From: Isoetes taiwanensis
Lineage: Eukaryota > Streptophyta > Lycopodiopsida > Isoetales > Isoetaceae
Assembly (NCBI GenBank): GCA_021234155.1
Contig: JAJEKV010000037.1
Coordinates: forward strand, 124,001 to 188,000
Direction of reading: 5' to 3'
DNA length: 64,000 bases
Shown here: positions 1 to 64,000 of the stretch, in pieces
How positions within the stretch are numbered: position 1 is the stretch's first letter
How the letters are laid out: each line of letters opens with the position of its first letter
The notes under the pieces: generated by a model
What the model was told of the DNA's origin: nothing
Database searches by the model: none
What the model saw: the letters and a program-made list of their open reading frames with translations, nothing else
Translations under genes and position numbers: made by a program

Positions 1-143
1 ATATTTGAGTGCTTACCGGAGGTCCCTTTCATTGCCTTGAGTGCTTACCTGAGGTTCCTTTCATTGCCTTGCTTTTTGCCTCCCTCTTCATTTGCCTTCA
101 CTTAGGTCCATGGGCTAATTCACCAAAAGTTCATATTTCATAA
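1..143 (+). repeat. 3' tail of a short tRNA-Asp unit
   Basis: End of a short-unit spacer running up to the L1 cassette. It contains a 32-bp tandem duplication (7-38 and 39-70, each beginning GAGTGCTTACC and ending CATTGCCTT). The same duplication recurs in many but not all spacers of the window. Confidence 0.85.
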
Positions 144-1010
144 CTAGTAATGGTACCTGCCGGGTCGGGCATAACTTGGAAGTCTCAGAAATGTGGTGAC
201 TGCAATGAGAAAAGTGTGCCAAGAATATGTTGTAGGATTCATTCATTCAGCGCTGACGGCGTATAATTTAACATGCATTCAATTGTGGGAGGGGTCATCG
301 AGCCATGTAAATCATTGATTGATTGTTCCAACCGAAAGCAATGTGTTAGAGCACATCGCCTCGATAATTTTCTCAGAGGTGCCGTGAAAACAAAAGAATG
401 ATGTTAGTTGATATATATTTTGGATGCAAAAGCAAATATGTCTTATTCTAGAGTACCTAAGTTCGTATGTCTTCAATACCTAAGTTGTGGCGCTCTCCGA
501 ATGCAAGGCTTGACGTTGTATATATAAAAGTGACAAAAGTAAGGGGCTCGAAAGGGCTAAAGTTCTTACAAAAAGGCCTTTATCCATGTAAGTACACCCT
601 CCTTTCATACGATCCTTTGTAGTTGTAGTTAGAGGAAAAGGACATGGCATATGTTGAAATCTAGAAGCAACATTTATATGCATATGCTAGAATCTAGAAC
701 CAAAGATTTCTAAAAATTGTTCCGCTTTTAGGCTCTTTTTTATAATAACCATTATTAACGCTTTGTTAGAACCAACATTTCTATTCTTAAATGTGTTGCT
801 CTTTGAGCTATCTAGCAAATTCTATTGCATATTGTTTAGTTGAGGAATTTTAGATTATTTTGGGCAATGTTTTTCTTTAGTCCAATGATAAGTATGATCA
901 AATGGGTTATTTACAATCAAGAAGCTAAAAAACGTTTTGAAAAGACAGAAGCAAACTTTCCTTATGAAATAATATTTTTTTCAATGTACAAATGTTCTTT
1001 TACTTTTTAA

Positions 1011-1548
1011 GATCCAGCTATCAGCTTGAAGAACTGAGCCAAAATGTTACCAGAATGGAGAATGCACAAAACGCATTTAAGGTGATGCCAAGCATGGGAA
1101 TGAAGATGCCTTGTCTCAGTTGCAATTGCCATGATTGACACATAAGCGAATCATTTAGAACTCTGAAATATATCTCCGCCCTATATATCATGTACTGACA
1201 ATGCTTTTTTTATCTAGAACATGGGATGTACAATGAAGCTGGAGGTGTCCCGGTCCAGATGAAGAAGTGTGGAAGCCAGCCAAATGTTCTTACTTACACC
1301 TCCTTAATCCATGCATGCAAGATCGCAGGTAATATGGTCATTTAGTGCATATAATTTGTGATCATTTTTAGATAATCATGCCCGATAATCATGCCCGTCT
1401 TCAAGATCACATGATCAAGCCAGTATTTGAAGAAATGAAATCAAATGATATTCCAGCAGATACATTGGCCTATTGTGCTCGTTTTGAAACCTTTAATGAA
1501 GGTGACCAAGCACATTCAACACTTGTGCTTGGCAGGAGGATGAAGTAA
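1011..1548 (+). pseudogene. PPR protein gene fragment (L1)
   Basis: Three exon-like pieces. Near 1011-1138 the text reads like a PPR helix pair (QNVTRMENAQNAFKVMPSMG) and then hits a stop. Near 1220-1328 it reads VPVQMKKCGSQPNVLTYTSL followed by IHACKIA, the typical second half of a plant PPR motif, and ends at a GT donor (GCAG/GTAATATGG). Near 1390-1548 it reads VFEEMKSNDIPADTLAYCAR and stops after GRRMK. PPR proteins bind organellar RNA and usually have many motifs. Here only about three partial motifs remain and the 5' part is absent, so this is a gene relic. The family call is firm and the specific gene is unknown. Confidence 0.75.
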
Positions 1549-1715
1549 GGAGAAGTCAAGTTAAATGAGACAGCATATGTGGAGCTCTTTTTGCTTTGCG
1601 TAATATGTGTTTCCTTTCTAGTCACCAAGGGAGATAGATACTTTGAGCTATTTCAAGATAAATAAAAATGTTAACTGAATATCAGTAGTGCATACAGCCA
1701 GGCAACAATGGTTTA

Positions 1716-2392
1716 CGTGCAATGATCATCGATCGCTGCATCAGGCTTGTTATAATGTGCTGCAAGGTGTCCCTCTGCAGCTGCTAATCCAATAGCATTT
1801 GCAATACCTTAGCAAGAAGACATGCAATAAAATTAAAGAGAGAGGAGATACTGCACATTTGAACAACAAAAAAGAGGACCATCAGTTACTTACCTATTGT
1901 GTGTCTCAAAGTTTCCAGGATGTGTCATGGGTGCTCCCCATTGTCTAAATTGTTTTAATTGCTCCATCTAAAATACACCTGACGGTGGAAATATAATTAA
2001 CAAATAGTTCTGCATGTGATGGTGACGGTGGAAATATAATTAGCAAATAGTTCTGCATGGTGATGAAAAATCAAATGGGAAAAATTTCTAAGTGAGAACA
2101 TGCTAAAACATGCAAGACATTTCAACATTAAAACCACAGCAATCCAATATCACCATCGGATAAGAACTTTTCCTAATTGATCAACCAAGAAACAGATACT
2201 TATAGAGACACTGCAAGAAGTTCCAAAGATGTAATAATGCATACTTAAGCATGCAACCATTACCGATGATGAGGCAGCTCATGTTCCATCAGCCTTTTTT
2301 CAGATTTAACATAGCCGACATCATTGTAGTCCGGTATAAACACACACTTAATCATTGTGAAATATCGATATGGATTTACCATTGCAAAAAGA
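1716..2392 (-). pseudogene. Transketolase gene fragment (L1)
   Basis: Read on the minus strand, from high to low coordinates. Near 2392-2230 there are remnants NPYRYF and GNGCMLKYALLHL, matching the transketolase stretch NPYWFNRDRF then GHGCMLQYALLHL. At 1977-1893 MEQLKQFRQWGAP then NFETHTI precedes a GTAAGT donor. After an acceptor at about 1810 the text continues GIANAIGLAAAEGHLAAHYN and KPDAAIDDHCT. This order and spacing fit the N-terminal thiamine-diphosphate-binding part of plant transketolase (Calvin cycle and pentose phosphate pathway). The segment between FET and GIAN is shortened, exon borders are partly lost and the remaining two thirds of the gene is missing, so it is a relic. Confidence 0.8.
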
Positions 2393-4702
2393 TATATTGA
2401 TAATGGCATTCACATAAAGGATGCCCCGAGTGTTGCAGTGCAACTCAGATAGTAACACTTATAGTGATGCAGTCAGAAAAATACTCTAAAGGCATGTCCC
2501 ACTGTCTCACAAAGAAGAAACTTTAGAGTTATGAATCTAGAACATGCAATTAACCCCCAAAGAGTTCGATTCAACCCGCAAAAGCAAAGATCAAAAGTCA
2601 ATGAGGAGATAGAGCCACTTATGACACTTGTGTTGTGAAGGCTAATCATAAATATACTTTCTTACCTCGGTGTTTAAGCAGGTCCACATCAATGTATTAG
2701 GATCTGAAGCATAATTTCTGGTCATTACCAAAGTTGTTTGGGCACTTCCACATCAAGTTATATCGATTCTACCCCTTAAATTCACCATTCATGGACCACT
2801 CCCCTTATGCCTTTTGGCTACGTCACAGGAAAATGGTCCAAGCAGCAGGATTATGACCAAGATTTGGGCTTTTCCGGTACAAATTTTGGGTACCGATGCC
2901 ACTATGCCAGATTTGGAGCCTTGCAACCGATTTTGAACACCAAAATCTGAAACAGCGATTCCGCTTTTGCTTCAATCCAAAGGGAAAGGGTTTCTCCAAA
3001 GGTGCCAAAAGAAATATAGACAGACAATGGATCCGATCAAACTTCATAGCTTTCAAAACGATTCTCCATGCAATAGGTTTTGAGAGCAACCGATCCCCAG
3101 AGCTTTCTAGCTTTCTGGTTTTCATAGAGCTTTCTAGCTATGGTGGAAGAAACAACCTAGAATAAGAGAAAACGCTCCTACAGAAACCTTGTGTTGCACA
3201 TAAGCCTTGATCCCTGGAATGCAAAGATGAAAAATGTTAGGGTTTGGATATCCTGCATGCAGAGATGCAGGAGACGATGGAAGAACAGAACATAGGTACA
3301 AAAGCACCCAAAATGTTCCAGAATTATATACAAAACACTTTTTACAACTTACCAAATCCGCATAAAAAGGGCCACTCAGAATCGAACTGTTAATTCCATT
3401 GCCTTCAAGTCTTTTGTGGCTCTCGATGGCACCAAAGAATGCTCTGCTGGTCCGCTATCCAGAATAAGAGGCAATCCATAGCAAATAAAGTTCCTACCTC
3501 AAAACAATAACTGATCCCGGCCCGTTTGCTCAAGATGCAGCTTCGAACCATCTGTTCACTTTGTTTGTTTCTTCCATTCTCATTGAATGAACTCGTAACT
3601 TTGAATGGCACAACATGCCCTATCATGAGCACTTTTTTGGAACAAAGGAGAATCTGCACAACTTTCTAATGCATGTGCTTCAAGCGAGCAGGAATACGAC
3701 AACCTTCCAGCACGGTCGCCTTAAAGCTACAACCACCAGTTCACCATCACCCATTTCGCATCAACCTTTATAAGGACTTATCATCTTTTCAGAGAGCAGG
3801 CTTCTATCTGATAGAAAATCTGTGAATAAAGCCATGTGTACGTCGGCCTTAAGCAATTCAAAGCTCGTTCTGCATGTAATATTCTAGGCTTGCTGCTCAG
3901 CCATGATCAAACCTTCATTCCAGACTCTGATCTGTGAATAAAGCCATATGTGTAGGCGGGTGTGTAGGTCGGCCTTAAGCAACTCAAATCTCTATCTGCA
4001 TATAGTATTCTGGGCTTGCTGCTCAGCCATGATCAAACCTTCATTCCAGACTCTGATTTCTACTTATATAACGGGTTTACAGAGCGAAGACGAAAGAAAA
4101 ATAGGGGTGTCTCCAGAACATGAAAGAACAGTGCATAAGCCGAAGAGAGGTCAAAAACCCTAACCCCAATACTTTGTTGCCAGGCATAAAAGGAAATTGT
4201 AGCAAAGCAGCTCCATAGCAAGCACCAAGGGTTCTCAAACTCGCTCCAAAAAAAAGAGACAAGTTGTTTTAAGCTCACTATTTTTATCGATAATAAGCCA
4301 AACATGAATGGTCGGGTTTCTAGGCTAGTGACGCTGCAAAGAATCATAATTTTGTTGGCTATACAACCGCTAAGCTTCCAATCTCCCCTCTCAAGAAGAG
4401 GTGGAGACTCGCCGAGCCTTTCGAAACTCAAAACACTCGTAAATAGCGCCAAAGAAATTTTTGGTGTATAAAAGGGCGTGGATCGGTACCGCCTAAGTTT
4501 AGGGCAAATTACATCCCGAATCTCTAAATTAATATCAATCAAGACCGCTAAAATTAGGGCGGGGTCCATTACTTGCACTAAAACATTATAATATAAGATT
4601 CACCATCAAGGGATGCCTCCTTGTCATATTCAAAGCTATATTTTGACGAAATTATACTTCAATAATATTCTCTTGTCACAAATGCTCTTAAGTTTTCATC
4701 AT

Positions 4703-4773
4703 GTCGATGTAGTATAGTGGTGAGTATTCCCGTTTGTCACGCTGGTGACCCGGTTCGATCCCCGCATCGGGCG
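4703..4773 (+). pseudogene. tRNA-Asp-like copy A1, arms altered
   Basis: The acceptor 5' half, D arm and A box are intact. The anticodon arm reads CCCGTTTGTCACGCTGG with GTC kept. One base is lost in the T stem and one G gained in the 3' acceptor strand. It may be a real gene with consensus errors. Confidence 0.7.
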
Positions 4774-4900
4774 TGATTTTTGTTCTATCTCTCATGTGCA
4801 TATCTTTCCAAAGTGTAGCACATGAATATGACTCCCACCCCTTAAAAGTCGTGGTGTTATGACTCCTACCCCTTCAAAGTTGTGTTAGAGTTTCTATAAT

Positions 4901-4971
4901 GCCAATCTCGCATAGTGTTGAGTGTTCTTGGTCATGCCTACAATCTGTTCGATTCCACCAACAAGACGAGG
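4901..4971 (+). pseudogene. psi1, decayed tRNA-Asp copy
   Basis: Aligns to the tRNA over the D arm (CATAGTGTTGAGTGTTC), the GTC anticodon (CTTGGTCATGC) and the B box (GTTCGATTCC). The acceptor strands no longer pair and no T run follows. Confidence 0.7.
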
Positions 4972-5066
4972 ATGTGTCTCCTTGTCCTATTCAAAGCCAT
5001 ATTTCGATCGAGGCTGCAATTCCAAAGTATTTCATTGTCACAATTACATTAGAATCTTCGATCGTG

Positions 5067-5140
5067 GTCGATGTAGTATAGTGGTGAGTATTCCCTACCG
5101 TCCACGCTGGTGACCCGGTTCGATCCCCTAAGATCGGGCG
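5067..5140 (+). pseudogene. tRNA-Asp-like copy B1, arms altered
   Basis: The anticodon arm reads CCCTACCGTCCACGCTGG. The 3' acceptor strand is disrupted (CCCCTAAGATCGGGCG). A T5 run follows at once. Confidence 0.65.
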
Positions 5141-5953
5141 CAATTTTTGGCCTAACTTGTCCAAAATAATGCATATATTCAAAATCGAGATCTTATATTC
5201 AAAATGAACTAAAAGATTCCTATTTAAGAGACGGTGACGAGAAAAAGAAGTTAGTATCGACACACCGGGATCCGACGGTGTCGCCTAGTTCATCAAAACT
5301 ATTTCAAGGACCTAGCTTTTAAGATATAGATAGCTTCCAACCCAACCGGCTTTGATCTCAAGCTCCGGTAAACCATGGCAACGAATTGTCAAGACAAAGA
5401 TCCACTCGTGATCAAAAGGCTCTAGAAAAAGCAATGCCTTTCTTTGGAACCCTATTGCATAGTTACGGCAGTACAAAGCTGTCGCCTTTGAGCCCTTGTT
5501 ATGCTTCCATCCATTTCACACATGCGGATGGAGTACGGCAATTGCCGCTGGATTCGCAACTAGATGCCCCCGACGGTTCCAACGAGCAAAAATCACCTCC
5601 ATCGGATCGGGCGGATGCAGAGATATGCCAAACCAAGTCAAGCTTCTAGTTATGGATGTCTCCGCGTCTTTATATTTGTTTCTTTTTTAGCGCACCTTTT
5701 AGGCAGTCATATTTGAGTGCTTACCGAGGTCCCTTTCATTGCCTTGAGTGCTTACCGAGGTTCCTTTCATTGCCTTGCTTTTTGCCTCCCTCTTCATTTG
5801 CCTTCACTTAGGTCCATGGGCTAATTCACCAAAAGTTCATATTTCATAATTCGTCATCAAGGGATGCCTCCTTGTCATATTCAAAGCTATATTTTGACGA
5901 AATGATACTTCAATAATATTCTCTTGTCACAAATGCTCTTAAGTTTTCATCAT

Positions 5954-6023
5954 GTCGATGTAGTATAGTGGTGAGTATTCCCCGTCACACGCTGGTGACC
6001 CGGTTCGATCCCCCCAATCGGCG
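5954..6023 (+). pseudogene. tRNA-Asp-like copy A2, arms altered
   Basis: The anticodon arm is shortened to CCCCGTCACACGCTGG. The T arm has GGTTCGATCCCCCC, then AATCGGCG. Confidence 0.65.
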
Positions 6024-6147
6024 TGATTTTTGTTCTATCTCTAGTGCATATCTTTCCAAAGTGTAGCACATGAATATGACTCCCACCCCTTAAAAGTCGG
6101 TGTTATGACTCCTACCCCCTTCAAAGTTGTGTTAGAGTTTCTATAAT

Positions 6148-6220
6148 GCCAATCTCGCATAGTGTTGAGTGTTCTTGGTCATGCCGGGCGCGACCGTTCG
6201 ATTCCACCACCGCATCGAGG
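6148..6220 (+). pseudogene. psi2, decayed tRNA-Asp copy
   Basis: TGGTCATGCCGGGCGCGACC is followed by the B-box word GTTCGATTCC. No terminator. Confidence 0.65.
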
Positions 6221-6316
6221 ATGCGCCTCCTTGTCCTATTCAAAGCCATATTTCGACGAGGCTGCAATTCCAAAGTATTTCGTTGTCACAATTATGCATT
6301 AGAATCTTCGATCGTG

Positions 6317-6386
6317 GTCGATGTAGTATAGTGGTGAGTATTCCCTACCGTCACGCTGGTGACCCGGTTCGATCCCCGCAAGATCG
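6317..6386 (+). pseudogene. tRNA-Asp-like copy B2, arms altered
   Basis: The anticodon arm reads CCCTACCGTCACGCTGG. The 3' end is CGCAAGATCGCAC, so acceptor pairing is broken. Confidence 0.65.
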
Positions 6387-7200
6387 CACAATTTTTGGCC
6401 TAACTTGTCCAAAATAATGCATATATTCAAAATCGAGATCTTATATTCAAAATGAACTAAAAGATTCCTATTTAAGAGACGGTGACGAGAGAAAAGAAGT
6501 TAGTATCGATTACACCGGATCCGACGGTGTCACTTAGTTCATCAAAACTATTTCAAGGACCTAGCTTTTAAAATATAGATAGCTTCCAACCCAACCGGCT
6601 TTGATCTCAAGTCCCGGTAAACCATGGCAATGCAATTGTCGAAGACAAAGATCCACTGCATCAAAAGGCTCTAGAAAAAGCAATGCCTTTCTTTGGAACC
6701 CTATTGCATAGTTACGGTGTACAAAGCGGCCTTTTTGAGCCCTTGTTATGCTTCCATCCATTTCACACATGCAGATGGAGTACGGTAATTGCCGCTGGAT
6801 TCGCAACTAGATGCCCCTGACGGTTCCAACGGAGCAAAAAATCACCTCCATCGACCGGGCGATGCGTAGATATGCCAAACCAAGTCAAGCTTCTAGTTAT
6901 GGATGTCTCCGCGTCTTTAAATTTGTTTTTTTTTAGCGCACCTTTAGGCAAATCATATTTGAGTGCTTACCTGAGGTCCCTTTCATTGCCTTGAGTGCTT
7001 ACCTGAGGTTCCTTTCATTGCCTTGCTTTTTTGCCTCCCTTTCATTTGCCTTCACTTAGGTCCATGGGCTAATTCACCAAAGTTCATATTTCATAATTCA
7101 CCATCAAGGGATGCCTCCTTGTCATATTCAAAGCTATATTTTGACGAAATGATACTTCAATAATATTCTCTTGTCACAAATGCTCTTAAGTTTTCATCAT

Positions 7201-7270
7201 GTCGATGTAGTATAGTGGTGAGTATTCCTTTGTCACGCTGGTGACCCGGTTCGATCCCCTCGCATCGGCG
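7201..7270 (+). pseudogene. tRNA-Asp-like copy A3, arms altered
   Basis: The anticodon arm CCTTTGTCACGCTGG keeps the GTC loop but the stem is mispaired. There is extra TC before the intact 3' acceptor GCATCGGCG. Confidence 0.65.
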
Positions 7271-7396
7271 CGATTTTTTGTTCTATCTCTAGTGCATATC
7301 TTTCCAAAGTGTAGCACATGAATATGACTCCCACCCCTTAAAAGTCGTGGTGTTATGACTCCTACCCCTTCAAAGTTGTGTTAGAGTTTCTATAAT

Positions 7397-7467
7397 GCCA
7401 ATCTCGCATAGTGTTGAGTGTTCTTGGTCATGCCGGGCGACCGCGTTCGATTCCACCAAATACGAGG
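7397..7467 (+). pseudogene. psi3, decayed tRNA-Asp copy
   Basis: The D-arm and B-box words are present. The 3' part is CCACCAAATACGAGG, with no acceptor partner. Confidence 0.65.
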
Positions 7468-7561
7468 ATGTGTCTCCTTGTCCTATTCAAAGCCATATTT
7501 CGACGAGGCTGCAATTCCAAAGTATTTCATTGTCACAATTGCGGTAGAATCTTCGATCGTC

Positions 7562-7631
7562 GTCGATGTAGTATAGTGGTGAGTATTCCCGTCATTACAC
7601 GCAGACCCGGGTTCGATCCCCGGCATCGGCG
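7562..7631 (+). tRNA. tRNA-Asp(GUC): tRNA-Asp copy B3, anticodon arm scrambled
   Basis: The T arm and acceptor are perfect (ACCCGGGTTCGATCCCCGG then CATCGGCG). The anticodon arm reads CCCGTCATTACACGCA, which cannot form the stem. The damage is confined to the GC-rich arm. Confidence 0.6.
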
Positions 7632-9108
7632 CAATTTTTGGCCTAACTTGTCCAAAATAATGCATATATTCAAAATCGAGATCTTATATTCAAAATGAAC
7701 TAAAAGATTCCTATTTAAGAGACGGTGACGAGAGAAAAGAAGTTAGTATCAGATTACACCGGATCTCGACGGTGTCGCTAGTTCATCAAAAACTATTTCA
7801 AGGACCTAGCTTTTAAGATATAGATAGTTTCCAACCCAACCGGCTTTGATCTCAAGTTCTGCAAAACCATGGCAACGCACAGCCTTTGTTATGCTTCCAT
7901 CCATTTCTCACACATGCGGATGGAGTACGGCAATTGCCGCTGGGATTCGGCAACTAGATGCCCTGACGGTTCCAACGGAGCAAAAATCACCTCCATCGGA
8001 CCGGCGGATGCAGAGATATGCCAAACTGAAGTCAAGCTTCTAGTTATGGATGTCTCCGTGCCTTTAAATTTGTTTCTTTTTTTAGCGCACCTTTTAGGCA
8101 GTCATATTTGAGTGCTTACCGGAGGTCCCTTTCATTGCCTTGAGTGCTTACCGGAGGTTCCTTTCATTGCCTTGCTTTTTGCCTCCCTCTTCATTTGCCT
8201 TCACTTAGGTCCATGGGCTAATTCACCAAAAGTTCATATTTCATAATCTGTAATGGTACTCAGCCTTGGGCATAACTTGGAAGTCCAGAAATGTGGTGAC
8301 CTGCAATGAGAAAAGTGTGCCAAGAATATGTTGTAGGATTCATTCATTCAAAGCGTTGACGAAGTATAATTTAACATGCATTCAATTGTGGGAGGGGTCA
8401 TCGAGCCATGTAAATCATTGATTGATTGTCTAACCGAAAGCAATGTGTTAGAGCACATCGCCGTGATAATTTTCTCAGAGGTGCCGTGAAACAAAAGAAT
8501 GATGTTAGTTGATATATATTTTTGGATGCAAAAGCAAATATGTCTTATTCTAGAGTACCTAAGTTCGTATGTCTTCAATACCTAAGTTGTGGCGCTCCCC
8601 GAATGCAAGGCTTGACGTTGTATATATAAAAGTGACAAAAGTAAGGGCTCGAAAGGGCTAAAGTTCTTTACAAAAAAGGCCTTTATCCATGGGTACACCC
8701 TCCTTTCATAATGATCCTTGTAGTTGTAGTTAGAGGAAAAGGACATGGCATATGTTGAAATCTAGAAGCAACATTTATATGCATATGCTAGAATCTAGAA
8801 CCAAAGATTTCTAAAAATTGTTCCGCTTTTAGGCTCTTTTTATAATAACCATTATTAACGCTTTGTTAGAACCAACATTTCTATTCTTAAATGTGTTGCT
8901 TTTTGAGCTATCTAGCAAATTCTATTGCATATTGTTTAGTTGAGGAATTTTAGATTATTTTGGGCAATGTTTTTCTTTAGTCCAATGATAAGTATGATCA
9001 AATGGGTTATTTACAATCAAGAAGCTAAAAACGCTTTGAAAAGACGTAGCAAACTTTCCTTATGAAATAATATTTTTTCAATGTACAAATGTTCTTTTTA
9101 CTTTTTAA

Positions 9109-9639
9109 GATCCAAATATCACCTTGAAGAACCGAGCCAAAATGTTACCGTAATGGAGAATGCACAAAACGATTTAAGGTGATGCCAAGCATGGGAATGA
9201 AGATGCCTTGTCTCAGCTTGCAATTGCCATGATTGACACATAAGTTAATCATTTAGAACTCAAATATATCTCCCCCTCTATATATCATGTAATCGACAAT
9301 GCTTTTTATCTAGAACATGGGATGTACAATGAAGCCGAGGTGTCCCGGCCCGTATGAAGAAGTGGAAGCCAGCAAATGTTCTTACTTACACCTCCTTAAT
9401 CCATGCATGCAAGATCGCAGTAATATGGTCATTTAGTGCATATAATTTGTGATCATTTTTAGATAATCATGCCCGATAATCATGCCCGCCTTCAAGATCA
9501 CATGATCAAGCCAAGATTTGAAGAAATGAAATCAAATGATATTCCAGCCAGATACATTGGCCTATTGTGCTCGCTTTGAAACCTTTTAATGAAGGTGACC
9601 AAGCACATTCAACACTTGTGCTTGGTGAGGATGAAGTAA
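9109..9639 (+). pseudogene. PPR protein gene fragment (L2)
   Basis: Same three exon-like pieces as in L1. The middle one is frame-disrupted around GAAGCCGAGGTGTCC, but CCAAATGTTCTTACTTACACC (PNVLTYT) is kept. The last ends ATGAAGTAA at 9631-9639. Confidence 0.65.
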
Positions 9640-9807
9640 GGAGAAGTCAAGTTAAATGAGACAAAGATATGTGGAGCTCTTTTTCTGCTTTGCAGTAGTA
9701 TGTGTTTTCCTAGTCACCAAGGAGATAGATACTTTGAGCTATTTCAAGATAAATAAAAATGTTAACCTAATATCAAGAGTGCATACAGCCAGCAACAATG
9801 GTTTACG

Positions 9808-10482
9808 CGGTAATGATCATCGATCACCGCATCGCTTGTTATAATGTGTCGCAAGGTGTCCCTCCGCAAATGCTAATCCAATAGCATTTGCAATACCTAG
9901 CAAGAAGACATGCAATAAAATTAAAGAGAGAGGAGATAATGCATTATTTGAACAACAAAAAAGAGGACCATCGGGCCATTTACCTATTGTGTGTCTCAAA
10001 GTTTCCGTGGATGTGTCCGGGCGTGGTGCTCCCCATTGTCTAAATTGTTTTAATTGCTCCATCTAAAAAATACACCGACGGTGGAAATATAATTAACAAA
10101 TAGTTCTTGCATGTGATGGTGACTCGGGGAAATATAATTAGCAAATAGTTCTCGCATGGTGATGAAAAATCAAATGGGAAAAATTTCTAAGTGAGAACAT
10201 GCTAAAACATGCAAGACATTTCAACATTAAAACCACAAAGAATCCAATATCACCATCGGATAAGAACTTTTCCTAATTGATCAACCAAGAAACAGATACT
10301 TATAGAGACACCGCTGTAGTCCTGAAGATGTAATAATGCATACTTAAGCATGCAACCATTACCGATGACAAAGTGCAGCTCATGTTCCATCATTGCCTTC
10401 AGATTTAACATAGCCGACATCATTGTAGTCCGTGTATAAACACACACTTAATCATTGTGAAATATCGATATGGATTTACCAT
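9808..10482 (-). pseudogene. Transketolase gene fragment (L2)
   Basis: MEQLKQFRQWGAPRPDTSTE starts at 10062 and ETLRHTIGK runs to the splice region. Next come ANAIGLAFAEGHLATHYNK (about 9900-9845) and, upstream, IGNGCMLKYALLHLQDYSG. The GHGCM-like and GIANAIG-like blocks identify the family. The frame differs from L1 around FET, probably from an indel. Confidence 0.75.
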
Positions 10483-12767
10483 TGCAAAGACATATTGATA
10501 ATGGCATTCACATAAAGGATGCCCGAGTGTTGCGGTGCAACTCAGATAGTAACACTTATAGTGATGCAGGCCTAAAAATACTTTGTCCTACTGTCTCACA
10601 AAGAAGAAACTTTAGAGTTATGAATCTAGAACATGCAATTAACCCCCAAAGAGCTTCGATTCAACCCGCAAAAGCAAAGATCAAAAAGTCAATGAGGAGA
10701 TAGAGCCACTTATGACACTTGTGTTGTGAAGGCTAATCATAAATATACTTTTCTACCCCTGTTTAAGCAGGTCCACATCAATGTATTAGGATCTGAAGCA
10801 TAATTTCTGGTCATTACCAGGTTGTTTGGGCACTTCCACATCAAGTTATATCGATTCTACCCTTAAATTCACCATTCATGGACCACTCCCCTTATGCCTT
10901 TTGGCTACGCCACAGAAAAATGGTCCAAGCAAACAGATTATGACCAAGATTTGGGCTTTTCCTGCACAAATTTTGGGTACCGATGCCACTATGCCGTGAT
11001 TTGGAGCCTTGCAAACCGGATTTGAACACTAAAATCTGAAACAACATTCCGGCTTTGCTTCAATCCAAAGGAAAGGGTTTCTCCAAGCAGCCAAAAGAAA
11101 TATAGACGCACAATGGATCCGATCAAACTTCATAGCTTTCAAAACGATTCTCCATGCAATAGGTTTGAGAGCAACCGATCCCTTGAGCTTAGCTTTCGGG
11201 TTTTCATAGAGCTTTCTAGCTATGGTGGAAGAAACAACCTAGAATAAGAGAAAACGCCTCCTACAAAACCTTTGTGTTGCACATAAGCCTTGATCCCCTC
11301 GAATGCAAAGATGAAAAATGTTAGGTTTGATATCCCCGCATGCGTAGATGCAGAGACGATGGAAGAACGTAACATAGGTACAAAAGCACCCAAAATGTTC
11401 CGAATTATATACAAAACACTTTTACAACTTACCAAATCCTCGCATAAAAAGGGCCACTCTCGAATCGAATCATAATTCCATTGCCTTCTCAAGTCTTTGT
11501 GGCCTCGATGGCACCAAAGAATGCTCGCTGGTCCGCTATCCAGAATAAGAGGCAATCCATAGCAAATAAAGTTCCTACCTCAAAACAATAACTCGATCCC
11601 GCCCGCTTGCTCAAGATGCGCTTCAACCATCTCGCTCACTTTGTTTGTTTCTTCCATTCTCATTGAATGAACTCTCAGAACTTTGAATGGCACAACATGC
11701 CCTATCATGAGCACTTTTTGGAACAAAGGAGAATCAAGACAACTTTCTAATGCATGTGCTTCAAGCGAGCAGAATACGACAACCTTCCAAAGACGGTCAG
11801 CCTTTAAAGCTACAACCACCACCACCATCACCCATTTCGCATCAACCTTATAAGGACTTATCATCTTCAGAGAGCAGGCTTCTATCCGATAGAAAATCCG
11901 CGGAATAAAGCCATGTGTACGCCGGCCTTAAGCAATTCAAAGCTCGCTCGCATGTAATATTCTAGGCTTGTTGCCACCATGATCAAACCTTCATTCCGCA
12001 CTGATCCGTGAATAAAGCCATATGTGTAGGGGGTGTAGGTCGGCCTTAAGCAACTCAAATCTCTATCCATATATATAGTATTCCTGCTTGTCGCACCATG
12101 ATCAAACCTTCATTCCGCACTGATTTCTACTTATATAACGGGTTTACAGAGCTTAAGACGAAAGAAAAATAGGGTGTCTCCAGAACATGAAAGAACAAAG
12201 GTATGCATGTCAAGAGAGGTCAAAACCCTAACCCCAATACTTTGTTGCCGCATAAAAGGAAATTGTAGCAAAGCAGCTCCATAGCAAGCACTAAGGGTTC
12301 TCAAACTCGCTCCAAAGAAAAGAGAGATGTTTTTAAGCTCACTATTTTATCGATAATAAGCCAAACATGAATGGTCGGTTTCTAGGCTAGTGACATTGCA
12401 AAGAATCATAATTTTGTTGGCTGCATAACCGCTAAGCTTCCAATCTCCCCGCCCCAAGAAGAGGTGGAGACCTGCCGGAGCCTCTCGAAACTCAAAACAC
12501 TCCTAAATAGCGCCAAAAAAAATTTTTGATGTATAAAAGGGCGGATCGGTACCGCCCAAGTTTAGGGCAAATTACATCCCCACCCCTCAAATTAATATCA
12601 ATCTGCACCGCTAAAATTAGGGCGTGGTCCATTACTTGCACTAAAAACATTATAATATAAGATTCGCCATCAAGGGATGCCTCCCTTGTCATATTCAAAG
12701 CTATATTTTGACGAAATGATACTTCAATAATATTCTCTTGTCACAAATGCTCTTAAGTTTTCATCAT

Positions 12768-12840
12768 GTCGATGTAGTATAGTGGTGAGTATTCCCTACC
12801 TGTCACGCTGGGTGACCCGGTTCGATCCCCGCATCGGGCG
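12768..12840 (+). tRNA. tRNA-Asp(GUC): tRNA-Asp copy A4, slightly altered
   Basis: The anticodon arm CCCTACCTGTCACGCTGGG keeps the CTGTCAC loop with two extra bases. The T stem is one base short and the acceptor has one extra G. A T5 run follows. Confidence 0.6.
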
Positions 12841-12970
12841 CGGATTTTTGTTCTATCTCGCCTTAGTGCATATCTTTTCAAAGTGTAGCACATGAATATG
12901 ACTCCCACCCCTTAAAAGTCTGTGTGTTATGACTCCTACCCCTTCAAAGTTGTGTTAGAGTTTCTATAAT

Positions 12971-13042
12971 GCCAATCTCGCATAGTGTTGAGTGTTCTTT
13001 AATCATGCCGGGCACCGTGTTCGATTCCACCAAACATCGAGG
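12971..13042 (+). pseudogene. psi4, decayed tRNA-Asp copy
   Basis: TTTAATCATGCCGGGCACC replaces the usual TTGGTCATGCC text. The B-box GTTCGATTCC is kept. Confidence 0.65.
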
Positions 13043-13136
13043 ATGTGTCCCTTGTCCTATTCAAAGCCATATTTCGACGAGGCTGCAATTCCAAAGTATT
13101 TCATTGTCACAATTAAGATTAGAATCTTTGATCGTG

Positions 13137-13207
13137 GTCGATGTAGTATAGTGGTGAGTATTCCCTCACCACACGCTGGTGACCCGGTTCGATCCCCGGC
13201 ATCGGCG
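13137..13207 (+). pseudogene. tRNA-Asp-like copy B4, anticodon lost
   Basis: The arm reads CCCTCACCACACGCTGG, with no GTC. The acceptor and the 3' half of the T arm are intact (GATCCCCGGCATCGGCG). Confidence 0.65.
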
Positions 13208-14028
13208 CAATTTTTGGCCTAACTTGTCCAAAATAATGCATATATTCAAAATCGAGATCTTATATTCAAAATGAACTAAAAGATTCCTATTTAAGAGACG
13301 TGACGAGAGAAAAGAAGTTAGTATCGATTACACCGGGATCTGACGGCAAGTCGTACCTAGTTCATCAAAACTATTTCAAGGACCTAGCTTTTAAGATATA
13401 GATAGCTTCCAACCCAACCGGGCTTTGATCTCAAGCTCCCGGTAAACCATGGCAATGCAATTGTCGAAGACAAAGATCCACTCAGATCAAAAGGCTCTAG
13501 AAAAGCAATGCCTTTCTTTGGAACCCTATTGCATAGTTACGGTGTACAAAGCGGTCGCCTTTGAGCCCTTTGTTATGCTTCCATCCATTTCTCACATGCG
13601 GATGGAGTACGGCAATTGCCACCGGATTCGGGTAAGTAGATGCCCCCGACGGTTCCAACGGAGCAAAATCACCTCCATCGGACCGGGCGGATGCAGAGAT
13701 ATGCCAAACCGGGTCAAGCTTCTAGTTATGGATGTCTCCGCGGCTTTTATTTTTTTTTTTTTTAGCGCACCTTTTAGGCAGCCATATTTGAGTGCTTACC
13801 GAGGTCCCTTTCATTGCCTTGAGTGCTTACCTGAGGTTCCTTTCATTGCCTTGCTTTTTTGCCTCCCTCTTCATTTGCCTTCACTTAGGTCCATGGGCTA
13901 ATTCACCAAAAGTTCATATTTCATAATTCACATCAAGGGATGCCTCCTTGTCATATTCAAAGCTATATTTTGACGAAACATACTTCAATAATATTCTCTT
14001 GTCACAAATGCTCTTAAGTTTTCATCAT

Positions 14029-14102
14029 GTCGATGTAGTATAGTGGTGAGTATTCCCCTCACTGCCACGCTGGTGACCCGGTTCGATCCCCCGCATCGGG
14101 CG
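14029..14102 (+). pseudogene. tRNA-Asp-like copy A5, anticodon reads GCC
   Basis: The arm CCCCTCACTGCCACGCTGG has a CTGCCAC loop, so the anticodon would be GCC instead of GTC. The stem is also mispaired and the 3' end reads CGGGCG, so a consensus error is likelier than a recoded tRNA. Confidence 0.6.
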
Positions 14103-14228
14103 ATTTTTGTTCTATCTCGCCTAGTGCATATCTTTCCAAAGTGTAGCACATGAATATGACTCCCACCCCTTAAAAGCTGTGTGTTATGACTCCTACCCCC
14201 TTCAAAGTTGTGTTAGAGTTTCTATAAT

Positions 14229-14301
14229 GCCAATCTCGCATAGTGTTGAGTGTTCTTGGTCATGCCGGGCCAATCTGTTCGATTCCACCACCGCATCGAG
14301 G
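14229..14301 (+). pseudogene. psi5, decayed tRNA-Asp copy
   Basis: GGTCATGCCGGGCCAATCTG is followed by the TTCGATTCC B box. No T run downstream. Confidence 0.65.
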
Positions 14302-14396
14302 ATGCTGCCTCCTTGTCCTATTCAAAGCCATATTTCGACGAAGGCTGCAATTCCAAAGTATTTCATTGTCACAATTGCATTAGAATCTTCGATCGT

Positions 14397-14468
14397 GTCG
14401 ATGTGTAGTATAGTGGTGAGTATTCCCGCCGCCACGCTGGTGACCCGGTTCGATCCCCGCATCGGGCC
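14397..14468 (+). pseudogene. tRNA-Asp-like copy B5, arms altered
   Basis: There is a TG insertion after the first acceptor strand (GATGTGTAG). The arm reads CCCGCCGCCACGCTGG and the 3' end CGCATCGGGC. Confidence 0.6.
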
Positions 14469-15279
14469 AATTTTGGCCTAACTTGTCCAAAATAATGCAT
14501 ATATTCAAAATCGAGATCTTATATTCAAAATGAACTAAAAGATTCCTATTTAAGAGACGGTGACGAGAGAAAAGAAGTTAGTATCAGATTACACCGGGGA
14601 TCTGACGGTGTCAGCTAGTTCATCAAAACTATTTCAAGGACCTAGCTTTTAAAATATAGATAGCTTCCAACCCAACCGGCTTTGATCTCAAGCTCGGTAA
14701 ACCATGGCAATGCAATTGTCGAAGACAAAGATCCACTCGTATCAAAAGGCTCTAGAAAAAGCAATGCCTTTCTTTGGAACCCTATTGCATAGTTACGGTG
14801 TACAAAGCGGTCGTCTTTGAGCCCTTGTTATGCTTCCATCCATTTCTCACACATGCGGATGGAGTACGGTAATTGCCGATTCGCAAACTAGATGCCCCGA
14901 CGTTCCAACGGAGCAAAAATCACCTCCATCGGACTCGGGCGGATGCGTAGATATGCCAAACTCAAGTCAAGCTTCTAGTTATGGATGTCTCCGTGCCTTT
15001 AAATTTGTTTTTTTTAGCGCACCTTTAGGCAGTCATATTTGAGTGCTTACCGGAGGTCCCTTTCATTGCCTTGAGTGCTTACCTGAGGTTCCTTTCATTG
15101 CCTTGCTTTTGCCTCCCTTTCATTTGCCTTCACTTAGGTCCATGGGCTAATTCACCAAAAGTTCATATTTCATAATTCATCATCAAGGGATGCCTCCTTG
15201 TCATATTCAAAAGCTATATTTTGACGAAATGATACTTCAATAATATTCTTTGTCACAAATGCTCTTAAGTTTTCATCAT

Positions 15280-15351
15280 GTCAATGTAGTATAGTAGTGA
15301 GTATTCCCTCCTCTGCCACGGGGTGACCCGGTTCGGATCCCCGGATCGGCG
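15280..15351 (+). pseudogene. tRNA-Asp-like copy A6, arms altered
   Basis: It begins GTCAATG, and the D arm has AGTAGTGAG. The anticodon region reads CTCTGCCACGGGG (GCC instead of GTC). The T loop has an extra G (GTTCGGATCC). Confidence 0.6.
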
Positions 15352-15479
15352 TGATTTTTGTTCTATCTCGCCTAGTGCATATCTTTCCAAAGTGTAGCAC
15401 ATGAATATGACTCCCACCCCTTAAAAGTCGTGGTGTTATGACTCCTACCCCTTCAAAGTTGTGTTAGAGTTTCTATAAT

Positions 15480-15549
15480 GCCAATCTCGCATAGTGTTGA
15501 GTGTTCTTGGTCATGCCTACAATTCGTTCGATTCCACCACCGCACGAGG
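15480..15549 (+). pseudogene. psi6, decayed tRNA-Asp copy
   Basis: TTGGTCATGCCTACAATTCG then TTCGATTCCACCACCGC. It resembles psi1 at the CCTACAAT text, a variant limited to the first 17 kb. Confidence 0.65.
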
Positions 15550-15645
15550 ATGCGCCTCCTTGTCCTATTCAAAGCCATATTTCGACAAGGCTGTAATTCC
15601 AAAGTATTTCATTGTCACAATTATGCATTAGAATCTTCGATCGTG

Positions 15646-15717
15646 GTCGATGTAGTATAGTGGTGAGTATTCCTGCCTCATCACGCTGGTGACCCGGTTC
15701 GATCCTCGCATCGGGCG
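15646..15717 (+). pseudogene. tRNA-Asp-like copy B6, arms altered
   Basis: The arm CCTGCCTCATCACGCTGG has ATC where GTC is expected. The T arm reads CGGTTCGATCCTCG. Confidence 0.6.
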
Positions 15718-16538
15718 CAATTTTTGGCCTAACTTGTCCAAAATAATGCATATATTCAAAAATCGAGATCTTATATTCAAAATGAACTAAAAGATTCCTA
15801 TTTAAGAGACGGTGACGAGAGAAAGAAGTTAGTATCGACATAATCGGATCCCAATTCGCGTCACTTAGTTCATCAAAACTATTTCAAGGACCTAGCTTTT
15901 AAGATATAGATAGCTTCCAACCCAACCGGCTTTGTATCTCAAGCTCCCGTAAACCATGGCAACGCAATTGTCGAAGACAAAGATCCACCGCATCAAAAAG
16001 GCTCTAGAAAAGCAATGCCTTTCTTTGGAACCCTATTGCATAGTTACGGTGTACAAAGCGGTCGCCTTTGAGCCCTTTGTTATGCTTCCATCCATTTCTC
16101 ACACATACGGATGGAGTACGCAATTGCCGCTGGGATTCGGCAACTAGATGCCCTGACGGTTCCAACGGAGCAAAAATCACCTCCATCGGATCGGGCGGAT
16201 GCAGATATGCCAAACTGAAGTCAAGCTTCTAGTTATGGATGTCTCCGCGGTGTTTTTAAATTTGTTTTTTTTTAGCGACCTTTTAGGCGCTCATATTTGA
16301 GTGCTTACCGGAGGTCCCTTTCATTGCCTTGAGTGCTTACCGAGGTTCCTTTTCATTGCCTTGCTTTTTGCCTCCCTCTTCATTTGCCTTCACTTAGGTC
16401 CATGGGCTAATTCACCAAAGTTCATATTTTCATAATTGGCCATCAAGGGATGCCTCCTTTGTCATATTCAAAGCTATATTTTGACGAATGATACTTCAAT
16501 AATATTCTCTTGTCACAAATGCCTTAAGTTTTCATCAT

Positions 16539-16609
16539 GTCAATGTAGTATAGTGGTGAGTATTCCCACCACACGGGTGACCCGGTTCGATCCTCGCCAA
16601 GATCGGGCG
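16539..16609 (+). pseudogene. tRNA-Asp-like copy A7, anticodon lost
   Basis: It starts GTCAATG. The arm is only CCCACCACACGGG. The 3' end is CCAAGATCGGGCG. Confidence 0.6.
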
Positions 16610-16733
16610 ATTTTTGTTCTATCCTCCAGTGCATATCTTTCCAAAGTGTAGCACATGAATATGACTCCCACCCCCTTAAAAGCTGTGTGTTATGACTCCT
16701 ACCCCTTCAAAGTTGTGTTAGAGTTTCTATAAT

Positions 16734-16804
16734 GCCAATCTCGCATAGTGTTGAGTGTTCTTGGTCATGCCTACGACCCGTGGTTCATTCCACCACGCAC
16801 GAGG
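16734..16804 (+). pseudogene. psi7, decayed tRNA-Asp copy
   Basis: The B box has lost a base (GGTTCATTCC). The D-arm words remain. Confidence 0.6.
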
Positions 16805-16898
16805 ATGTGTCTCCTGTCCTATTCAAAGCCATATTTCGACGAGGCTGCAATTCCAAAGTATTTCATTGTCACAATTATGGCTAGAATCTTCGATCGTG

Positions 16899-16965
16899 GT
16901 CGATGTAGTATAGTGGTGAGTATTCCCACCACGCTGGTGACCCGGTTCGATCCTCGCTATCAGCG
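16899..16965 (+). pseudogene. tRNA-Asp-like copy B7, anticodon lost
   Basis: The shortened arm CCCACCACGCTGG and 3' end CTATCAGCG leave neither stem able to form. The T5 run after it is kept. Confidence 0.6.
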
Positions 16966-17722
16966 CAATTTTTGGCCTAACTTGTCCAAAATAATGCATA
17001 TATTCAAAATCGAGATCTTATATTCAAAATGAACTAAAAGATTCCTATTTAAGAGACGGACGAGAAAAGAAGTTAGTATCGATTACACCGGATTCGACGG
17101 TGTCGACTAGTTCATCAAAACTATTTCAAGGACCTAGCTTTTAAGATATAGATAACTTCAACCCAACCGGGCTTTGGATCTCAAGCTCGGTAAACCATGG
17201 TAACGCAATTGTCGAAGACAGACCCATTCAGATCAAAAGGCTCTAGAAAAAGCAATGCCTTTCTTTGGAACCCTATTGCATAGTTACGGTAAAAGCGTCG
17301 CCTTTGAGACCTTGTTATGCTTCCATCCATTTCTCACACATGCGGATGGAGTACGGCAATTGCCGGCGGGATTCGCAACTAGATGCTCTTTACGTTCCAA
17401 CGGAGCAAAAATCACCTCCATCGGACGGGCGGATGTGCCAAACCTGTTTGCCTAGTTATGGATGTCTCCCGTGTCTTTAAATTTGTTTCTTTTTTAGCGT
17501 GCCTTTTTAGGCATATATTTGAGTGCTTACCGGAGGTTCCTTTCAACGCCTTGCTTTTGCCTCCCTTAATTTGCCTTCACTTAGGTCCCCGGCTAATTCA
17601 CCAAAAGTTCATATTTTATAATTCACATCAAGGGATGCCTTTGTCATATTCAAAGCTATATTTTGACGAAATGATACTTCAATAATATTCTCTTGTCACA
17701 ATTGCTCTTAAGTTTTCATCAT

Positions 17723-17788
17723 GTCGATGTAGTATAGTGGTGAGTATTCCCTGCCACGCTGGTGACCCGGTTCGATCCCCGCATCGGC
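17723..17788 (+). pseudogene. tRNA-Asp-like copy A8, arms altered
   Basis: The arm CCCTGCCACGCTGG is short and reads GCC at the anticodon. The 3' end CATCGGCCAAG is followed by TGATTTTTG. Confidence 0.6.
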
Positions 17789-17860
17789 CAAGTGATTTTT
17801 GCCTATCTCCCCGAAAGTGCATATCTTCCAAAGTGTAGCACATGAATATGACTCCCACCC

Positions 17861-18111
17861 CACATCCGTGAGGTAATGACCCGCGAGGTCACCTTTGCCC
17901 CCACCGTCAAATCGCCGACCAAACTAGGCACTTGTGGTGCATGACCCAAATATATTGGGATGTTTCATTTTATATGATTAGCATAGTTGTCGCCTGATTG
18001 CTACCATGTTTTTCCCTTAGGGGGGGGCAAATCCGGCAGCCTTTTGTATTGTCCCATAGACCGATTGGTCTCCGTGGATCTATAAAAGTAACTTCCTTCC
18101 TTCCTTCCTTC
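17861..18111 (+). mobile_element. Short insertion with CTTC-repeat tail, copy 1
   Basis: About 250 bp absent from other short units. It splits the text GACTCCCACCCC/TTAAAAG. It starts ACATCCGTGAGGTAATGACC, contains GCGAGGTCACCTTTGCCCC, and ends in repeated CTTC. Size, insertion at one point and a simple-repeat end suggest a SINE or small DNA element. I see no tRNA-type A/B boxes or inverted termini, and any target duplication would be only about 2-4 C-rich bases. Confidence 0.5.
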
Positions 18112-18168
18112 CCTTAAAAGTGTAGGTTATGACTCCTACCCCTTCAAAGTCTTTAGAGTTTCTATAAT

Positions 18169-18244
18169 GCCAATCTCGCGATAGTGTTGAGTGTTCTTGA
18201 TCATGCCGGGCGACTGCGGTTCGATTCCACCACCGCAGACGAGG
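18169..18244 (+). pseudogene. psi8, decayed tRNA-Asp copy
   Basis: GATCATGCCGGGCGACTGC then GGTTCGATTCC. It lies just after the insertion, showing that the insertion sits between A8 and psi8. Confidence 0.65.
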
Positions 18245-18334
18245 ATGTTCCCTTGTCCTATTCAAAGCCATATTTCGACGAGGCTGCAATTCCAAAGTAT
18301 TTCATTGCCACAATTGCGTTTAGAATCTTTGATC

Positions 18335-18405
18335 GTCGATGTAGTATAGTGGTGAGTATTCCCGCCTGTCACGCGGGTGACCCGGTTCGATCCCCGGCAT
18401 CGGCG
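18335..18405 (+). tRNA. tRNA-Asp(GUC): tRNA-Asp(GUC) copy B8, one base short
   Basis: 71 nt. The anticodon arm CCCGCCTGTCACGCGGG and the acceptor are perfect. The only difference from the intact copies is loss of one G in the T stem (CCGGTTC for CCGGGTTC), a likely sequencing indel. A T5 run follows. Confidence 0.85.
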
Positions 18406-19163
18406 CAATTTTTGGCCTAACTTGTCCAAAATAATGCATATATTCAAAATCGATCTTATATTCAAAAATGAACTAAAAGATTCCTATTTAAGAGACTGCG
18501 GACGTGAGAAAAGAAGTTAGTATCGATTACACCGGATCTGACGGTGTCCTAGTTCATCAAAACTATTTCAAGGACCTAGCTTTTAAGATATAGATAGCTT
18601 CCAACCCAACCGGCTTTTGATCTCAAGCTTCGGTAGTAAAACCATGGCAACGCAATTGTCGAAGACAAAGATCCATTCACAGATCAAAAGGCTCTACAAA
18701 AAGCAATGCCTTTTTTGAACCCTATTGCATAGTTAAGACCTTTGTTATGCTTCCATCCATTTCACAATACGCGATGGAGTACGGTAATTGCCGGTGGGAT
18801 TCGCAACTAGACGCCTTTACGGTTCCAACGGAGCAAAAATCACCTCCATCGATTGGGATGCAGAGATATGCCAAACCGGAAGTTAAGCTTCTAGTTATGG
18901 ATGTCTCCGCGCCTTTAAATTTGTTTCTTTTTTAACGTGCCTTTTAGGCAGTCATATTTGAGTGCTTAATGGTTCCTTTTCACCGCCTTTGCTTTTTGCC
19001 TCCCTCTTAATTTGCCTTTCACTTTTAGGTCCCTGGCTAATTCACCAAAAGTTCATATTTTATAATTCGCCATCAAGGATGCCAGCTTGTCATATTCAAA
19101 GCTATATTTTGACGAAATGATACTTCAATAATATTCTCTTGTCCAATTGCTCTTAAGTTTTCA

Positions 19164-19235
19164 TCCGATGTAGTATAGTGGTGAGTATTCCCGCTTCCGG
19201 CCGCGGGTGACCCAAGCCCGGATCCCAATCGGATG
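19164..19235 (+). pseudogene. tRNA-Asp-like copy A9, strongly altered
   Basis: The acceptor starts CCGATG. The arm reads CCCGCTTCCGGCCGCGGG with no GTC. The T arm is lost (CCCAAGCCCGGATCCC). Confidence 0.6.
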
Positions 19236-19357
19236 GATTTTTGCTCTATCTCGCCGAAAGTATATCTTTCCAAAGTGTAGCACATGAATATGACTCCCAC
19301 CCCTTAAAAGTCGCGATGACCCCACCCCTTCAAAGTCAGTGTTAGAGTTTCTATAAT

Positions 19358-19429
19358 GCCAATCTCGCATAGTGTTGAGTGTTCTTGATCATGCCGGCGA
19401 ATTGCAGTTTTCCACCACCGCATCTAGGA
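19358..19429 (+). pseudogene. psi9, decayed tRNA-Asp copy
   Basis: The B box is degraded to GCAGTTTTCC. Only the D-arm text and the unit position identify it. Confidence 0.55.
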
Positions 19430-19523
19430 TGTGTCTCCTTGTCCCATTCAAAGCCATATTTCGACGAGGGCCGCAATTCCAAAGTATTTCATTCCACAAT
19501 TGGTGTTAGAATCTTGGATCGCG

Positions 19524-19589
19524 GTCGATGTAGTATAGTGGTGAGTATTCCCCTGTCACGCTGGTGACCCGGTTCGATCCCCATCGGGC
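19524..19589 (+). pseudogene. tRNA-Asp-like copy B9, arms altered
   Basis: The arm CCCCTGTCACGCTGG keeps the CTGTCAC loop. The 3' side is shortened to GATCCCCATCGGGC. Confidence 0.6.
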
Positions 19590-20352
19590 TAATTTTTGGC
19601 CTAACTTGTCCAAAATAATGCATATATTCAAAATCGAGATCTTATATTCAAAATGAACTAAAAGATTCCTATTTAAGAGACGGTGACGAGAGAAAAGAGT
19701 TAGTATCAACACACCGATCTGGACGGGTCGCCTAGTTCATCAAAACTATTTCAAGGACCAGCTTTTAAGATATAGATAGCTTCCAACCCAACCGGGCTTT
19801 GATCTCAAGCTTCGAAAGTAAACCATGGCAACGCAATTGTCGGCGACAGCATCCATTCGCATCAAAAAGGCTCTACAAAAAGCAATGCCTTTCTTTGAAC
19901 CCTATTGCATAGTTACGGGTGTAAAAAGCGGTCGCCTTTGAGACCTTTGTTATGCTTCCATCCATTTCTCACATGAGGTGCAATTGCCGCATGGGATTCG
20001 CAACTAGACGGTTACGGTTTCCAACGGAAAAAATCACCTCCATCGACCGGGCGGATGCAGATATGCCAAACTGAAGTTAAGCTTCTAGTTATGGATGTCT
20101 CCGCCTCTTTAAATTGTTTCTTTTTTAGCTGCCTTTGCCTGATCATATTTGAGTGCTTAGGAGGTTCCTTTCTTAATTGCCTTGGCCTCCCTCTTAATTT
20201 GCCTTCACTTAGGTCCCTCGGCTAAAAAAAGTTCATATTTTATAATTCATTCATCAAGGGATGCCTCCTTGTCATATTCAAAGCTATATTTTGACGAAAC
20301 GATACTTCAATAATATTCTCTTTGTCACAATTGCTCTTAAGTTTTTCATCAT

Positions 20353-20426
20353 GTCGATGTAGTATAGTGGTGAGTATTCCCTCACTGTCAATGCTGGTGA
20401 CCCGTTCATCCCCCTAAGATCGTATG
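20353..20426 (+). pseudogene. tRNA-Asp-like copy A10, arms altered
   Basis: The arm CCCTCACTGTCAATGCTGG keeps CTGTCA. The T arm is reduced to CCCGTTCATCC, so the B box is broken. Confidence 0.6.
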
Positions 20427-20557
20427 TGATTTTTTGCTCTATCTCGCCTAAGTGCATATCTTTCCAAAGTGTAGCACATGAATATGACTCCCACTCCTTG
20501 CAAAGCTTTGTGTTAGTGACTCCTACCCCTTCAAAGTTGTGTTAGAGTTTCTATAAT

Positions 20558-20628
20558 GCCAATCTCGCATAGTGTTGAGTGTTCTTGAAGTGCCGGCACT
20601 GCGGTTCGATTCCACCACCGCCGCGAGG
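20558..20628 (+). pseudogene. psi10, decayed tRNA-Asp copy
   Basis: TTGAAGTGCCGGCACTGC then GGTTCGATTCC. The GTC anticodon is lost. Confidence 0.6.
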
Positions 20629-20720
20629 ATGTGTCTCCCTTGTCCTATTCAAAGCCATATTTCGGCGAGGCTGCAATTCCAAAGTATTTCATTGCTACAA
20701 TTATGTTAGAATCTTTGATC

Positions 20721-20791
20721 GTCGATGTAGTATAGTGGTGAGTATTCCTTTGTCACCGCTGGTGACCCGGTTCGATCCCTAAGATCGGGCG
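20721..20791 (+). pseudogene. tRNA-Asp-like copy B10, arms altered
   Basis: The arm is CCTTTGTCACCGCTGG and the 3' end CCTAAGATCGGGCG. It is the last copy before the gap. Confidence 0.6.
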
Positions 20792-21099
20792 CAATTTTTG
20801 GCCTAACTTGTCCAAAATAATGCATATATTCAAAATCGAGATCTTATATTCAAAATGAACTAAAAGATTCCTATTTAAGAGATCTGCGATCAGAGAAAGA
20901 AGTTAGTATCAGATTACACCATTGATCTCGGACGGTGTCGCCTAGTTCATCAAAACTATTTCAAGGACCTAGCTTTTAAGATATAGATAGCTTCCAACCC
21001 AACCGGCTTTGATCCCCAAGCTCGAAAGTAAACCATGGCAACGCTAAATTGTCAAGACAAAGATCCATTCCAGATCAAAAGGCTCTACAAAAGCAATGC

Positions 21100-21112
21100 N
21101 NNNNNNNNNNNN
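21100..21112. other. Run of 13 Ns (assembly gap)
   Basis: The short unit stops in AAAAGCAATGC and unrelated sequence starts after the Ns. The adjacency of the flanks is therefore not proven by sequence. Confidence 0.98.
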
Positions 21113-22910
21113 TTAGCAAATGTAACATAATCCATCAATGGTAAGAACGAGTTTACTAACTGGAATAACCGGATGAACTTCAAGAGATGCTTTTTCTTAG
21201 ACTTCCCAACAAGGCAAATAACTACAAAATAAATGGCATGACAAATACATCAAAAATAAAACTTTTCTAAATCGCTACTTAGTTCTTCTCTTACTTAATT
21301 GAGATATCAACAACATCCCGCAACTCAAGCCTGTATGGCTTGGACCATACAAAATTTCCTAGATACTACATCCCGGAGTTTACAATTTCATAAGAATTGA
21401 TGGTACCCCCATTTGGCATTAGCCAATACGGATTTCACTCAAGAAATTTCCCAAACTTCGGCCACAGGATCCTTAGCTCAAGAACAAAATTTACAACAAG
21501 ATACCACTTGTACAAATTTATGAGAAACACTTTCTATTATGTACAAAATTGCTGGAAGGTTACACTACTGCGGGATTTTTTCAACTAAAAAGTCCTAAAC
21601 TAAAACAAAATTGGGAAAACCCCTATCATGTCAAGCATTTCCTCAGCTTCTTTACTCCTCGGGGCACCTAATTCTGGAGGGATGCGGAAGCCCCACAAAT
21701 TAATTTCATCGAAATTAACGACAATTCCCGGCGATCGAAGTTTATCTCTGGTTGATTTTGCCGCTAGTTTCCAACCAAGGATCCATAGGGATCCGCGATT
21801 CCATTGTGACGCCACGCATCGACGCCGCCCATCTTGCATGTAATCCACGCTAAGCTCACCGGATCACCAAGTATCGTAGTTCTCCCATCTTCATTTAATT
21901 TTGGTTCTTCATTTAACCTAACTTCCAATTTATAGGCTTAATACTAACCCTAGTGAAATGCTTCACTTAAAGGTCACTCTCATGATATTCCGTGAATCAT
22001 TCCCCACCGATATTTTTGTACTCGCATACTTTTCGACTCCTCTTTTTAATATTATTCGACAATCATGCTAGCTTAATACTCATTCGGCCATTAAAGTTTT
22101 ATTCTCCCGCAGGAACTCCCCATGCGATCTTGGTCTCAAGGTTGTCTCTTGAGATTCTCAATCAGTTACGCATCTTCGGCTAATGCGTCTCTCACTTACT
22201 CTATAAAACCTTCCTCTAACCGGGCTACCTAATTCCCACTTTCACTCATATACTCCACTGGCCCTTCCGACTGTGACTAATTCACCTTCAAGATGGCTTC
22301 TACCTAAGAACTCAACACTCAACGCTGACATCGCACTCCAATGGATCCAAAATGTGAATTCAAAATAATATCAAGTCTGCTTCTTCATCCTCGCGACTCA
22401 GCTCCCTATCCGCATCACTTATAACCTCCTGGTGAGTTCCGATTGTTTCATTTTCTCTGCAACAGAACTCCTGGCCTAACAAAATAACATAAAGAATTTG
22501 TGGCTAATTCCGTGAAGGCGTATGATGGATATGCCTCCCAAGTCGATGGAACCCCTATACTCCTAAAACCCTCAAACTATAGCCCTCTCTACCTAATCCG
22601 CCCCAATGCCTTGTCTTACCTTGACGCTGGTAAATATGATATTTCCAAATTCTCGCCTATCCTTTATAATGTCAGCATAAAACCAAGTCATTCACCTTTC
22701 CAAAGCAACATGATGCCTTTACCAAGTTTCTTTTGGAGGAAATTTTTGGTTACTCCATGAAGAATACCTGGCTATTAATATGTTTTCTACCATCTGTACT
22801 ATATCCCTCACCAACACCACTTAAACAATCAATTGACTCAACTCTCAGACGTAGATTTCAACAGAACTTGACAGACTTGTAAAAAAATCCTAACTCTTTC
22901 CTAATGCCCC

Positions 22911-23570
22911 ATGGGGAGCCCACTTCCAGCTTTCATTAATCATCAGACCCACGCCATCATGCCCCCTTCCTCCACCAAGCCAACATCCCTGACCTTTATT
23001 GATGCTTTGAAAGGTCTTCAACCAAACCTCCTCCTTCCTCAAGACCATCAATCTCACAGCCAACCTGCATTTAAATATTTCACAACCACTGCCTCCACCT
23101 CCTACTCCAACAAAAAGAATAAAGAAAACAACAAAGAGCAAAGACAACAAAACTCCCATTGATCCTAACTATACTCACAAGGACACTCACAAAGAATGAC
23201 CAAGGATCTATAAACAAGGGTGATGCATCAAAGCCATCCCATCCACCTCCTCACACCGCGGATACCTACAAAGGAAGCCGCCTCACCTGCCTTGATGCCC
23301 TCCGGTGACCATCACCTTAACTCAGCAGCCACCAGTGGCACCACACGAGTCCGTGGACCAACCCAAGCCAAGTCACAACACTCAAGACCTGGATTTAATG
23401 ATCGCGGAGGCCTTGAGAAGAAGCTTTTGCACAATCAATTCATGATCCATCGAAACTTCTTCATCAATCCCAAAGAAATTGTCAAGGAACCCAAGGAGTC
23501 CTCAAACAAAACGTATACCAAGTACACCGATCTTGAGACACGCTTACAACAAACTGGTCGCCACGAATAA
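22911..23570 (+). pseudogene. Low-complexity ORF remnants, possibly retroelement gag
   Basis: Two reading frames (22911-23162, 83 codons; 23220-23570, 116 codons) in related Pro/Ser/Gln/Asn-rich sequence, separated by stops. The first has SLTFIDALKGLQPNLL, a pattern seen at gag-like starts of plant LINE ORF1. The second is rich in Lys and Glu near its end. No zinc knuckle, reverse transcriptase or integrase motif is visible nearby. Random open frames remain possible. Confidence 0.2.
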
Positions 23571-25539
23571 TGCTAATACTCGACCGAGAACAAAGACACT
23601 CATGACCAACCTAACCTACACTTGAGTCCAAGGTCACGAAGTTTCAAAACCACCTTGGGTGTATCAAGGATGCTCCAGCATCGTGACTTCCAAGGCAAGT
23701 TAGACCAGCTCACTGCAACACACGCAGATGTTCTTGAAATAGCTTTTGCACTCAAATAGACGGTAAGCTACTCCTACTTCAAGCTCTTCCCCGACTTAAC
23801 TTCTCCTATAAGCCGACACTTACACGCGAAAGTCACTTTAACAGACCAGTCTCTCCGAAAGTAAATAAGATATCACAGACATACATACGCTTTCCGATAC
23901 CGAGCGTATGCCAGATGATGTATGAAAAAGGCATCAACCTATCACCTTGCTTCGCTTATTCCCCCGATCATCCTCGGGCCAGCCAGCTACTTCATGACTG
24001 TGCAAGCAAGTGAAAACACTTTTCTTTTATTCTGGCCGAGAAAACAAGGGTGATACCACAAGTCCCCTCGACCGAGTCGAGCATCGAATCTAAATTGGCC
24101 TTTGATGTCCGGCTCCACTAACGAGGCACACTTTTGTGCTCTCGCCAATTTTGATATCCTATGTGCTGCGATCTCACTATTTCGGCCTCGTAACCATAGC
24201 CCCCGGCTTATGCGTCATGCACGACTCTAATTGGCACATGTTACCTGTGCTCATCCTGATAAAACGTGACCGAGAACTTTAAGGAGATACACAAAGTGAA
24301 GGTTCTTTTGACCAAGAAGAACAAGTACCTAAAGATACAAAAATTGCCAAGTAAACCGCTACTCCCCGTAATACATGCCCTTCTAACAGTAAAAGAAGTG
24401 GAGCTAAGTGGCTAGCTGAACTTGGCCTCTTATGACACTATACAACTCTAACAAGAACTTGACCTTGCACAGCTTGTTCTACAACATTATGCTTCCTTGC
24501 ATACCGCAAGACACCTGAAAAGCGTAACGCCCTCCCCGATGAGTGGGACCTCAGACTGCGGATAAAGACATGTACATTCCAGTGCATGGGAGATGCCATC
24601 AAAATGTGCCTACCTCGAGAAGATACATTGGAATTCCAAGAACACAGCAGGATGACCGCACCAACCCCCAAACAACCGAGTACACTAGCGTTTTGATGCC
24701 CACCTCCCATCAAGATCAATTCTTCAAAGATGGAGACAAGACTCCTGATCATCAAGCCAAAGAATATGCAGATTGACACCCACGCAATTGCAAGCATAAA
24801 CGTTGGGACCTACGCCATCCGCTAGTAATTTTAAAATGGCGCGGAGGATGACTTGACAACAATACCAACAACCGGATATACATGCCCACGCGCGCGGTTC
24901 AGGAAGATCCGCCAGAATGCAATTCTCCGGGTCTTGTAACCTTCCTTGCCAAGGCCAAACTTCCAGCTGATCCAGACCAGATTTCGCAAGAAGCGTGACC
25001 TCCGTGGCAAAGACTCATGACCATAATACTCCGCAGTATGCGTAAACGCAAGTGCCGTGATCCATTTTTGCAACCCCAATGCAAATGCCGAAAGTTCTGG
25101 GTTGACCTTGCCCTATACATGGAGATCACAAATCTTCCATCTGAGATCCACGCCACGCCGAGAACATGACTGGCTTTCTCATAGGAGCAACCAATGTTCG
25201 CATCCGTGACTCAAGCAACTGAAAAGAGACAATAAATACCTTGAATACAAGAAGCTGAGCCTCCCTCATCTCTATATTCAAGATCGAAGATGAACGAGGA
25301 TTCCTACCTCCGGACCCATGCCCCTTTCTAGCCAATAAGTGTAGTTTGGTAGGGGGGGAGGCAGCCCGCGGCCCTCGTGCATACATGTGTCTATATCACT
25401 TGTCGCATGAGGGCGAGGCCCCACCGCCACGCGTGGTTCAAGAAGAGGGATCTGGTTGTTTTACTGCTGGTCAAAGCCTCCAAGAAGCGTAAGACCTAAA
25501 GGTAGGACTCATTTTACGCTACTACTTGTCTCATAGGGC

Positions 25540-25975
25540 ACGGCCAGCGAGCAAATTGTGATTCTCTCGCTCGAAAGTGCCTAAGTAGTGGAGCACGTGA
25601 TTGTCATGATGAGGATCAGATTCAGGCCCGTGAGGGCTACCCGTTCCTATATATTGTAGCACTTTTGCTCCTTCGAGGGTCTGTGAGTGTTCTTTTTGTG
25701 TCACTTTACAGAGCAGATATGCCGGTCGCTCATAGCGCTCTCTTTTTGAGCTCTCATTGTATAATTTGTTTTGATCAATGGATTGCCGTGGTTCTCCCTC
25801 AAGTGTCTTGTGTGTTTCATTGCATTGCAATTGCTTCTGCTTTATCCTGAAGTTTTTCTTGTTCTTTCCTCCTCTCATAGCAAAAATCCCTGACAAGAGT
25901 GTTCAGGATTTGCCCCGCCGGACTCAAGGATCCTCAGAGATCCTGTCCTCAAAGCGATCCCAGCCCGGGACTTAA
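25540..25975 (+). repeat. Possible LTR-like segment
   Basis: Contains a TATA-like CCTATATATTG near 25650, a T-rich stretch with TTTGATCAATGGATTG near 25770, and CT-rich sequence down to CCCGGGAC just before the array. A TATA word about 120 bp before a polyadenylation-like word is the layout of a plant LTR. No second copy or TG...CA ends were found in the window. Confidence 0.2.
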
Positions 25976-26045
25976 ACAATGACTCCACTCTTTAAAAGTC
26001 AGCAGGTCATGACTTTACCCCAAAGTTGTGTTAGAGTTTCTATAC

Positions 26046-26118
26046 GCTAATCTCGTGATAGTGTTAGTGTTCTTGGTCATCTTGCGTGACGGGGTATTCG
26101 ATTCCACCACCGTGACGA
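26046..26118 (+). pseudogene. psi11, decayed tRNA-Asp copy
   Basis: TTGGTCATCTTGCGTGACG then ATTCGATTCC. It shows the CATCTTGCGTGAC version also seen in psi20, psi22 and psi27. Confidence 0.65.
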
Positions 26119-26213
26119 GGATGTGTCTCCTTGTCCTATTCAAAGCCATATTTCACGAGGCTGCAATTCCAAAGTATTTCATTGTCACAATTGCGGTTTA
26201 GAATCTTCATCGT

Positions 26214-26284
26214 GTGATGTAGTATAGTGGTGAGTATTCCCGCCTGTCACGCGGGTGACCCGAGTTCGATCCCCGGCATCGGCG
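26214..26284 (+). tRNA. tRNA-Asp(GUC): tRNA-Asp(GUC) copy B11, near intact
   Basis: 71 nt. The anticodon arm CCCGCCTGTCACGCGGG and 3' acceptor are perfect. Differences: one base lost in the 5' acceptor strand (GTGATG for GTCGATG) and an A in the T stem (CCGAGTTCG). Confidence 0.75.
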
Positions 26285-27082
26285 CAATTTTTGGCCTAAC
26301 TTGTCCAAAATAATGCATATATTCAAAATCGAGATCTTATATGGAAAATGAACTAAAAGATTCCTATTTAAGAGATGGTGTTAGAGAAAAGAAGTTAGTA
26401 TCAGTTATTAACAGGGATGACGGCGGTGTCGACTAGTTCATCAAAACTATTTCAAGGACCTAGCTTTTTAAGATATAGATAGCTTCCAACCTAGCTTGGG
26501 CTTTGGATCTCAAGCTCCGGGTAAACCATGGCAACGCAATTGTTAATAGAAAAAAGACATCCATTCAGATCAAAAGGCTCTAGAAAAAGCAATGCCTTTC
26601 TTTTGGAACCCTATTGCATAGTTACGGTGTAAGCGTCGCCTTTGAGCCCTTTGTTATACTTCCATCCATTTTCTCACACATGCGGATGGAGTGCGGCAAT
26701 TACCGATGGGATTCTAAGAATTAGATACCCCCGGTTCCAACGGGTAAAAATCACCTCCATCGGACCGTGGAACAGGATATGCCAAAGTTAAGCTTCTAGT
26801 TATGGATGTCTCAGTGTCTTTAAATTTGTTTTTTTTTTAGCTGGCGCCTTTTAAGCGGTCATATTTGAGTGCTTTCATTGCCTTGAGGAGGTTCTTTCAT
26901 TGCCTTGCTTTTTGCCTCCCTCTTATTTGCCTTCACTTAGGTCCACTGGGCTAATTCACCAAAGTTCATATTTCATAATGCGTCATCAAGGGATGCCTCC
27001 TTGTCATATTCAAAGCTATATTTTGACGAGCCGATACTTCAATAATATTCTCTTGTCACAATTGCTCTTAAGTTTTCATCAT

Positions 27083-27156
27083 GTCGATGTAGTATAGTGG
27101 TGAGTATTCCACGCCTGTCACAGCGGGTGACCCGGGTTCGATCCCCGGCATCGGCG
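27083..27156 (+). tRNA. tRNA-Asp(GUC): tRNA-Asp(GUC) copy A11, two small insertions
   Basis: 74 nt. The acceptor, D arm, T arm and CTGTCAC loop are perfect. An extra A before CGCC and an extra A in CACAGCGGG disturb the anticodon stem. A T5 run follows. Confidence 0.75.
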
Positions 27157-27288
27157 TGATTTTTGTTCTATCTAAGCCTAGTGCATATCTTTCCCAAAGT
27201 GTAGCACATGAATATGACTCCCACCCCTTAAAAGTCGCGGTATTCATGACCTCCTACCCCTTCAAAGTTGTGTTAGAGTTTCTATAAT

Positions 27289-27361
27289 GCCAATCTCGCG
27301 ATAGTGTTGAGTGTTCTTGGTCATGCTTTGGCCCGTGTTCGATTCCACCACCGTGACGAGG
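27289..27361 (+). pseudogene. psi12, decayed tRNA-Asp copy
   Basis: GGTCATGCTTTGGCCCGTG then TTCGATTCC. No terminator. Confidence 0.65.
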
Positions 27362-27455
27362 ATGTGCCTCCTTGTCCTATTCAAAGCCATATTTCGACGA
27401 GGCTGCAATTCCAAAGTATTTCATTGTCACAATTGCGGTTAGAATCTTGATGGGT

Positions 27456-27524
27456 GTCGATGTAGTATAGTGGTGAGTATTCAGCACATCCGCGGGTGAC
27501 CGGGGTCCGATCCGGCATCGGGCG
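27456..27524 (+). pseudogene. tRNA-Asp-like copy B12, anticodon lost
   Basis: The arm is CAGCACATCCGCGGG. The T loop is altered (GGGGTCCGATCC). Confidence 0.6.
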
Positions 27525-28286
27525 CAATTTTTGGCCTTCTTGTCCAAAATAATGCATATATTCAAAATGAGATCTTATATGCAAAATGAACTAAAAAGAT
27601 TCCTATTTAAGAGGCGGTGTGAGAAAAGAAGTTAGTATCAGATTACAGGGGATCGGCGGTCAATACCTAGTTCATCAAAACTATTTCAGGACCTAGCTTT
27701 TAAGATATAGATAGCTTCCAACCCAACGGGCTTTGGATCTCAAGCTCCGGGTAAACCATGGCAACGCAATTGTCGAAGGCAACATCCATTCAGAATCAAA
27801 GGCTCTAGAAAAAGCAATGCCTTTTCTTTGGAACCCTATTGCATGGATGCGGTGTAAAAGCCGCCTTTGGAGTCTTTGCTCTTCCATCCATTTCTCCCTG
27901 CGGGACAAAAATTGCCGCTGGGACCTCTAGATCCGGACGAGCGGATCCATCGAGATATAGATATGCCAAAATCAAGTTAAGCTTCTAGTTATGGATGTCT
28001 CCAGGTGTCTTTAAATTTGTTTCTTTTTTAGCGCACCTTTTAGGCGGTCATATTTGAGTGCTTACCGAGGTCCCTTTTATTTTGAGTGCTAGGAGTTCCT
28101 TTCATTGCCTTGCTTTTTGCCTCCCTCTTAATTTGCCTTCACTTAGGTCCATGGGCTAATTCACCAAAGTTCATATTTCATAATTCGGTCATCAAGGGAT
28201 GCCTCCTTGTCATATTCAAAGCTATATTTTTGAGCCGATACTTCAATAATATTCTCTTGTCACAAATGCTCTTAAGTTTTCATCAT

Positions 28287-28357
28287 GTCGATGTAGTATA
28301 GTGGTGAGTATTTTCCTATCACGCTGGGTGACCGGGATTCGATCCCGGCATGGGTAT
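28287..28357 (+). pseudogene. tRNA-Asp-like copy A12, arms altered
   Basis: The arm TTCCTATCACGCTGGG has ATC for GTC. The 3' end is GGCATGGGTA. Confidence 0.6.
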
Positions 28358-28489
28358 TGATTTTTGTTCTATCTCGCCTAGTGCATATCTTTCCAAAAGT
28401 GTAGCACATGAATATGACTCTCACCCTTAAAAGTTGCAGGTGTTATGACTCCTACCCCCCCTTCAAAGTTGTGTTAGAGTTTCTATAAT

Positions 28490-28562
28490 GCCAATCGTGC
28501 ATAGTGTTGAGTGTTCTTGGTCATGCGGTGACCCGTGTTCCGATTCCACCACCCATACGAGG
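28490..28562 (+). pseudogene. psi13, decayed tRNA-Asp copy
   Basis: GGTCATGCGGTGACCCGTG then TTCCGATTCC (one extra C in the B box). Confidence 0.6.
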
Positions 28563-28656
28563 ATGTGTCTCCTTGTCCTATTCAAAGCCATATTTAACGA
28601 GAGGCTGCAATTCCAAAGTATTTCATTACCACAATTGCGGTTAGAATCTTGATCAT

Positions 28657-28729
28657 GTCGATGTAGTATAGTGGTGAGTATTCCTTTATCCACACGCGGG
28701 TGACCCTAGGGGTTGATCCCGGCATCGCG
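28657..28729 (+). pseudogene. tRNA-Asp-like copy B13, arms altered
   Basis: The arm is CCTTTATCCACACGCGGG. The T arm is replaced by CCCTAGGGGTTGATCCC. Confidence 0.6.
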
Positions 28730-29512
28730 CAATTTTTGGCCTAACTTGTCCAAAATAATGCATATATTCAAAATCGAGATCTTATATGCAAAATGAACTA
28801 AAAGATTCCTATTTAAGAGATGGTGTGAGAAAAAAGTTAGTATCGGATTACCACGGGATCCGGCCGTGTCGGACTAGTTCATCAAAACTATTTCAAGGAC
28901 CTAGCTTTTTAAGATATAGATAGCTTCCAACCCAACCGGGCTTTGGATCTCAAGCTCCGGGTAAACCATGGCAGCATAATTTTCAAGCGCATCCATTCAG
29001 ATCAAAAGGCTCTTCAATGCCTTTCTTTGGAACCCTATTGCATAGTTACGGATAATAGGTGCGTCTTTGAGCCCTTGTTATGCTTCCATCCATTTCTCAC
29101 ACATGCGGATGGATTGCAATTGCTGGGATTAAACCAACTAGGATGCCCCACGGTTCCAAGCGGAGCAAAATCACCTCCATCGGACGGATGCAGAGGATAT
29201 GCCAAAGCAAGTCAAGCTTCTAGTTATGGATGTCTCCGTGTGCCTTTAAATTTGTTTCTTTTTTAGCGCACCTTTTAAGCAGTCATATTTGAGTGCTTTA
29301 CCGAGGATTGCCTTGAGTGCTTTCCTTTCATTGCCTTGCTTTTGCCTCCCTCTTAATTTGCCTTCACTTAGGTCCATGGGCTAATTCACCAAAGTTCATA
29401 TTTCATAATTCGTCATCAAGGGATGCCTCCTTGTCATATTCAAAGCTATATTTTGGACGATACTTCAATAATATTCTCTTGTCACGAAATGCTCTTAAGT
29501 TTTTCATCATGC

Positions 29513-29584
29513 GTCGATGTAGTATAGTGGTGCATTCAATTTGGAGGGTCATGTCGGGTGATCTGGATTCGATGCGGCATCGGG
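29513..29584 (+). pseudogene. tRNA-Asp-like copy A13, chimeric with cassette text
   Basis: After GTCGATGTAGTATAGTGGTG it continues CATTCAATTTGGAGGGTC, which matches the cassette text CATTCAATTGTGGGAGGGGTC, then returns to a T-arm-like stretch. It is not a usable gene as written. Confidence 0.6.
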
Positions 29585-29726
29585 TGATTTTTGTTCTATC
29601 TCGCTGTATAATTTGCATATATCTTTCCAAAAGTGTAACACATATGAATAGTTGATATATATTTTTTTGGATGCAAAGCAATTTATGACTCCTACCCCTT
29701 CAAAGTTGTGTTAGAGTTTCTATAAT

Positions 29727-29808
29727 GCCAATCTCGCATAGTGTTGAGTGTTCTTGGTCATGCAAGGCTTGACCATTCGCGGTTCGATTAAAAGTGACAA
29801 AACGAGGG
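29727..29808 (+). pseudogene. psi14, chimeric decayed tRNA-Asp copy
   Basis: Within it stand GCAAGGCTTGACC and AAAAGTGACAAAA, both cassette words (L1 505-535), woven into the psi text. Confidence 0.55.
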
Positions 29809-29906
29809 ATGTGTCTCCTTGTCCTATTCAAAGGCATATTTCCATGTAGGTACGCAATTCCAAAGTATTTCCATTGGTTACAATTACGGTTAGAAGGACA
29901 TGGCAT

Positions 29907-29980
29907 GTCGATGTAGTATAGTGGCAACATTTTTATGCATATGCTGGTGAATCGGTTAGAACCAGCATTTCTAAAAATTG
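29907..29980 (+). pseudogene. tRNA-Asp-like copy B14, chimeric with cassette text
   Basis: GTCGATGTAGTATAGTGGC then AACATTTTTATGCATATGCT, then GTGAATCGGTTAGAACCAGC, which mixes tRNA and cassette words (L1 about 669-705). Confidence 0.55.
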
Positions 29981-30854
29981 TTTTTGGCCTAACTTGTCCA
30001 AAATAATGCATATATTCAAAATCGAGATCTTATATTCAAAATGAACTAAAAGATTCCTATTTAATTTTAGATTATTTTGGGAGATGTTTTCTTTAGTATC
30101 GGATTACACGGGGATCAAATGCGTTGTTCAATCTAGTTCATCAAAACGTTTTCAAGGACCAAGCTTTTAAGATATAGATATTTTTCTTAGCAAATGGGCT
30201 TAGGATCTCAAGCTCCGGTAAAACCGTAATGGCAAAAATTACAGGAAGAGAAAACATCCATTGTGATCAAAAGGCTCTACAAAAAGCAATGCCTTTCTTT
30301 GGAACCCTATTGCATAGTTCATTTAGAAAGCGAAATGTAAAGCCCTTTATTATGCTTCCATCTTTTTTTCTAGAACATGGGATGGATTACGCAATTGTCC
30401 GATGGATGAAGAAGTGTGGATGCCCCCAAATGTTCTTACGGAGCAAAAATTAACCTCCATCGGACCCGATCATAGGATCATGGTCAGATATGCATAAATC
30501 AAGATCATTTAAGATAGCGATAATTATGGATGTCTCATGATAAAGCCTTTAAATTTGTTTTTCTTTTTTTGAATACGCCCTTTTAAGCAGTCATGAAACC
30601 TTTTTGAGGTGACCAAACACATTGCCTTGTGCTTGGCGGGAGGAGAGGTTCCTTTCATTGCCTTGCTTTTTGCCTCCCTCTTAATTTGTGTTTCACTTAG
30701 GTCCCTGGGATAATTCACCAAATTTCATAGATAAATAAAATGTTCATCAAGGGATGCCTCCTTGTCATATTCAAAGTTTCGTGCATTTTCATCGTAGATA
30801 CTTCCAATAATATTCTCTTGTCAAGGTGTCCCTCTGCTAAGTTTTATAATAGCA

Positions 30855-30929
30855 TTTGTAGTATAGTGGTGAGTATTCAATAAAATGTCAAGCGGGTGAC
30901 CTGCACATTTGATCCCCAAAAAGAGGACC
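30855..30929 (+). pseudogene. tRNA-Asp-like copy A14, chimeric with cassette text
   Basis: The A-box text TAGTATAGTGGTGAGTATTC is followed by AATAAAATGTCAAGCGGGTG and TTTGATCCCCAAAAAGAGGA. The second halves come from the cassette transketolase region (AACAAAAAAGAGGACC). Confidence 0.55.
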
Positions 30930-31064
30930 GTGATTTTGTTCTATCTCAAAGTTTAGTGCATATCTTTCCAAAGTGTAGCATTATGAATATGGTGACTCCA
31001 CCCCTTAAAATACGCGGTGTTATGACTCCTACCCCTTCAAAGTTTGTGTTAGAGTTTCTATAAT

Positions 31065-31139
31065 GCCAATAGCATAGTGTTGAGTGTTCTTGGTCATCAA
31101 ATGGGAAAATTTCTAAGTTCGATTCCTAAAACATCGAGG
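31065..31139 (+). pseudogene. psi15, chimeric decayed tRNA-Asp copy
   Basis: After CTTGGTCATC comes AAATGGGAAAATTTCTAAG from the cassette, then TTCGATTCC. Confidence 0.55.
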
Positions 31140-31240
31140 ATGTGTCTCCTTGTCTATTCAAAGCCATATCACCATCGGATAGAAGGCTGCAATTCCAAAA
31201 AGTATTTCATTGTCACAATTGCGGTTAGAATCTTGATCAT

Positions 31241-31320
31241 GTCAAGCATGTAGTATACCGGGTGAGTATTCCTCATGTTTCCATCGCGGGTGACCGGATT
31301 TCATAGCCGACATCATTGTA
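31241..31320 (+). pseudogene. tRNA-Asp-like copy B15, chimeric with cassette text
   Basis: GTCAAGCATGTAGTATACCG and a 3' half reading TTTCATAGCCGACATCATTG, which is cassette sequence (L1 about 2310-2330). Confidence 0.55.
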
Positions 31321-32123
31321 ATTTTGGCCCTAACTTGTCCAAAATAATGTGATATATTCAAAATATGAGATCTTATATGCAAAATTGACTAAAAGATTCC
31401 TATTTAAGAGATGGTGTGAGAGAAAAGAAGTTAGTATCAGATTATGGGGATCGGCGGTGAAAAATAGTTCATCAAAACTATTTCAAGGACCTAGCTTTTA
31501 AGATATAGATAGCTTACAATTAACCAGGGCTTTGGATCTCAAGCTCTAAAAGGGTAAACCATGGCAGCGCAATTGTAGAGGCGACATCCCACTCAGGATC
31601 AAAAGGCTCTAGAAAAAGCAATGCCTTTCTTTGGAACCCTATTGCATAGTTCGGGGGGTTGTTTGCGTCTTTGTCAAGCCCTTTTCTTATAACTTCATCC
31701 ATTTCTCACACATGCGGATGACGGAAAAATTCCAAAGTGGGATTGACAACTAGATTTGCCCTTTTGGTTCCTAACGGAAAAATCACCTCCATCCCGGACG
31801 GCGGATGCACCAGGATATGCCAAACCGAAGTTAAGCTTCTAGTTATGGATGTCTCCGTGTCTTTAAATTTGTTTCTTTTTTAGCAGACAATTTAGGGCCT
31901 TTAAAAGGTCATATTTGAGTGCTTTTGGGAGGTTCCTTTCATTGCCTTGCTTTTGCCTCCCTCTTAATTTGCCTTCACTTAGGTCCATGGGCTAATTCAC
32001 CTAAAAGTTCATATTTCATAATTCGTCATCACCTTGGGATGCCTCCTTGTCATATTCAAAGCTATATTTTGGGGAGATATGCTTCAATAATATTCTCTTG
32101 TCACAATTGCTCTTAAGTTTTCA

Positions 32124-32190
32124 TCATATGTAGTATAGTGGTGAGTATTCCCAAATCACGCGGGTGACCAGTTCGATCCCGACATCGGCG
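32124..32190 (+). pseudogene. tRNA-Asp-like copy A15, arms altered
   Basis: The first acceptor strand is lost (CATATGTAG). The arm is CCCAAATCACGCGGG. The T arm is ACCAGTTCGATCCCGAC. Confidence 0.6.
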
Positions 32191-32321
32191 TGATTTTTTG
32201 TTCTATCTCGCTGGTGCATATCTTTCCAAAGTGTAGCACATGAATATGACTCCCACCCCTTAAAAAGCTGTGTGTTATGACTCCTACCCCCTTCAAAGTT
32301 GTGTTAGAGGATTTCTATAAT

Positions 32322-32393
32322 GCCAATCTCGTGATAGTGTTGAGTGTTCTTGGTTTCTTCATTCGTGTTCGATTCCACTCGTACCGCGTGAGG
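32322..32393 (+). pseudogene. psi16, decayed tRNA-Asp copy
   Basis: TTGGTTTCTTCATTCGTG then TTCGATTCCAC. The anticodon is lost. Confidence 0.6.
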
Positions 32394-32489
32394 ATGTGTC
32401 TCCTTGCCCTATTCAAAGCCATATTTGGAACAAGGCTGCAATTCCAAAAGTATTTCATTGTCACAATTGCGGTTAGAATCTTGATCGCG

Positions 32490-32566
32490 GTGATGTAGTA
32501 TAGTGGTGAGTATTCACCATCACCCTTAGCGCGGGTGACCCGGACTTTCGATCTTCGCATCGGGCG
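32490..32566 (+). pseudogene. tRNA-Asp-like copy B16, arms altered
   Basis: It begins GTGATG. The anticodon region is expanded and lacks GTC, and the T arm contains GACTTTCGATCTTCG. Instead of a T5 run, CACTTACCCAGCC follows. Confidence 0.6.
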
Positions 32567-33368
32567 CACTTACCCAGCCTAACTTGTCCAAATAATGCAT
32601 ATATTCAAAAATCGAGATCTTATATTCAAAAATGAACTAAAAGATTCCTATTTAAGAGGCGGACGAGAGAAAGAAGTTAGTATCGGGATTAATAGTGATG
32701 TGGCGGGTGTGTGGGTGCCTAGTTCATCAAAACTATTTCAGGACCTAGCTTTTAAGATATAGATAGCTTCAAACCTTCAACCGGACTTTGGATCTCAAGC
32801 AAAGGGTTTAAAACCATGGCAAAAGAAAAATTGTCGAACGCGACATCCATTCGCATCAAAAGGCTCTAAAAAAAGCAATGCCTTTCTTTGGAACCCTATT
32901 GCATAGTTACGGTTACAAAGCGGTCGCCTTTGAGCCCTTTGTTATGCTTCCATCCATTTCTCACACATGCGGATTACGGCACTGCGATGGGATAATAAGC
33001 CAAACATGAATGGTGGACGGTTCCAGGCGGAGCAAAAATCACCTCATCGGACGGCGGATGCAGAGGATATGCCAAATGAAGTTAAGCTTCTAATTATGGA
33101 TGTCTCCGTGTCTTTAAATTTGTTTCTTTTTTAGCGCGCCTTTTAGGGAGTCATATTTGAGTGCTTACGGAGGAGTTCCTTTCATTGCCTTGCTTTTTTG
33201 CCTCCCTCTTAATTTGCCTTCACTTGGGTCCTGGGCTAATTCACCTAAAAGTTCATATTTCATAATTCATCATCAAGGGATGCCTCCTTGTCATATTCAA
33301 AGCTATATTTTGGCGACCCGATACTTCAATAATATTCTCTTGTCTAAATGCTCTTAAGTTTTCATCAT

Positions 33369-33435
33369 GTCGATGTAGTATAGTGGTGAGTATTCACTTT
33401 ACACGCTGGGTGACCGGGTTCGATCCCGGCATCAG
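33369..33435 (+). pseudogene. tRNA-Asp-like copy A16, arms altered
   Basis: The arm is CACTTTACACGCTGGG. The T arm is intact on its 3' side (GGGTTCGATCCCGG). The acceptor is shortened to CATCAG. Confidence 0.6.
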
Positions 33436-33564
33436 TGATTTTGTTCTATCTCGCCTAGTGCATATCTTTCCCCAAAGTGTAGCACATGAATATGACTCCC
33501 ACCCTTAAAGCTGTGGTGTTATGACTCCTACCCCCCTTCAAAGTTGTGTTAGAGTTTCTATAAT

Positions 33565-33633
33565 GCCAATCTCGCATAGTGTTGAGTGTTCTTGGTCATG
33601 CTGGCGACCGTGTTCGATTCCACCGCATGCGAG
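33565..33633 (+). pseudogene. psi17, decayed tRNA-Asp copy
   Basis: GGTCATGCTGGCGACCGTG then TTCGATTCCACCGCATGCGAGG. Confidence 0.65.
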
Positions 33634-33728
33634 GATGTGTCTCCTTGTCCTATTCAAAGCCATATTTCGGCGAGGCTGCAATTCCAAAGTATTTCATTGT
33701 CACAATTGCGGTTTAGAATCTTGATCGT

Positions 33729-33801
33729 GTCGATGTAGTATAGTGGTGAGTATTCATCCGTATCCACGCTGCGGGTGACCGGTTCGATCCCGGCATCGGC
33801 G
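33729..33801 (+). pseudogene. tRNA-Asp-like copy B17, anticodon region expanded
   Basis: CATCCGTATCCACGCTG stands in place of the anticodon arm. The T arm and acceptor are nearly right (GGTTCGATCCCGGC, ATCGGCG). Confidence 0.6.
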
Positions 33802-34567
33802 CAATTTACAACCTAACTTGTCCAAAATAATGCATATATTCAAAAATCGAGATCTTATATTCAAAAATGAACTAAAAGATTCCTATTTAGAGGCGGTGGC
33901 GAGAGAAAAGAAGTTAGTATCGCTCATTACACGGGGATACGGCGGTGTAACCTAGTTCATCAAAACTATTTCAGGACCTAGCTTTTTAAGATATAGATAG
34001 CTTCCAACCTGCAACCGGGCTTTGGATCTCAAGCTAGGGTAAACCCGCCAATGGCAGCATCCATTCAGATAATTAGAAAAAGCAATGCCTTTTCTTTGTT
34101 GCATACAAAGCGGTCCATCCTTGTTTCTTCATCCATTTCTCACACATGCGGATGGAATGCGGCACTGCCCCGATGGGATTCGACAACTAGATGCCACGGC
34201 GGTTTCGAGCAAAAATCACCTCCATCGGACGGGCGGATGAGAGATATGCCAAACTGAAGTCAAGCTTCTAGTTATGGATGTCTCGTGTCTTTAAATTTGT
34301 TTCTTTTTTTTAGCGCCTTTAAGCGGTCATATTTACGGAGGTCCCTTTCATTGCCTTGAAAGTGCTTAAGGAGGTTCCTTTCATTGCCTTGCTTTTGCCT
34401 CCCTCTTCATTTTGCCTTCACTTAGGTCCATGGGCTAATTCACCAAAAAGTTCATATTTCATAATTCGTCATCAAGGGATGCCTCCTTGTCATATTCAAA
34501 GCTATATTTTGACGGCGATACTTCAATAATATTCTCTTGTCACAATTGCTCTTAAGTTTTTCATCAT

Positions 34568-34633
34568 GTCGATGTAGTATAGTGGTGAGTATTCCGCTTT
34601 CACAGCGGGTGACCGGGTTCGATCCCATCGGCG
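34568..34633 (+). pseudogene. tRNA-Asp-like copy A17, arms altered
   Basis: The arm CCGCTTTCACAGCGGG could still form a short stem but has no GTC. The T arm and acceptor are fused (GATCCCATCGGCG). Confidence 0.6.
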
Positions 34634-34762
34634 TGATTTTTTGTTCTATCTCGCCTAGTGCATATCTTTTCCAAAGTGTAGCACATGAATATGACTCCCA
34701 CCCCTTAAAGGCGTGTGTTATGGCTCCTACCCCTTCAAAAGTTGTGTTAGAGTTTCTATAAT

Positions 34763-34834
34763 GCCAATCTCGCGCATAGTGTTGAGTGTTCTTGGTCATG
34801 CGCGACCGTGTTCGATTCCACCACTTGCCACGAG
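34763..34834 (+). pseudogene. psi18, decayed tRNA-Asp copy
   Basis: GGTCATGCGCGACCGTG then TTCGATTCCACCACTTGCC. Confidence 0.65.
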
Positions 34835-34929
34835 GATGTGTCTCCTTGTCCTATTCAAAGCCATATTTCGACGAGGCTGCAATTCCAAAGTATTTCATTG
34901 TCACAATTGCGATTAGAATCTTGATGTGT

Positions 34930-35000
34930 GTCGATGTAGTATAGTGGTAGTATTCCGCTTTGTCACGCGGGTGACTTAGGATTCGATCCCGGCATCCGTG
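34930..35000 (+). pseudogene. tRNA-Asp-like copy B18, arms altered
   Basis: The arm CCGCTTTGTCACGCGGG keeps TTGTCAC in a nearly paired stem. The D arm is short (GTGGTAGT), and the T arm reads CTTAGGATTCGATCCCGG. Confidence 0.6.
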
Positions 35001-36570
35001 CAATTTTGGCCTAACTTGTCCAAAATAATGCATATATTCAAAATCGAGATCTTATATTCAAAATGAACTAAAAGATTCCTATTTAAGAGGCGGTGGCAGA
35101 GAAAAGAAGTTAGTATCCAGATTACGGGGGATCTACGATTGTCGACTAGTTCATCAAAACTATTTCAAGGACCTAGCTTTTAAGATATAGATAGCTTCCA
35201 ACCCAACCGGGCTTTGGATCTCAAGCTCACGGAAAAACCATGGCAACGCAATTTAAGAAAGCGACATCCATTAGGATCAAAAGGCTCTAGAAAAAGCAAT
35301 GCCTTTCTTTTGGAACCCTATTGCATAGTTACGATTGTAAAAGCGGTGCCGTCTTTGAGCCCTTGTTATGCTTCCATCCATTTCTCACACATGCGGATGG
35401 AGACGGCATTGCCATTGGGATTCGACAACTAGATGCCCCGACGGTTCCAGGAGGGCAAAAATCACCTCCATCGGACGGCGGATGCGAGATATGCCAAAGC
35501 GAAGTTAAGCTTCTAGTTATGGATGTCTCCGTGTCTTTAAATTTTTTTTCTTTTAGGCATCATATTTGAGGCGCCTTTTAGCGGTCCCATATTTTGAGTG
35601 CTTCTAGGAGGAGGTTCCTTTCATTGCCTTGCTTTTTGCCTCCCTCTTCATTTGCCTTCACTTAGGTCCCTGGGCTAATTCAAAAAGTTCATATTTCATA
35701 ACTAGTCATCAAGGGTGACTCTTTCATATTTCATAGCGGGCCGGAAGTCAATAAATTTCTTGTCACAATTGAGAAAAGTGTTCAAGAATATGTTGTAGAT
35801 TGTGGTGAGCGTACTTTGCCTCTATAAGTTAACATTCATTCAATTGTGGGAGGGTCAGTATAGTGGCCATGTAAATCATTCTTGATTGAAATCGGCAATG
35901 AAATGTGTTAGAGCTCATCCCACCGTATAATTTTTTGTAGGTCTTAGTAAAACAAAGAATGATGTTAGTTGATATATATTTTGGATGCAAAAGCAAAATA
36001 TGTCTTATTCTAGAGTACCCTAAGTTCATGTCTTCAATACCTAAGTTGTTGGCGCTCTCCGAATGCAAGGCTTGGACGTTGTATATATAAAAGTGACAAA
36101 AAGTAAAGGGCTCGAAAGGGCTAAAGTTCTTTACAAAAGGCCTTTATCCATGTAAGTACACCCTCCTTTTTTCATACGATCCTTGTAGTTGTAGTTAGAG
36201 GAAAAAGGACATGGCATATGTTGAAATCTAGAAGCAACATTTATATGCATATGCTAGAATCTAGAACCAGCATTTCTAAAAATTGTTCCGCTTTGGCTCT
36301 TTTTATAATAACCATTATTAACGTTTTGTTAGAACCAACATTTCTATTCTTAAATGTGTTGCTCTTTGAGCTATCTAGCAAATTCTATTGCATATTGTTT
36401 TAGTTGAGGGATTTTTAGATTATTTTGGGCAATCTTTTCTTTAGTCCAATGATAAGTATGATCAAATGGGTTATTTATAATCTGCTAGCTAAAAACGTTT
36501 TGAAAAAGGTTAGCAAACTTTCCTTATGAAATAATATTTTTTCAATGTACAAATGTTCTTTGGATTTTAA

Positions 36571-37050
36571 GATCCAGCTACTCGGCTTGAAGAACTGAGC
36601 CATGTTACGAATGGAGAATGCATAAAAACGCATTTAAGGTGATGCCAAGCATGGGAATGAAGATGCCTTTGTCTCGGGTTCCAAAATGAATGCATATATT
36701 CAAAATCATTTAGAACTCACCTCAAATATATCTGCATATCATGTAACTACAATGCTTTTTTTTATCTAGAACATGGATGTACAATGGAAAAAAAGGTACC
36801 TCCGGTCGAGCGGAAGAAGTGTGGAAGCTTGATAAAATGTTCTTACTAGTAATCCCATCACAAGATCGCTATAATATTCTTTAGTGCATATAATTTTTGT
36901 GATCATTTTTTAGATAATTTATAATCAGCTTCTTTTAAGCAAGTCATATTTGAAATCTCTCAAAATGATAAAAGGTATACATTGGCCTATTGTGCCTGTT
37001 TTGCCTCCCTTTTAAGGTGACCTTCACATTCAGGTCTTGGGAGGATCTAA
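36571..37050 (+). pseudogene. PPR protein gene fragment (L3, corrupted)
   Basis: Only ENA...KRI-type fragments remain: GTGATGCCAAGCATGGGAATG (VMPSMGM) in the first piece, and GCGGAAGAAGTGTGGAAG then AAATGTTCTTACT in the second. The third piece keeps GAGGATCTAAGG near 37045. Assignment rests on collinearity with L1. Confidence 0.5.
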
Positions 37051-37207
37051 GGAAAGTCAAGTTAAAATGATAGATTTATGTGGATGCCCTTTCTTGCAAG
37101 AAGTATGTGTTTCCTTTTCTAGTACCAAAGGGAGGCGATACTTTGAGCTATTTCTAAGATAAATAAAATGCTTGAAACCATTTCATCAGCGATGTAACAA
37201 TGGTTTA

Positions 37208-37840
37208 CGGCAATGATCATCGCTTTTACATCGGCTTTGTTATAATGTCTTAGATGGGATTACGGCTAATCAATAGCATTTGCAATATTTTAGCAAGAAG
37301 ACATGCAATACCAAAATTAAGAGAGGATCTTTGCACATTTGAACAACAAAAAAGAGGACCATCGAGTTACTTACCTATTGTGGTGTCTCAAAGTTTTTGT
37401 AGTTATGGCGTGGTGCTCCCCATTGTCTAAATTGTTTTTAATTGCTCCATCTAAAATCGGTGGAAATATAATTAACAAATAGTTACGCATGTGATGGTGG
37501 CGGTGGAAATATAATTAAAAATAGTTGCATGGTGATGAAAAAATCAAATGGGAAAAATTTCTAAGTGAGAACATGCTAAAACATGCAAGACATTTCAACA
37601 TTTTGCAATCCAATATCACCATCGGATAAGAACTTTTCCTAATTGATCAACCAATTCTTGGATGCTTATAGAGACACTTGTTAATTGATGCAAAATGTAA
37701 TAATGCATACTTAAGCATGCAACCATTACGGGATGACAGGCGACTCATGTTCCATCAGCGTCTTGATTTAACAAGCGGACATCATTGTAGTCGGTATAAA
37801 CACACTTAATCATTGTGAAATATCGATATGGATTTACCAT
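37208..37840 (-). pseudogene. Transketolase gene fragment (L3, corrupted)
   Basis: The minus strand keeps the QWG-containing text (GTGGTGCTCCCCATTGTC on +), a GIANAI-like block near 37270-37290, and GTAATAATGCATACTTAAGC (+), the CMLKYALL block. Frames are interrupted more than in the other copies. Confidence 0.55.
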
Positions 37841-39968
37841 GGTACATATTGATAATGGCATTCTGTTAAGGATGCAGAGTGTTGCAGCAATCTTCAGTAT
37901 AATACTTATAGTGATGCGGTCGGAAAAAAACTCTAAAGGCATTCATCTTTTCTCTCACGAAAGAAACTTTAGAGTTATGAATCTAGAAACATGCAATTAA
38001 CTTGGCGGTTGGATTCTGCAAAAAAGCAAAGATCAAAAAGTCAATGAGGAGATAGAGCCACTTATGACACTTGTATTGAAGGCTAATCATAAATATACTT
38101 TCTTTTCGGTGTTTAAGCAGGTCCACATTTATTAGGATCGAAGCATAATTGGTCATTACCCAGGTTGTTTGGGCACTTCCACATCAAGTTATATCGATTC
38201 TACCCTTTAAATTCACCATTCATGGACCACTCACCTTATGCCTTTTGGCTCGTCACAGAAAATGGTCAAGCGGCGGGATTATGACCAAGATTTGGGCTTT
38301 TTCGAAAATTTTGGCCAACGATGCCACTATGCGATTTGGAGCCTTGCAACCGGTTTATGGTCGATTCCGCTTGCTTCAATCCATTGGAAAGGGTTTCTCG
38401 GTGTGCCAAAAGAAATATAGATGGACAATGGATCGGATCAAACTTCATAGCTTTCAAAGCGATTCTCCATGCAATAGGTTTTTGAAAGCCGATCCAGAGC
38501 TTTCTAGCTGCGGTTTTCATAGAGCTTTTTCTATTGGAAGAAACAACCTAGAATAAGAGAAAACTCCCTTAGAAACCTTGTGTTTTATAAGCCTTGATCC
38601 CTGGAATGCAAAAGATGAAAAATGTTAGGGTTTGGATATCGCATGCGAGATGAGGAGGGCGATCCAGAACATAGGTACAAAAAGCATTTAAAATGTTTCG
38701 GAATTATATACAAAACACTTTTACAACTTACCAAATCCAAAAAAGGGCCACTCGAATGAATATTCCATTGCCTTCAAAGTCTTTTGTGGCTGGAGAAACA
38801 AAAAGTTCTCTTGGTATTTCGAATAAGAGGCAATCCTAGCAAATAAAGTTCCTACCTTGTTCTGATCATGCCCGCTTGCTCAAGATGAAGCGAAGTATTC
38901 ACTTTGTTTGTTTCTTCCATTCTCATTGAATGAACTCGGCTTTGAATGGCACAACATGCCCTTCATGAGCACTTTTTGGAACAAAGGAGAATCTTGATAA
39001 CTTTCTAATGCATGTGTTTTAAGAATACGACAACCTTCCAAAGACGGTCGCCTTAAAGCTACAACCAAGTTCACCATCACCCATTTAGGCATCAACCTTT
39101 GGACTTATCATCTTCAAAGCGGGGGCTTGCATATATTCAAAATCTGTGAATAAAACCATGTGTACGCTTCGAGCCGCCCAATTCAAAGCTCGTTCTGCAT
39201 GTAATATTCTAGGCGGTGTCATCCATGATCAAACTTTTCATTCCAGACTCTGAGAATAAACCATATCTGGCGGTGGTGTGTAGGTCGGCCTTAAGCAACT
39301 CAAAACTATCTGCATATAGTACCTTGCTTTTAAGCCATAGATCAAAGCTTCATTCGGACTTTGATTTCTACTTATTAACGGGGCAGAGCGAAGAAAAAGA
39401 AAAATAGGGTGTCTCAGAACATGAAAAAAACAGTGTATAAGCGAAAGAGGTCAAAACCCTAACCCCAATACTTTGTTGCCAGGCACATAAAGGAAATTGT
39501 AGCAAAGCAGCTCCATAGCAAGCACCAAATTTTCAAACTCTGTTCCAACAAAAGAGACAGTGTTTTAAGCTCACTATTTTATCAGATAATAAGCCAAACA
39601 TGAATGGTCGAAGTTTCTAGGCTAGTGACGTTGTAAGAATCATAATTTTGTTGGTTATTAAAGCGCTTAAGCTTCCAATCTCCTGTCTCAAGAAGAGGTG
39701 GTCTCCGGAGCCTTTAAACTGTTTCGGAAATAGCCTCAAAGCCTTTTTGGTGTATCCGTGGATTAATTTGCCTCTAAGTTTAGGTTACATCCCGACCCTC
39801 AAATTAATATCCTTATCAACCTAGATTAAAAAGGTTCGGGTATTTTGCACTAAAACATTATAATATAAGGTCATCAAGGGATGCCTCCTTGTCATATTCA
39901 AAGCTATATTTTTGGTAGATACTTCAATAATATTCTCTTGTCACAAATGCTCTTAAGTTTTTCATCAT

Positions 39969-40035
39969 GTCGATGTAGTATAGTGGTAGTATTCCCTTTC
40001 ATCAGCGGGTGACGGAGTTCGATCAACATCATGCG
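39969..40035 (+). pseudogene. tRNA-Asp-like copy A18, arms altered
   Basis: The D arm is short (GTGGTAGT). The arm is CCCTTTCATCAGCGGG. The 3' half is degraded to AGTTCGATCAACATCATGCG. Confidence 0.55.
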
Positions 40036-40162
40036 TGATTTTTTGTTCTATCTCGCCTAGTGCATATCTTTCCAAAGTGTAGCACATGAATATGACTCCA
40101 CCCCTTAAAAATTGTGTGTTATGACTCCTACCCCTTCAAAGTTGTGTTAGAGTTTCTATAAT

Positions 40163-40237
40163 GCCAATCTAGCATAGTGTTGAGTGTTCTTGGTCATGCC
40201 GTGACCCAGGTGTTCGATTCCACCACCCGCCGCGAGG
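40163..40237 (+). pseudogene. psi19, decayed tRNA-Asp copy
   Basis: GGTCATGCCGTGACCCAG then GTGTTCGATTCCACC. Confidence 0.65.
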
Positions 40238-40330
40238 ATGTGTCTCCTTGTCCTATTCAAAGCCATATTTAGCAAGGCTGCAATTCCAAAAGTATTTCAT
40301 TGTCACAATTGCGATTAGAATCTTGATCGT

Positions 40331-40396
40331 GTCGATGTAGTATAGTGGTGAGTATTCGCACATCCACGGGTGACTAGGATTCGATCGGCATCGGCG
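40331..40396 (+). pseudogene. tRNA-Asp-like copy B19, anticodon lost
   Basis: 66 nt. The arm is CGCACATCCACGGG. The T arm is ACTAGGATTCGATCGG. The acceptor CATCGGCG is intact, with a T5 run after it. Confidence 0.6.
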
Positions 40397-41960
40397 CAAT
40401 TTTTAGCCTAACTTGTCCAAAATAATGCATATATTCAAAATCGAGATCTTATATTCAAAATGAACTAAAAGATTCCTATTTAAGAGGCGGTGCGAGAGAA
40501 AAGAAGTTAGTATCAGATTACACCGGGGGATCGGCGGTGTCGACTAGTTCATCAAAACTATTTCAAGGACCTAGCTTTTTAAGATATAGATAGCTTCAAC
40601 CCAACGGGCTTTGGATCTCAAGCTCCGGGTAAACCATGGCAGCGCGCAATTGTGAAAGCGGCATCCATTCGGATCAAAGGCTCTAGAAAAGCAATGCCTT
40701 TCTTTGGAACCCTATTGCATAATTACGGTGTACAAAGCGGTCGTCTTTGAGCCCTTGTTATGCTTCCATCCATTTCTCACACATGCGGATGGAATGCGGC
40801 AATTACCATTGGGATTCGGCAACTAGATGCCACAGCGGTTCCAGCGGGCAAAAAATCACCTCCATCGGACCGCGGATCGAGAGATATGCCAAAGCGAAGT
40901 CAAGCTTCTAGTTATGGATGTCTCAGGTGCCTTTAAATTTGTTTCTTTTTAAGCGCACCTTTTAGGCAGTCATATTTGAGTGCTTACCGGAGTCCCTTTC
41001 ATTGCCTTGAGTGCTTAGGAGGTTCCTTTCATTGCCTTGCTTTTTGCCTCCCTCTTCATTTGCCTTCACTTAGGTCCATGGGCTAATTCACCCAAAGTTC
41101 ATATTTCATAACTAGTAATGGTAAGGGATTCTTTCCTTGTATATTAAATGTGGTATTTGCAATGAGAAAAAGTGTGCCAAGAATATGTTGTAGGATTCAT
41201 TCATTCGTTGTGAAGTATAATTTAACATGCATTCAATTGTGGGGGGTCATCGAGCCATGTAAATCATTGATTGATTGCTCCAAGCTGAGCAATGTGTTAG
41301 AGCACATCCTTTGTATAATTTTTGTAGAGGTCTTAGTAAAACAAAAGAATGATGTTAGTTGATATATATTTTTGGATGCAAAAGCAAATATGTCTTATTC
41401 TAGAGTACCTAAGTTCGTATGTCTTCAATACCTAAGTTGTGGCGCTCTCCGAATGCAAGGCTTGGACGTTGTATATATAAAAGTGACAAAAGTAAGGGCT
41501 CGAAAGGGCTAAAGTTCTTTACAAAAAGGCCTTTATCCATGTAAGTACACCCTCCTTTCATACGATCCTTGTAGTTGTAGTTAGAGGAAAAGGACATGGC
41601 ATATGTTGAAATCTAGAAGCAACATTTATATGCATATGCTAGAATCTAGAACCAGCATTTCTAAAAATTGTTCCGCTTTAGGCTCTTTTTATAATAACCA
41701 TTATTAACGTTTTGTTAGAACCAACATTTCTATTCTTAAATGTGTTGCTCTTTGAGCTATCTAGCAAATTCTATTGCATATTGTTTAGTTGAGGAATTTT
41801 AGATTATTTTGGGCAATGTTTTCTTTAGTCCAATGATAAGTATGATCAAATGGGTTATTTACAATCAAGAAGCTAAAAAAACGTTTTGAAAAGGCAAAAG
41901 CAAACTTTCCTTATGAAATAATATTTTTTTCAATGTACAAATGTTCTTTTACTTTTTTAA

Positions 41961-42496
41961 GATCCAGCTATCGAAACTTGAAGAAGCCCGAGCCAAAATG
42001 TTTGAGAATGGAGAATGCACAAAAGCGCATTTAAGGTGATGCCAAGCATGGGAATGAAGATGCCTTGTCTAGGTTGCAATTGCCATGATTGACACATAAG
42101 CGAATCATTTAGAACTCTGAAATATATCTCGCCCTATATATCATACCGACAATGCTTTTTATCTAGAACATGGGATGTACAATGAAATTTGGAGGTGTCA
42201 GGTCCGGATGAAGAAGTGTGGGAACCCAGCCAAATGTTCTTACTTACACCTCCTTAATCCATGCATGCAAGATCGCGAGGTAATATGGTCATTTAGTGCA
42301 TATAATTTGTGATCATTTTAGATAATCATGCGGATAATCATGCCCGTCTTCAAGATCACATGATCAAGCCGATTATTTGAAGAAATGAAATCAAATGATA
42401 TTCCAGGATACATTGGCCTATTGTGCTCGTTTTGAAACCTTTAATGAAGGTGACCAAGCACATTCAACACTTGTGCTTGGCAGGAGGATGAAGTAA
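41961..42496 (+). pseudogene. PPR protein gene fragment (L4)
   Basis: Reads PNVLTYTSLIHACKIA in the middle piece followed by the GT donor, and FEEMKSNDIP and FETFNEGDQAHSTLVLGRRM with a stop in the last. The base changes relative to L1 fall around AGCTGG and CCAGCAG words. Confidence 0.7.
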
Positions 42497-42666
42497 GGAG
42501 AAGTCAAGTTAAATGAGACAGCATATGTGGAGCTCTTTCTTGCTTGCAGTAAGTATGTGTTTCCTTTCTAGTCACCAAGGGAGATAGATACTTTGAGCTA
42601 TTTCAAGATAAATAAAAATGTTAACTGAATATCAGTAGTGCATCTGACCAGGCAACAATGGTTTCA

Positions 42667-43336
42667 CGTGCAATGATCATCGATCATTTGCATCGAGCTT
42701 ATTATAATGTCTTTGCAAGGTGTCCCTCTGCAGCTGCTAATCCAATAGCATTTGCAATACCTTAGCAAGAAGACATGCAATAAAATTAAAGAGAGAGGAG
42801 ATACTGCACATTTGAACAACAAAAAAGAGGACCATCAGTTACTTACCTATTGTGTGTCTCAAAGTTTCCAGGATGTGCTGGCGTGGTGCTCCCCATTGTC
42901 TAAATTGTTTTAATTGCTCCATCTAAAATACACCTGACGGTGGAAATATAATTAACAAATAGTTCTGCATGTGATGGTGACGGTGGAAATATAATTAGCA
43001 AATAGTTCTGCATGGTGATGAAAAATCAAATGGGAAAAATTTCTAAGTGAGAACATGCTAAAACATGCAAGACATTTCAACATTAAAACCACAGCAATCC
43101 AATATCACCATCGGATAAGAACTTTTCCTAATTGATCAACCAAGAAACAGATACTTATAGAGACACTGTTGTAGTCTGCAAGATGTAATAATGCATACTT
43201 AAGCATGCAACCATTACCAGATGACAGGCAGCTCATGTTCCATCAGCGTCTTCAGATTTAACATAGCCAGACATCATTGTAGTCCAGGTATAAACACACA
43301 CTTAATCATTGTGAAATATCAGATATGGATTTACCA
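42667..43336 (-). pseudogene. Transketolase gene fragment (L4)
   Basis: The minus strand gives MEQLKQFRQWGAPRQHILET around the QWG block, then HTIG before GTAAGT, and IANAIGLAAAEGHL in the next exon. Frame around the HPGNFET stretch differs from L1, so at least one of them carries an indel. Confidence 0.78.
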
Positions 43337-45659
43337 TTGCAGTACATATTGATAATGGCATTCACATAAAGGATGCACGGGTGTTGCAGGCAACTCGTAT
43401 AGTAACACTTATAGTGATGCGGTCAGAAAAATACTCTAAAGGCATGTCCCTTTGTCTCCTGACAAGAAACTTTAGAGTTATGAATCTAGAACATGCAATT
43501 AACCCCCAGCAGTTCGATTCAACCTGCAAAAGCAAAGATCAAAAGTCAATGAGGAGATAGAGCCACTTATGACACTTGTGTTGTGAAGGCTAATCATAAA
43601 TATACTTTCTTACCTCGGTGTTTAAGCAGGTCCACATCAATGTATTAGGATCTGAAGCATAATTTCTGGTCATTACCAGGTTGTTTGGGCACTTCCACAT
43701 CAAGTTATATCGATTCTACCCTTAAATTCACCATTCATGGACCACTCCCCTTATGCCTTTTGGCTACGTCACAGGAAAATGGTCCAAGCAGCAGGATTAT
43801 GACCAAGATTTGGGCTTTTCCGGTACAAATTTTGGGTACCTGATGCCACTATGCCAGATTTGGAGCCTTGCAACCGGATTTGAACACCAAAATCTGAAAC
43901 AGCGATTCCGCTTGCTTCAATCCAGTGGAAAGGGTTTCTCCAGTGTGCCAAAAGAAATATAGACAGACAATGGATCCGGATCAAACTTCATAGCTTTCAA
44001 AACGATTCTCCATGCAATAGGTTTTGGAGAGCAACTGATCCCCAGAGCTTTCTAGCTTTCTGGTTTTCATAGAGCTTTCTAGCTATGGTGGAAGAAACAA
44101 CCTAGAATAAGAGAAAACGCTCCTACAGAAACCTTGTGTTGCACATAAGCCTTGATCCCTGGAATGCAAAGATGAAAAATGTTAGGGTTTGGATATCCTG
44201 CATGCAGAGATCACGAGGATGGACGATGGAAAAACGAGAACATAGGTACAAAAAGCACCCAAAATGTTTCGAATTATATACAAAACACTTTTTTACAACT
44301 TACCAAATCCACGCATAAAAGGGCCACTCAGAATCGAACTGTTAATTCCATTGCCTTCTGAAGTCTTTTGTGGCTCAGATGGCACCAAAGAATGCTCTGC
44401 TGGTCCGCTATCCAGAATAAGAGGCAATCCATAGCAAATAAAGTTCCTACCTCAAAACAATAACTGATCCCGGCCCGTTTGCTCAAGATGCAGCTTCGAA
44501 CCATCTGTTCACTTTGTTTGTTTCTTCCATTCTCATTGAATGAACTCGTAACTTTGAATGGCACAACATGCCCTATCATGAGCACTTTTTTGGAACAAAG
44601 GAGAATCTGCACAACTTTCTAATGCATGTGCTTCAAGCGAGCAGGAATACGACAACCTTCCAGCACGGTCGCCTTAAAGCTACAACCACCAGTTCACCAT
44701 CACCCATTTCGGCATCAACCTTATAAGGACTTATCATCTTTCGTAGAGCAGGCTTCTATCTGATAGAAAATCTGTGAATAAAGCCATGTGTACGTCGGCC
44801 TTAAGCAATTCAAAGCTCGTTCTGCATGTAATATTCTAGGCTTCCTTGCTAGCCATGATCAAACCTTCATTCCAGACTCTGATCTGTGAATAAAGCCATA
44901 TGTGTAGGCGGGTGTGTAGGTCGGCCTTAAGCAACTCAAATCTCTATCTGCATATAGTATTCTGGGCTTGCTGCTCAGCCATGATCAAACCTTCATTCCA
45001 GACTCTGATTTCTACTTATATAACGGGTTTACAGGCGAAAAGACGAAAGAAAAATAGGGTGTCTCGAACATGAAAAAAAGCGAGTGCATAAGCCGAAGAG
45101 AGGTCAAAAACCCTAACCCCAATACTTTGTTGCCAGGCATAAAAGGAAATTGTAGCAAAGCAGCTCCATAGCAAGCACCAAGGGTTCTGAAACTCTGTTC
45201 CAGCAAAAGAGACAGTGTTTTTAAGCTCACTATTTTTATCAGATAATAAGCCAAACATGAATGGTCGAAGTTTCTAGGCTAGTGACGTTGCAGTAATCAT
45301 AATTTTGTTGGCTGTACAACTGCTTAAGCTTCCAATCTCCCTGTCTCAAGAAGAGGTGGAGACCTGCCGGAGCCTTCGGAAACTCAAAACACTCAGAAAT
45401 AGCGCTCAAAGAAATTTTTGGTGTATAAAAGGGCGTGGATCGGTACCGTCTAAGTTTAGGGCAAATTACATCCCGACCCTCGAAATTAATATCAATCTGC
45501 ACCGTTAAAATTAGGGCGTGGTCCATTACTTGCACTAAAACATTATAATATAAGATTCGTCATCAAGGGATGCCTCCTTGTCATATTCAAAGCTATATTT
45601 TGACGAGCCGATACTTCAATAATATTCTCTTGTCACAAATGCTCTTAAGTTTTCATCAT

Positions 45660-45731
45660 GTCGATGTAGTATAGTGGTGAGTATTCCCGCCTGTCACGCG
45701 GGTGACCCGGGTTCGATCCCCGGCATCGGCG
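45660..45731 (+). tRNA. tRNA-Asp(GUC): tRNA-Asp(GUC) copy A19, intact
   Basis: A complete 72-nt cloverleaf that supplies Asp-tRNA to cytosolic translation. The acceptor GTCGATG pairs with CATCGGC and G73 follows. The A box lies in TAGTATAGTGGTGAG. The anticodon arm is CCCGCCTGTCACGCGGG with GTC at 34-36. The T arm CCGGGTTCGATCCCCGG contains the B box. No intron is present and CCA is not encoded, as expected for a nuclear gene. A T5 run (TGATTTTTG) three bases past G73 is a Pol III terminator. Upstream are an AT-rich ATAATATT near -50 and CACAA near -30. Against the common plant tRNA-Asp as I remember it, base pair 5-68 is A-T instead of T-A. Confidence 0.97.
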
Positions 45732-45742
45732 TGATTTTTGTT
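45731..45742 (+). terminator. Pol III terminator of copy A19
   Basis: GTGATTTTTGTT begins at G73. The T5 run is at 45735-45739. The same context follows nearly every A copy and the B copies have CAATTTTTGG instead, while the psi copies have no T run. Confidence 0.8.
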
Positions 45743-45859
45743 CTATCTCGCCTAGTGCATATCTTTCCAAAGTGTAGCACATGAATATGACTCCCACCCC
45801 TTAAAAGCTGTGTGTTATGACTCCTACCCCCTTCAAAGTTGTGTTAGAGTTTCTATAAT

Positions 45860-45931
45860 GCCAATCTAGCATAGTGTTGAGTGTTCTTGGTCATCTTGCG
45901 TGACCCGTGTTCGATTCCACGGTATGCGAGG
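45860..45931 (+). pseudogene. psi20, decayed tRNA-Asp copy
   Basis: GGTCATCTTGCGTGACCCG then TGTTCGATTCCACGG. The B box is intact. Confidence 0.65.
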
Positions 45932-46025
45932 ATGTGTCTCCTTGTCCTATTCAAAGCCATATTTCGGCCGAGGCTGCAATTCCAAAGTATTTCATTGTCA
46001 CAATTGCGATTAGAATCTTGATCGT

Positions 46026-46095
46026 GTCGATGTAGTATAGTGGTGAGTATTCCTTTTATCATCTGCGGGTGACTAGGTTCGATCCGACATCGGCG
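46026..46095 (+). pseudogene. tRNA-Asp-like copy B20, arms altered
   Basis: The arm is CCTTTTATCATCTGCGGG. The T arm is ACTAGGTTCGATCCGA. The 3' acceptor CATCGGCG is intact. Confidence 0.6.
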
Positions 46096-47677
46096 CAATT
46101 TTGGCCTAACTTGTCCAAAATAATGCATATATTCAAAATCGAGATCTTATATTCAAAATGAACTAAAGATTCCTATTTAAGAGCGGTGGCGAGAGAAAAA
46201 AAGTTAGTATCCAGTTACGGGGATCGGCGGTGTCGACTAGTTCATCAAAACTATTTCAAGGACCTAGCTTTTAAGATATAGATAGCTTCCAATAAGGGCT
46301 TTGGATCTCAAGCTCGGGTAAACCATGCAGCGCAATTGTCGAAGAGCGGCATCCACTCGGATCAAAGGCTCTAGAAAAAGCAATGCCTTTCTTTGGAACC
46401 CTATTGCATAATTCTGATTGTACAAAGCGGTCGTCTTTGAGCCCTTGTTATGCTTCCATCCATTTCTCACACATGCGGATGGAATGCGGCAATTCTTGCA
46501 TTTGGGATTCGGCAACTAGATGCCCTGGCGGTTCCAGCGGGCAAAAATCACCTCCATCGGACCCCGGATGCGAGAGATATGCCAAAGCTGAAGTCAAGCT
46601 TCTAGTTATGGATGTCTCCGTGCCTTTATATTTGTTTCTTTTTTAGCGCACCTTTTAGGCGGTCATATTTGAGTGTGCTAGGAGGTCCCTTTCATTGCCT
46701 TGAGTGCTTACAGGAGGTTCCTTTCATTGCCTTGCTTTTTGCCTCCCTCTTCATTTGCCTTCACTTAGGTCCATGGGCTAATTCACCAAAAGTTCATATT
46801 TCATAACTAGTAATTAAGGGATGCGTTCTTTTGTCATATTCAAATCTGTAAATGTGGTGGCTGCAATGAGAAAAGTGTGCCAAGAATATGTTGTAGGATT
46901 CATTCATTCGGGCGTTTGAAGTATAATTTAACATGCATTCAATTGTGGGAGGGGGTCATCGAGCCATGTAAATCATTGATTGATTGCTCCAAGCCGAGCA
47001 ATGTGTTAGAGCACATCGCTTTGTATAATTTTTACGTAGGTCTTAGTAAAACAAAAGAATGATGTTAGTTGATATATATTTTTGGATGCAAAAGCAAATA
47101 TGTCTTATTCTAGAGTACCTAAGTTCGTATGTCTTCAATACCTAAGTTGTGGCGCTCTCAAAAGATGCAAGGCTTGGACGTTGTATATATAAAGTGACAA
47201 AAGTGACAAAGTAAGGGCTCAGGGAAAGGGCTAAAGTTCTTTACAAAAGGCCTTTATCCATGTAAGTACACCCTCCTTTCATACGATCCTTGTAGTTGTA
47301 GTTAGAGGAAAAGGACATGGCATATGTTGAAATCTAGAAGCAACATTTATATGCATATGCTAGAATCTAGAACCAGCATTTCTAAAAATTGTTCGCTTTT
47401 TAGGCTCTTTTATAATAACCATTATTAACGTTTTGTTAGAACCAACATTTCTATTCTTAAATGTGTTGCTCTTTGAGCTATCTAGCAAATTCTATTGCAT
47501 ATTGTTTAGTTGAGGAATTTTAGATTATTTTGGGCAATGTTTTCTTTAGTCAATGATAAGTATGATCAAATGGGTTATTTACAATCAAGAAGCTAAAAAA
47601 CGTTTTGAAAAGCGGAAGCAAACTTTCCTTATGAAATAATATTTTTTTCAATGTACAAATGTTCTTTTACTTTTTAA

Positions 47678-48213
47678 GATCCAGCTATCAGCTTGAAGAA
47701 CTGAGCCAAAATGTTACCAGAATGGAGAATGCACAAAACGCATTTAAGGTGATGCCAAGCATGGGAATGAAGATGCCTTGTCTCAGTTGCAATTGCCATG
47801 ATTGACACATAAGCGAATCATTTAGAACTCTGAAATATATCTAAGCCCTATATATCATGTTTGACAATGCTTTTTATCTAGAACATGGGATGTACAATGA
47901 GGTTTTGGAGGTGTCGGTCCAGATGAAGAAGTGTGGAAGCCCGACCCAAATGTTCTTACTTACACCTCCTTAATCCATGCATGCAAGATCGCGGGTAATA
48001 TGGTCATTTAGTGCATATAATTTGTGATCATTTTTAGATAATCATGGATAATCATGCGAGTCTTCAAGATCCACATGATCAAGCCCGAGTATTTGAAGAA
48101 ATGAAATCAAATGATATTCAGCAGATACATTGGCCTATTGTGCTCGTTTTGAAACCTTTAATGAAGGTGACCAAGCACATTCAACACTTGTGCTTGGCAG
48201 GAGGATGAAGTAA
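47678..48213 (+). pseudogene. PPR protein gene fragment (L5)
   Basis: The first piece matches L1 exactly around CAGCTATCAGCTTGAAGAAC. The middle piece has VQMKKCGS-type text interrupted at GAAGCCCGACCCAAATG, then LTYTSLIHACKIA. The last piece stops at 48211-48213. Confidence 0.7.
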
Positions 48214-48380
48214 GGAGAAGTCAAGTTAAATGAGACAGCATATGTGGAGCTCTTTCTTGCTTGCAGTAAGTATGTGTTTCCTTTCTAGTCACCAAGGGAG
48301 ATAGATACTTTGAGCTATTTCAAGATAAATAAAAATGTTAAGCTGAATATCGGTGGTGCATGACCAGGCAACAATGGTTT

Positions 48381-49045
48381 TCGTGCAATGATCATCGATG
48401 TTGCATCGGGCTTGTTATAATGTCTTTGCAAAGGTGTCCCTCTGCATTTGCTAATCCAATAGCATTTGCAATACCTTAGCAAGAAGACATGCAATAAAAT
48501 TAAAAAGAGGAGATCGCACATTTGAACAACAAAAAAGAGGACCATCAGTTACTTACCTATTGTGTGTCTCAAAGTTTCCAGGATGTGCTGGCGTGGTGCT
48601 CCCCATTGTCTAAATTGTTTTAATTGCTCCATCTAAAATACACCTGACGGTGGAAATATAATTAACAAATAGTTCTGCATGTGATGGTGACGGTGGAAAT
48701 ATAATTAGCAAATAGTTCTGCATGGTGATGAAAAATCAAATGGGAAAAATTTCTAAGTGAGAACATGCTAAAACATGCAAGACATTTCAACATTAAAACC
48801 ACAGCAATCCAATATCACCATCGGATAAGAACTTTTCCTAATTGATCAACCAAGAAACAGATACTTATAGAGACACTGTTGTAGTCTGCAAGATGTAATA
48901 ATGCATACTTAAGCATGCAACCATTACCAGATGACAGGCAGCTCATGTTCCATCAGCGTCTTCAGATTTAACATAGCCAGACATCATTGTAGTCCAGGTA
49001 TAAACACACACTTAATCATTGTGAAATATCAGATATGGATTTACC
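48381..49045 (-). pseudogene. Transketolase gene fragment (L5)
   Basis: The same blocks as L4 (QLKQFRQWGAPRQ, HTIG before GTAAGT, IANAIGLA, CMLKYALLHL). The 3'-most part (HYNK to DDHCT) is altered around TGTCTTTGCAAAGG on the + strand. Confidence 0.75.
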
Positions 49046-51364
49046 ATTGCAGTACATATTGATAATGGCATTCACATAAAGGATGCCTGGAGTGTTGCAG
49101 GCAACTCTGTATAGTAACACTTATAGTGATGCAGGTCAGAAAAATACTCTAAAGGCATGTCCTACTGTCTCACAGCAAGAAACTTTAGAGTTATGAATCT
49201 AGAACATGCAATTAACCCCCAGCAGTTCGATTCAACCTGCAAAAGCAAAGATCAAAAGTCAATGAGGAGATAGAGCCACTTATGACACTTGTGTTGTGAA
49301 GGCTAATCATAAATATACTTTCTTACCTCGGTGTTTAAGCAGGTCCACATCAATGTATTAGGATCTGAAGCATAATTTCTGGTCATTACCAGGTTGTTTG
49401 GGCACTTCCACATCAAGTTATATCGATTCTACCCTTAAATTCACCATTCATGGACCACTCCCCTTATGCCTTTTTGGCTCGTCCACGGGAAAATGGTCAA
49501 GCAGGGGATTATGACCAAGATTTGGGCTTTTCCGGTACAAATTTTGGGTACTGATGCCACTATGCCGATTTGGAGCCTTGCAGCGGTTTGAACACCAAAA
49601 TCTGAAACAGCGATTCCGCTTGCTTCAATCCGATGGAAAGGGTTTTCTCCGGTGTGCCAAAAGAAAATATAGGCAAAGACAATGGATGGGATCAAACTTC
49701 ATAGCTTTCAAAACGATTCTCCATGCAATAGGTTTTGGAGAGCAATGATCCCCAGAGCTTTCTAGCTTTACGGTTTTCATAGAGCTTTCTAGCTATGGTG
49801 GAAGAAACAACCTAGAATAAGTAAAGTGGCTCCCTCTGAAACCTTGTATTTGCACATAAGCCTTGATCCACGGAATGCAAAGATGAAAAATGTTAGGGTT
49901 TGGATATCCTGCATGAGAGATCTGAGGAGGCGATGGAAAAACGAGAACATAGGTACAAAAGCACCCAAAATGTTGAATTATATACAAAACACTTTTTACA
50001 ACTTACCAAATCCTGCATAAAGGGCCACTCTCAGAATCGAGGCTGTTAATTCCATTGCCTTCGAAGTCTTTTGTGGCTCAGATGGCACAAAAAGAATGTT
50101 CTTTGGTCCGCTATCGAGGAATAAGAGGCAATCCATAGCAAATAAAGTTCCTACCTCAAAACAATAACTGATCCCGGCCCGTTTGCTCAAGATGCAGCTT
50201 CGAACCATCTGTTCACTTTGTTTGTTTCTTCCATTCTCATTGAATGAACTCGTAACTTTGAATGGCACAACATGCCCTATCATGAGCACTTTTTTGGAAC
50301 AAAGGAGAATCTGCACAACTTTCTAATGCATGTGCTTCAAGCGAGCAGGAATACGACAACCTTCCAGCACGGTCGCCTTAAAGCTACAACCACCAGTTCA
50401 CCATCACCCATTTCGGCATCAACCTTATAAGGACTTATCATCTTTCGTAGAGCAGGCTTCTATCTGATAGAAAATCTGTGAATAAAGCCATGTGTACGTC
50501 GGCCTTAAGCAATTCAAAGCTCGTTCTGCATGTAATATTCTAGGCTTGCTGCTCAGCCATGATCAAACCTTCATTCCAGACTCTGATCTGTGAATAAAGC
50601 CATATGTGTAGGCGGGTGTGTAGGTCGGCCTTAAGCAACTCAAATCTCTATCTGCATATAGTATTACGGGCTTGCTTTGCTCATCCATGATCAAACCCTT
50701 CATTTCGGACTCGATTTCTACTTATATAGCGGGTTTCTGAGGCGAAGACGAAAGAAAAATAGGGGTGTCTCCAGAACATGAAAGAACAGTGCATAAGCCG
50801 AAGAGAGGTCAAAAACCCTAACCCCAATACTTTGTTGCCAGGCATAAAAGGAAATTGTAGCAAAGCAGCTCCATAGCAAGCACCAAGGGTTCTGAAACTC
50901 TGTTCCAGCAAAAGAGACAGTGTTTTTAAGCTCACTATTTTTATCAGATAATAAGCCAAACATGAATGGTCGAAGTTTCTAGGCTAGTGACGTTGCAGTA
51001 ATCATAATTTTGTTGGCTATACAACTGCTTAAGCTTCCAATCTTCTGTCTCAAGAAGAGGTGTCTCCTGCCGGAGCCGGAAACTCAAAACACTTCGAGAA
51101 ATGGCGCTCAAAAGAAATTTTTTGGTGTATAAAAAGGTTATGGATCGGTGCCGTCTAAGTTTAGGGCAAATTACATCCCGACCCTCGAAATTAATATCAA
51201 TCTGCACCGTTAAAATTAGGGCGTGGTCCATTACTTGCACTAAAACATTATAATATAAGATTCGTCATCAAGGGATGCCTCCTTGTCATATTCAAAGCTA
51301 TATTTTGACGAGCCGATACTTCAATAATATTCTCTTGTCACAAATGCTCTTAAGTTTTCATCAT

Positions 51365-51436
51365 GTCGATGTAGTATAGTGGTGAGTATTCCCTTTGTCA
51401 GCTTGGGTGACCCGGGTTCGATCCCCGGCATCGGCG
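51365..51436 (+). tRNA. tRNA-Asp(GUC): tRNA-Asp copy A20, anticodon stem scrambled
   Basis: 72 nt with perfect acceptor, D arm and T arm. The anticodon arm CCCTTTGTCAGCTTGGG keeps TTGTCA but stem bases disagree. Because the length is exact and only this GC-rich arm differs, a consensus error is plausible. Confidence 0.7.
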
Positions 51437-51564
51437 TGATTTTTGTTCTATCTCGCCTAGTGCATATCTTTCCAAAGTGTAGCACATGAATATGACTCCC
51501 ACCCCTTAAAAGCTGTGTGTTATGACTCCTACCCCCTTCAAAGTTGTGTTAGAGTTTCTATAAT

Positions 51565-51634
51565 GCCAATCTCGCATAGTGTTGAGTGTTCTTGGTCATG
51601 CCGTGACCGTGTTCGATTCCACCGGTATGCGAGG
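51565..51634 (+). pseudogene. psi21, decayed tRNA-Asp copy
   Basis: GGTCATGCCGTGACCGTG then TTCGATTCCACCGG. Confidence 0.65.
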
Positions 51635-51728
51635 ATGTGTCTCCTTGTCCTATTCAAAGCCATATTTAAATGAGGCTGCAATTCCAAAGTATTTCATTGT
51701 CACAATTGCGATTAGAATCTTGATCGTA

Positions 51729-51796
51729 ATCGATGTAGTATAGTGGTGAGTATTCCCTTTGTCCAGCGGGTGACCGGGTTCGATCCGGCATCGGCG
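51729..51796 (+). pseudogene. tRNA-Asp-like copy B21, arms altered
   Basis: The first base is A in place of G (TAATCGATG). The arm is CCCTTTGTCCAGCGGG. The T arm 3' strand is short (GATCCGG). The T run is T6. Confidence 0.6.
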
Positions 51797-52616
51797 CAAT
51801 TTTTTGGCTAACTTGTCCAAAATAATGCATATATTCAAAATCGAGATCTTATATTCAAAATGAACTAAAAGATTCCTATTTAAGAGGCGGTGGCGAGAGA
51901 AAAAAGTTAGTATCAGATTACAGGGGATCGGCGGTGTCGACTAGTTCATCAAAACTATTTCAAGGACCTAGCTTTTAAGATATAGATAGCTTCCAACCCA
52001 ACCGGGCTTTGGATCTCAAGCTCGGGTAAACCATGGCAAGCGCAATTGTCGAAGGCGGCATCCACTCGGATCAAAAGGCTCTAGAAAAAGCAATGCCTTT
52101 CTTTGGAACCCTATTGCATAGTTACGATTGTACAAAGCGGTCGTCTTTGAGCCCTTGTTATGCTTCCATCCATTTCTCACACATGCGGATGGATGCGGCA
52201 ATTACCCGCTGGGATTCGGCAACTAGATGCCCACGGCGGTTCCAGCGGACAAAAATCACCTCCATCGGACGGCGGATGCGAGAGATATGCCAAAGCTGAA
52301 GTCAAGCTTCTAGTTATGGATGTCTCAGGTGCCTTTATATTTGTTTCTTTTTTAAGCGCACCTTTTAGGAGTCATATTTGAGTGCTAGGAGGTCCCTTTC
52401 ATTGCCTTGAGTGCTAAAAGGAGGTTCCTTTCATTGCCTTGCTTTTTGCCTCCCTCTTCATTTGCCTTCACTTAGGTCCATGGGCTAATTCACCAAAAGT
52501 TCATATTTCATAATTCGTCATCAAGGGATGCCTCCTTGTCATATTCAAAGCTATATTTTGGCGAGCGATACTTCAATAATATTCTCTTGTCACAAATGCT
52601 CTTAAGTTTTCATCAT

Positions 52617-52687
52617 GTCGATGTAGTATAGTGGTGAGTATTTCCTTTGTCCGCTTGGGTGACCGGGTTCGATCCCCGGCATCGGCG
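52617..52687 (+). tRNA. tRNA-Asp(GUC): tRNA-Asp copy A21, anticodon stem scrambled
   Basis: 71 nt. The acceptor and T loop are intact (GGGTTCGATCCCCGG, CATCGGCG), one C missing before the T stem. The arm TCCTTTGTCCGCTTGGG retains TTGTC. Confidence 0.65.
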
Positions 52688-52816
52688 TGATTTTTTGTTC
52701 TATCTCGCCTAGTGCATATCTTTCCAAAGTGTAGCACATGAATATGACTCCCACCCCTTAAAAAGGCGTGTGTTATGACTCCTACCCCTTCAAAGTTGTG
52801 TTAGAGTTTCTATAAT

Positions 52817-52890
52817 GCCAATCTCGCATAGTGTTGAGTGTTCTTGGTCATCTTGCGTGACCGTGTTCGATTCCACCACCACATACGAGG
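52817..52890 (+). pseudogene. psi22, decayed tRNA-Asp copy
   Basis: GGTCATCTTGCGTGACCG then TGTTCGATTCC. The acceptor region reads CCACATACGAGG. Confidence 0.65.
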
Positions 52891-52984
52891 ATCGTCTCCT
52901 TGTCCTATTCAAAGCCATATTTCGGCGCAGGCTGCAATTCCAAAGTATTTCGTTGTCACAATTGCGATTAGAATCTTCGATCGT

Positions 52985-53053
52985 GTCGATGTAGTATAGT
53001 GGTGAGTATTCCCGCCTTTGTCGCGGGTGACCGGTTCGATCCCGGCATCGGCA
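52985..53053 (+). pseudogene. tRNA-Asp-like copy B22, loop and T stem shortened
   Basis: The arm CCCGCCTTTGTCGCGGG has GTC and mostly correct stem bases. The T stem has lost bases on both strands (CCGGTTCGATCCCGG). Position 73 is A (CATCGGCA). Confidence 0.6.
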
Positions 53054-53867
53054 CAATTTTTGGCTAACTTGTCCAAAATAATGCATATATTCAAAATCGA
53101 GATCTTATATTCAAAATGAACTAAAAGATTCCTATTTAAGAGGCGGTGCGAGAGAAAAAAGTTAGTATCGGATTACAGGGGGGATCGGCGGTGTAAACTA
53201 GTTCATCAAAACTATTTCAAGGACCTAGCTTTTTTAAAATATAGATAGCTTCCAACCCAACCGGGCTTTGGATCTCAAGCTCCGGGTAAACCATGGCAAT
53301 GCAATTGTCGAAGACAGCATCCACTCAGATCAAAAGGCTCTAGAAAAAGCAATGCCTTTCTTTGGAACCCTATTGCATAGTTCACGATTGTACAAAGCGG
53401 TCGTCTTTGAGCCCTTGTTATGCTTCCATCCATTTCTCACACATGCGGATGGAATGCGGTAATTGCCATGGGATTCGGCAACTAGATGACGACGGTTCCA
53501 GCGGAGCAAAAATCACCTCCATCGGACCCGCGGATGAGAGATATGCCAAAGCGAAGTCAAGCTTCTAGTTATGGATGTCTCCGTGCCTTTAAATTTGTTT
53601 CTTTTTTAGCGCACCTTTTAGGTGGTCATATTTGAGTGCTTCTAGGAGGTCCCTTTCATTGCCTTGAGTGGGAGGTTCCTTTCATTGCCTTGCTTTTGCC
53701 TCCCTCTTCATTTGCCTTCACTTAGGTCCATGGGCTAATTCACCAAAAGTTCATATTTCATAATTCGTCATCAAGGGATGCCTCCTTGTCATATTCAAAG
53801 CTATATTTTGACGAGCCGATACTTCAATAATATTCTCTTGTCACAAATGCTCTTAAGTTTTCATCAT

Positions 53868-53939
53868 GTCGATGTAGTATAGTGGTGAGTATTCCTGCCT
53901 GTCACGCGGGTGACCCGGGTTCGATCCCCGGCATCGGCG
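53868..53939 (+). tRNA. tRNA-Asp(GUC): tRNA-Asp(GUC) copy A22, one substitution
   Basis: 72 nt. Identical to the perfect copies except for T in place of C in the 5' strand of the anticodon stem (CCTGC), where T can still pair with G. A TGATTTTTG terminator follows. Likely functional. Confidence 0.93.
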
Positions 53940-53994
53940 TGATTTTTGTTCTATCTCGCCTAGTGCATATCTTTCCAAAGTGTAGCACATGAAT

Positions 53995-54055
53995 ATGACT
54001 CCCACCCCTTAAAAGCTGTGTGTTATGACTCCTACCCCCTTCAAAGTTGTGTTAG
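53995..54055 (+). repeat. 30-bp tandem duplication between A22 and psi23
   Basis: 53995-54024 starts ATGACTCCCACCCCTTAAAAG and 54025-54055 starts ATGACTCCTACCCCCTTCAAAG. Both end in GTGTT, so the segment is an old tandem duplication. It is present in nearly all short units, and the unit-8 and unit-24 insertions broke its first half. Confidence 0.75.
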
Positions 54056-54067
54056 AGTTTCTATAAT

Positions 54068-54140
54068 GCCAATCTCGCATAGTGTTGAGTGTTCTTGGTC
54101 ATGCCGGCGACCCGTGTTCGATTCCACCAGCGCACGAGGA
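54068..54140 (+). pseudogene. psi23, decayed tRNA-Asp copy
   Basis: One of the clearest: GGTCATGCCGGCGACCCG, then TGTTCGATTCCACC. D-arm CATAGTGTTGAG and GTC align to copy A22 without large gaps. Confidence 0.7.
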
Positions 54141-54233
54141 TGTGTCTCCTTGTCCTATTCAAAGCCATATTTCGACGAGGCTGCAATTCCAAAGTATTTC
54201 ATTGTCACAATTGCGATTAGAATCTTCGATCGT

Positions 54234-54304
54234 GTCGATGTAGTATAGTGGTGAGTATTCCCTTTATCCGCGTGGGTGACCGGGTTCGATCCCCGGCATC
54301 GGCG
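54234..54304 (+). tRNA. tRNA-Asp(GUC): tRNA-Asp copy B23, anticodon arm scrambled
   Basis: 71 nt. The acceptor is perfect and the T arm is GGGTTCGATCCCCGG, one C short upstream. The arm CCCTTTATCCGCGTGGG lacks GTC. Confidence 0.6.
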
Positions 54305-55775
54305 CAATTTTTGGCCTAACTTGTCCAAAATAATGCATATATTCAAAATCGAGATCTTATATTCAAAATGAACTAAAAGATTCCTATTTAAGAGGCGGTG
54401 GCGAGAAAAGAAGTTAGTATCAGATTACAAGGGGGATCGTGATTGTCGACTAGTTCATCAAAACTATTTCAAGGACCTAGCTTTTAAGATATAGATAGCT
54501 TCCAACCCAACCGGGCTTTGGATCTCAAGCTCCGGGTAAACCATGGCAGCATAATTAGCCCTTGTTATGCTTCCATCCATTTCTCACACATGCGGATGGA
54601 ATGCGGCAATTCTTTGGAACCCATTTGGGATTCGGCAACTAGATGCCCCTGGCCGGTTCCAAGCGGGCAAAAATCACCTCCATCGGACCGGATCTTGAGA
54701 GATATGCCAAGCTGAAGTCAAGCTTCTAGTTATGGATGTCTCCGTGCCTTTAAATTTGTTTCTTTTTAGCGCACCTTTTAGGCAGATCATATTTGAGTGC
54801 TTTAGGAGGTCCCTTTCATTGCCTTGAGTGCTTACGGAGGTTCCTTTCATTGCCTTGCTTTTTGCCTCCCTCTTCATTTGCCTTCACTTAGGTCCATGGG
54901 CTAATTCACCAAAAGTTCATATTTCATAACTAGTAATGGTAAGGGATTCTTTGGTCAATTCTGTAAATGTGGTTTTGCAATGAGAAAAGTGTGCCAAGAA
55001 TATGTTGTAGGATTCATTCATTCAGGCGTTGACGAAGTATAATTTAACATGCATTCAATTGTGGGAGGGGTCATCGAGCCATGTAAATCATTGATTGATT
55101 GCTCCAACTGAGCAATGTGTTAGAGCACATCGCCTGTATAATTTTCTGTAGGTGCCGTAAAACAAAAGAATGATGTTAGTTGATATATATTTTTGGATGC
55201 AAAAGCAAATATGTCTTATTCTAGAGTACCTAAGTTCGTATGTCTTCAATACCTAAGTTGTGGCGCTCTCCGAATGCAAGGCTTGGACGTTGTATATATA
55301 AAAGTGACAAAAGTAAGGGCTCGAAAGGGCTAAAGTTCTTTACAAAAGGCCTTTATCCATGTAAGTACACCCTCCTTTCATACGATCCTTGTAGTTGTAG
55401 TTAGAGGAAAAGGACATGGCATATGTTGAAATCTAGAAGCAACATTTATATGCATATGCTAGAATCTAGAACCAGCATTTCTAAAAATTGTTCCGCTTTA
55501 GGCTCTTTTTATAATAACCATTATTAACGTTTTGTTAGAACCAACATTTCTATTCTTAAATGTGTTGCTCTTTGAGCTATCTAGCAAATTCTATTGCATA
55601 TTGTTTAGTTGAGGAATTTTAGATTATTTTGGGCAATGTTTTTCTTTAGTCCAATGATAAGTATGATCAAATGGGTTATTTACAATCAAGAAGCTAAAAA
55701 CGTTTTGAAAGAGCGAAGCAAACTTTCCTTATGAAATAATATTTTTCAATGTACAAATGTTCTTTTACTTTTTAA

Positions 55776-56310
55776 GATCCATTTATCGGCTTGAAGGCTG
55801 AGCAAAATGTTACCAGAATGGAGAATGCACAAAACGCATTTAAGGTGATGCCAAGCATGGGAATGAAGATGCCTTGTCTCAGTTGCAATTGCCATGATTG
55901 ACACATAAGCGAATCATTTAGAACTCTGAAATATATCTCCGCCCTATATATCATGTACTGACAATGCTTTTTTTATCTAGAACATGGGATGTACAATGAA
56001 AATTTGGAGGTGTCGGTCGGATGAAGAAGTGTGGAAGCCAGCCAAATGTTCTTACTTACACCTCCTTAATCCATGCATGCAAGATCGCAGGTAATATGGT
56101 CATTTAGTGCATATAATTTGTGATCATTTTTAGATAATCATGCCCGATAATCATGCCCGTCTTCAAGATCACATGATCAAGCCGGTATTTGAAGAAATGA
56201 AATCAAATGATATTCCATGAGGATACATTGGCCTATTGTGCTCGTTTGAAACCTTTAATGAAGGTGACCAAGCACATTCAACACTTGTGCTTGGCAGGAG
56301 GATGAAGTAA
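55776..56310 (+). pseudogene. PPR protein gene fragment (L6)
   Basis: The middle piece reads KKCGSQPNVLTYTSLIHACK then IA before the GT donor. The last piece keeps FEEMKSNDIP, has a one-base loss in the FETFNE region, and stops at 56308-56310. Confidence 0.7.
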
Positions 56311-56481
56311 GGAGAAGTCAAGTTAAATGAGACAGCATATGTGGAGCTCTTTCTTGCTTGCAGTAAGTATGTGTTTCCTTTCTAGTCACCAAGGGAGATA
56401 GATACTTTTGAGCTATTTCAAGATAAATAAAAATGTTAGCGAATATCGATGAAGTGCATCTGACCGGGCAACAATGGTTTT

Positions 56482-57147
56482 TCGTGCAATGATCATCGAT
56501 CATTTGCATCGGGCTTGTTATAATGTCTTGCAAAGGTGTCCCTCTGCATTTTGCTAATCCAATAGCATTTGCAATACCTTAGCAAGAAGACATGCAATAA
56601 AATTAAAGAGAGAGGAGAATCTTGCACATTTGAACAACAAAAAAGAGGACCATCGGTTACTTACCTATTGTGTGTCTCAAAGTTTCGGGATGTCTTTGGC
56701 GTGGTGCTCCCCATTGTCTAAATTGTTTTAATTGCTCCATCTAAAATACACGGCGGTGGAAATATAATTAACAAATAGTTCTGCATGTGATGGTGGCGGT
56801 GGAAATATAATTAGCAAATAGTTACGCATGGTGATGAAAAATCAAATGGGAAAAATTTCTAAGTGAGAACATGCTAAAACATGCAAGACATTTCAACATT
56901 AAAACCCACGACAATCCAATATCACCATCGGATAAGAACTTTTCCTAATTGATCAACCAAGAAGCGGATACTTATAGAACCTTTTTGTAGTGCAAAGATG
57001 TAATAATGCATACTTAAGCATGCAACCATTACCGGATAATGATGACTCATGTTCCATCGGCGTCTTAAATTTAACATAGCCGGACATCATTGTAGTCGGT
57101 ATAAACACACACTTAATCATTGTGAAATATCGGATATGGATTTACCA
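56482..57147 (-). pseudogene. Transketolase gene fragment (L6)
   Basis: MEQLKQFRQWGAPRQ is kept, with a GTAAGT donor after HTIG. IANAIGL follows. The AAAEGHLAA part is altered by TTTTGC in place of GCTGC. The CMLKYALL block is present near 57000-57030. Confidence 0.72.
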
Positions 57148-59448
57148 TTGCGGTACATATTGATAATGGCATTCACATAAAGGATGCAGGTGTGTTTGCA
57201 GGCAACTACGTATAGTAACACTTATAGTGATGCGGTCAGAAAAATACTCTAAAGGCATGTCCCTCTTGTCTCACGACAAGAAACTTTAGAGTTATGAATC
57301 TAGAACATGCAATTAACCCCCTTTGATTCGATTCAACCTGCAAAAGCAAAGATCAAAAGTCAATGAGGAGATAGAGCCACTTATGACACTTGTGTTGTGA
57401 AGGCTAATCATAAATATACTTTCTTACCTCGGTGTTTAAGCAGGTCCACATCAATGTATTAGGATGACGAAGCATAATTTCTGGTCATTACCAGGTTGTT
57501 TGGGCACTTCCACATCAAGTTATATCGATTCTACCCTTAAATTCACCATTCATGGACCACTCCCCTTATGCCTTTTGGCTCGTCCGCGGGGAAAATGGTC
57601 CAAGCGGCGGGATTATGACCAAGATTTGGGCTTTTCGATTACAAATTTTGGGTACCTGATGCCACTATGCAGATTTGGAGCCTTGCAGCGGTTTGAACAC
57701 CAAAATCTGAAACGGCGATTCCGCTTGCTTCAATCCGATTGGAAAGGGTTTCTCGGTGTGCCAAAAGAAATATAGGCGGACAATGGATCGGATCAAACTT
57801 CATAGCTTTCAAAACGATTCTCCATGCAATAGGTTTTGGAGAGCAAGCGATCCCGAGCTTTCTAGCTTTACGGTTTTCATAGAGCTTTCTAGCTATGGTG
57901 GAAGAAACAACCTAGAATAAGAGAAAGCGGCTCCCTCTGAAACCTTGTGTTGCACATAAGCCTTGATCCACGGAATGCAAAGATGAAAAATGTTAGGGTT
58001 TGGATATCACGCATGCGGAGATCACGAGAGCGATGGAAAAACCAGAACATAGGTACAAAAGCACCCAAAATGTTCGAATTATATACAAAACACTTTTTAC
58101 AACTTACCAAATCTGCATAAAAGGGCCACTCTCGAGAATCGAGCTGTTAATTCCATTGCCTTACGAAGTCTTTTGTGGCTCGGATGGCACCAAAAAAATA
58201 CTCTGCTGGTCGCTATCGAATAAGAGGCAATCCATAGCAAATAAAGTTCCTACCTCAAAACAATAAGCGATCGGCCCGTTTGCTCAAGATGCGACTTGAA
58301 CCATCTGTTCACTTTGTTTGTTTCTTCCATTCTCATTGAATGAACTTCGTAACTTTGAATGGCACAACATGCCCTATCATGAGCACTTTTGGAACAAAGG
58401 AGAATCGCACAACTTTCTAATGCATGTGCTTCAAGCGGCGGGAATCGACAACCTTCCGGCCTGCGGTTCGCCTTAAAGCTACAACCACCGGTTCACCATC
58501 ACCCATTTCGGCATCAACCTTATAAGGACTTATCATCTTTTCGTAGAAGCGGGCTTCTATCGATAGAAAATCGTGAATAAAGCCATGTGTGCGTCGGCCT
58601 TAAGCAATTCAAAGCTGGTTACGCATGTAATATTCTAGGCTTCTTTGCTTTCGGCCATGATCAAACCTTCATTCGGACTACGATGCGTGAATAAAGCCAT
58701 ATGTGTGGCGGGTGTGTAAATTCGGCCTTAAGCAACTCAAATCTCTATCTGCATATAGTATTCCGGGCTTGCTGCTCAGCCATGATCAAACCTTCATTCG
58801 GACTCGATTTCTACTTATATAGCGGGTTTTTGAGGCGAAAGCGAAAGAAAAATAGGGTGTCTCGAACATGAAAGAAGCGGTGCATAAAAGAAGAGAGGTC
58901 AAAAACCCTAACCCCAATACTTTGTTGCCGGGCATAAAAGGAAATTGTAGCAAAGCAGCTCCATAGCAAGCACCAAGGGTTTACGAAACTCTGTTCGACC
59001 AAAGAGAGCGGTGTTTTTAAGCTCACTATTTTTATCGGATAATAAGCCAAACATGAATGGTGAAGTTTCTAGGCTAGTGACATTGCGGTAATCATAATTT
59101 TGTTGGGTGTACAAGCTGCTTAAGCTTCCAATCTCCCTGTCTCAAGAAGAGGTGGAACTTCTTAGAGAACGGAAACTCAAAACACTTTCTGAAATAAGCT
59201 CAAAGAAATTTTTGATGTATAAAAGTGGATGGATCGGCGGGTCTAAGTTTAGGGCAAATTACATCCGACCCTCGAAATTAATATCAATGCCTTAAAATTA
59301 GGGCGTGGTCCATTACTTGCACTAAAACATTATAATATAAGATTAAGTCATCAAGGGATGCCTCCTTGTCATATTCAAAGCTATATTTTGGCGAGCCCGA
59401 TACTTCAATAATATTCTCTTGTCACAAATGCTCTTAAGTTTTCATCAT

Positions 59449-59515
59449 GTCGATGTAGTATAGTGGTGAGTATTCCTTTGTGGCGCGGGTGACCGGTTCG
59501 ATCCCGGCATCGGCG
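59449..59515 (+). pseudogene. tRNA-Asp-like copy A23, arms altered
   Basis: 67 nt. The arm CCTTTGTGGCGCGGG lacks GTC. The T arm is ACCGGTTCGATCCCGG. The acceptor is intact. Confidence 0.6.
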
Positions 59516-59644
59516 TGATTTTTGTTCTATCTCGCCTAGTGCATATCTTTTCAAAGTGTAGCACATGAATATGACTCCCACCCCTTAAAAGGCATGTGTG
59601 TTATGACTCCTACCCCTTCAAAGTTGTGTTAGAGTTTCTATAAT

Positions 59645-59718
59645 GCCAATCTCGCATAGTGTTGAGTGTTCTTGGTCATGCCCGTGACCCGTGTTCGATT
59701 CCACCCGGTATGCGAGGA
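59645..59718 (+). pseudogene. psi24, decayed tRNA-Asp copy
   Basis: GGTCATGCCCGTGACCCG then TGTTCGATTCCACCCGG. Confidence 0.65.
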
Positions 59719-59811
59719 TGTGTCTCCTTGTCCTATTCAAAGCCATATTTCGACGAGGCTGCAATTCCAAAGTATTTCATTGTCACAATTGCGATTAGAA
59801 TCTTTGATCGT

Positions 59812-59879
59812 GTCGATGTAGTATAGTGGTGAGTATTCCTTTATCAGCGGGTGACCGGGTTCGATCCGAAGCATCGGCG
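59812..59879 (+). pseudogene. tRNA-Asp-like copy B24, anticodon arm short
   Basis: The arm is CCTTTATCAGCGGG. The T arm is GGGTTCGATCCGAA. The acceptor GCATCGGCG is intact. Confidence 0.6.
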
Positions 59880-60667
59880 CAATTTTGGCCTAACTTGTCC
59901 AAAATAATGCATATATTCAAAATCGAGATCTTATATTCAAAATGAACTAAAAGATTCCTATTTAAGAGGCGGTGAGAGAAAAAAGTTAGTATCAGATTAC
60001 TAGGGGATCGGCGGTGTGTCGACTAGTTCATCAAAACTATTTCAAGGACCTAGCTTTAAGATATAGATAGCTTCCAACCCAACCGGGCTTTGGATCTCAA
60101 GCTCCGGGTAAACCATGGCAACGCAATTGTCGAAGACAGCATCCATTCAGATCAAAAGGCTCTAGAAAAAGCAATGCCTTTCTTTGGAACCCTATTGCAT
60201 AGTTACGGTGTAAAAAGCGGTCGTCTTTGAGACCTTGTTATGCTTCCATCCATTTCTCACACATGCGGATGGAGTACGGCAATTGCCGATGGGATTCGGC
60301 AACTAGACGCCCTGACGGTTCCAACGGAGCAAAAATCACCTCCATCGGACCGCCGGATGCAGAGATATGCCAAACTGAAGTTAAGCTTCTAGTTATGGAT
60401 GTCTCCGTGCCTTTAAATTTGTTTCTTTTTTTAGCGCGCCTTTTAGGCAGTCATATTTGAGTGCTTACCGGAGGTTCCTTTCACTGCCTTGCTTTTTGCC
60501 TCCCTCTTAATTTGCCTTCACTTAGGTCACTGGGCTAATTCACCAAAAGTTCATATTTTATAATTCGTCATCAAGGGATGCCTCCTTGTCATATTCAAAG
60601 CTATATTTTGACGAGCCGATACTTCAATAATATTCTCTTGTCACAATTGCTCTTAAGTTTTCATCAT

Positions 60668-60732
60668 GTCGATGTAGTATAGTGGTGAGTATTTCCTTTG
60701 TCAGCGGGTGACGGGTTCGATCCCGGCATCGG
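60668..60732 (+). pseudogene. tRNA-Asp-like copy A24, arms altered
   Basis: The arm TCCTTTGTCAGCGGG keeps GTC. The T stem is short. The last two bases of the tRNA are missing before TGATTTTTG. Confidence 0.6.
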
Positions 60733-60799
60733 TGATTTTTGCTCTATCTCATGGAGTGCATATCTTTCAAAGTGTAGCACATGAATATGACTCCCACCC

Positions 60800-61083
60800 A
60801 CATCCGGGGAGTCTTGGACGCGAGGTCACCTTTGCCCCTTCCCTTTTGTCGTGACTAGGCACTACGGGGTGGTGCATATCTATATATATTGGGATGTTTT
60901 CGCATTTTATATGTGTACGGTTTGTGTGGGGCTGATTAATTCTTTGCCCGCGGTTTTCCCTCGAAAACCCGCCGGTGCGGGGTTTTAATCGAGGCGATGT
61001 CCCCAACTGCGTTTCTTTATTGGGTCCCATAGGCCAGGATTGGTCTGTGGGCGATAAAAGTAACTTCCTTCCTTCCTTCCTTC
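60800..61083 (+). mobile_element. Short insertion with CTTC-repeat tail, copy 2
   Basis: About 284 bp at the same site as the 17861 insertion (CTCCCACCC/TTAAAAGG). Shared text includes GCGAGGTCACCTTTGCCCC, TATATTGGGATGTTT, TTGGTCT and the CTTCCTTCC tail. The middle differs (GAAAACCCGCCGGTGCGGGG here), with a hairpin-capable CCCGCCGGTGCGGG. Same-site placement means the two are copies made by array duplication, not separate insertions. Confidence 0.5.
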
Positions 61084-61143
61084 CTTAAAAGGCTGTGTGT
61101 TATGACTCCTACCCCCTTGCCTTTGTGTTAGAGTTTCTATAAT

Positions 61144-61218
61144 GCCAATCTAGCATAGTGTTGAGTGTTCTTGGTCATCTTGGGTGACGGGTGTTCGATT
61201 CCACCACCCTTACGAGGA
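61144..61218 (+). pseudogene. psi25, decayed tRNA-Asp copy
   Basis: GGTCATCTTGGGTGACGG then GTGTTCGATTCCACC. It lies 60 bp after the insertion. Confidence 0.65.
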
Positions 61219-61311
61219 TGTGTCTCCTTGTCCTATTCAAAGCCATATTTCGGCGAGGCTGCAATTCCAAAGTATTTCATTGCCACAATTGCGGTTAGAA
61301 TCTTTGATCGT

Positions 61312-61376
61312 GTCGATGTAGTATAGTGGTGAGTATTCCTTTGTCCTTGGGTGACGGGTTCGATCCGGCATCGGCG
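61312..61376 (+). pseudogene. tRNA-Asp-like copy B25, arms short
   Basis: 65 nt. The arm is CCTTTGTCCTTGGG. The T arm is ACGGGTTCGATCCGG. The acceptor is intact. Confidence 0.6.
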
Positions 61377-62169
61377 CAATTTTGGCCTAACTTGTCCAAA
61401 ATAATGCATATATTCAAAATCGAGATCTTATATTCAAAATGAACTAAAAGATTCCTATTTAAGAGGCGGTGTGGCGAGAGAAAAAAGTTAGTATCAGTTA
61501 CACGAGGGGATCGGCGGTGTCGACTAGTTCATCAAAACTATTTCAAGGACCTAGCTTTTAAGATATAGATAGCTTCCAACCCAACCGGGCTTTGGATCTC
61601 AAGCTCGGGTAAACCATGGCAGCGCAATTGTGAAGAAGACGGCATCCATTCAGATCAAAAGGCTCTACAAAAGCAATGCCTTTCTTTGGAACCCTATTGC
61701 ATAATTCACGGTGTAAAAGCGGTCGTCTTTGAGACCTTGTTATGCTTCCATCCATTTCTCACACATGCGGATGGAGTACGGCAATTGCCGATGGGATTCG
61801 GCAACTAGACGCCCTGACGGTTCCAACGGAGCAAAAATCACCTCCATCGGACCGGCGGATGCAGAGATATGCCAAACTGAAGTTAAGCTTCTAGTTATGG
61901 ATGTCTCCGTGCCTTTAAATTTGTTTCTTTTTTTAGCGTGCCTTTTAGGCAGTCATATTTGAGTGCTTACCGGAGGTTCCTTTCACTGCCTTGCTTTTTG
62001 CCTCCCTCTTAATTTGCCTTCACTTAGGTCCCTGGGCTAATTCACCAAAAGTTCATATTTTATAATTCGTCATCAAGGGATGCCTCCTTGTCATATTCAA
62101 AGCTATATTTTGACGAGCCGATACTTCAATAATATTCTCTTGTCACAATTGCTCTTAAGTTTTCATCAT

Positions 62170-62241
62170 GTCGATGTAGTATAGTGGTGAGTATTCCCGC
62201 CTGTCACGCGGGTGACCCGGGTTCGATCCCCGGCATCGGCG
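62170..62241 (+). tRNA. tRNA-Asp(GUC): tRNA-Asp(GUC) copy A25, intact
   Basis: Base-for-base identical to copy A19 over all 72 nt, with the same TGATTTTTG terminator. The upstream CACAATTGCTCTTAAG differs at one base from the first-subtype CACAAATGCTCTTAAG. Confidence 0.97.
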
Positions 62242-62369
62242 TGATTTTTGCTCTATCTCGCCGAGTGCATATCTTTCCAAAGTGTAGCACATGAATATGA
62301 CTCCCACCCCTTAAAAGCTGTGTGTTATGACTCCTACCCCCTTCAAAGCTGTGTTAGAGTTTCTATAAT

Positions 62370-62438
62370 GCCAATCTCGCATAGTGTTGAGTGTTCTTGG
62401 TCATGCCGTGACCGTGTTGATTCCACCACCATGCGAGG
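62370..62438 (+). pseudogene. psi26, decayed tRNA-Asp copy
   Basis: GGTCATGCCGTGACCGTG then TTGATTCC (C lost from the B box). Confidence 0.62.
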
Positions 62439-62531
62439 ATGTGTCTCCTTGTCCTATTCAAAGCCATATTTGGTGAGGCTGCAATTCCAAAGTATTTCAT
62501 TGCCACAATTGCGGTTAGAATCTTTGATCGT

Positions 62532-62604
62532 GTCGATGTAGTATAGTGGTGAGTGATTATTCCTTTGTCCAGCGGGTGACCGGGTTCGATCCCGGCATCG
62601 GGCG
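62532..62604 (+). pseudogene. tRNA-Asp-like copy B26, arms altered
   Basis: The D-stem side is enlarged (GTGAGTGATTATTCC). The arm is CCTTTGTCCAGCGGG. The 3' end CATCGGGCG has one extra G. Confidence 0.6.
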
Positions 62605-63394
62605 CAATTTTGGCCTAACTTGTCCAAAATAATGCATATATTCAAAATCGAGATCTTATATTCAAAATGAACTAAAAGATTCCTATTTAAGAGAGGCGGT
62701 GGCGAGAGAAAAAAGTTAGTATCAGATTACACCGGGGATCTGACGGTGTCAGCTAGTTCATCAAAACTATTTCAAGGACCTAGCTTTTAAGATATAGATA
62801 GCTTCCAACCCAACCGGGCTTTGGATCTCAAGCTCCGGGTAAACCATGGCAACGCAATTGTCGAAGACAGCATCCATTCAGATCAAAGGCTCTACAAAAA
62901 GCAATGCCTTTCTTTGGAACCCTATTGCATAATTCACGTGTAAAAGCGGTCGTCTTTGAGACCTTGTTATGCTTCCATCCATTTCTCACACATGCGGATG
63001 GATGCGGCAATTGCCGATGGGATTCGACAACTAGGCACTATACGGTTCCAACGGAGCAAAAATCACCTCCATCGGACCGCCGGATGCAGAGATATGCCAA
63101 ACTGAAGTTAAGCTTCTAGTTATGGATGTCTCCGTGCCTTTAAATTTGTTTCTTTTTTTAGCGCGCCTTTTAGGCAGTCATATTTGAGTGCTTACCGGAG
63201 GTTCCTTTCACTGCCTTGCTTTTTGCCTCCCTCTTAATTTGCCTTCACTTAGGTCCTGGGCTAATTCACCAAAAGTTCATATTTTATAATTCGTCATCAA
63301 GGGATGCCTCCTTGTCATATTCAAAGCTATATTTTTTGGCGGCCGATACTTCAATAATATTCTCTTGTCACAATTGCTCTTAAGTTTTCATCAT

Positions 63395-63459
63395 GTCGAT
63401 GTAGTATAGTGGTGAGTATTCCTTTGTCGCGGGTGACTGGGTTCGATCCGGCATCGGCG
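63395..63459 (+). pseudogene. tRNA-Asp-like copy A26, anticodon arm short
   Basis: 65 nt. The arm is CCTTTGTCGCGGG. The T arm is CTGGGTTCGATCCGG. A TGATTTTTG terminator follows. Confidence 0.6.
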
Positions 63460-63589
63460 TGATTTTTGTTCTATCTCGCCGAGTGCATATCTTTCCAAAG
63501 TGTAGCACATGAATATGACTCCCACCCTTAAAAGGCTTTGTGTGTTATGACTCCTACCCCCTTCAAAGTTGTGTTAGAGTTTCTATAAT

Positions 63590-63664
63590 GCCAATCTCGC
63601 ATAGTGTTGAGTGTTCTTGGTCATCTTGCGTGACCCGTGTTGATTCCACCACCGCATGCGAGGA
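63590..63664 (+). pseudogene. psi27, decayed tRNA-Asp copy
   Basis: GGTCATCTTGCGTGACCCG then TGTTGATTCCACCACCGC. Confidence 0.62.
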
Positions 63665-63757
63665 TGTGTCTCCTTGTCCTATTCAAAGCCATATTTCGAC
63701 GAGGCTGCAATTCCAAAGTATTTCATTGCCACAATTGCGGTTAGAATCTTTGATCGT

Positions 63758-63829
63758 GTCGATGTAGTATAGTGGTGAGTATTCCCGCCTGTCACGCGGG
63801 TGACCCGGGTTCGATCCCCGGCATCGGCG
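63758..63829 (+). tRNA. tRNA-Asp(GUC): tRNA-Asp(GUC) copy B27, intact
   Basis: The only perfect B copy, identical to A19 and A25 over 72 nt although its flanks are of the B type. The upstream text has CCACAATTGCGGTTAGAATC, and CAATTTTTGG supplies the T5 terminator. It shows that B copies can be intact genes. Confidence 0.97.
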
Positions 63830-63840
63830 CAATTTTTGGC
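63830..63840 (+). terminator. Pol III terminator of copy B27
   Basis: CAATTTTTGGC directly after G73. The T5 run is at 63833-63837. Confidence 0.8.
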
Positions 63841-64000
63841 CTAACTTGTCCAAAATAATGCATATATTCAAAATCGAGATCTTATATTCAAAATGAACTA
63901 AAAGATTCCTATTTAAGAGGCGGTGCGAGAGAGAAAAGAAGTTAGTATCAGATTACACGAGGGGATCGGCGATTGTCGACTAGTTCATCAAAACTATTTC

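Follow-up and report, generated by a model that had tools for sequence, protein, structure and literature searches.

Tandem tRNA gene clusters and the Isoetes locus

The Xenopus 3.18-kb tRNA gene array, with a copy number in the hundreds, and the rat Asp-Gly-Glu cluster are tandem tRNA gene arrays of animals that, unlike the array described here, hold several isotypes per unit. The Arabidopsis SYY (Ser-Tyr-Tyr) and Pro clusters consist, as does the present locus, of nuclear tRNA genes whose unit is repeated in tandem; passages of the published work give each of them 27 units (PMC12652284) and describe SYY as carrying DNA methylation and staying silent in most tissues (PMC12308677), with opening reported in root tips. 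The locus in Isoetes taiwanensis differs in holding about 136 units' worth of another isotype, and here we infer both methylation and silence. Maize has a tandem run of 28 tRNA-Ile genes, and other plant tandem clusters are described (PMC11700998, PMC12652284), with 2 to 110 genes per cluster and neighbours within 1 kb (PMC12652284). These are single-isotype tandem arrays, as here, whereas the present array is of tRNA-Asp, with a longer unit and 270 assembled copies. The survey passages of PMC11700998 and PMC12652284 name no tRNA-Asp array, and the literature listings of the open library included no paper on one in a plant. Neighbours of the same isotype and strand lie less than 1 kb apart in the array, the distance used in the PMC12652284 passages; by the stricter rule in those of PMC11700998 (at least 3 tRNA genes within 1 kb) it does not qualify, with two genes per 1.24 kb, or three when the relic is included.

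Extent and anatomy of the array

The window (the whole 64,000-nucleotide stretch analysed, positions 124001-188000 of contig C1042) holds 51 main tRNA-Asp copies, 3 of them letter-perfect, together with 25 relics, six inserts of 4.4 kb and a single 13-N gap (Table 1). A main copy was defined as a BLAST match containing the 5' end at E<=1e-3, and a relic as a stretch that matches a relic over 40 bp or more at E<=1e-6. The preliminary description of a large tandem nuclear tRNA-Asp(GUC) array, each unit having two genes and a relic and all copies being on the + strand, agrees with these data (minus-strand matches, 0/299 across the fetched array); its counts for the window were at least 53 tRNA-Asp copies and 27 relics. 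The 1.25-kb period it gave was found inside the blocks, where the unit measures 1242±17 bp (111 clean units, C1042 and C1103) and its two genes lie about 366 bp apart; the continuity was not, the array in the window being interrupted by the inserts and by one 4.9-kb foreign stretch beside the gap. Gene spacings (250 + 18) were 355-380 bp in 119 + 9 cases and 840-910 bp in 104 + 7.

Table 1. Array blocks, genes, inserts and gap in the window (window positions; A and B, the two kinds of base damage)
Feature	Position	Strand
4.4-kb insert, A-side copy	190..4598	+
Array block, mainly A-type damage	4599..8247	+
4.4-kb insert, A-side copy	8290..12662	+
Array block, mainly A-type damage; ends mid-unit at the N gap	12663..21099	+
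13-N run; kind A to the left, mixed just to the right, then kind B	21100..21112	.
Non-array sequence opening the right-hand piece	21113..25978	.
Array block, both damage kinds	25979..35730	+
4.4-kb insert, diverged B-side copy (82%)	35770..39869	+
Array block, right (B) side	39870..41146	+
4.4-kb insert, B-side copy	41147..45555	+
Single array unit, first gene letter-perfect, right (B) side	45556..46850	+
Letter-perfect tRNA-Asp(GUC), first gene of that unit; five-T run downstream	45660..45731	+
Relic tRNA-like sequence of that unit; end approximate	45860..45919	+
Second tRNA-Asp of that unit; anticodon arm and T arm damaged	46026..46095	+
4.4-kb insert, B-side copy; reference for the insert search	46851..51260	+
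Array block, mainly B-type damage	51261..54965	+
4.4-kb insert, B-side copy	54966..59342	+
Array block with two perfect copies, mainly B-type damage; array goes on past the window	59343..64000	+
Letter-perfect tRNA-Asp(GUC)	62170..62241	+
Letter-perfect tRNA-Asp(GUC)	63758..63829	+

As assembled, the array is genuine, and it is larger than first described: it runs past the window on both sides, extending from base 180 to 245.7 kb of C1042, and it recurs on a second contig, C1103. The two contigs carry 270 main copies, and unit-like DNA amounts to 169 kb which, divided by 1242 bp, corresponds to the 136 units given above. Letter-perfect copies number 40/270, and this is the complete count for the genome. 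A tRNA-derived SINE was considered and rejected, since dispersed insertions would be expected of it and all 40 exact copies lie on the two contigs. A search of 1.66 Gb with the 26-base 5' part of the gene (at most 1 mismatch) gave 251 forward and 4 reverse matches and the same pattern read backwards gave 0, so that the array is far beyond chance; among the matches listed (100/255), all were on C1042 or C1103. Plant telomere repeats in runs of at least 3 were absent from the fetched stretches of both contigs. The sequence data also yielded an intact rbcL frame, which matches Rubisco large chains in the PDB. The 1.24-kb unit may have arisen by duplication of a smaller module (an upstream stretch plus a tRNA gene), and the array presumably spread through unequal exchange of that unit.

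The assembled number could have been inflated by the assembler or scaffolder, through unmerged haplotypes or overlapping contigs, with a true number far lower; we consider this unlikely, though it is compatible with the base-calling explanation favoured below. The 13-N run, the sole N run in the fetched array sequence, is of a size that we take to be the one left by optical-map scaffolding for overlapping contigs, which favours inflation. Moreover, one and the same order (insert, unit, insert, 3.7 kb, insert) occurs at C1042 118.4-138.2 kb and again at 165.0-184.8 kb, and the match between the tail of C1103 and C1042 62.5-75 kb is 84%. In opposition, insert copies compared away from CG were no closer in register (0.015, 0.035, 0.030) than out of register (0.0215), and the idea that the left and right scaffold pieces might be one locus assembled twice gained no support; C1042 1-62.4 kb by itself holds 101 copies; and variants that set the units apart also lie away from CG, spacer substitutions there running at about 1.4%, which argues against an assembler simply copying one unit.

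Mirrored base damage beside CG

Differences among the array units are of two kinds, mirrored around CG: kind A left of the gap, and kind B from 157.7 kb of C1042 onward and on C1103. CGT was kept in 216/366 cases in A and 269/276 in B, ACG in 726/793 and 246/598, GCG in 364/549 and 384/414, and CGC in 456/549 and 274/414, respectively. The commonest single change was CGT to CGC in A and ACG to GCG in B, which are one change read on opposite strands. CG itself was mostly kept (77% and 82%), the neighbouring base being changed instead; deamination-type changes were present too (CGA to TGA, 0.10 and 0.09). Columns within 3 bases of a CG make up 32% of the unit and carry 63% (A) and 65% (B) of the differences. 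For the spacer only, rates at offsets +1, +2 and +3 from CG were 0.158, 0.126 and 0.060 in A and 0.109, 0.043 and 0.026 in B, and at offsets -1, -2 and -3 they were 0.219, 0.092 and 0.086 in B and 0.075, 0.025 and 0.022 in A. Spacer CHG columns away from CG, only 17 in number, gave 0.254 (A) and 0.101 (B) versus 0.023.

Individual units followed their side. The 61 left units had on average 2.46/6 CGT and 1.10/13 ACG broken, the 46 right units 0.15/6 and 7.65/13, and those contrary to their side were 3/61 and 3/46; these groups omit 4/111 units, the mixed-damage units. The switch is not sharp at the gap, since these four units, at 151-157 kb and right of the gap, carry both kinds, and one A-classed copy, at 152287, is likewise found to the right of it. 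Comparison of 3-mer contexts between A and reverse-complemented B gave a Pearson value of 0.61 (same strand 0.30), with the ranks pointing the opposite way (0.45 vs 0.58); for 5-mers the values were 0.36 vs 0.31, and by rank 0.27 vs 0.46. The control triplet TGT also differed between A and B (1340/1647 vs 1186/1242, p 8e-33), and its complement ACA did not (p 0.85); genuine variants between domains, together with CTG in the tRNA, perhaps account for the TGT contrast.

The mirror extends beyond the units. In copy pairs of the 4.4-kb insert, A=CGC with B=CGT occurred 43 times against 2 reversed, and the ACG/GCG counterpart 27 times against 1; counted by sites the ratios were 12:1 (p 0.003) and 7:1 (p 0.07), and non-CG controls gave 5:4 and 3:4. 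Non-array DNA (C1042 62-75 kb compared with the C1103 tail) gave 19:1 and 29:1, with controls at 1:1 and 5:5, and mirror sums for five further, smaller alignments were 7:2 and 31:5. The genome's 5S rRNA arrays, tandem Pol III genes with a different gene and promoter type, bear similar CG/CHG-bound damage (15 distinct copies: CHG 0.227, CG 0.112, elsewhere 0.055). This contrast emerged once columns were divided into CG, CHG and neither; 5S columns sorted by distance from CG alone showed none (0.093 near, 0.080 far). Both 5S tests left out 3/8 loci (L025-L027), any match shorter than about 100 bases, and further occurrences of a string already present.

Base calling, decay and selection as possible sources of the damage

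We hold it highly probable that this tandem array carries CG and CHG methylation and that read-strand-specific base calling of the nanopore type corrupted its copies. A sequencer of this type would have misread bases beside modified cytosines, depending on the strand read, and polishing would have failed to mend the misreads in near-identical repeats; the consensus would then follow one read strand left of the gap (A) and the other in the right part and on C1103 (B). The reverse-complement relation expected of such errors was found: the CGT/ACG mirror is present in the array units, in the inserts and in DNA outside the array. Methylation of the array DNA is probable from the binding of the damage to CG and CHG; the unit's CG observed/expected ratio of 0.97, i.e., no CG depletion, is unlike long-methylated DNA and counts against this part. 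Passages of earlier work describe strand-specific nanopore miscalls in telomere repeats (PMC9414165) and modification-caused nanopore errors in bacteria (PMC10687267), and name plant methylation as a likely cause of accuracy loss (PMC9749173). The telomere errors likewise involve strand-dependent wrong recording of repeats, but they were ascribed to similar current profiles, whereas here the errors go with CG/CHG context and presumably with methylation.

The data do not support taking the degenerate copies as biological decay, or as the satellite-like repeat born from a tRNA gene that the preliminary description offered as one possibility; the damage bears the signature of base-calling errors at CG/CHG that depend on the read strand, and most of the apparent decay is probably non-biological. 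Under decay, the copies would be real pseudogenes of a silenced array, A and B being two locally homogenised subfamilies. Local homogenisation does happen in tandem arrays, some variants far from CG differ between the left and right halves (columns 334, 987), and seemingly genuine point changes are seen in copies at the array edges (C1042 242-245.7 kb, C1103 4045-4047 kb). Decay would not, however, keep the 5' 26 bases exact in 237/270 copies with the anticodon stretch CCTGTCACG intact in only 74/270; deamination would give CG to TG or CA, rather than a kept CG with an altered neighbour; and the A/B mirror occurs in inserts and non-array DNA too. This makes true decay very unlikely. Still more improbable, indeed barely credible, is that the Pol III A and B boxes are selected for a chromatin or boundary function (TFIIIC sites) with the anticodon free to drift. 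The exact 5' part bears the A box, and the B-box TTCGAT is kept in 260/270 copies, as such selection would have it; yet conservation reaches beyond the boxes to the 5' acceptor strand (GTCGATG 254/270; 3' ATCGGCG 150; both 142), the damaged stretch is the CG/CHG-rich stretch, and the insert mirror is left unexplained. Nor are the genes cleaner than the relic more than 6 bases from CG (substitutions 0.007 and 0.004 vs 0.003), and more than 4 bases from CG gene 1 is worse than the spacer (0.033 vs 0.0145).

Base calling as the probable source suggests that tandem Pol III genes in a plant assembly can take on the look of decaying pseudogenes through miscalled bases, for which CGT to CGC in one part of an assembly and ACG to GCG in another is a simple diagnostic. 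Counts of tRNAs, isotype calls, decay histories and dating of such arrays from this assembly would mislead. In the window, ARAGORN called 14 tRNAs, 8 as Asp(GTC) and the remaining 6 as Val, SeC, Gly, Gly, Gln and one undetermined, the Val, Gly, Gln and SeC calls stemming from damaged Asp copies, and 10 window copies reached the Rfam tRNA gathering score. Letter-perfect copies reach 60.9 bits against Rfam tRNA, and ARAGORN reads them as Asp(GTC); they have both the fold and the anticodon.

If the damaged copies are intact in vivo, the array would have over double the size of the largest cluster that the survey passages name (110 genes, PMC12652284). It might then be a working reserve, methylated as a rule, in which well over 250 tRNA-Asp genes are intact, opened in particular tissues and larger than any plant tRNA cluster in those passages, with the strand-dependent assembly errors a readable fossil of methylation; we regard this as a speculative and rather improbable extension. 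A silenced reserve would fit the error pattern, which suggests methylation, and the array genes having no upstream CAA: counted by eye, CAA within 10 bases upstream was absent from both array genes and present in 8/10 dispersed genes. The 5' part of the canonical gene located 13 dispersed tRNA-Asp places, and 12/13 had clean substitutions only, or none; the set of ten best matches (10/10 clean) is biased to intact genes. Taken together, A5, G20 and T67 mark the array tRNA off from the canonical one; L039, L043 and L040-L042 have some of these marks. The exception, copy b on C908, sits in another tandem duplication.

Extent and structure of the tRNA-Asp array

The recurring element is a 72-base tRNA-Asp(GUC) gene on the + strand. 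BLAST with a perfect copy gave 301 matches in 253 kb joined from fetched pieces and the window, which covers C1042:124001-188000; after missing stretches were added, 299 matches (E≤1e-3) were obtained across the array sequence of contigs C1042 (JAJEKV010000037.1) and C1103 of the searched assembly (1.66 Gb, 1110 contigs). Those containing the 5' end (270/299) are called main copies, and the other 29 are relics or pieces. Main copies span 180 to 244577 on C1042 (251 copies; final array piece at 245674) and 4045294 to 4069545 on C1103 (19 copies); the same BLAST found none at 62.4 to 97.5 kb of C1042. As C1042 starts within the array, the array is truncated by the contig end. Forty main copies were letter-perfect, the same number that an exact search of the whole genome returned, with every hit on C1042 or C1103. 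As assembled, the array is real, and it is a large addition to the known tandem tRNA clusters of plants. The accessible portions of two plant surveys name Pro, Tyr-Ser and Ile clusters and mention no tRNA-Asp array (PMC11700998, PMC12652284). The Arabidopsis SYY cluster is described, in the accessible part of PMC12308677, as methylated and silent in most tissues, with reactivation in root tips (title and abstract); methylation is argued there to be likely not the cause of silencing.

The mean unit length was 1242 ± 17 bp (111 clean units), in the order gene 1, a tRNA-like relic, gene 2 (about 366 bp past gene 1) and a long spacer. The 100-bp stretches preceding gene 1 and gene 2 were 72% identical (score 108; maximum 65 in 500 shuffles), so that the unit, judged from this likeness, probably arose by expansion of a smaller module made up of a gene and its upstream DNA. 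The downstream stretches were weakly related (53 vs 49.5), both with a five-T run, and the sequence upstream of the relic had no detectable relation to the gene upstreams in the same comparison. Counting by eye, CAA lay within 10 bases upstream in 8 of the 10 dispersed tRNA-Asp genes first fetched and in neither array gene. The array gene differs at positions 5, 20 and 67 from what we take to be the canonical plant gene; the 5/67 pair was present in 3 and the position 20 difference in 2 of those ten.

Between 118 and 183 kb of C1042 a 4.4-kb insert occurs seven times, and six of these copies fall inside the window. This insert (window 46851-51260 and relatives) is low in CG (observed/expected 0.53), and several copies carry a 43-bp tandem duplication. 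The 13-N run is likely a scaffold join of two pieces built separately; to its right lie 4.9 kb of other sequence before the array resumes. Repeats inside the large non-array segments are direct on both contigs and, on C1042, also inverted.

Coordinates of features in and outside the array
Feature	Location	Remarks
13-N gap	C1042:145100-145112 (window 21100-21112)	splits a unit; sole N run in fetched array sequence
Related non-array segments, large, with internal repeats	C1042:62362-97467; C1103:4048000-4060000, 4070000-4083707	interrupt or border array
5S rRNA tandem arrays	C907:40703530-40709441; C13:282837-303571	sampled in loci L028-L032; CG/CHG-bound damage similar to tRNA-Asp array
Two tRNA-Asp genes	C908:3727260-3727669 (locus L044)	383-bp tandem duplication, 90% identical

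Mirrored damage around CG

Decay of the copies is not random. The 5' 26 bases were exact in 237/270 main copies, and the anticodon stretch CCTGTCACG was intact in 74/270. Kind A damage, left of the gap, breaks CGT and spares ACG; kind B, its mirror, runs from 157.7 kb on and on C1103. By motif, the C1042 copies comprised 99 kind A, 56 kind B, 37 perfect, 4 both and 55 unclassed; those on C1103, 11 kind B, 3 perfect and 5 unclassed; and the 51 within the window, 15 kind A, 14 kind B, 3 perfect, 4 both and 15 unclassed. The kind of damage changes near the gap, gradually across C1042 145-158 kb: no kind A copy other than the last (152287) lies right of the gap, and kind B copies start at 157729.

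In an alignment of 61 left and 46 right units (four both-kind units at 151-157 kb excluded), differences clustered around CG, on the downstream side in A and the upstream side in B, also with tRNA and relic columns removed. CGT was kept in 216/366 (A) vs 269/276 (B) and ACG in 726/793 (A) vs 246/598 (B), with 3/61 left and 3/46 right units contrary to this rule; the CG dinucleotide itself was retained at 77% (A) and 82% (B). Other results told against the sequencing-artefact reading given below or were ambiguous. The context-error rank correlation in this alignment did not favour the mirror, the TGT triplet differed between the groups, the unit showed no CG depletion, and selection on the tRNA gene was not demonstrable from the aligned units. 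Certain variants far from CG differ between left and right halves; these, and point changes in edge copies, look real.

The mirror outside the units and its probable source

Insert copies from the A and B sides differed in the mirror direction by 43:2 and 27:1 (copy pairs), or 12:1 and 7:1 (sites). The non-array stretch at C1042 62-75 kb against its relative at the C1103 end gave 19:1 and 29:1, and five smaller alignments totalled 7:2 and 31:5. Damage kind thus tracks position in the assembly rather than sequence family.

The 5S rRNA copies on contigs C907 and C13 (15 distinct strings, each about 100 bases or longer; one was identical to the reference) had recurrent differences at CHG and CG alongside intact copies; a first test of 5S copies by distance from CG gave no contrast. 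With these arrays damaged, the rRNA annotation there may be corrupted too. A search with the canonical gene's 5' part as query found 13 dispersed tRNA-Asp places, 12 with clean substitutions or none (at one, L043, a single C-to-T within a CG). The thirteenth had B-like damage and lies in a separate duplication of about 383 bp on contig C908, where one gene is clean with three substitutions and the other damaged.

No mutation process known to us would, in unrelated sequences alike, produce a given change in one region of an assembly and the complementary change in a second region. Most of the apparent decay probably arose in sequencing, and this artefact may mark methylated DNA; the CHG share of the damage fits putative plant methylation. 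Strand-dependent nanopore miscalls of repeats (PMC9414165) and systematic nanopore errors caused by base modifications (PMC10687267) are described in the portions of these papers available. At C1042:110-114 kb successive gene copies are letter-perfect and the units little damaged, as if this stretch had been polished or were less methylated.
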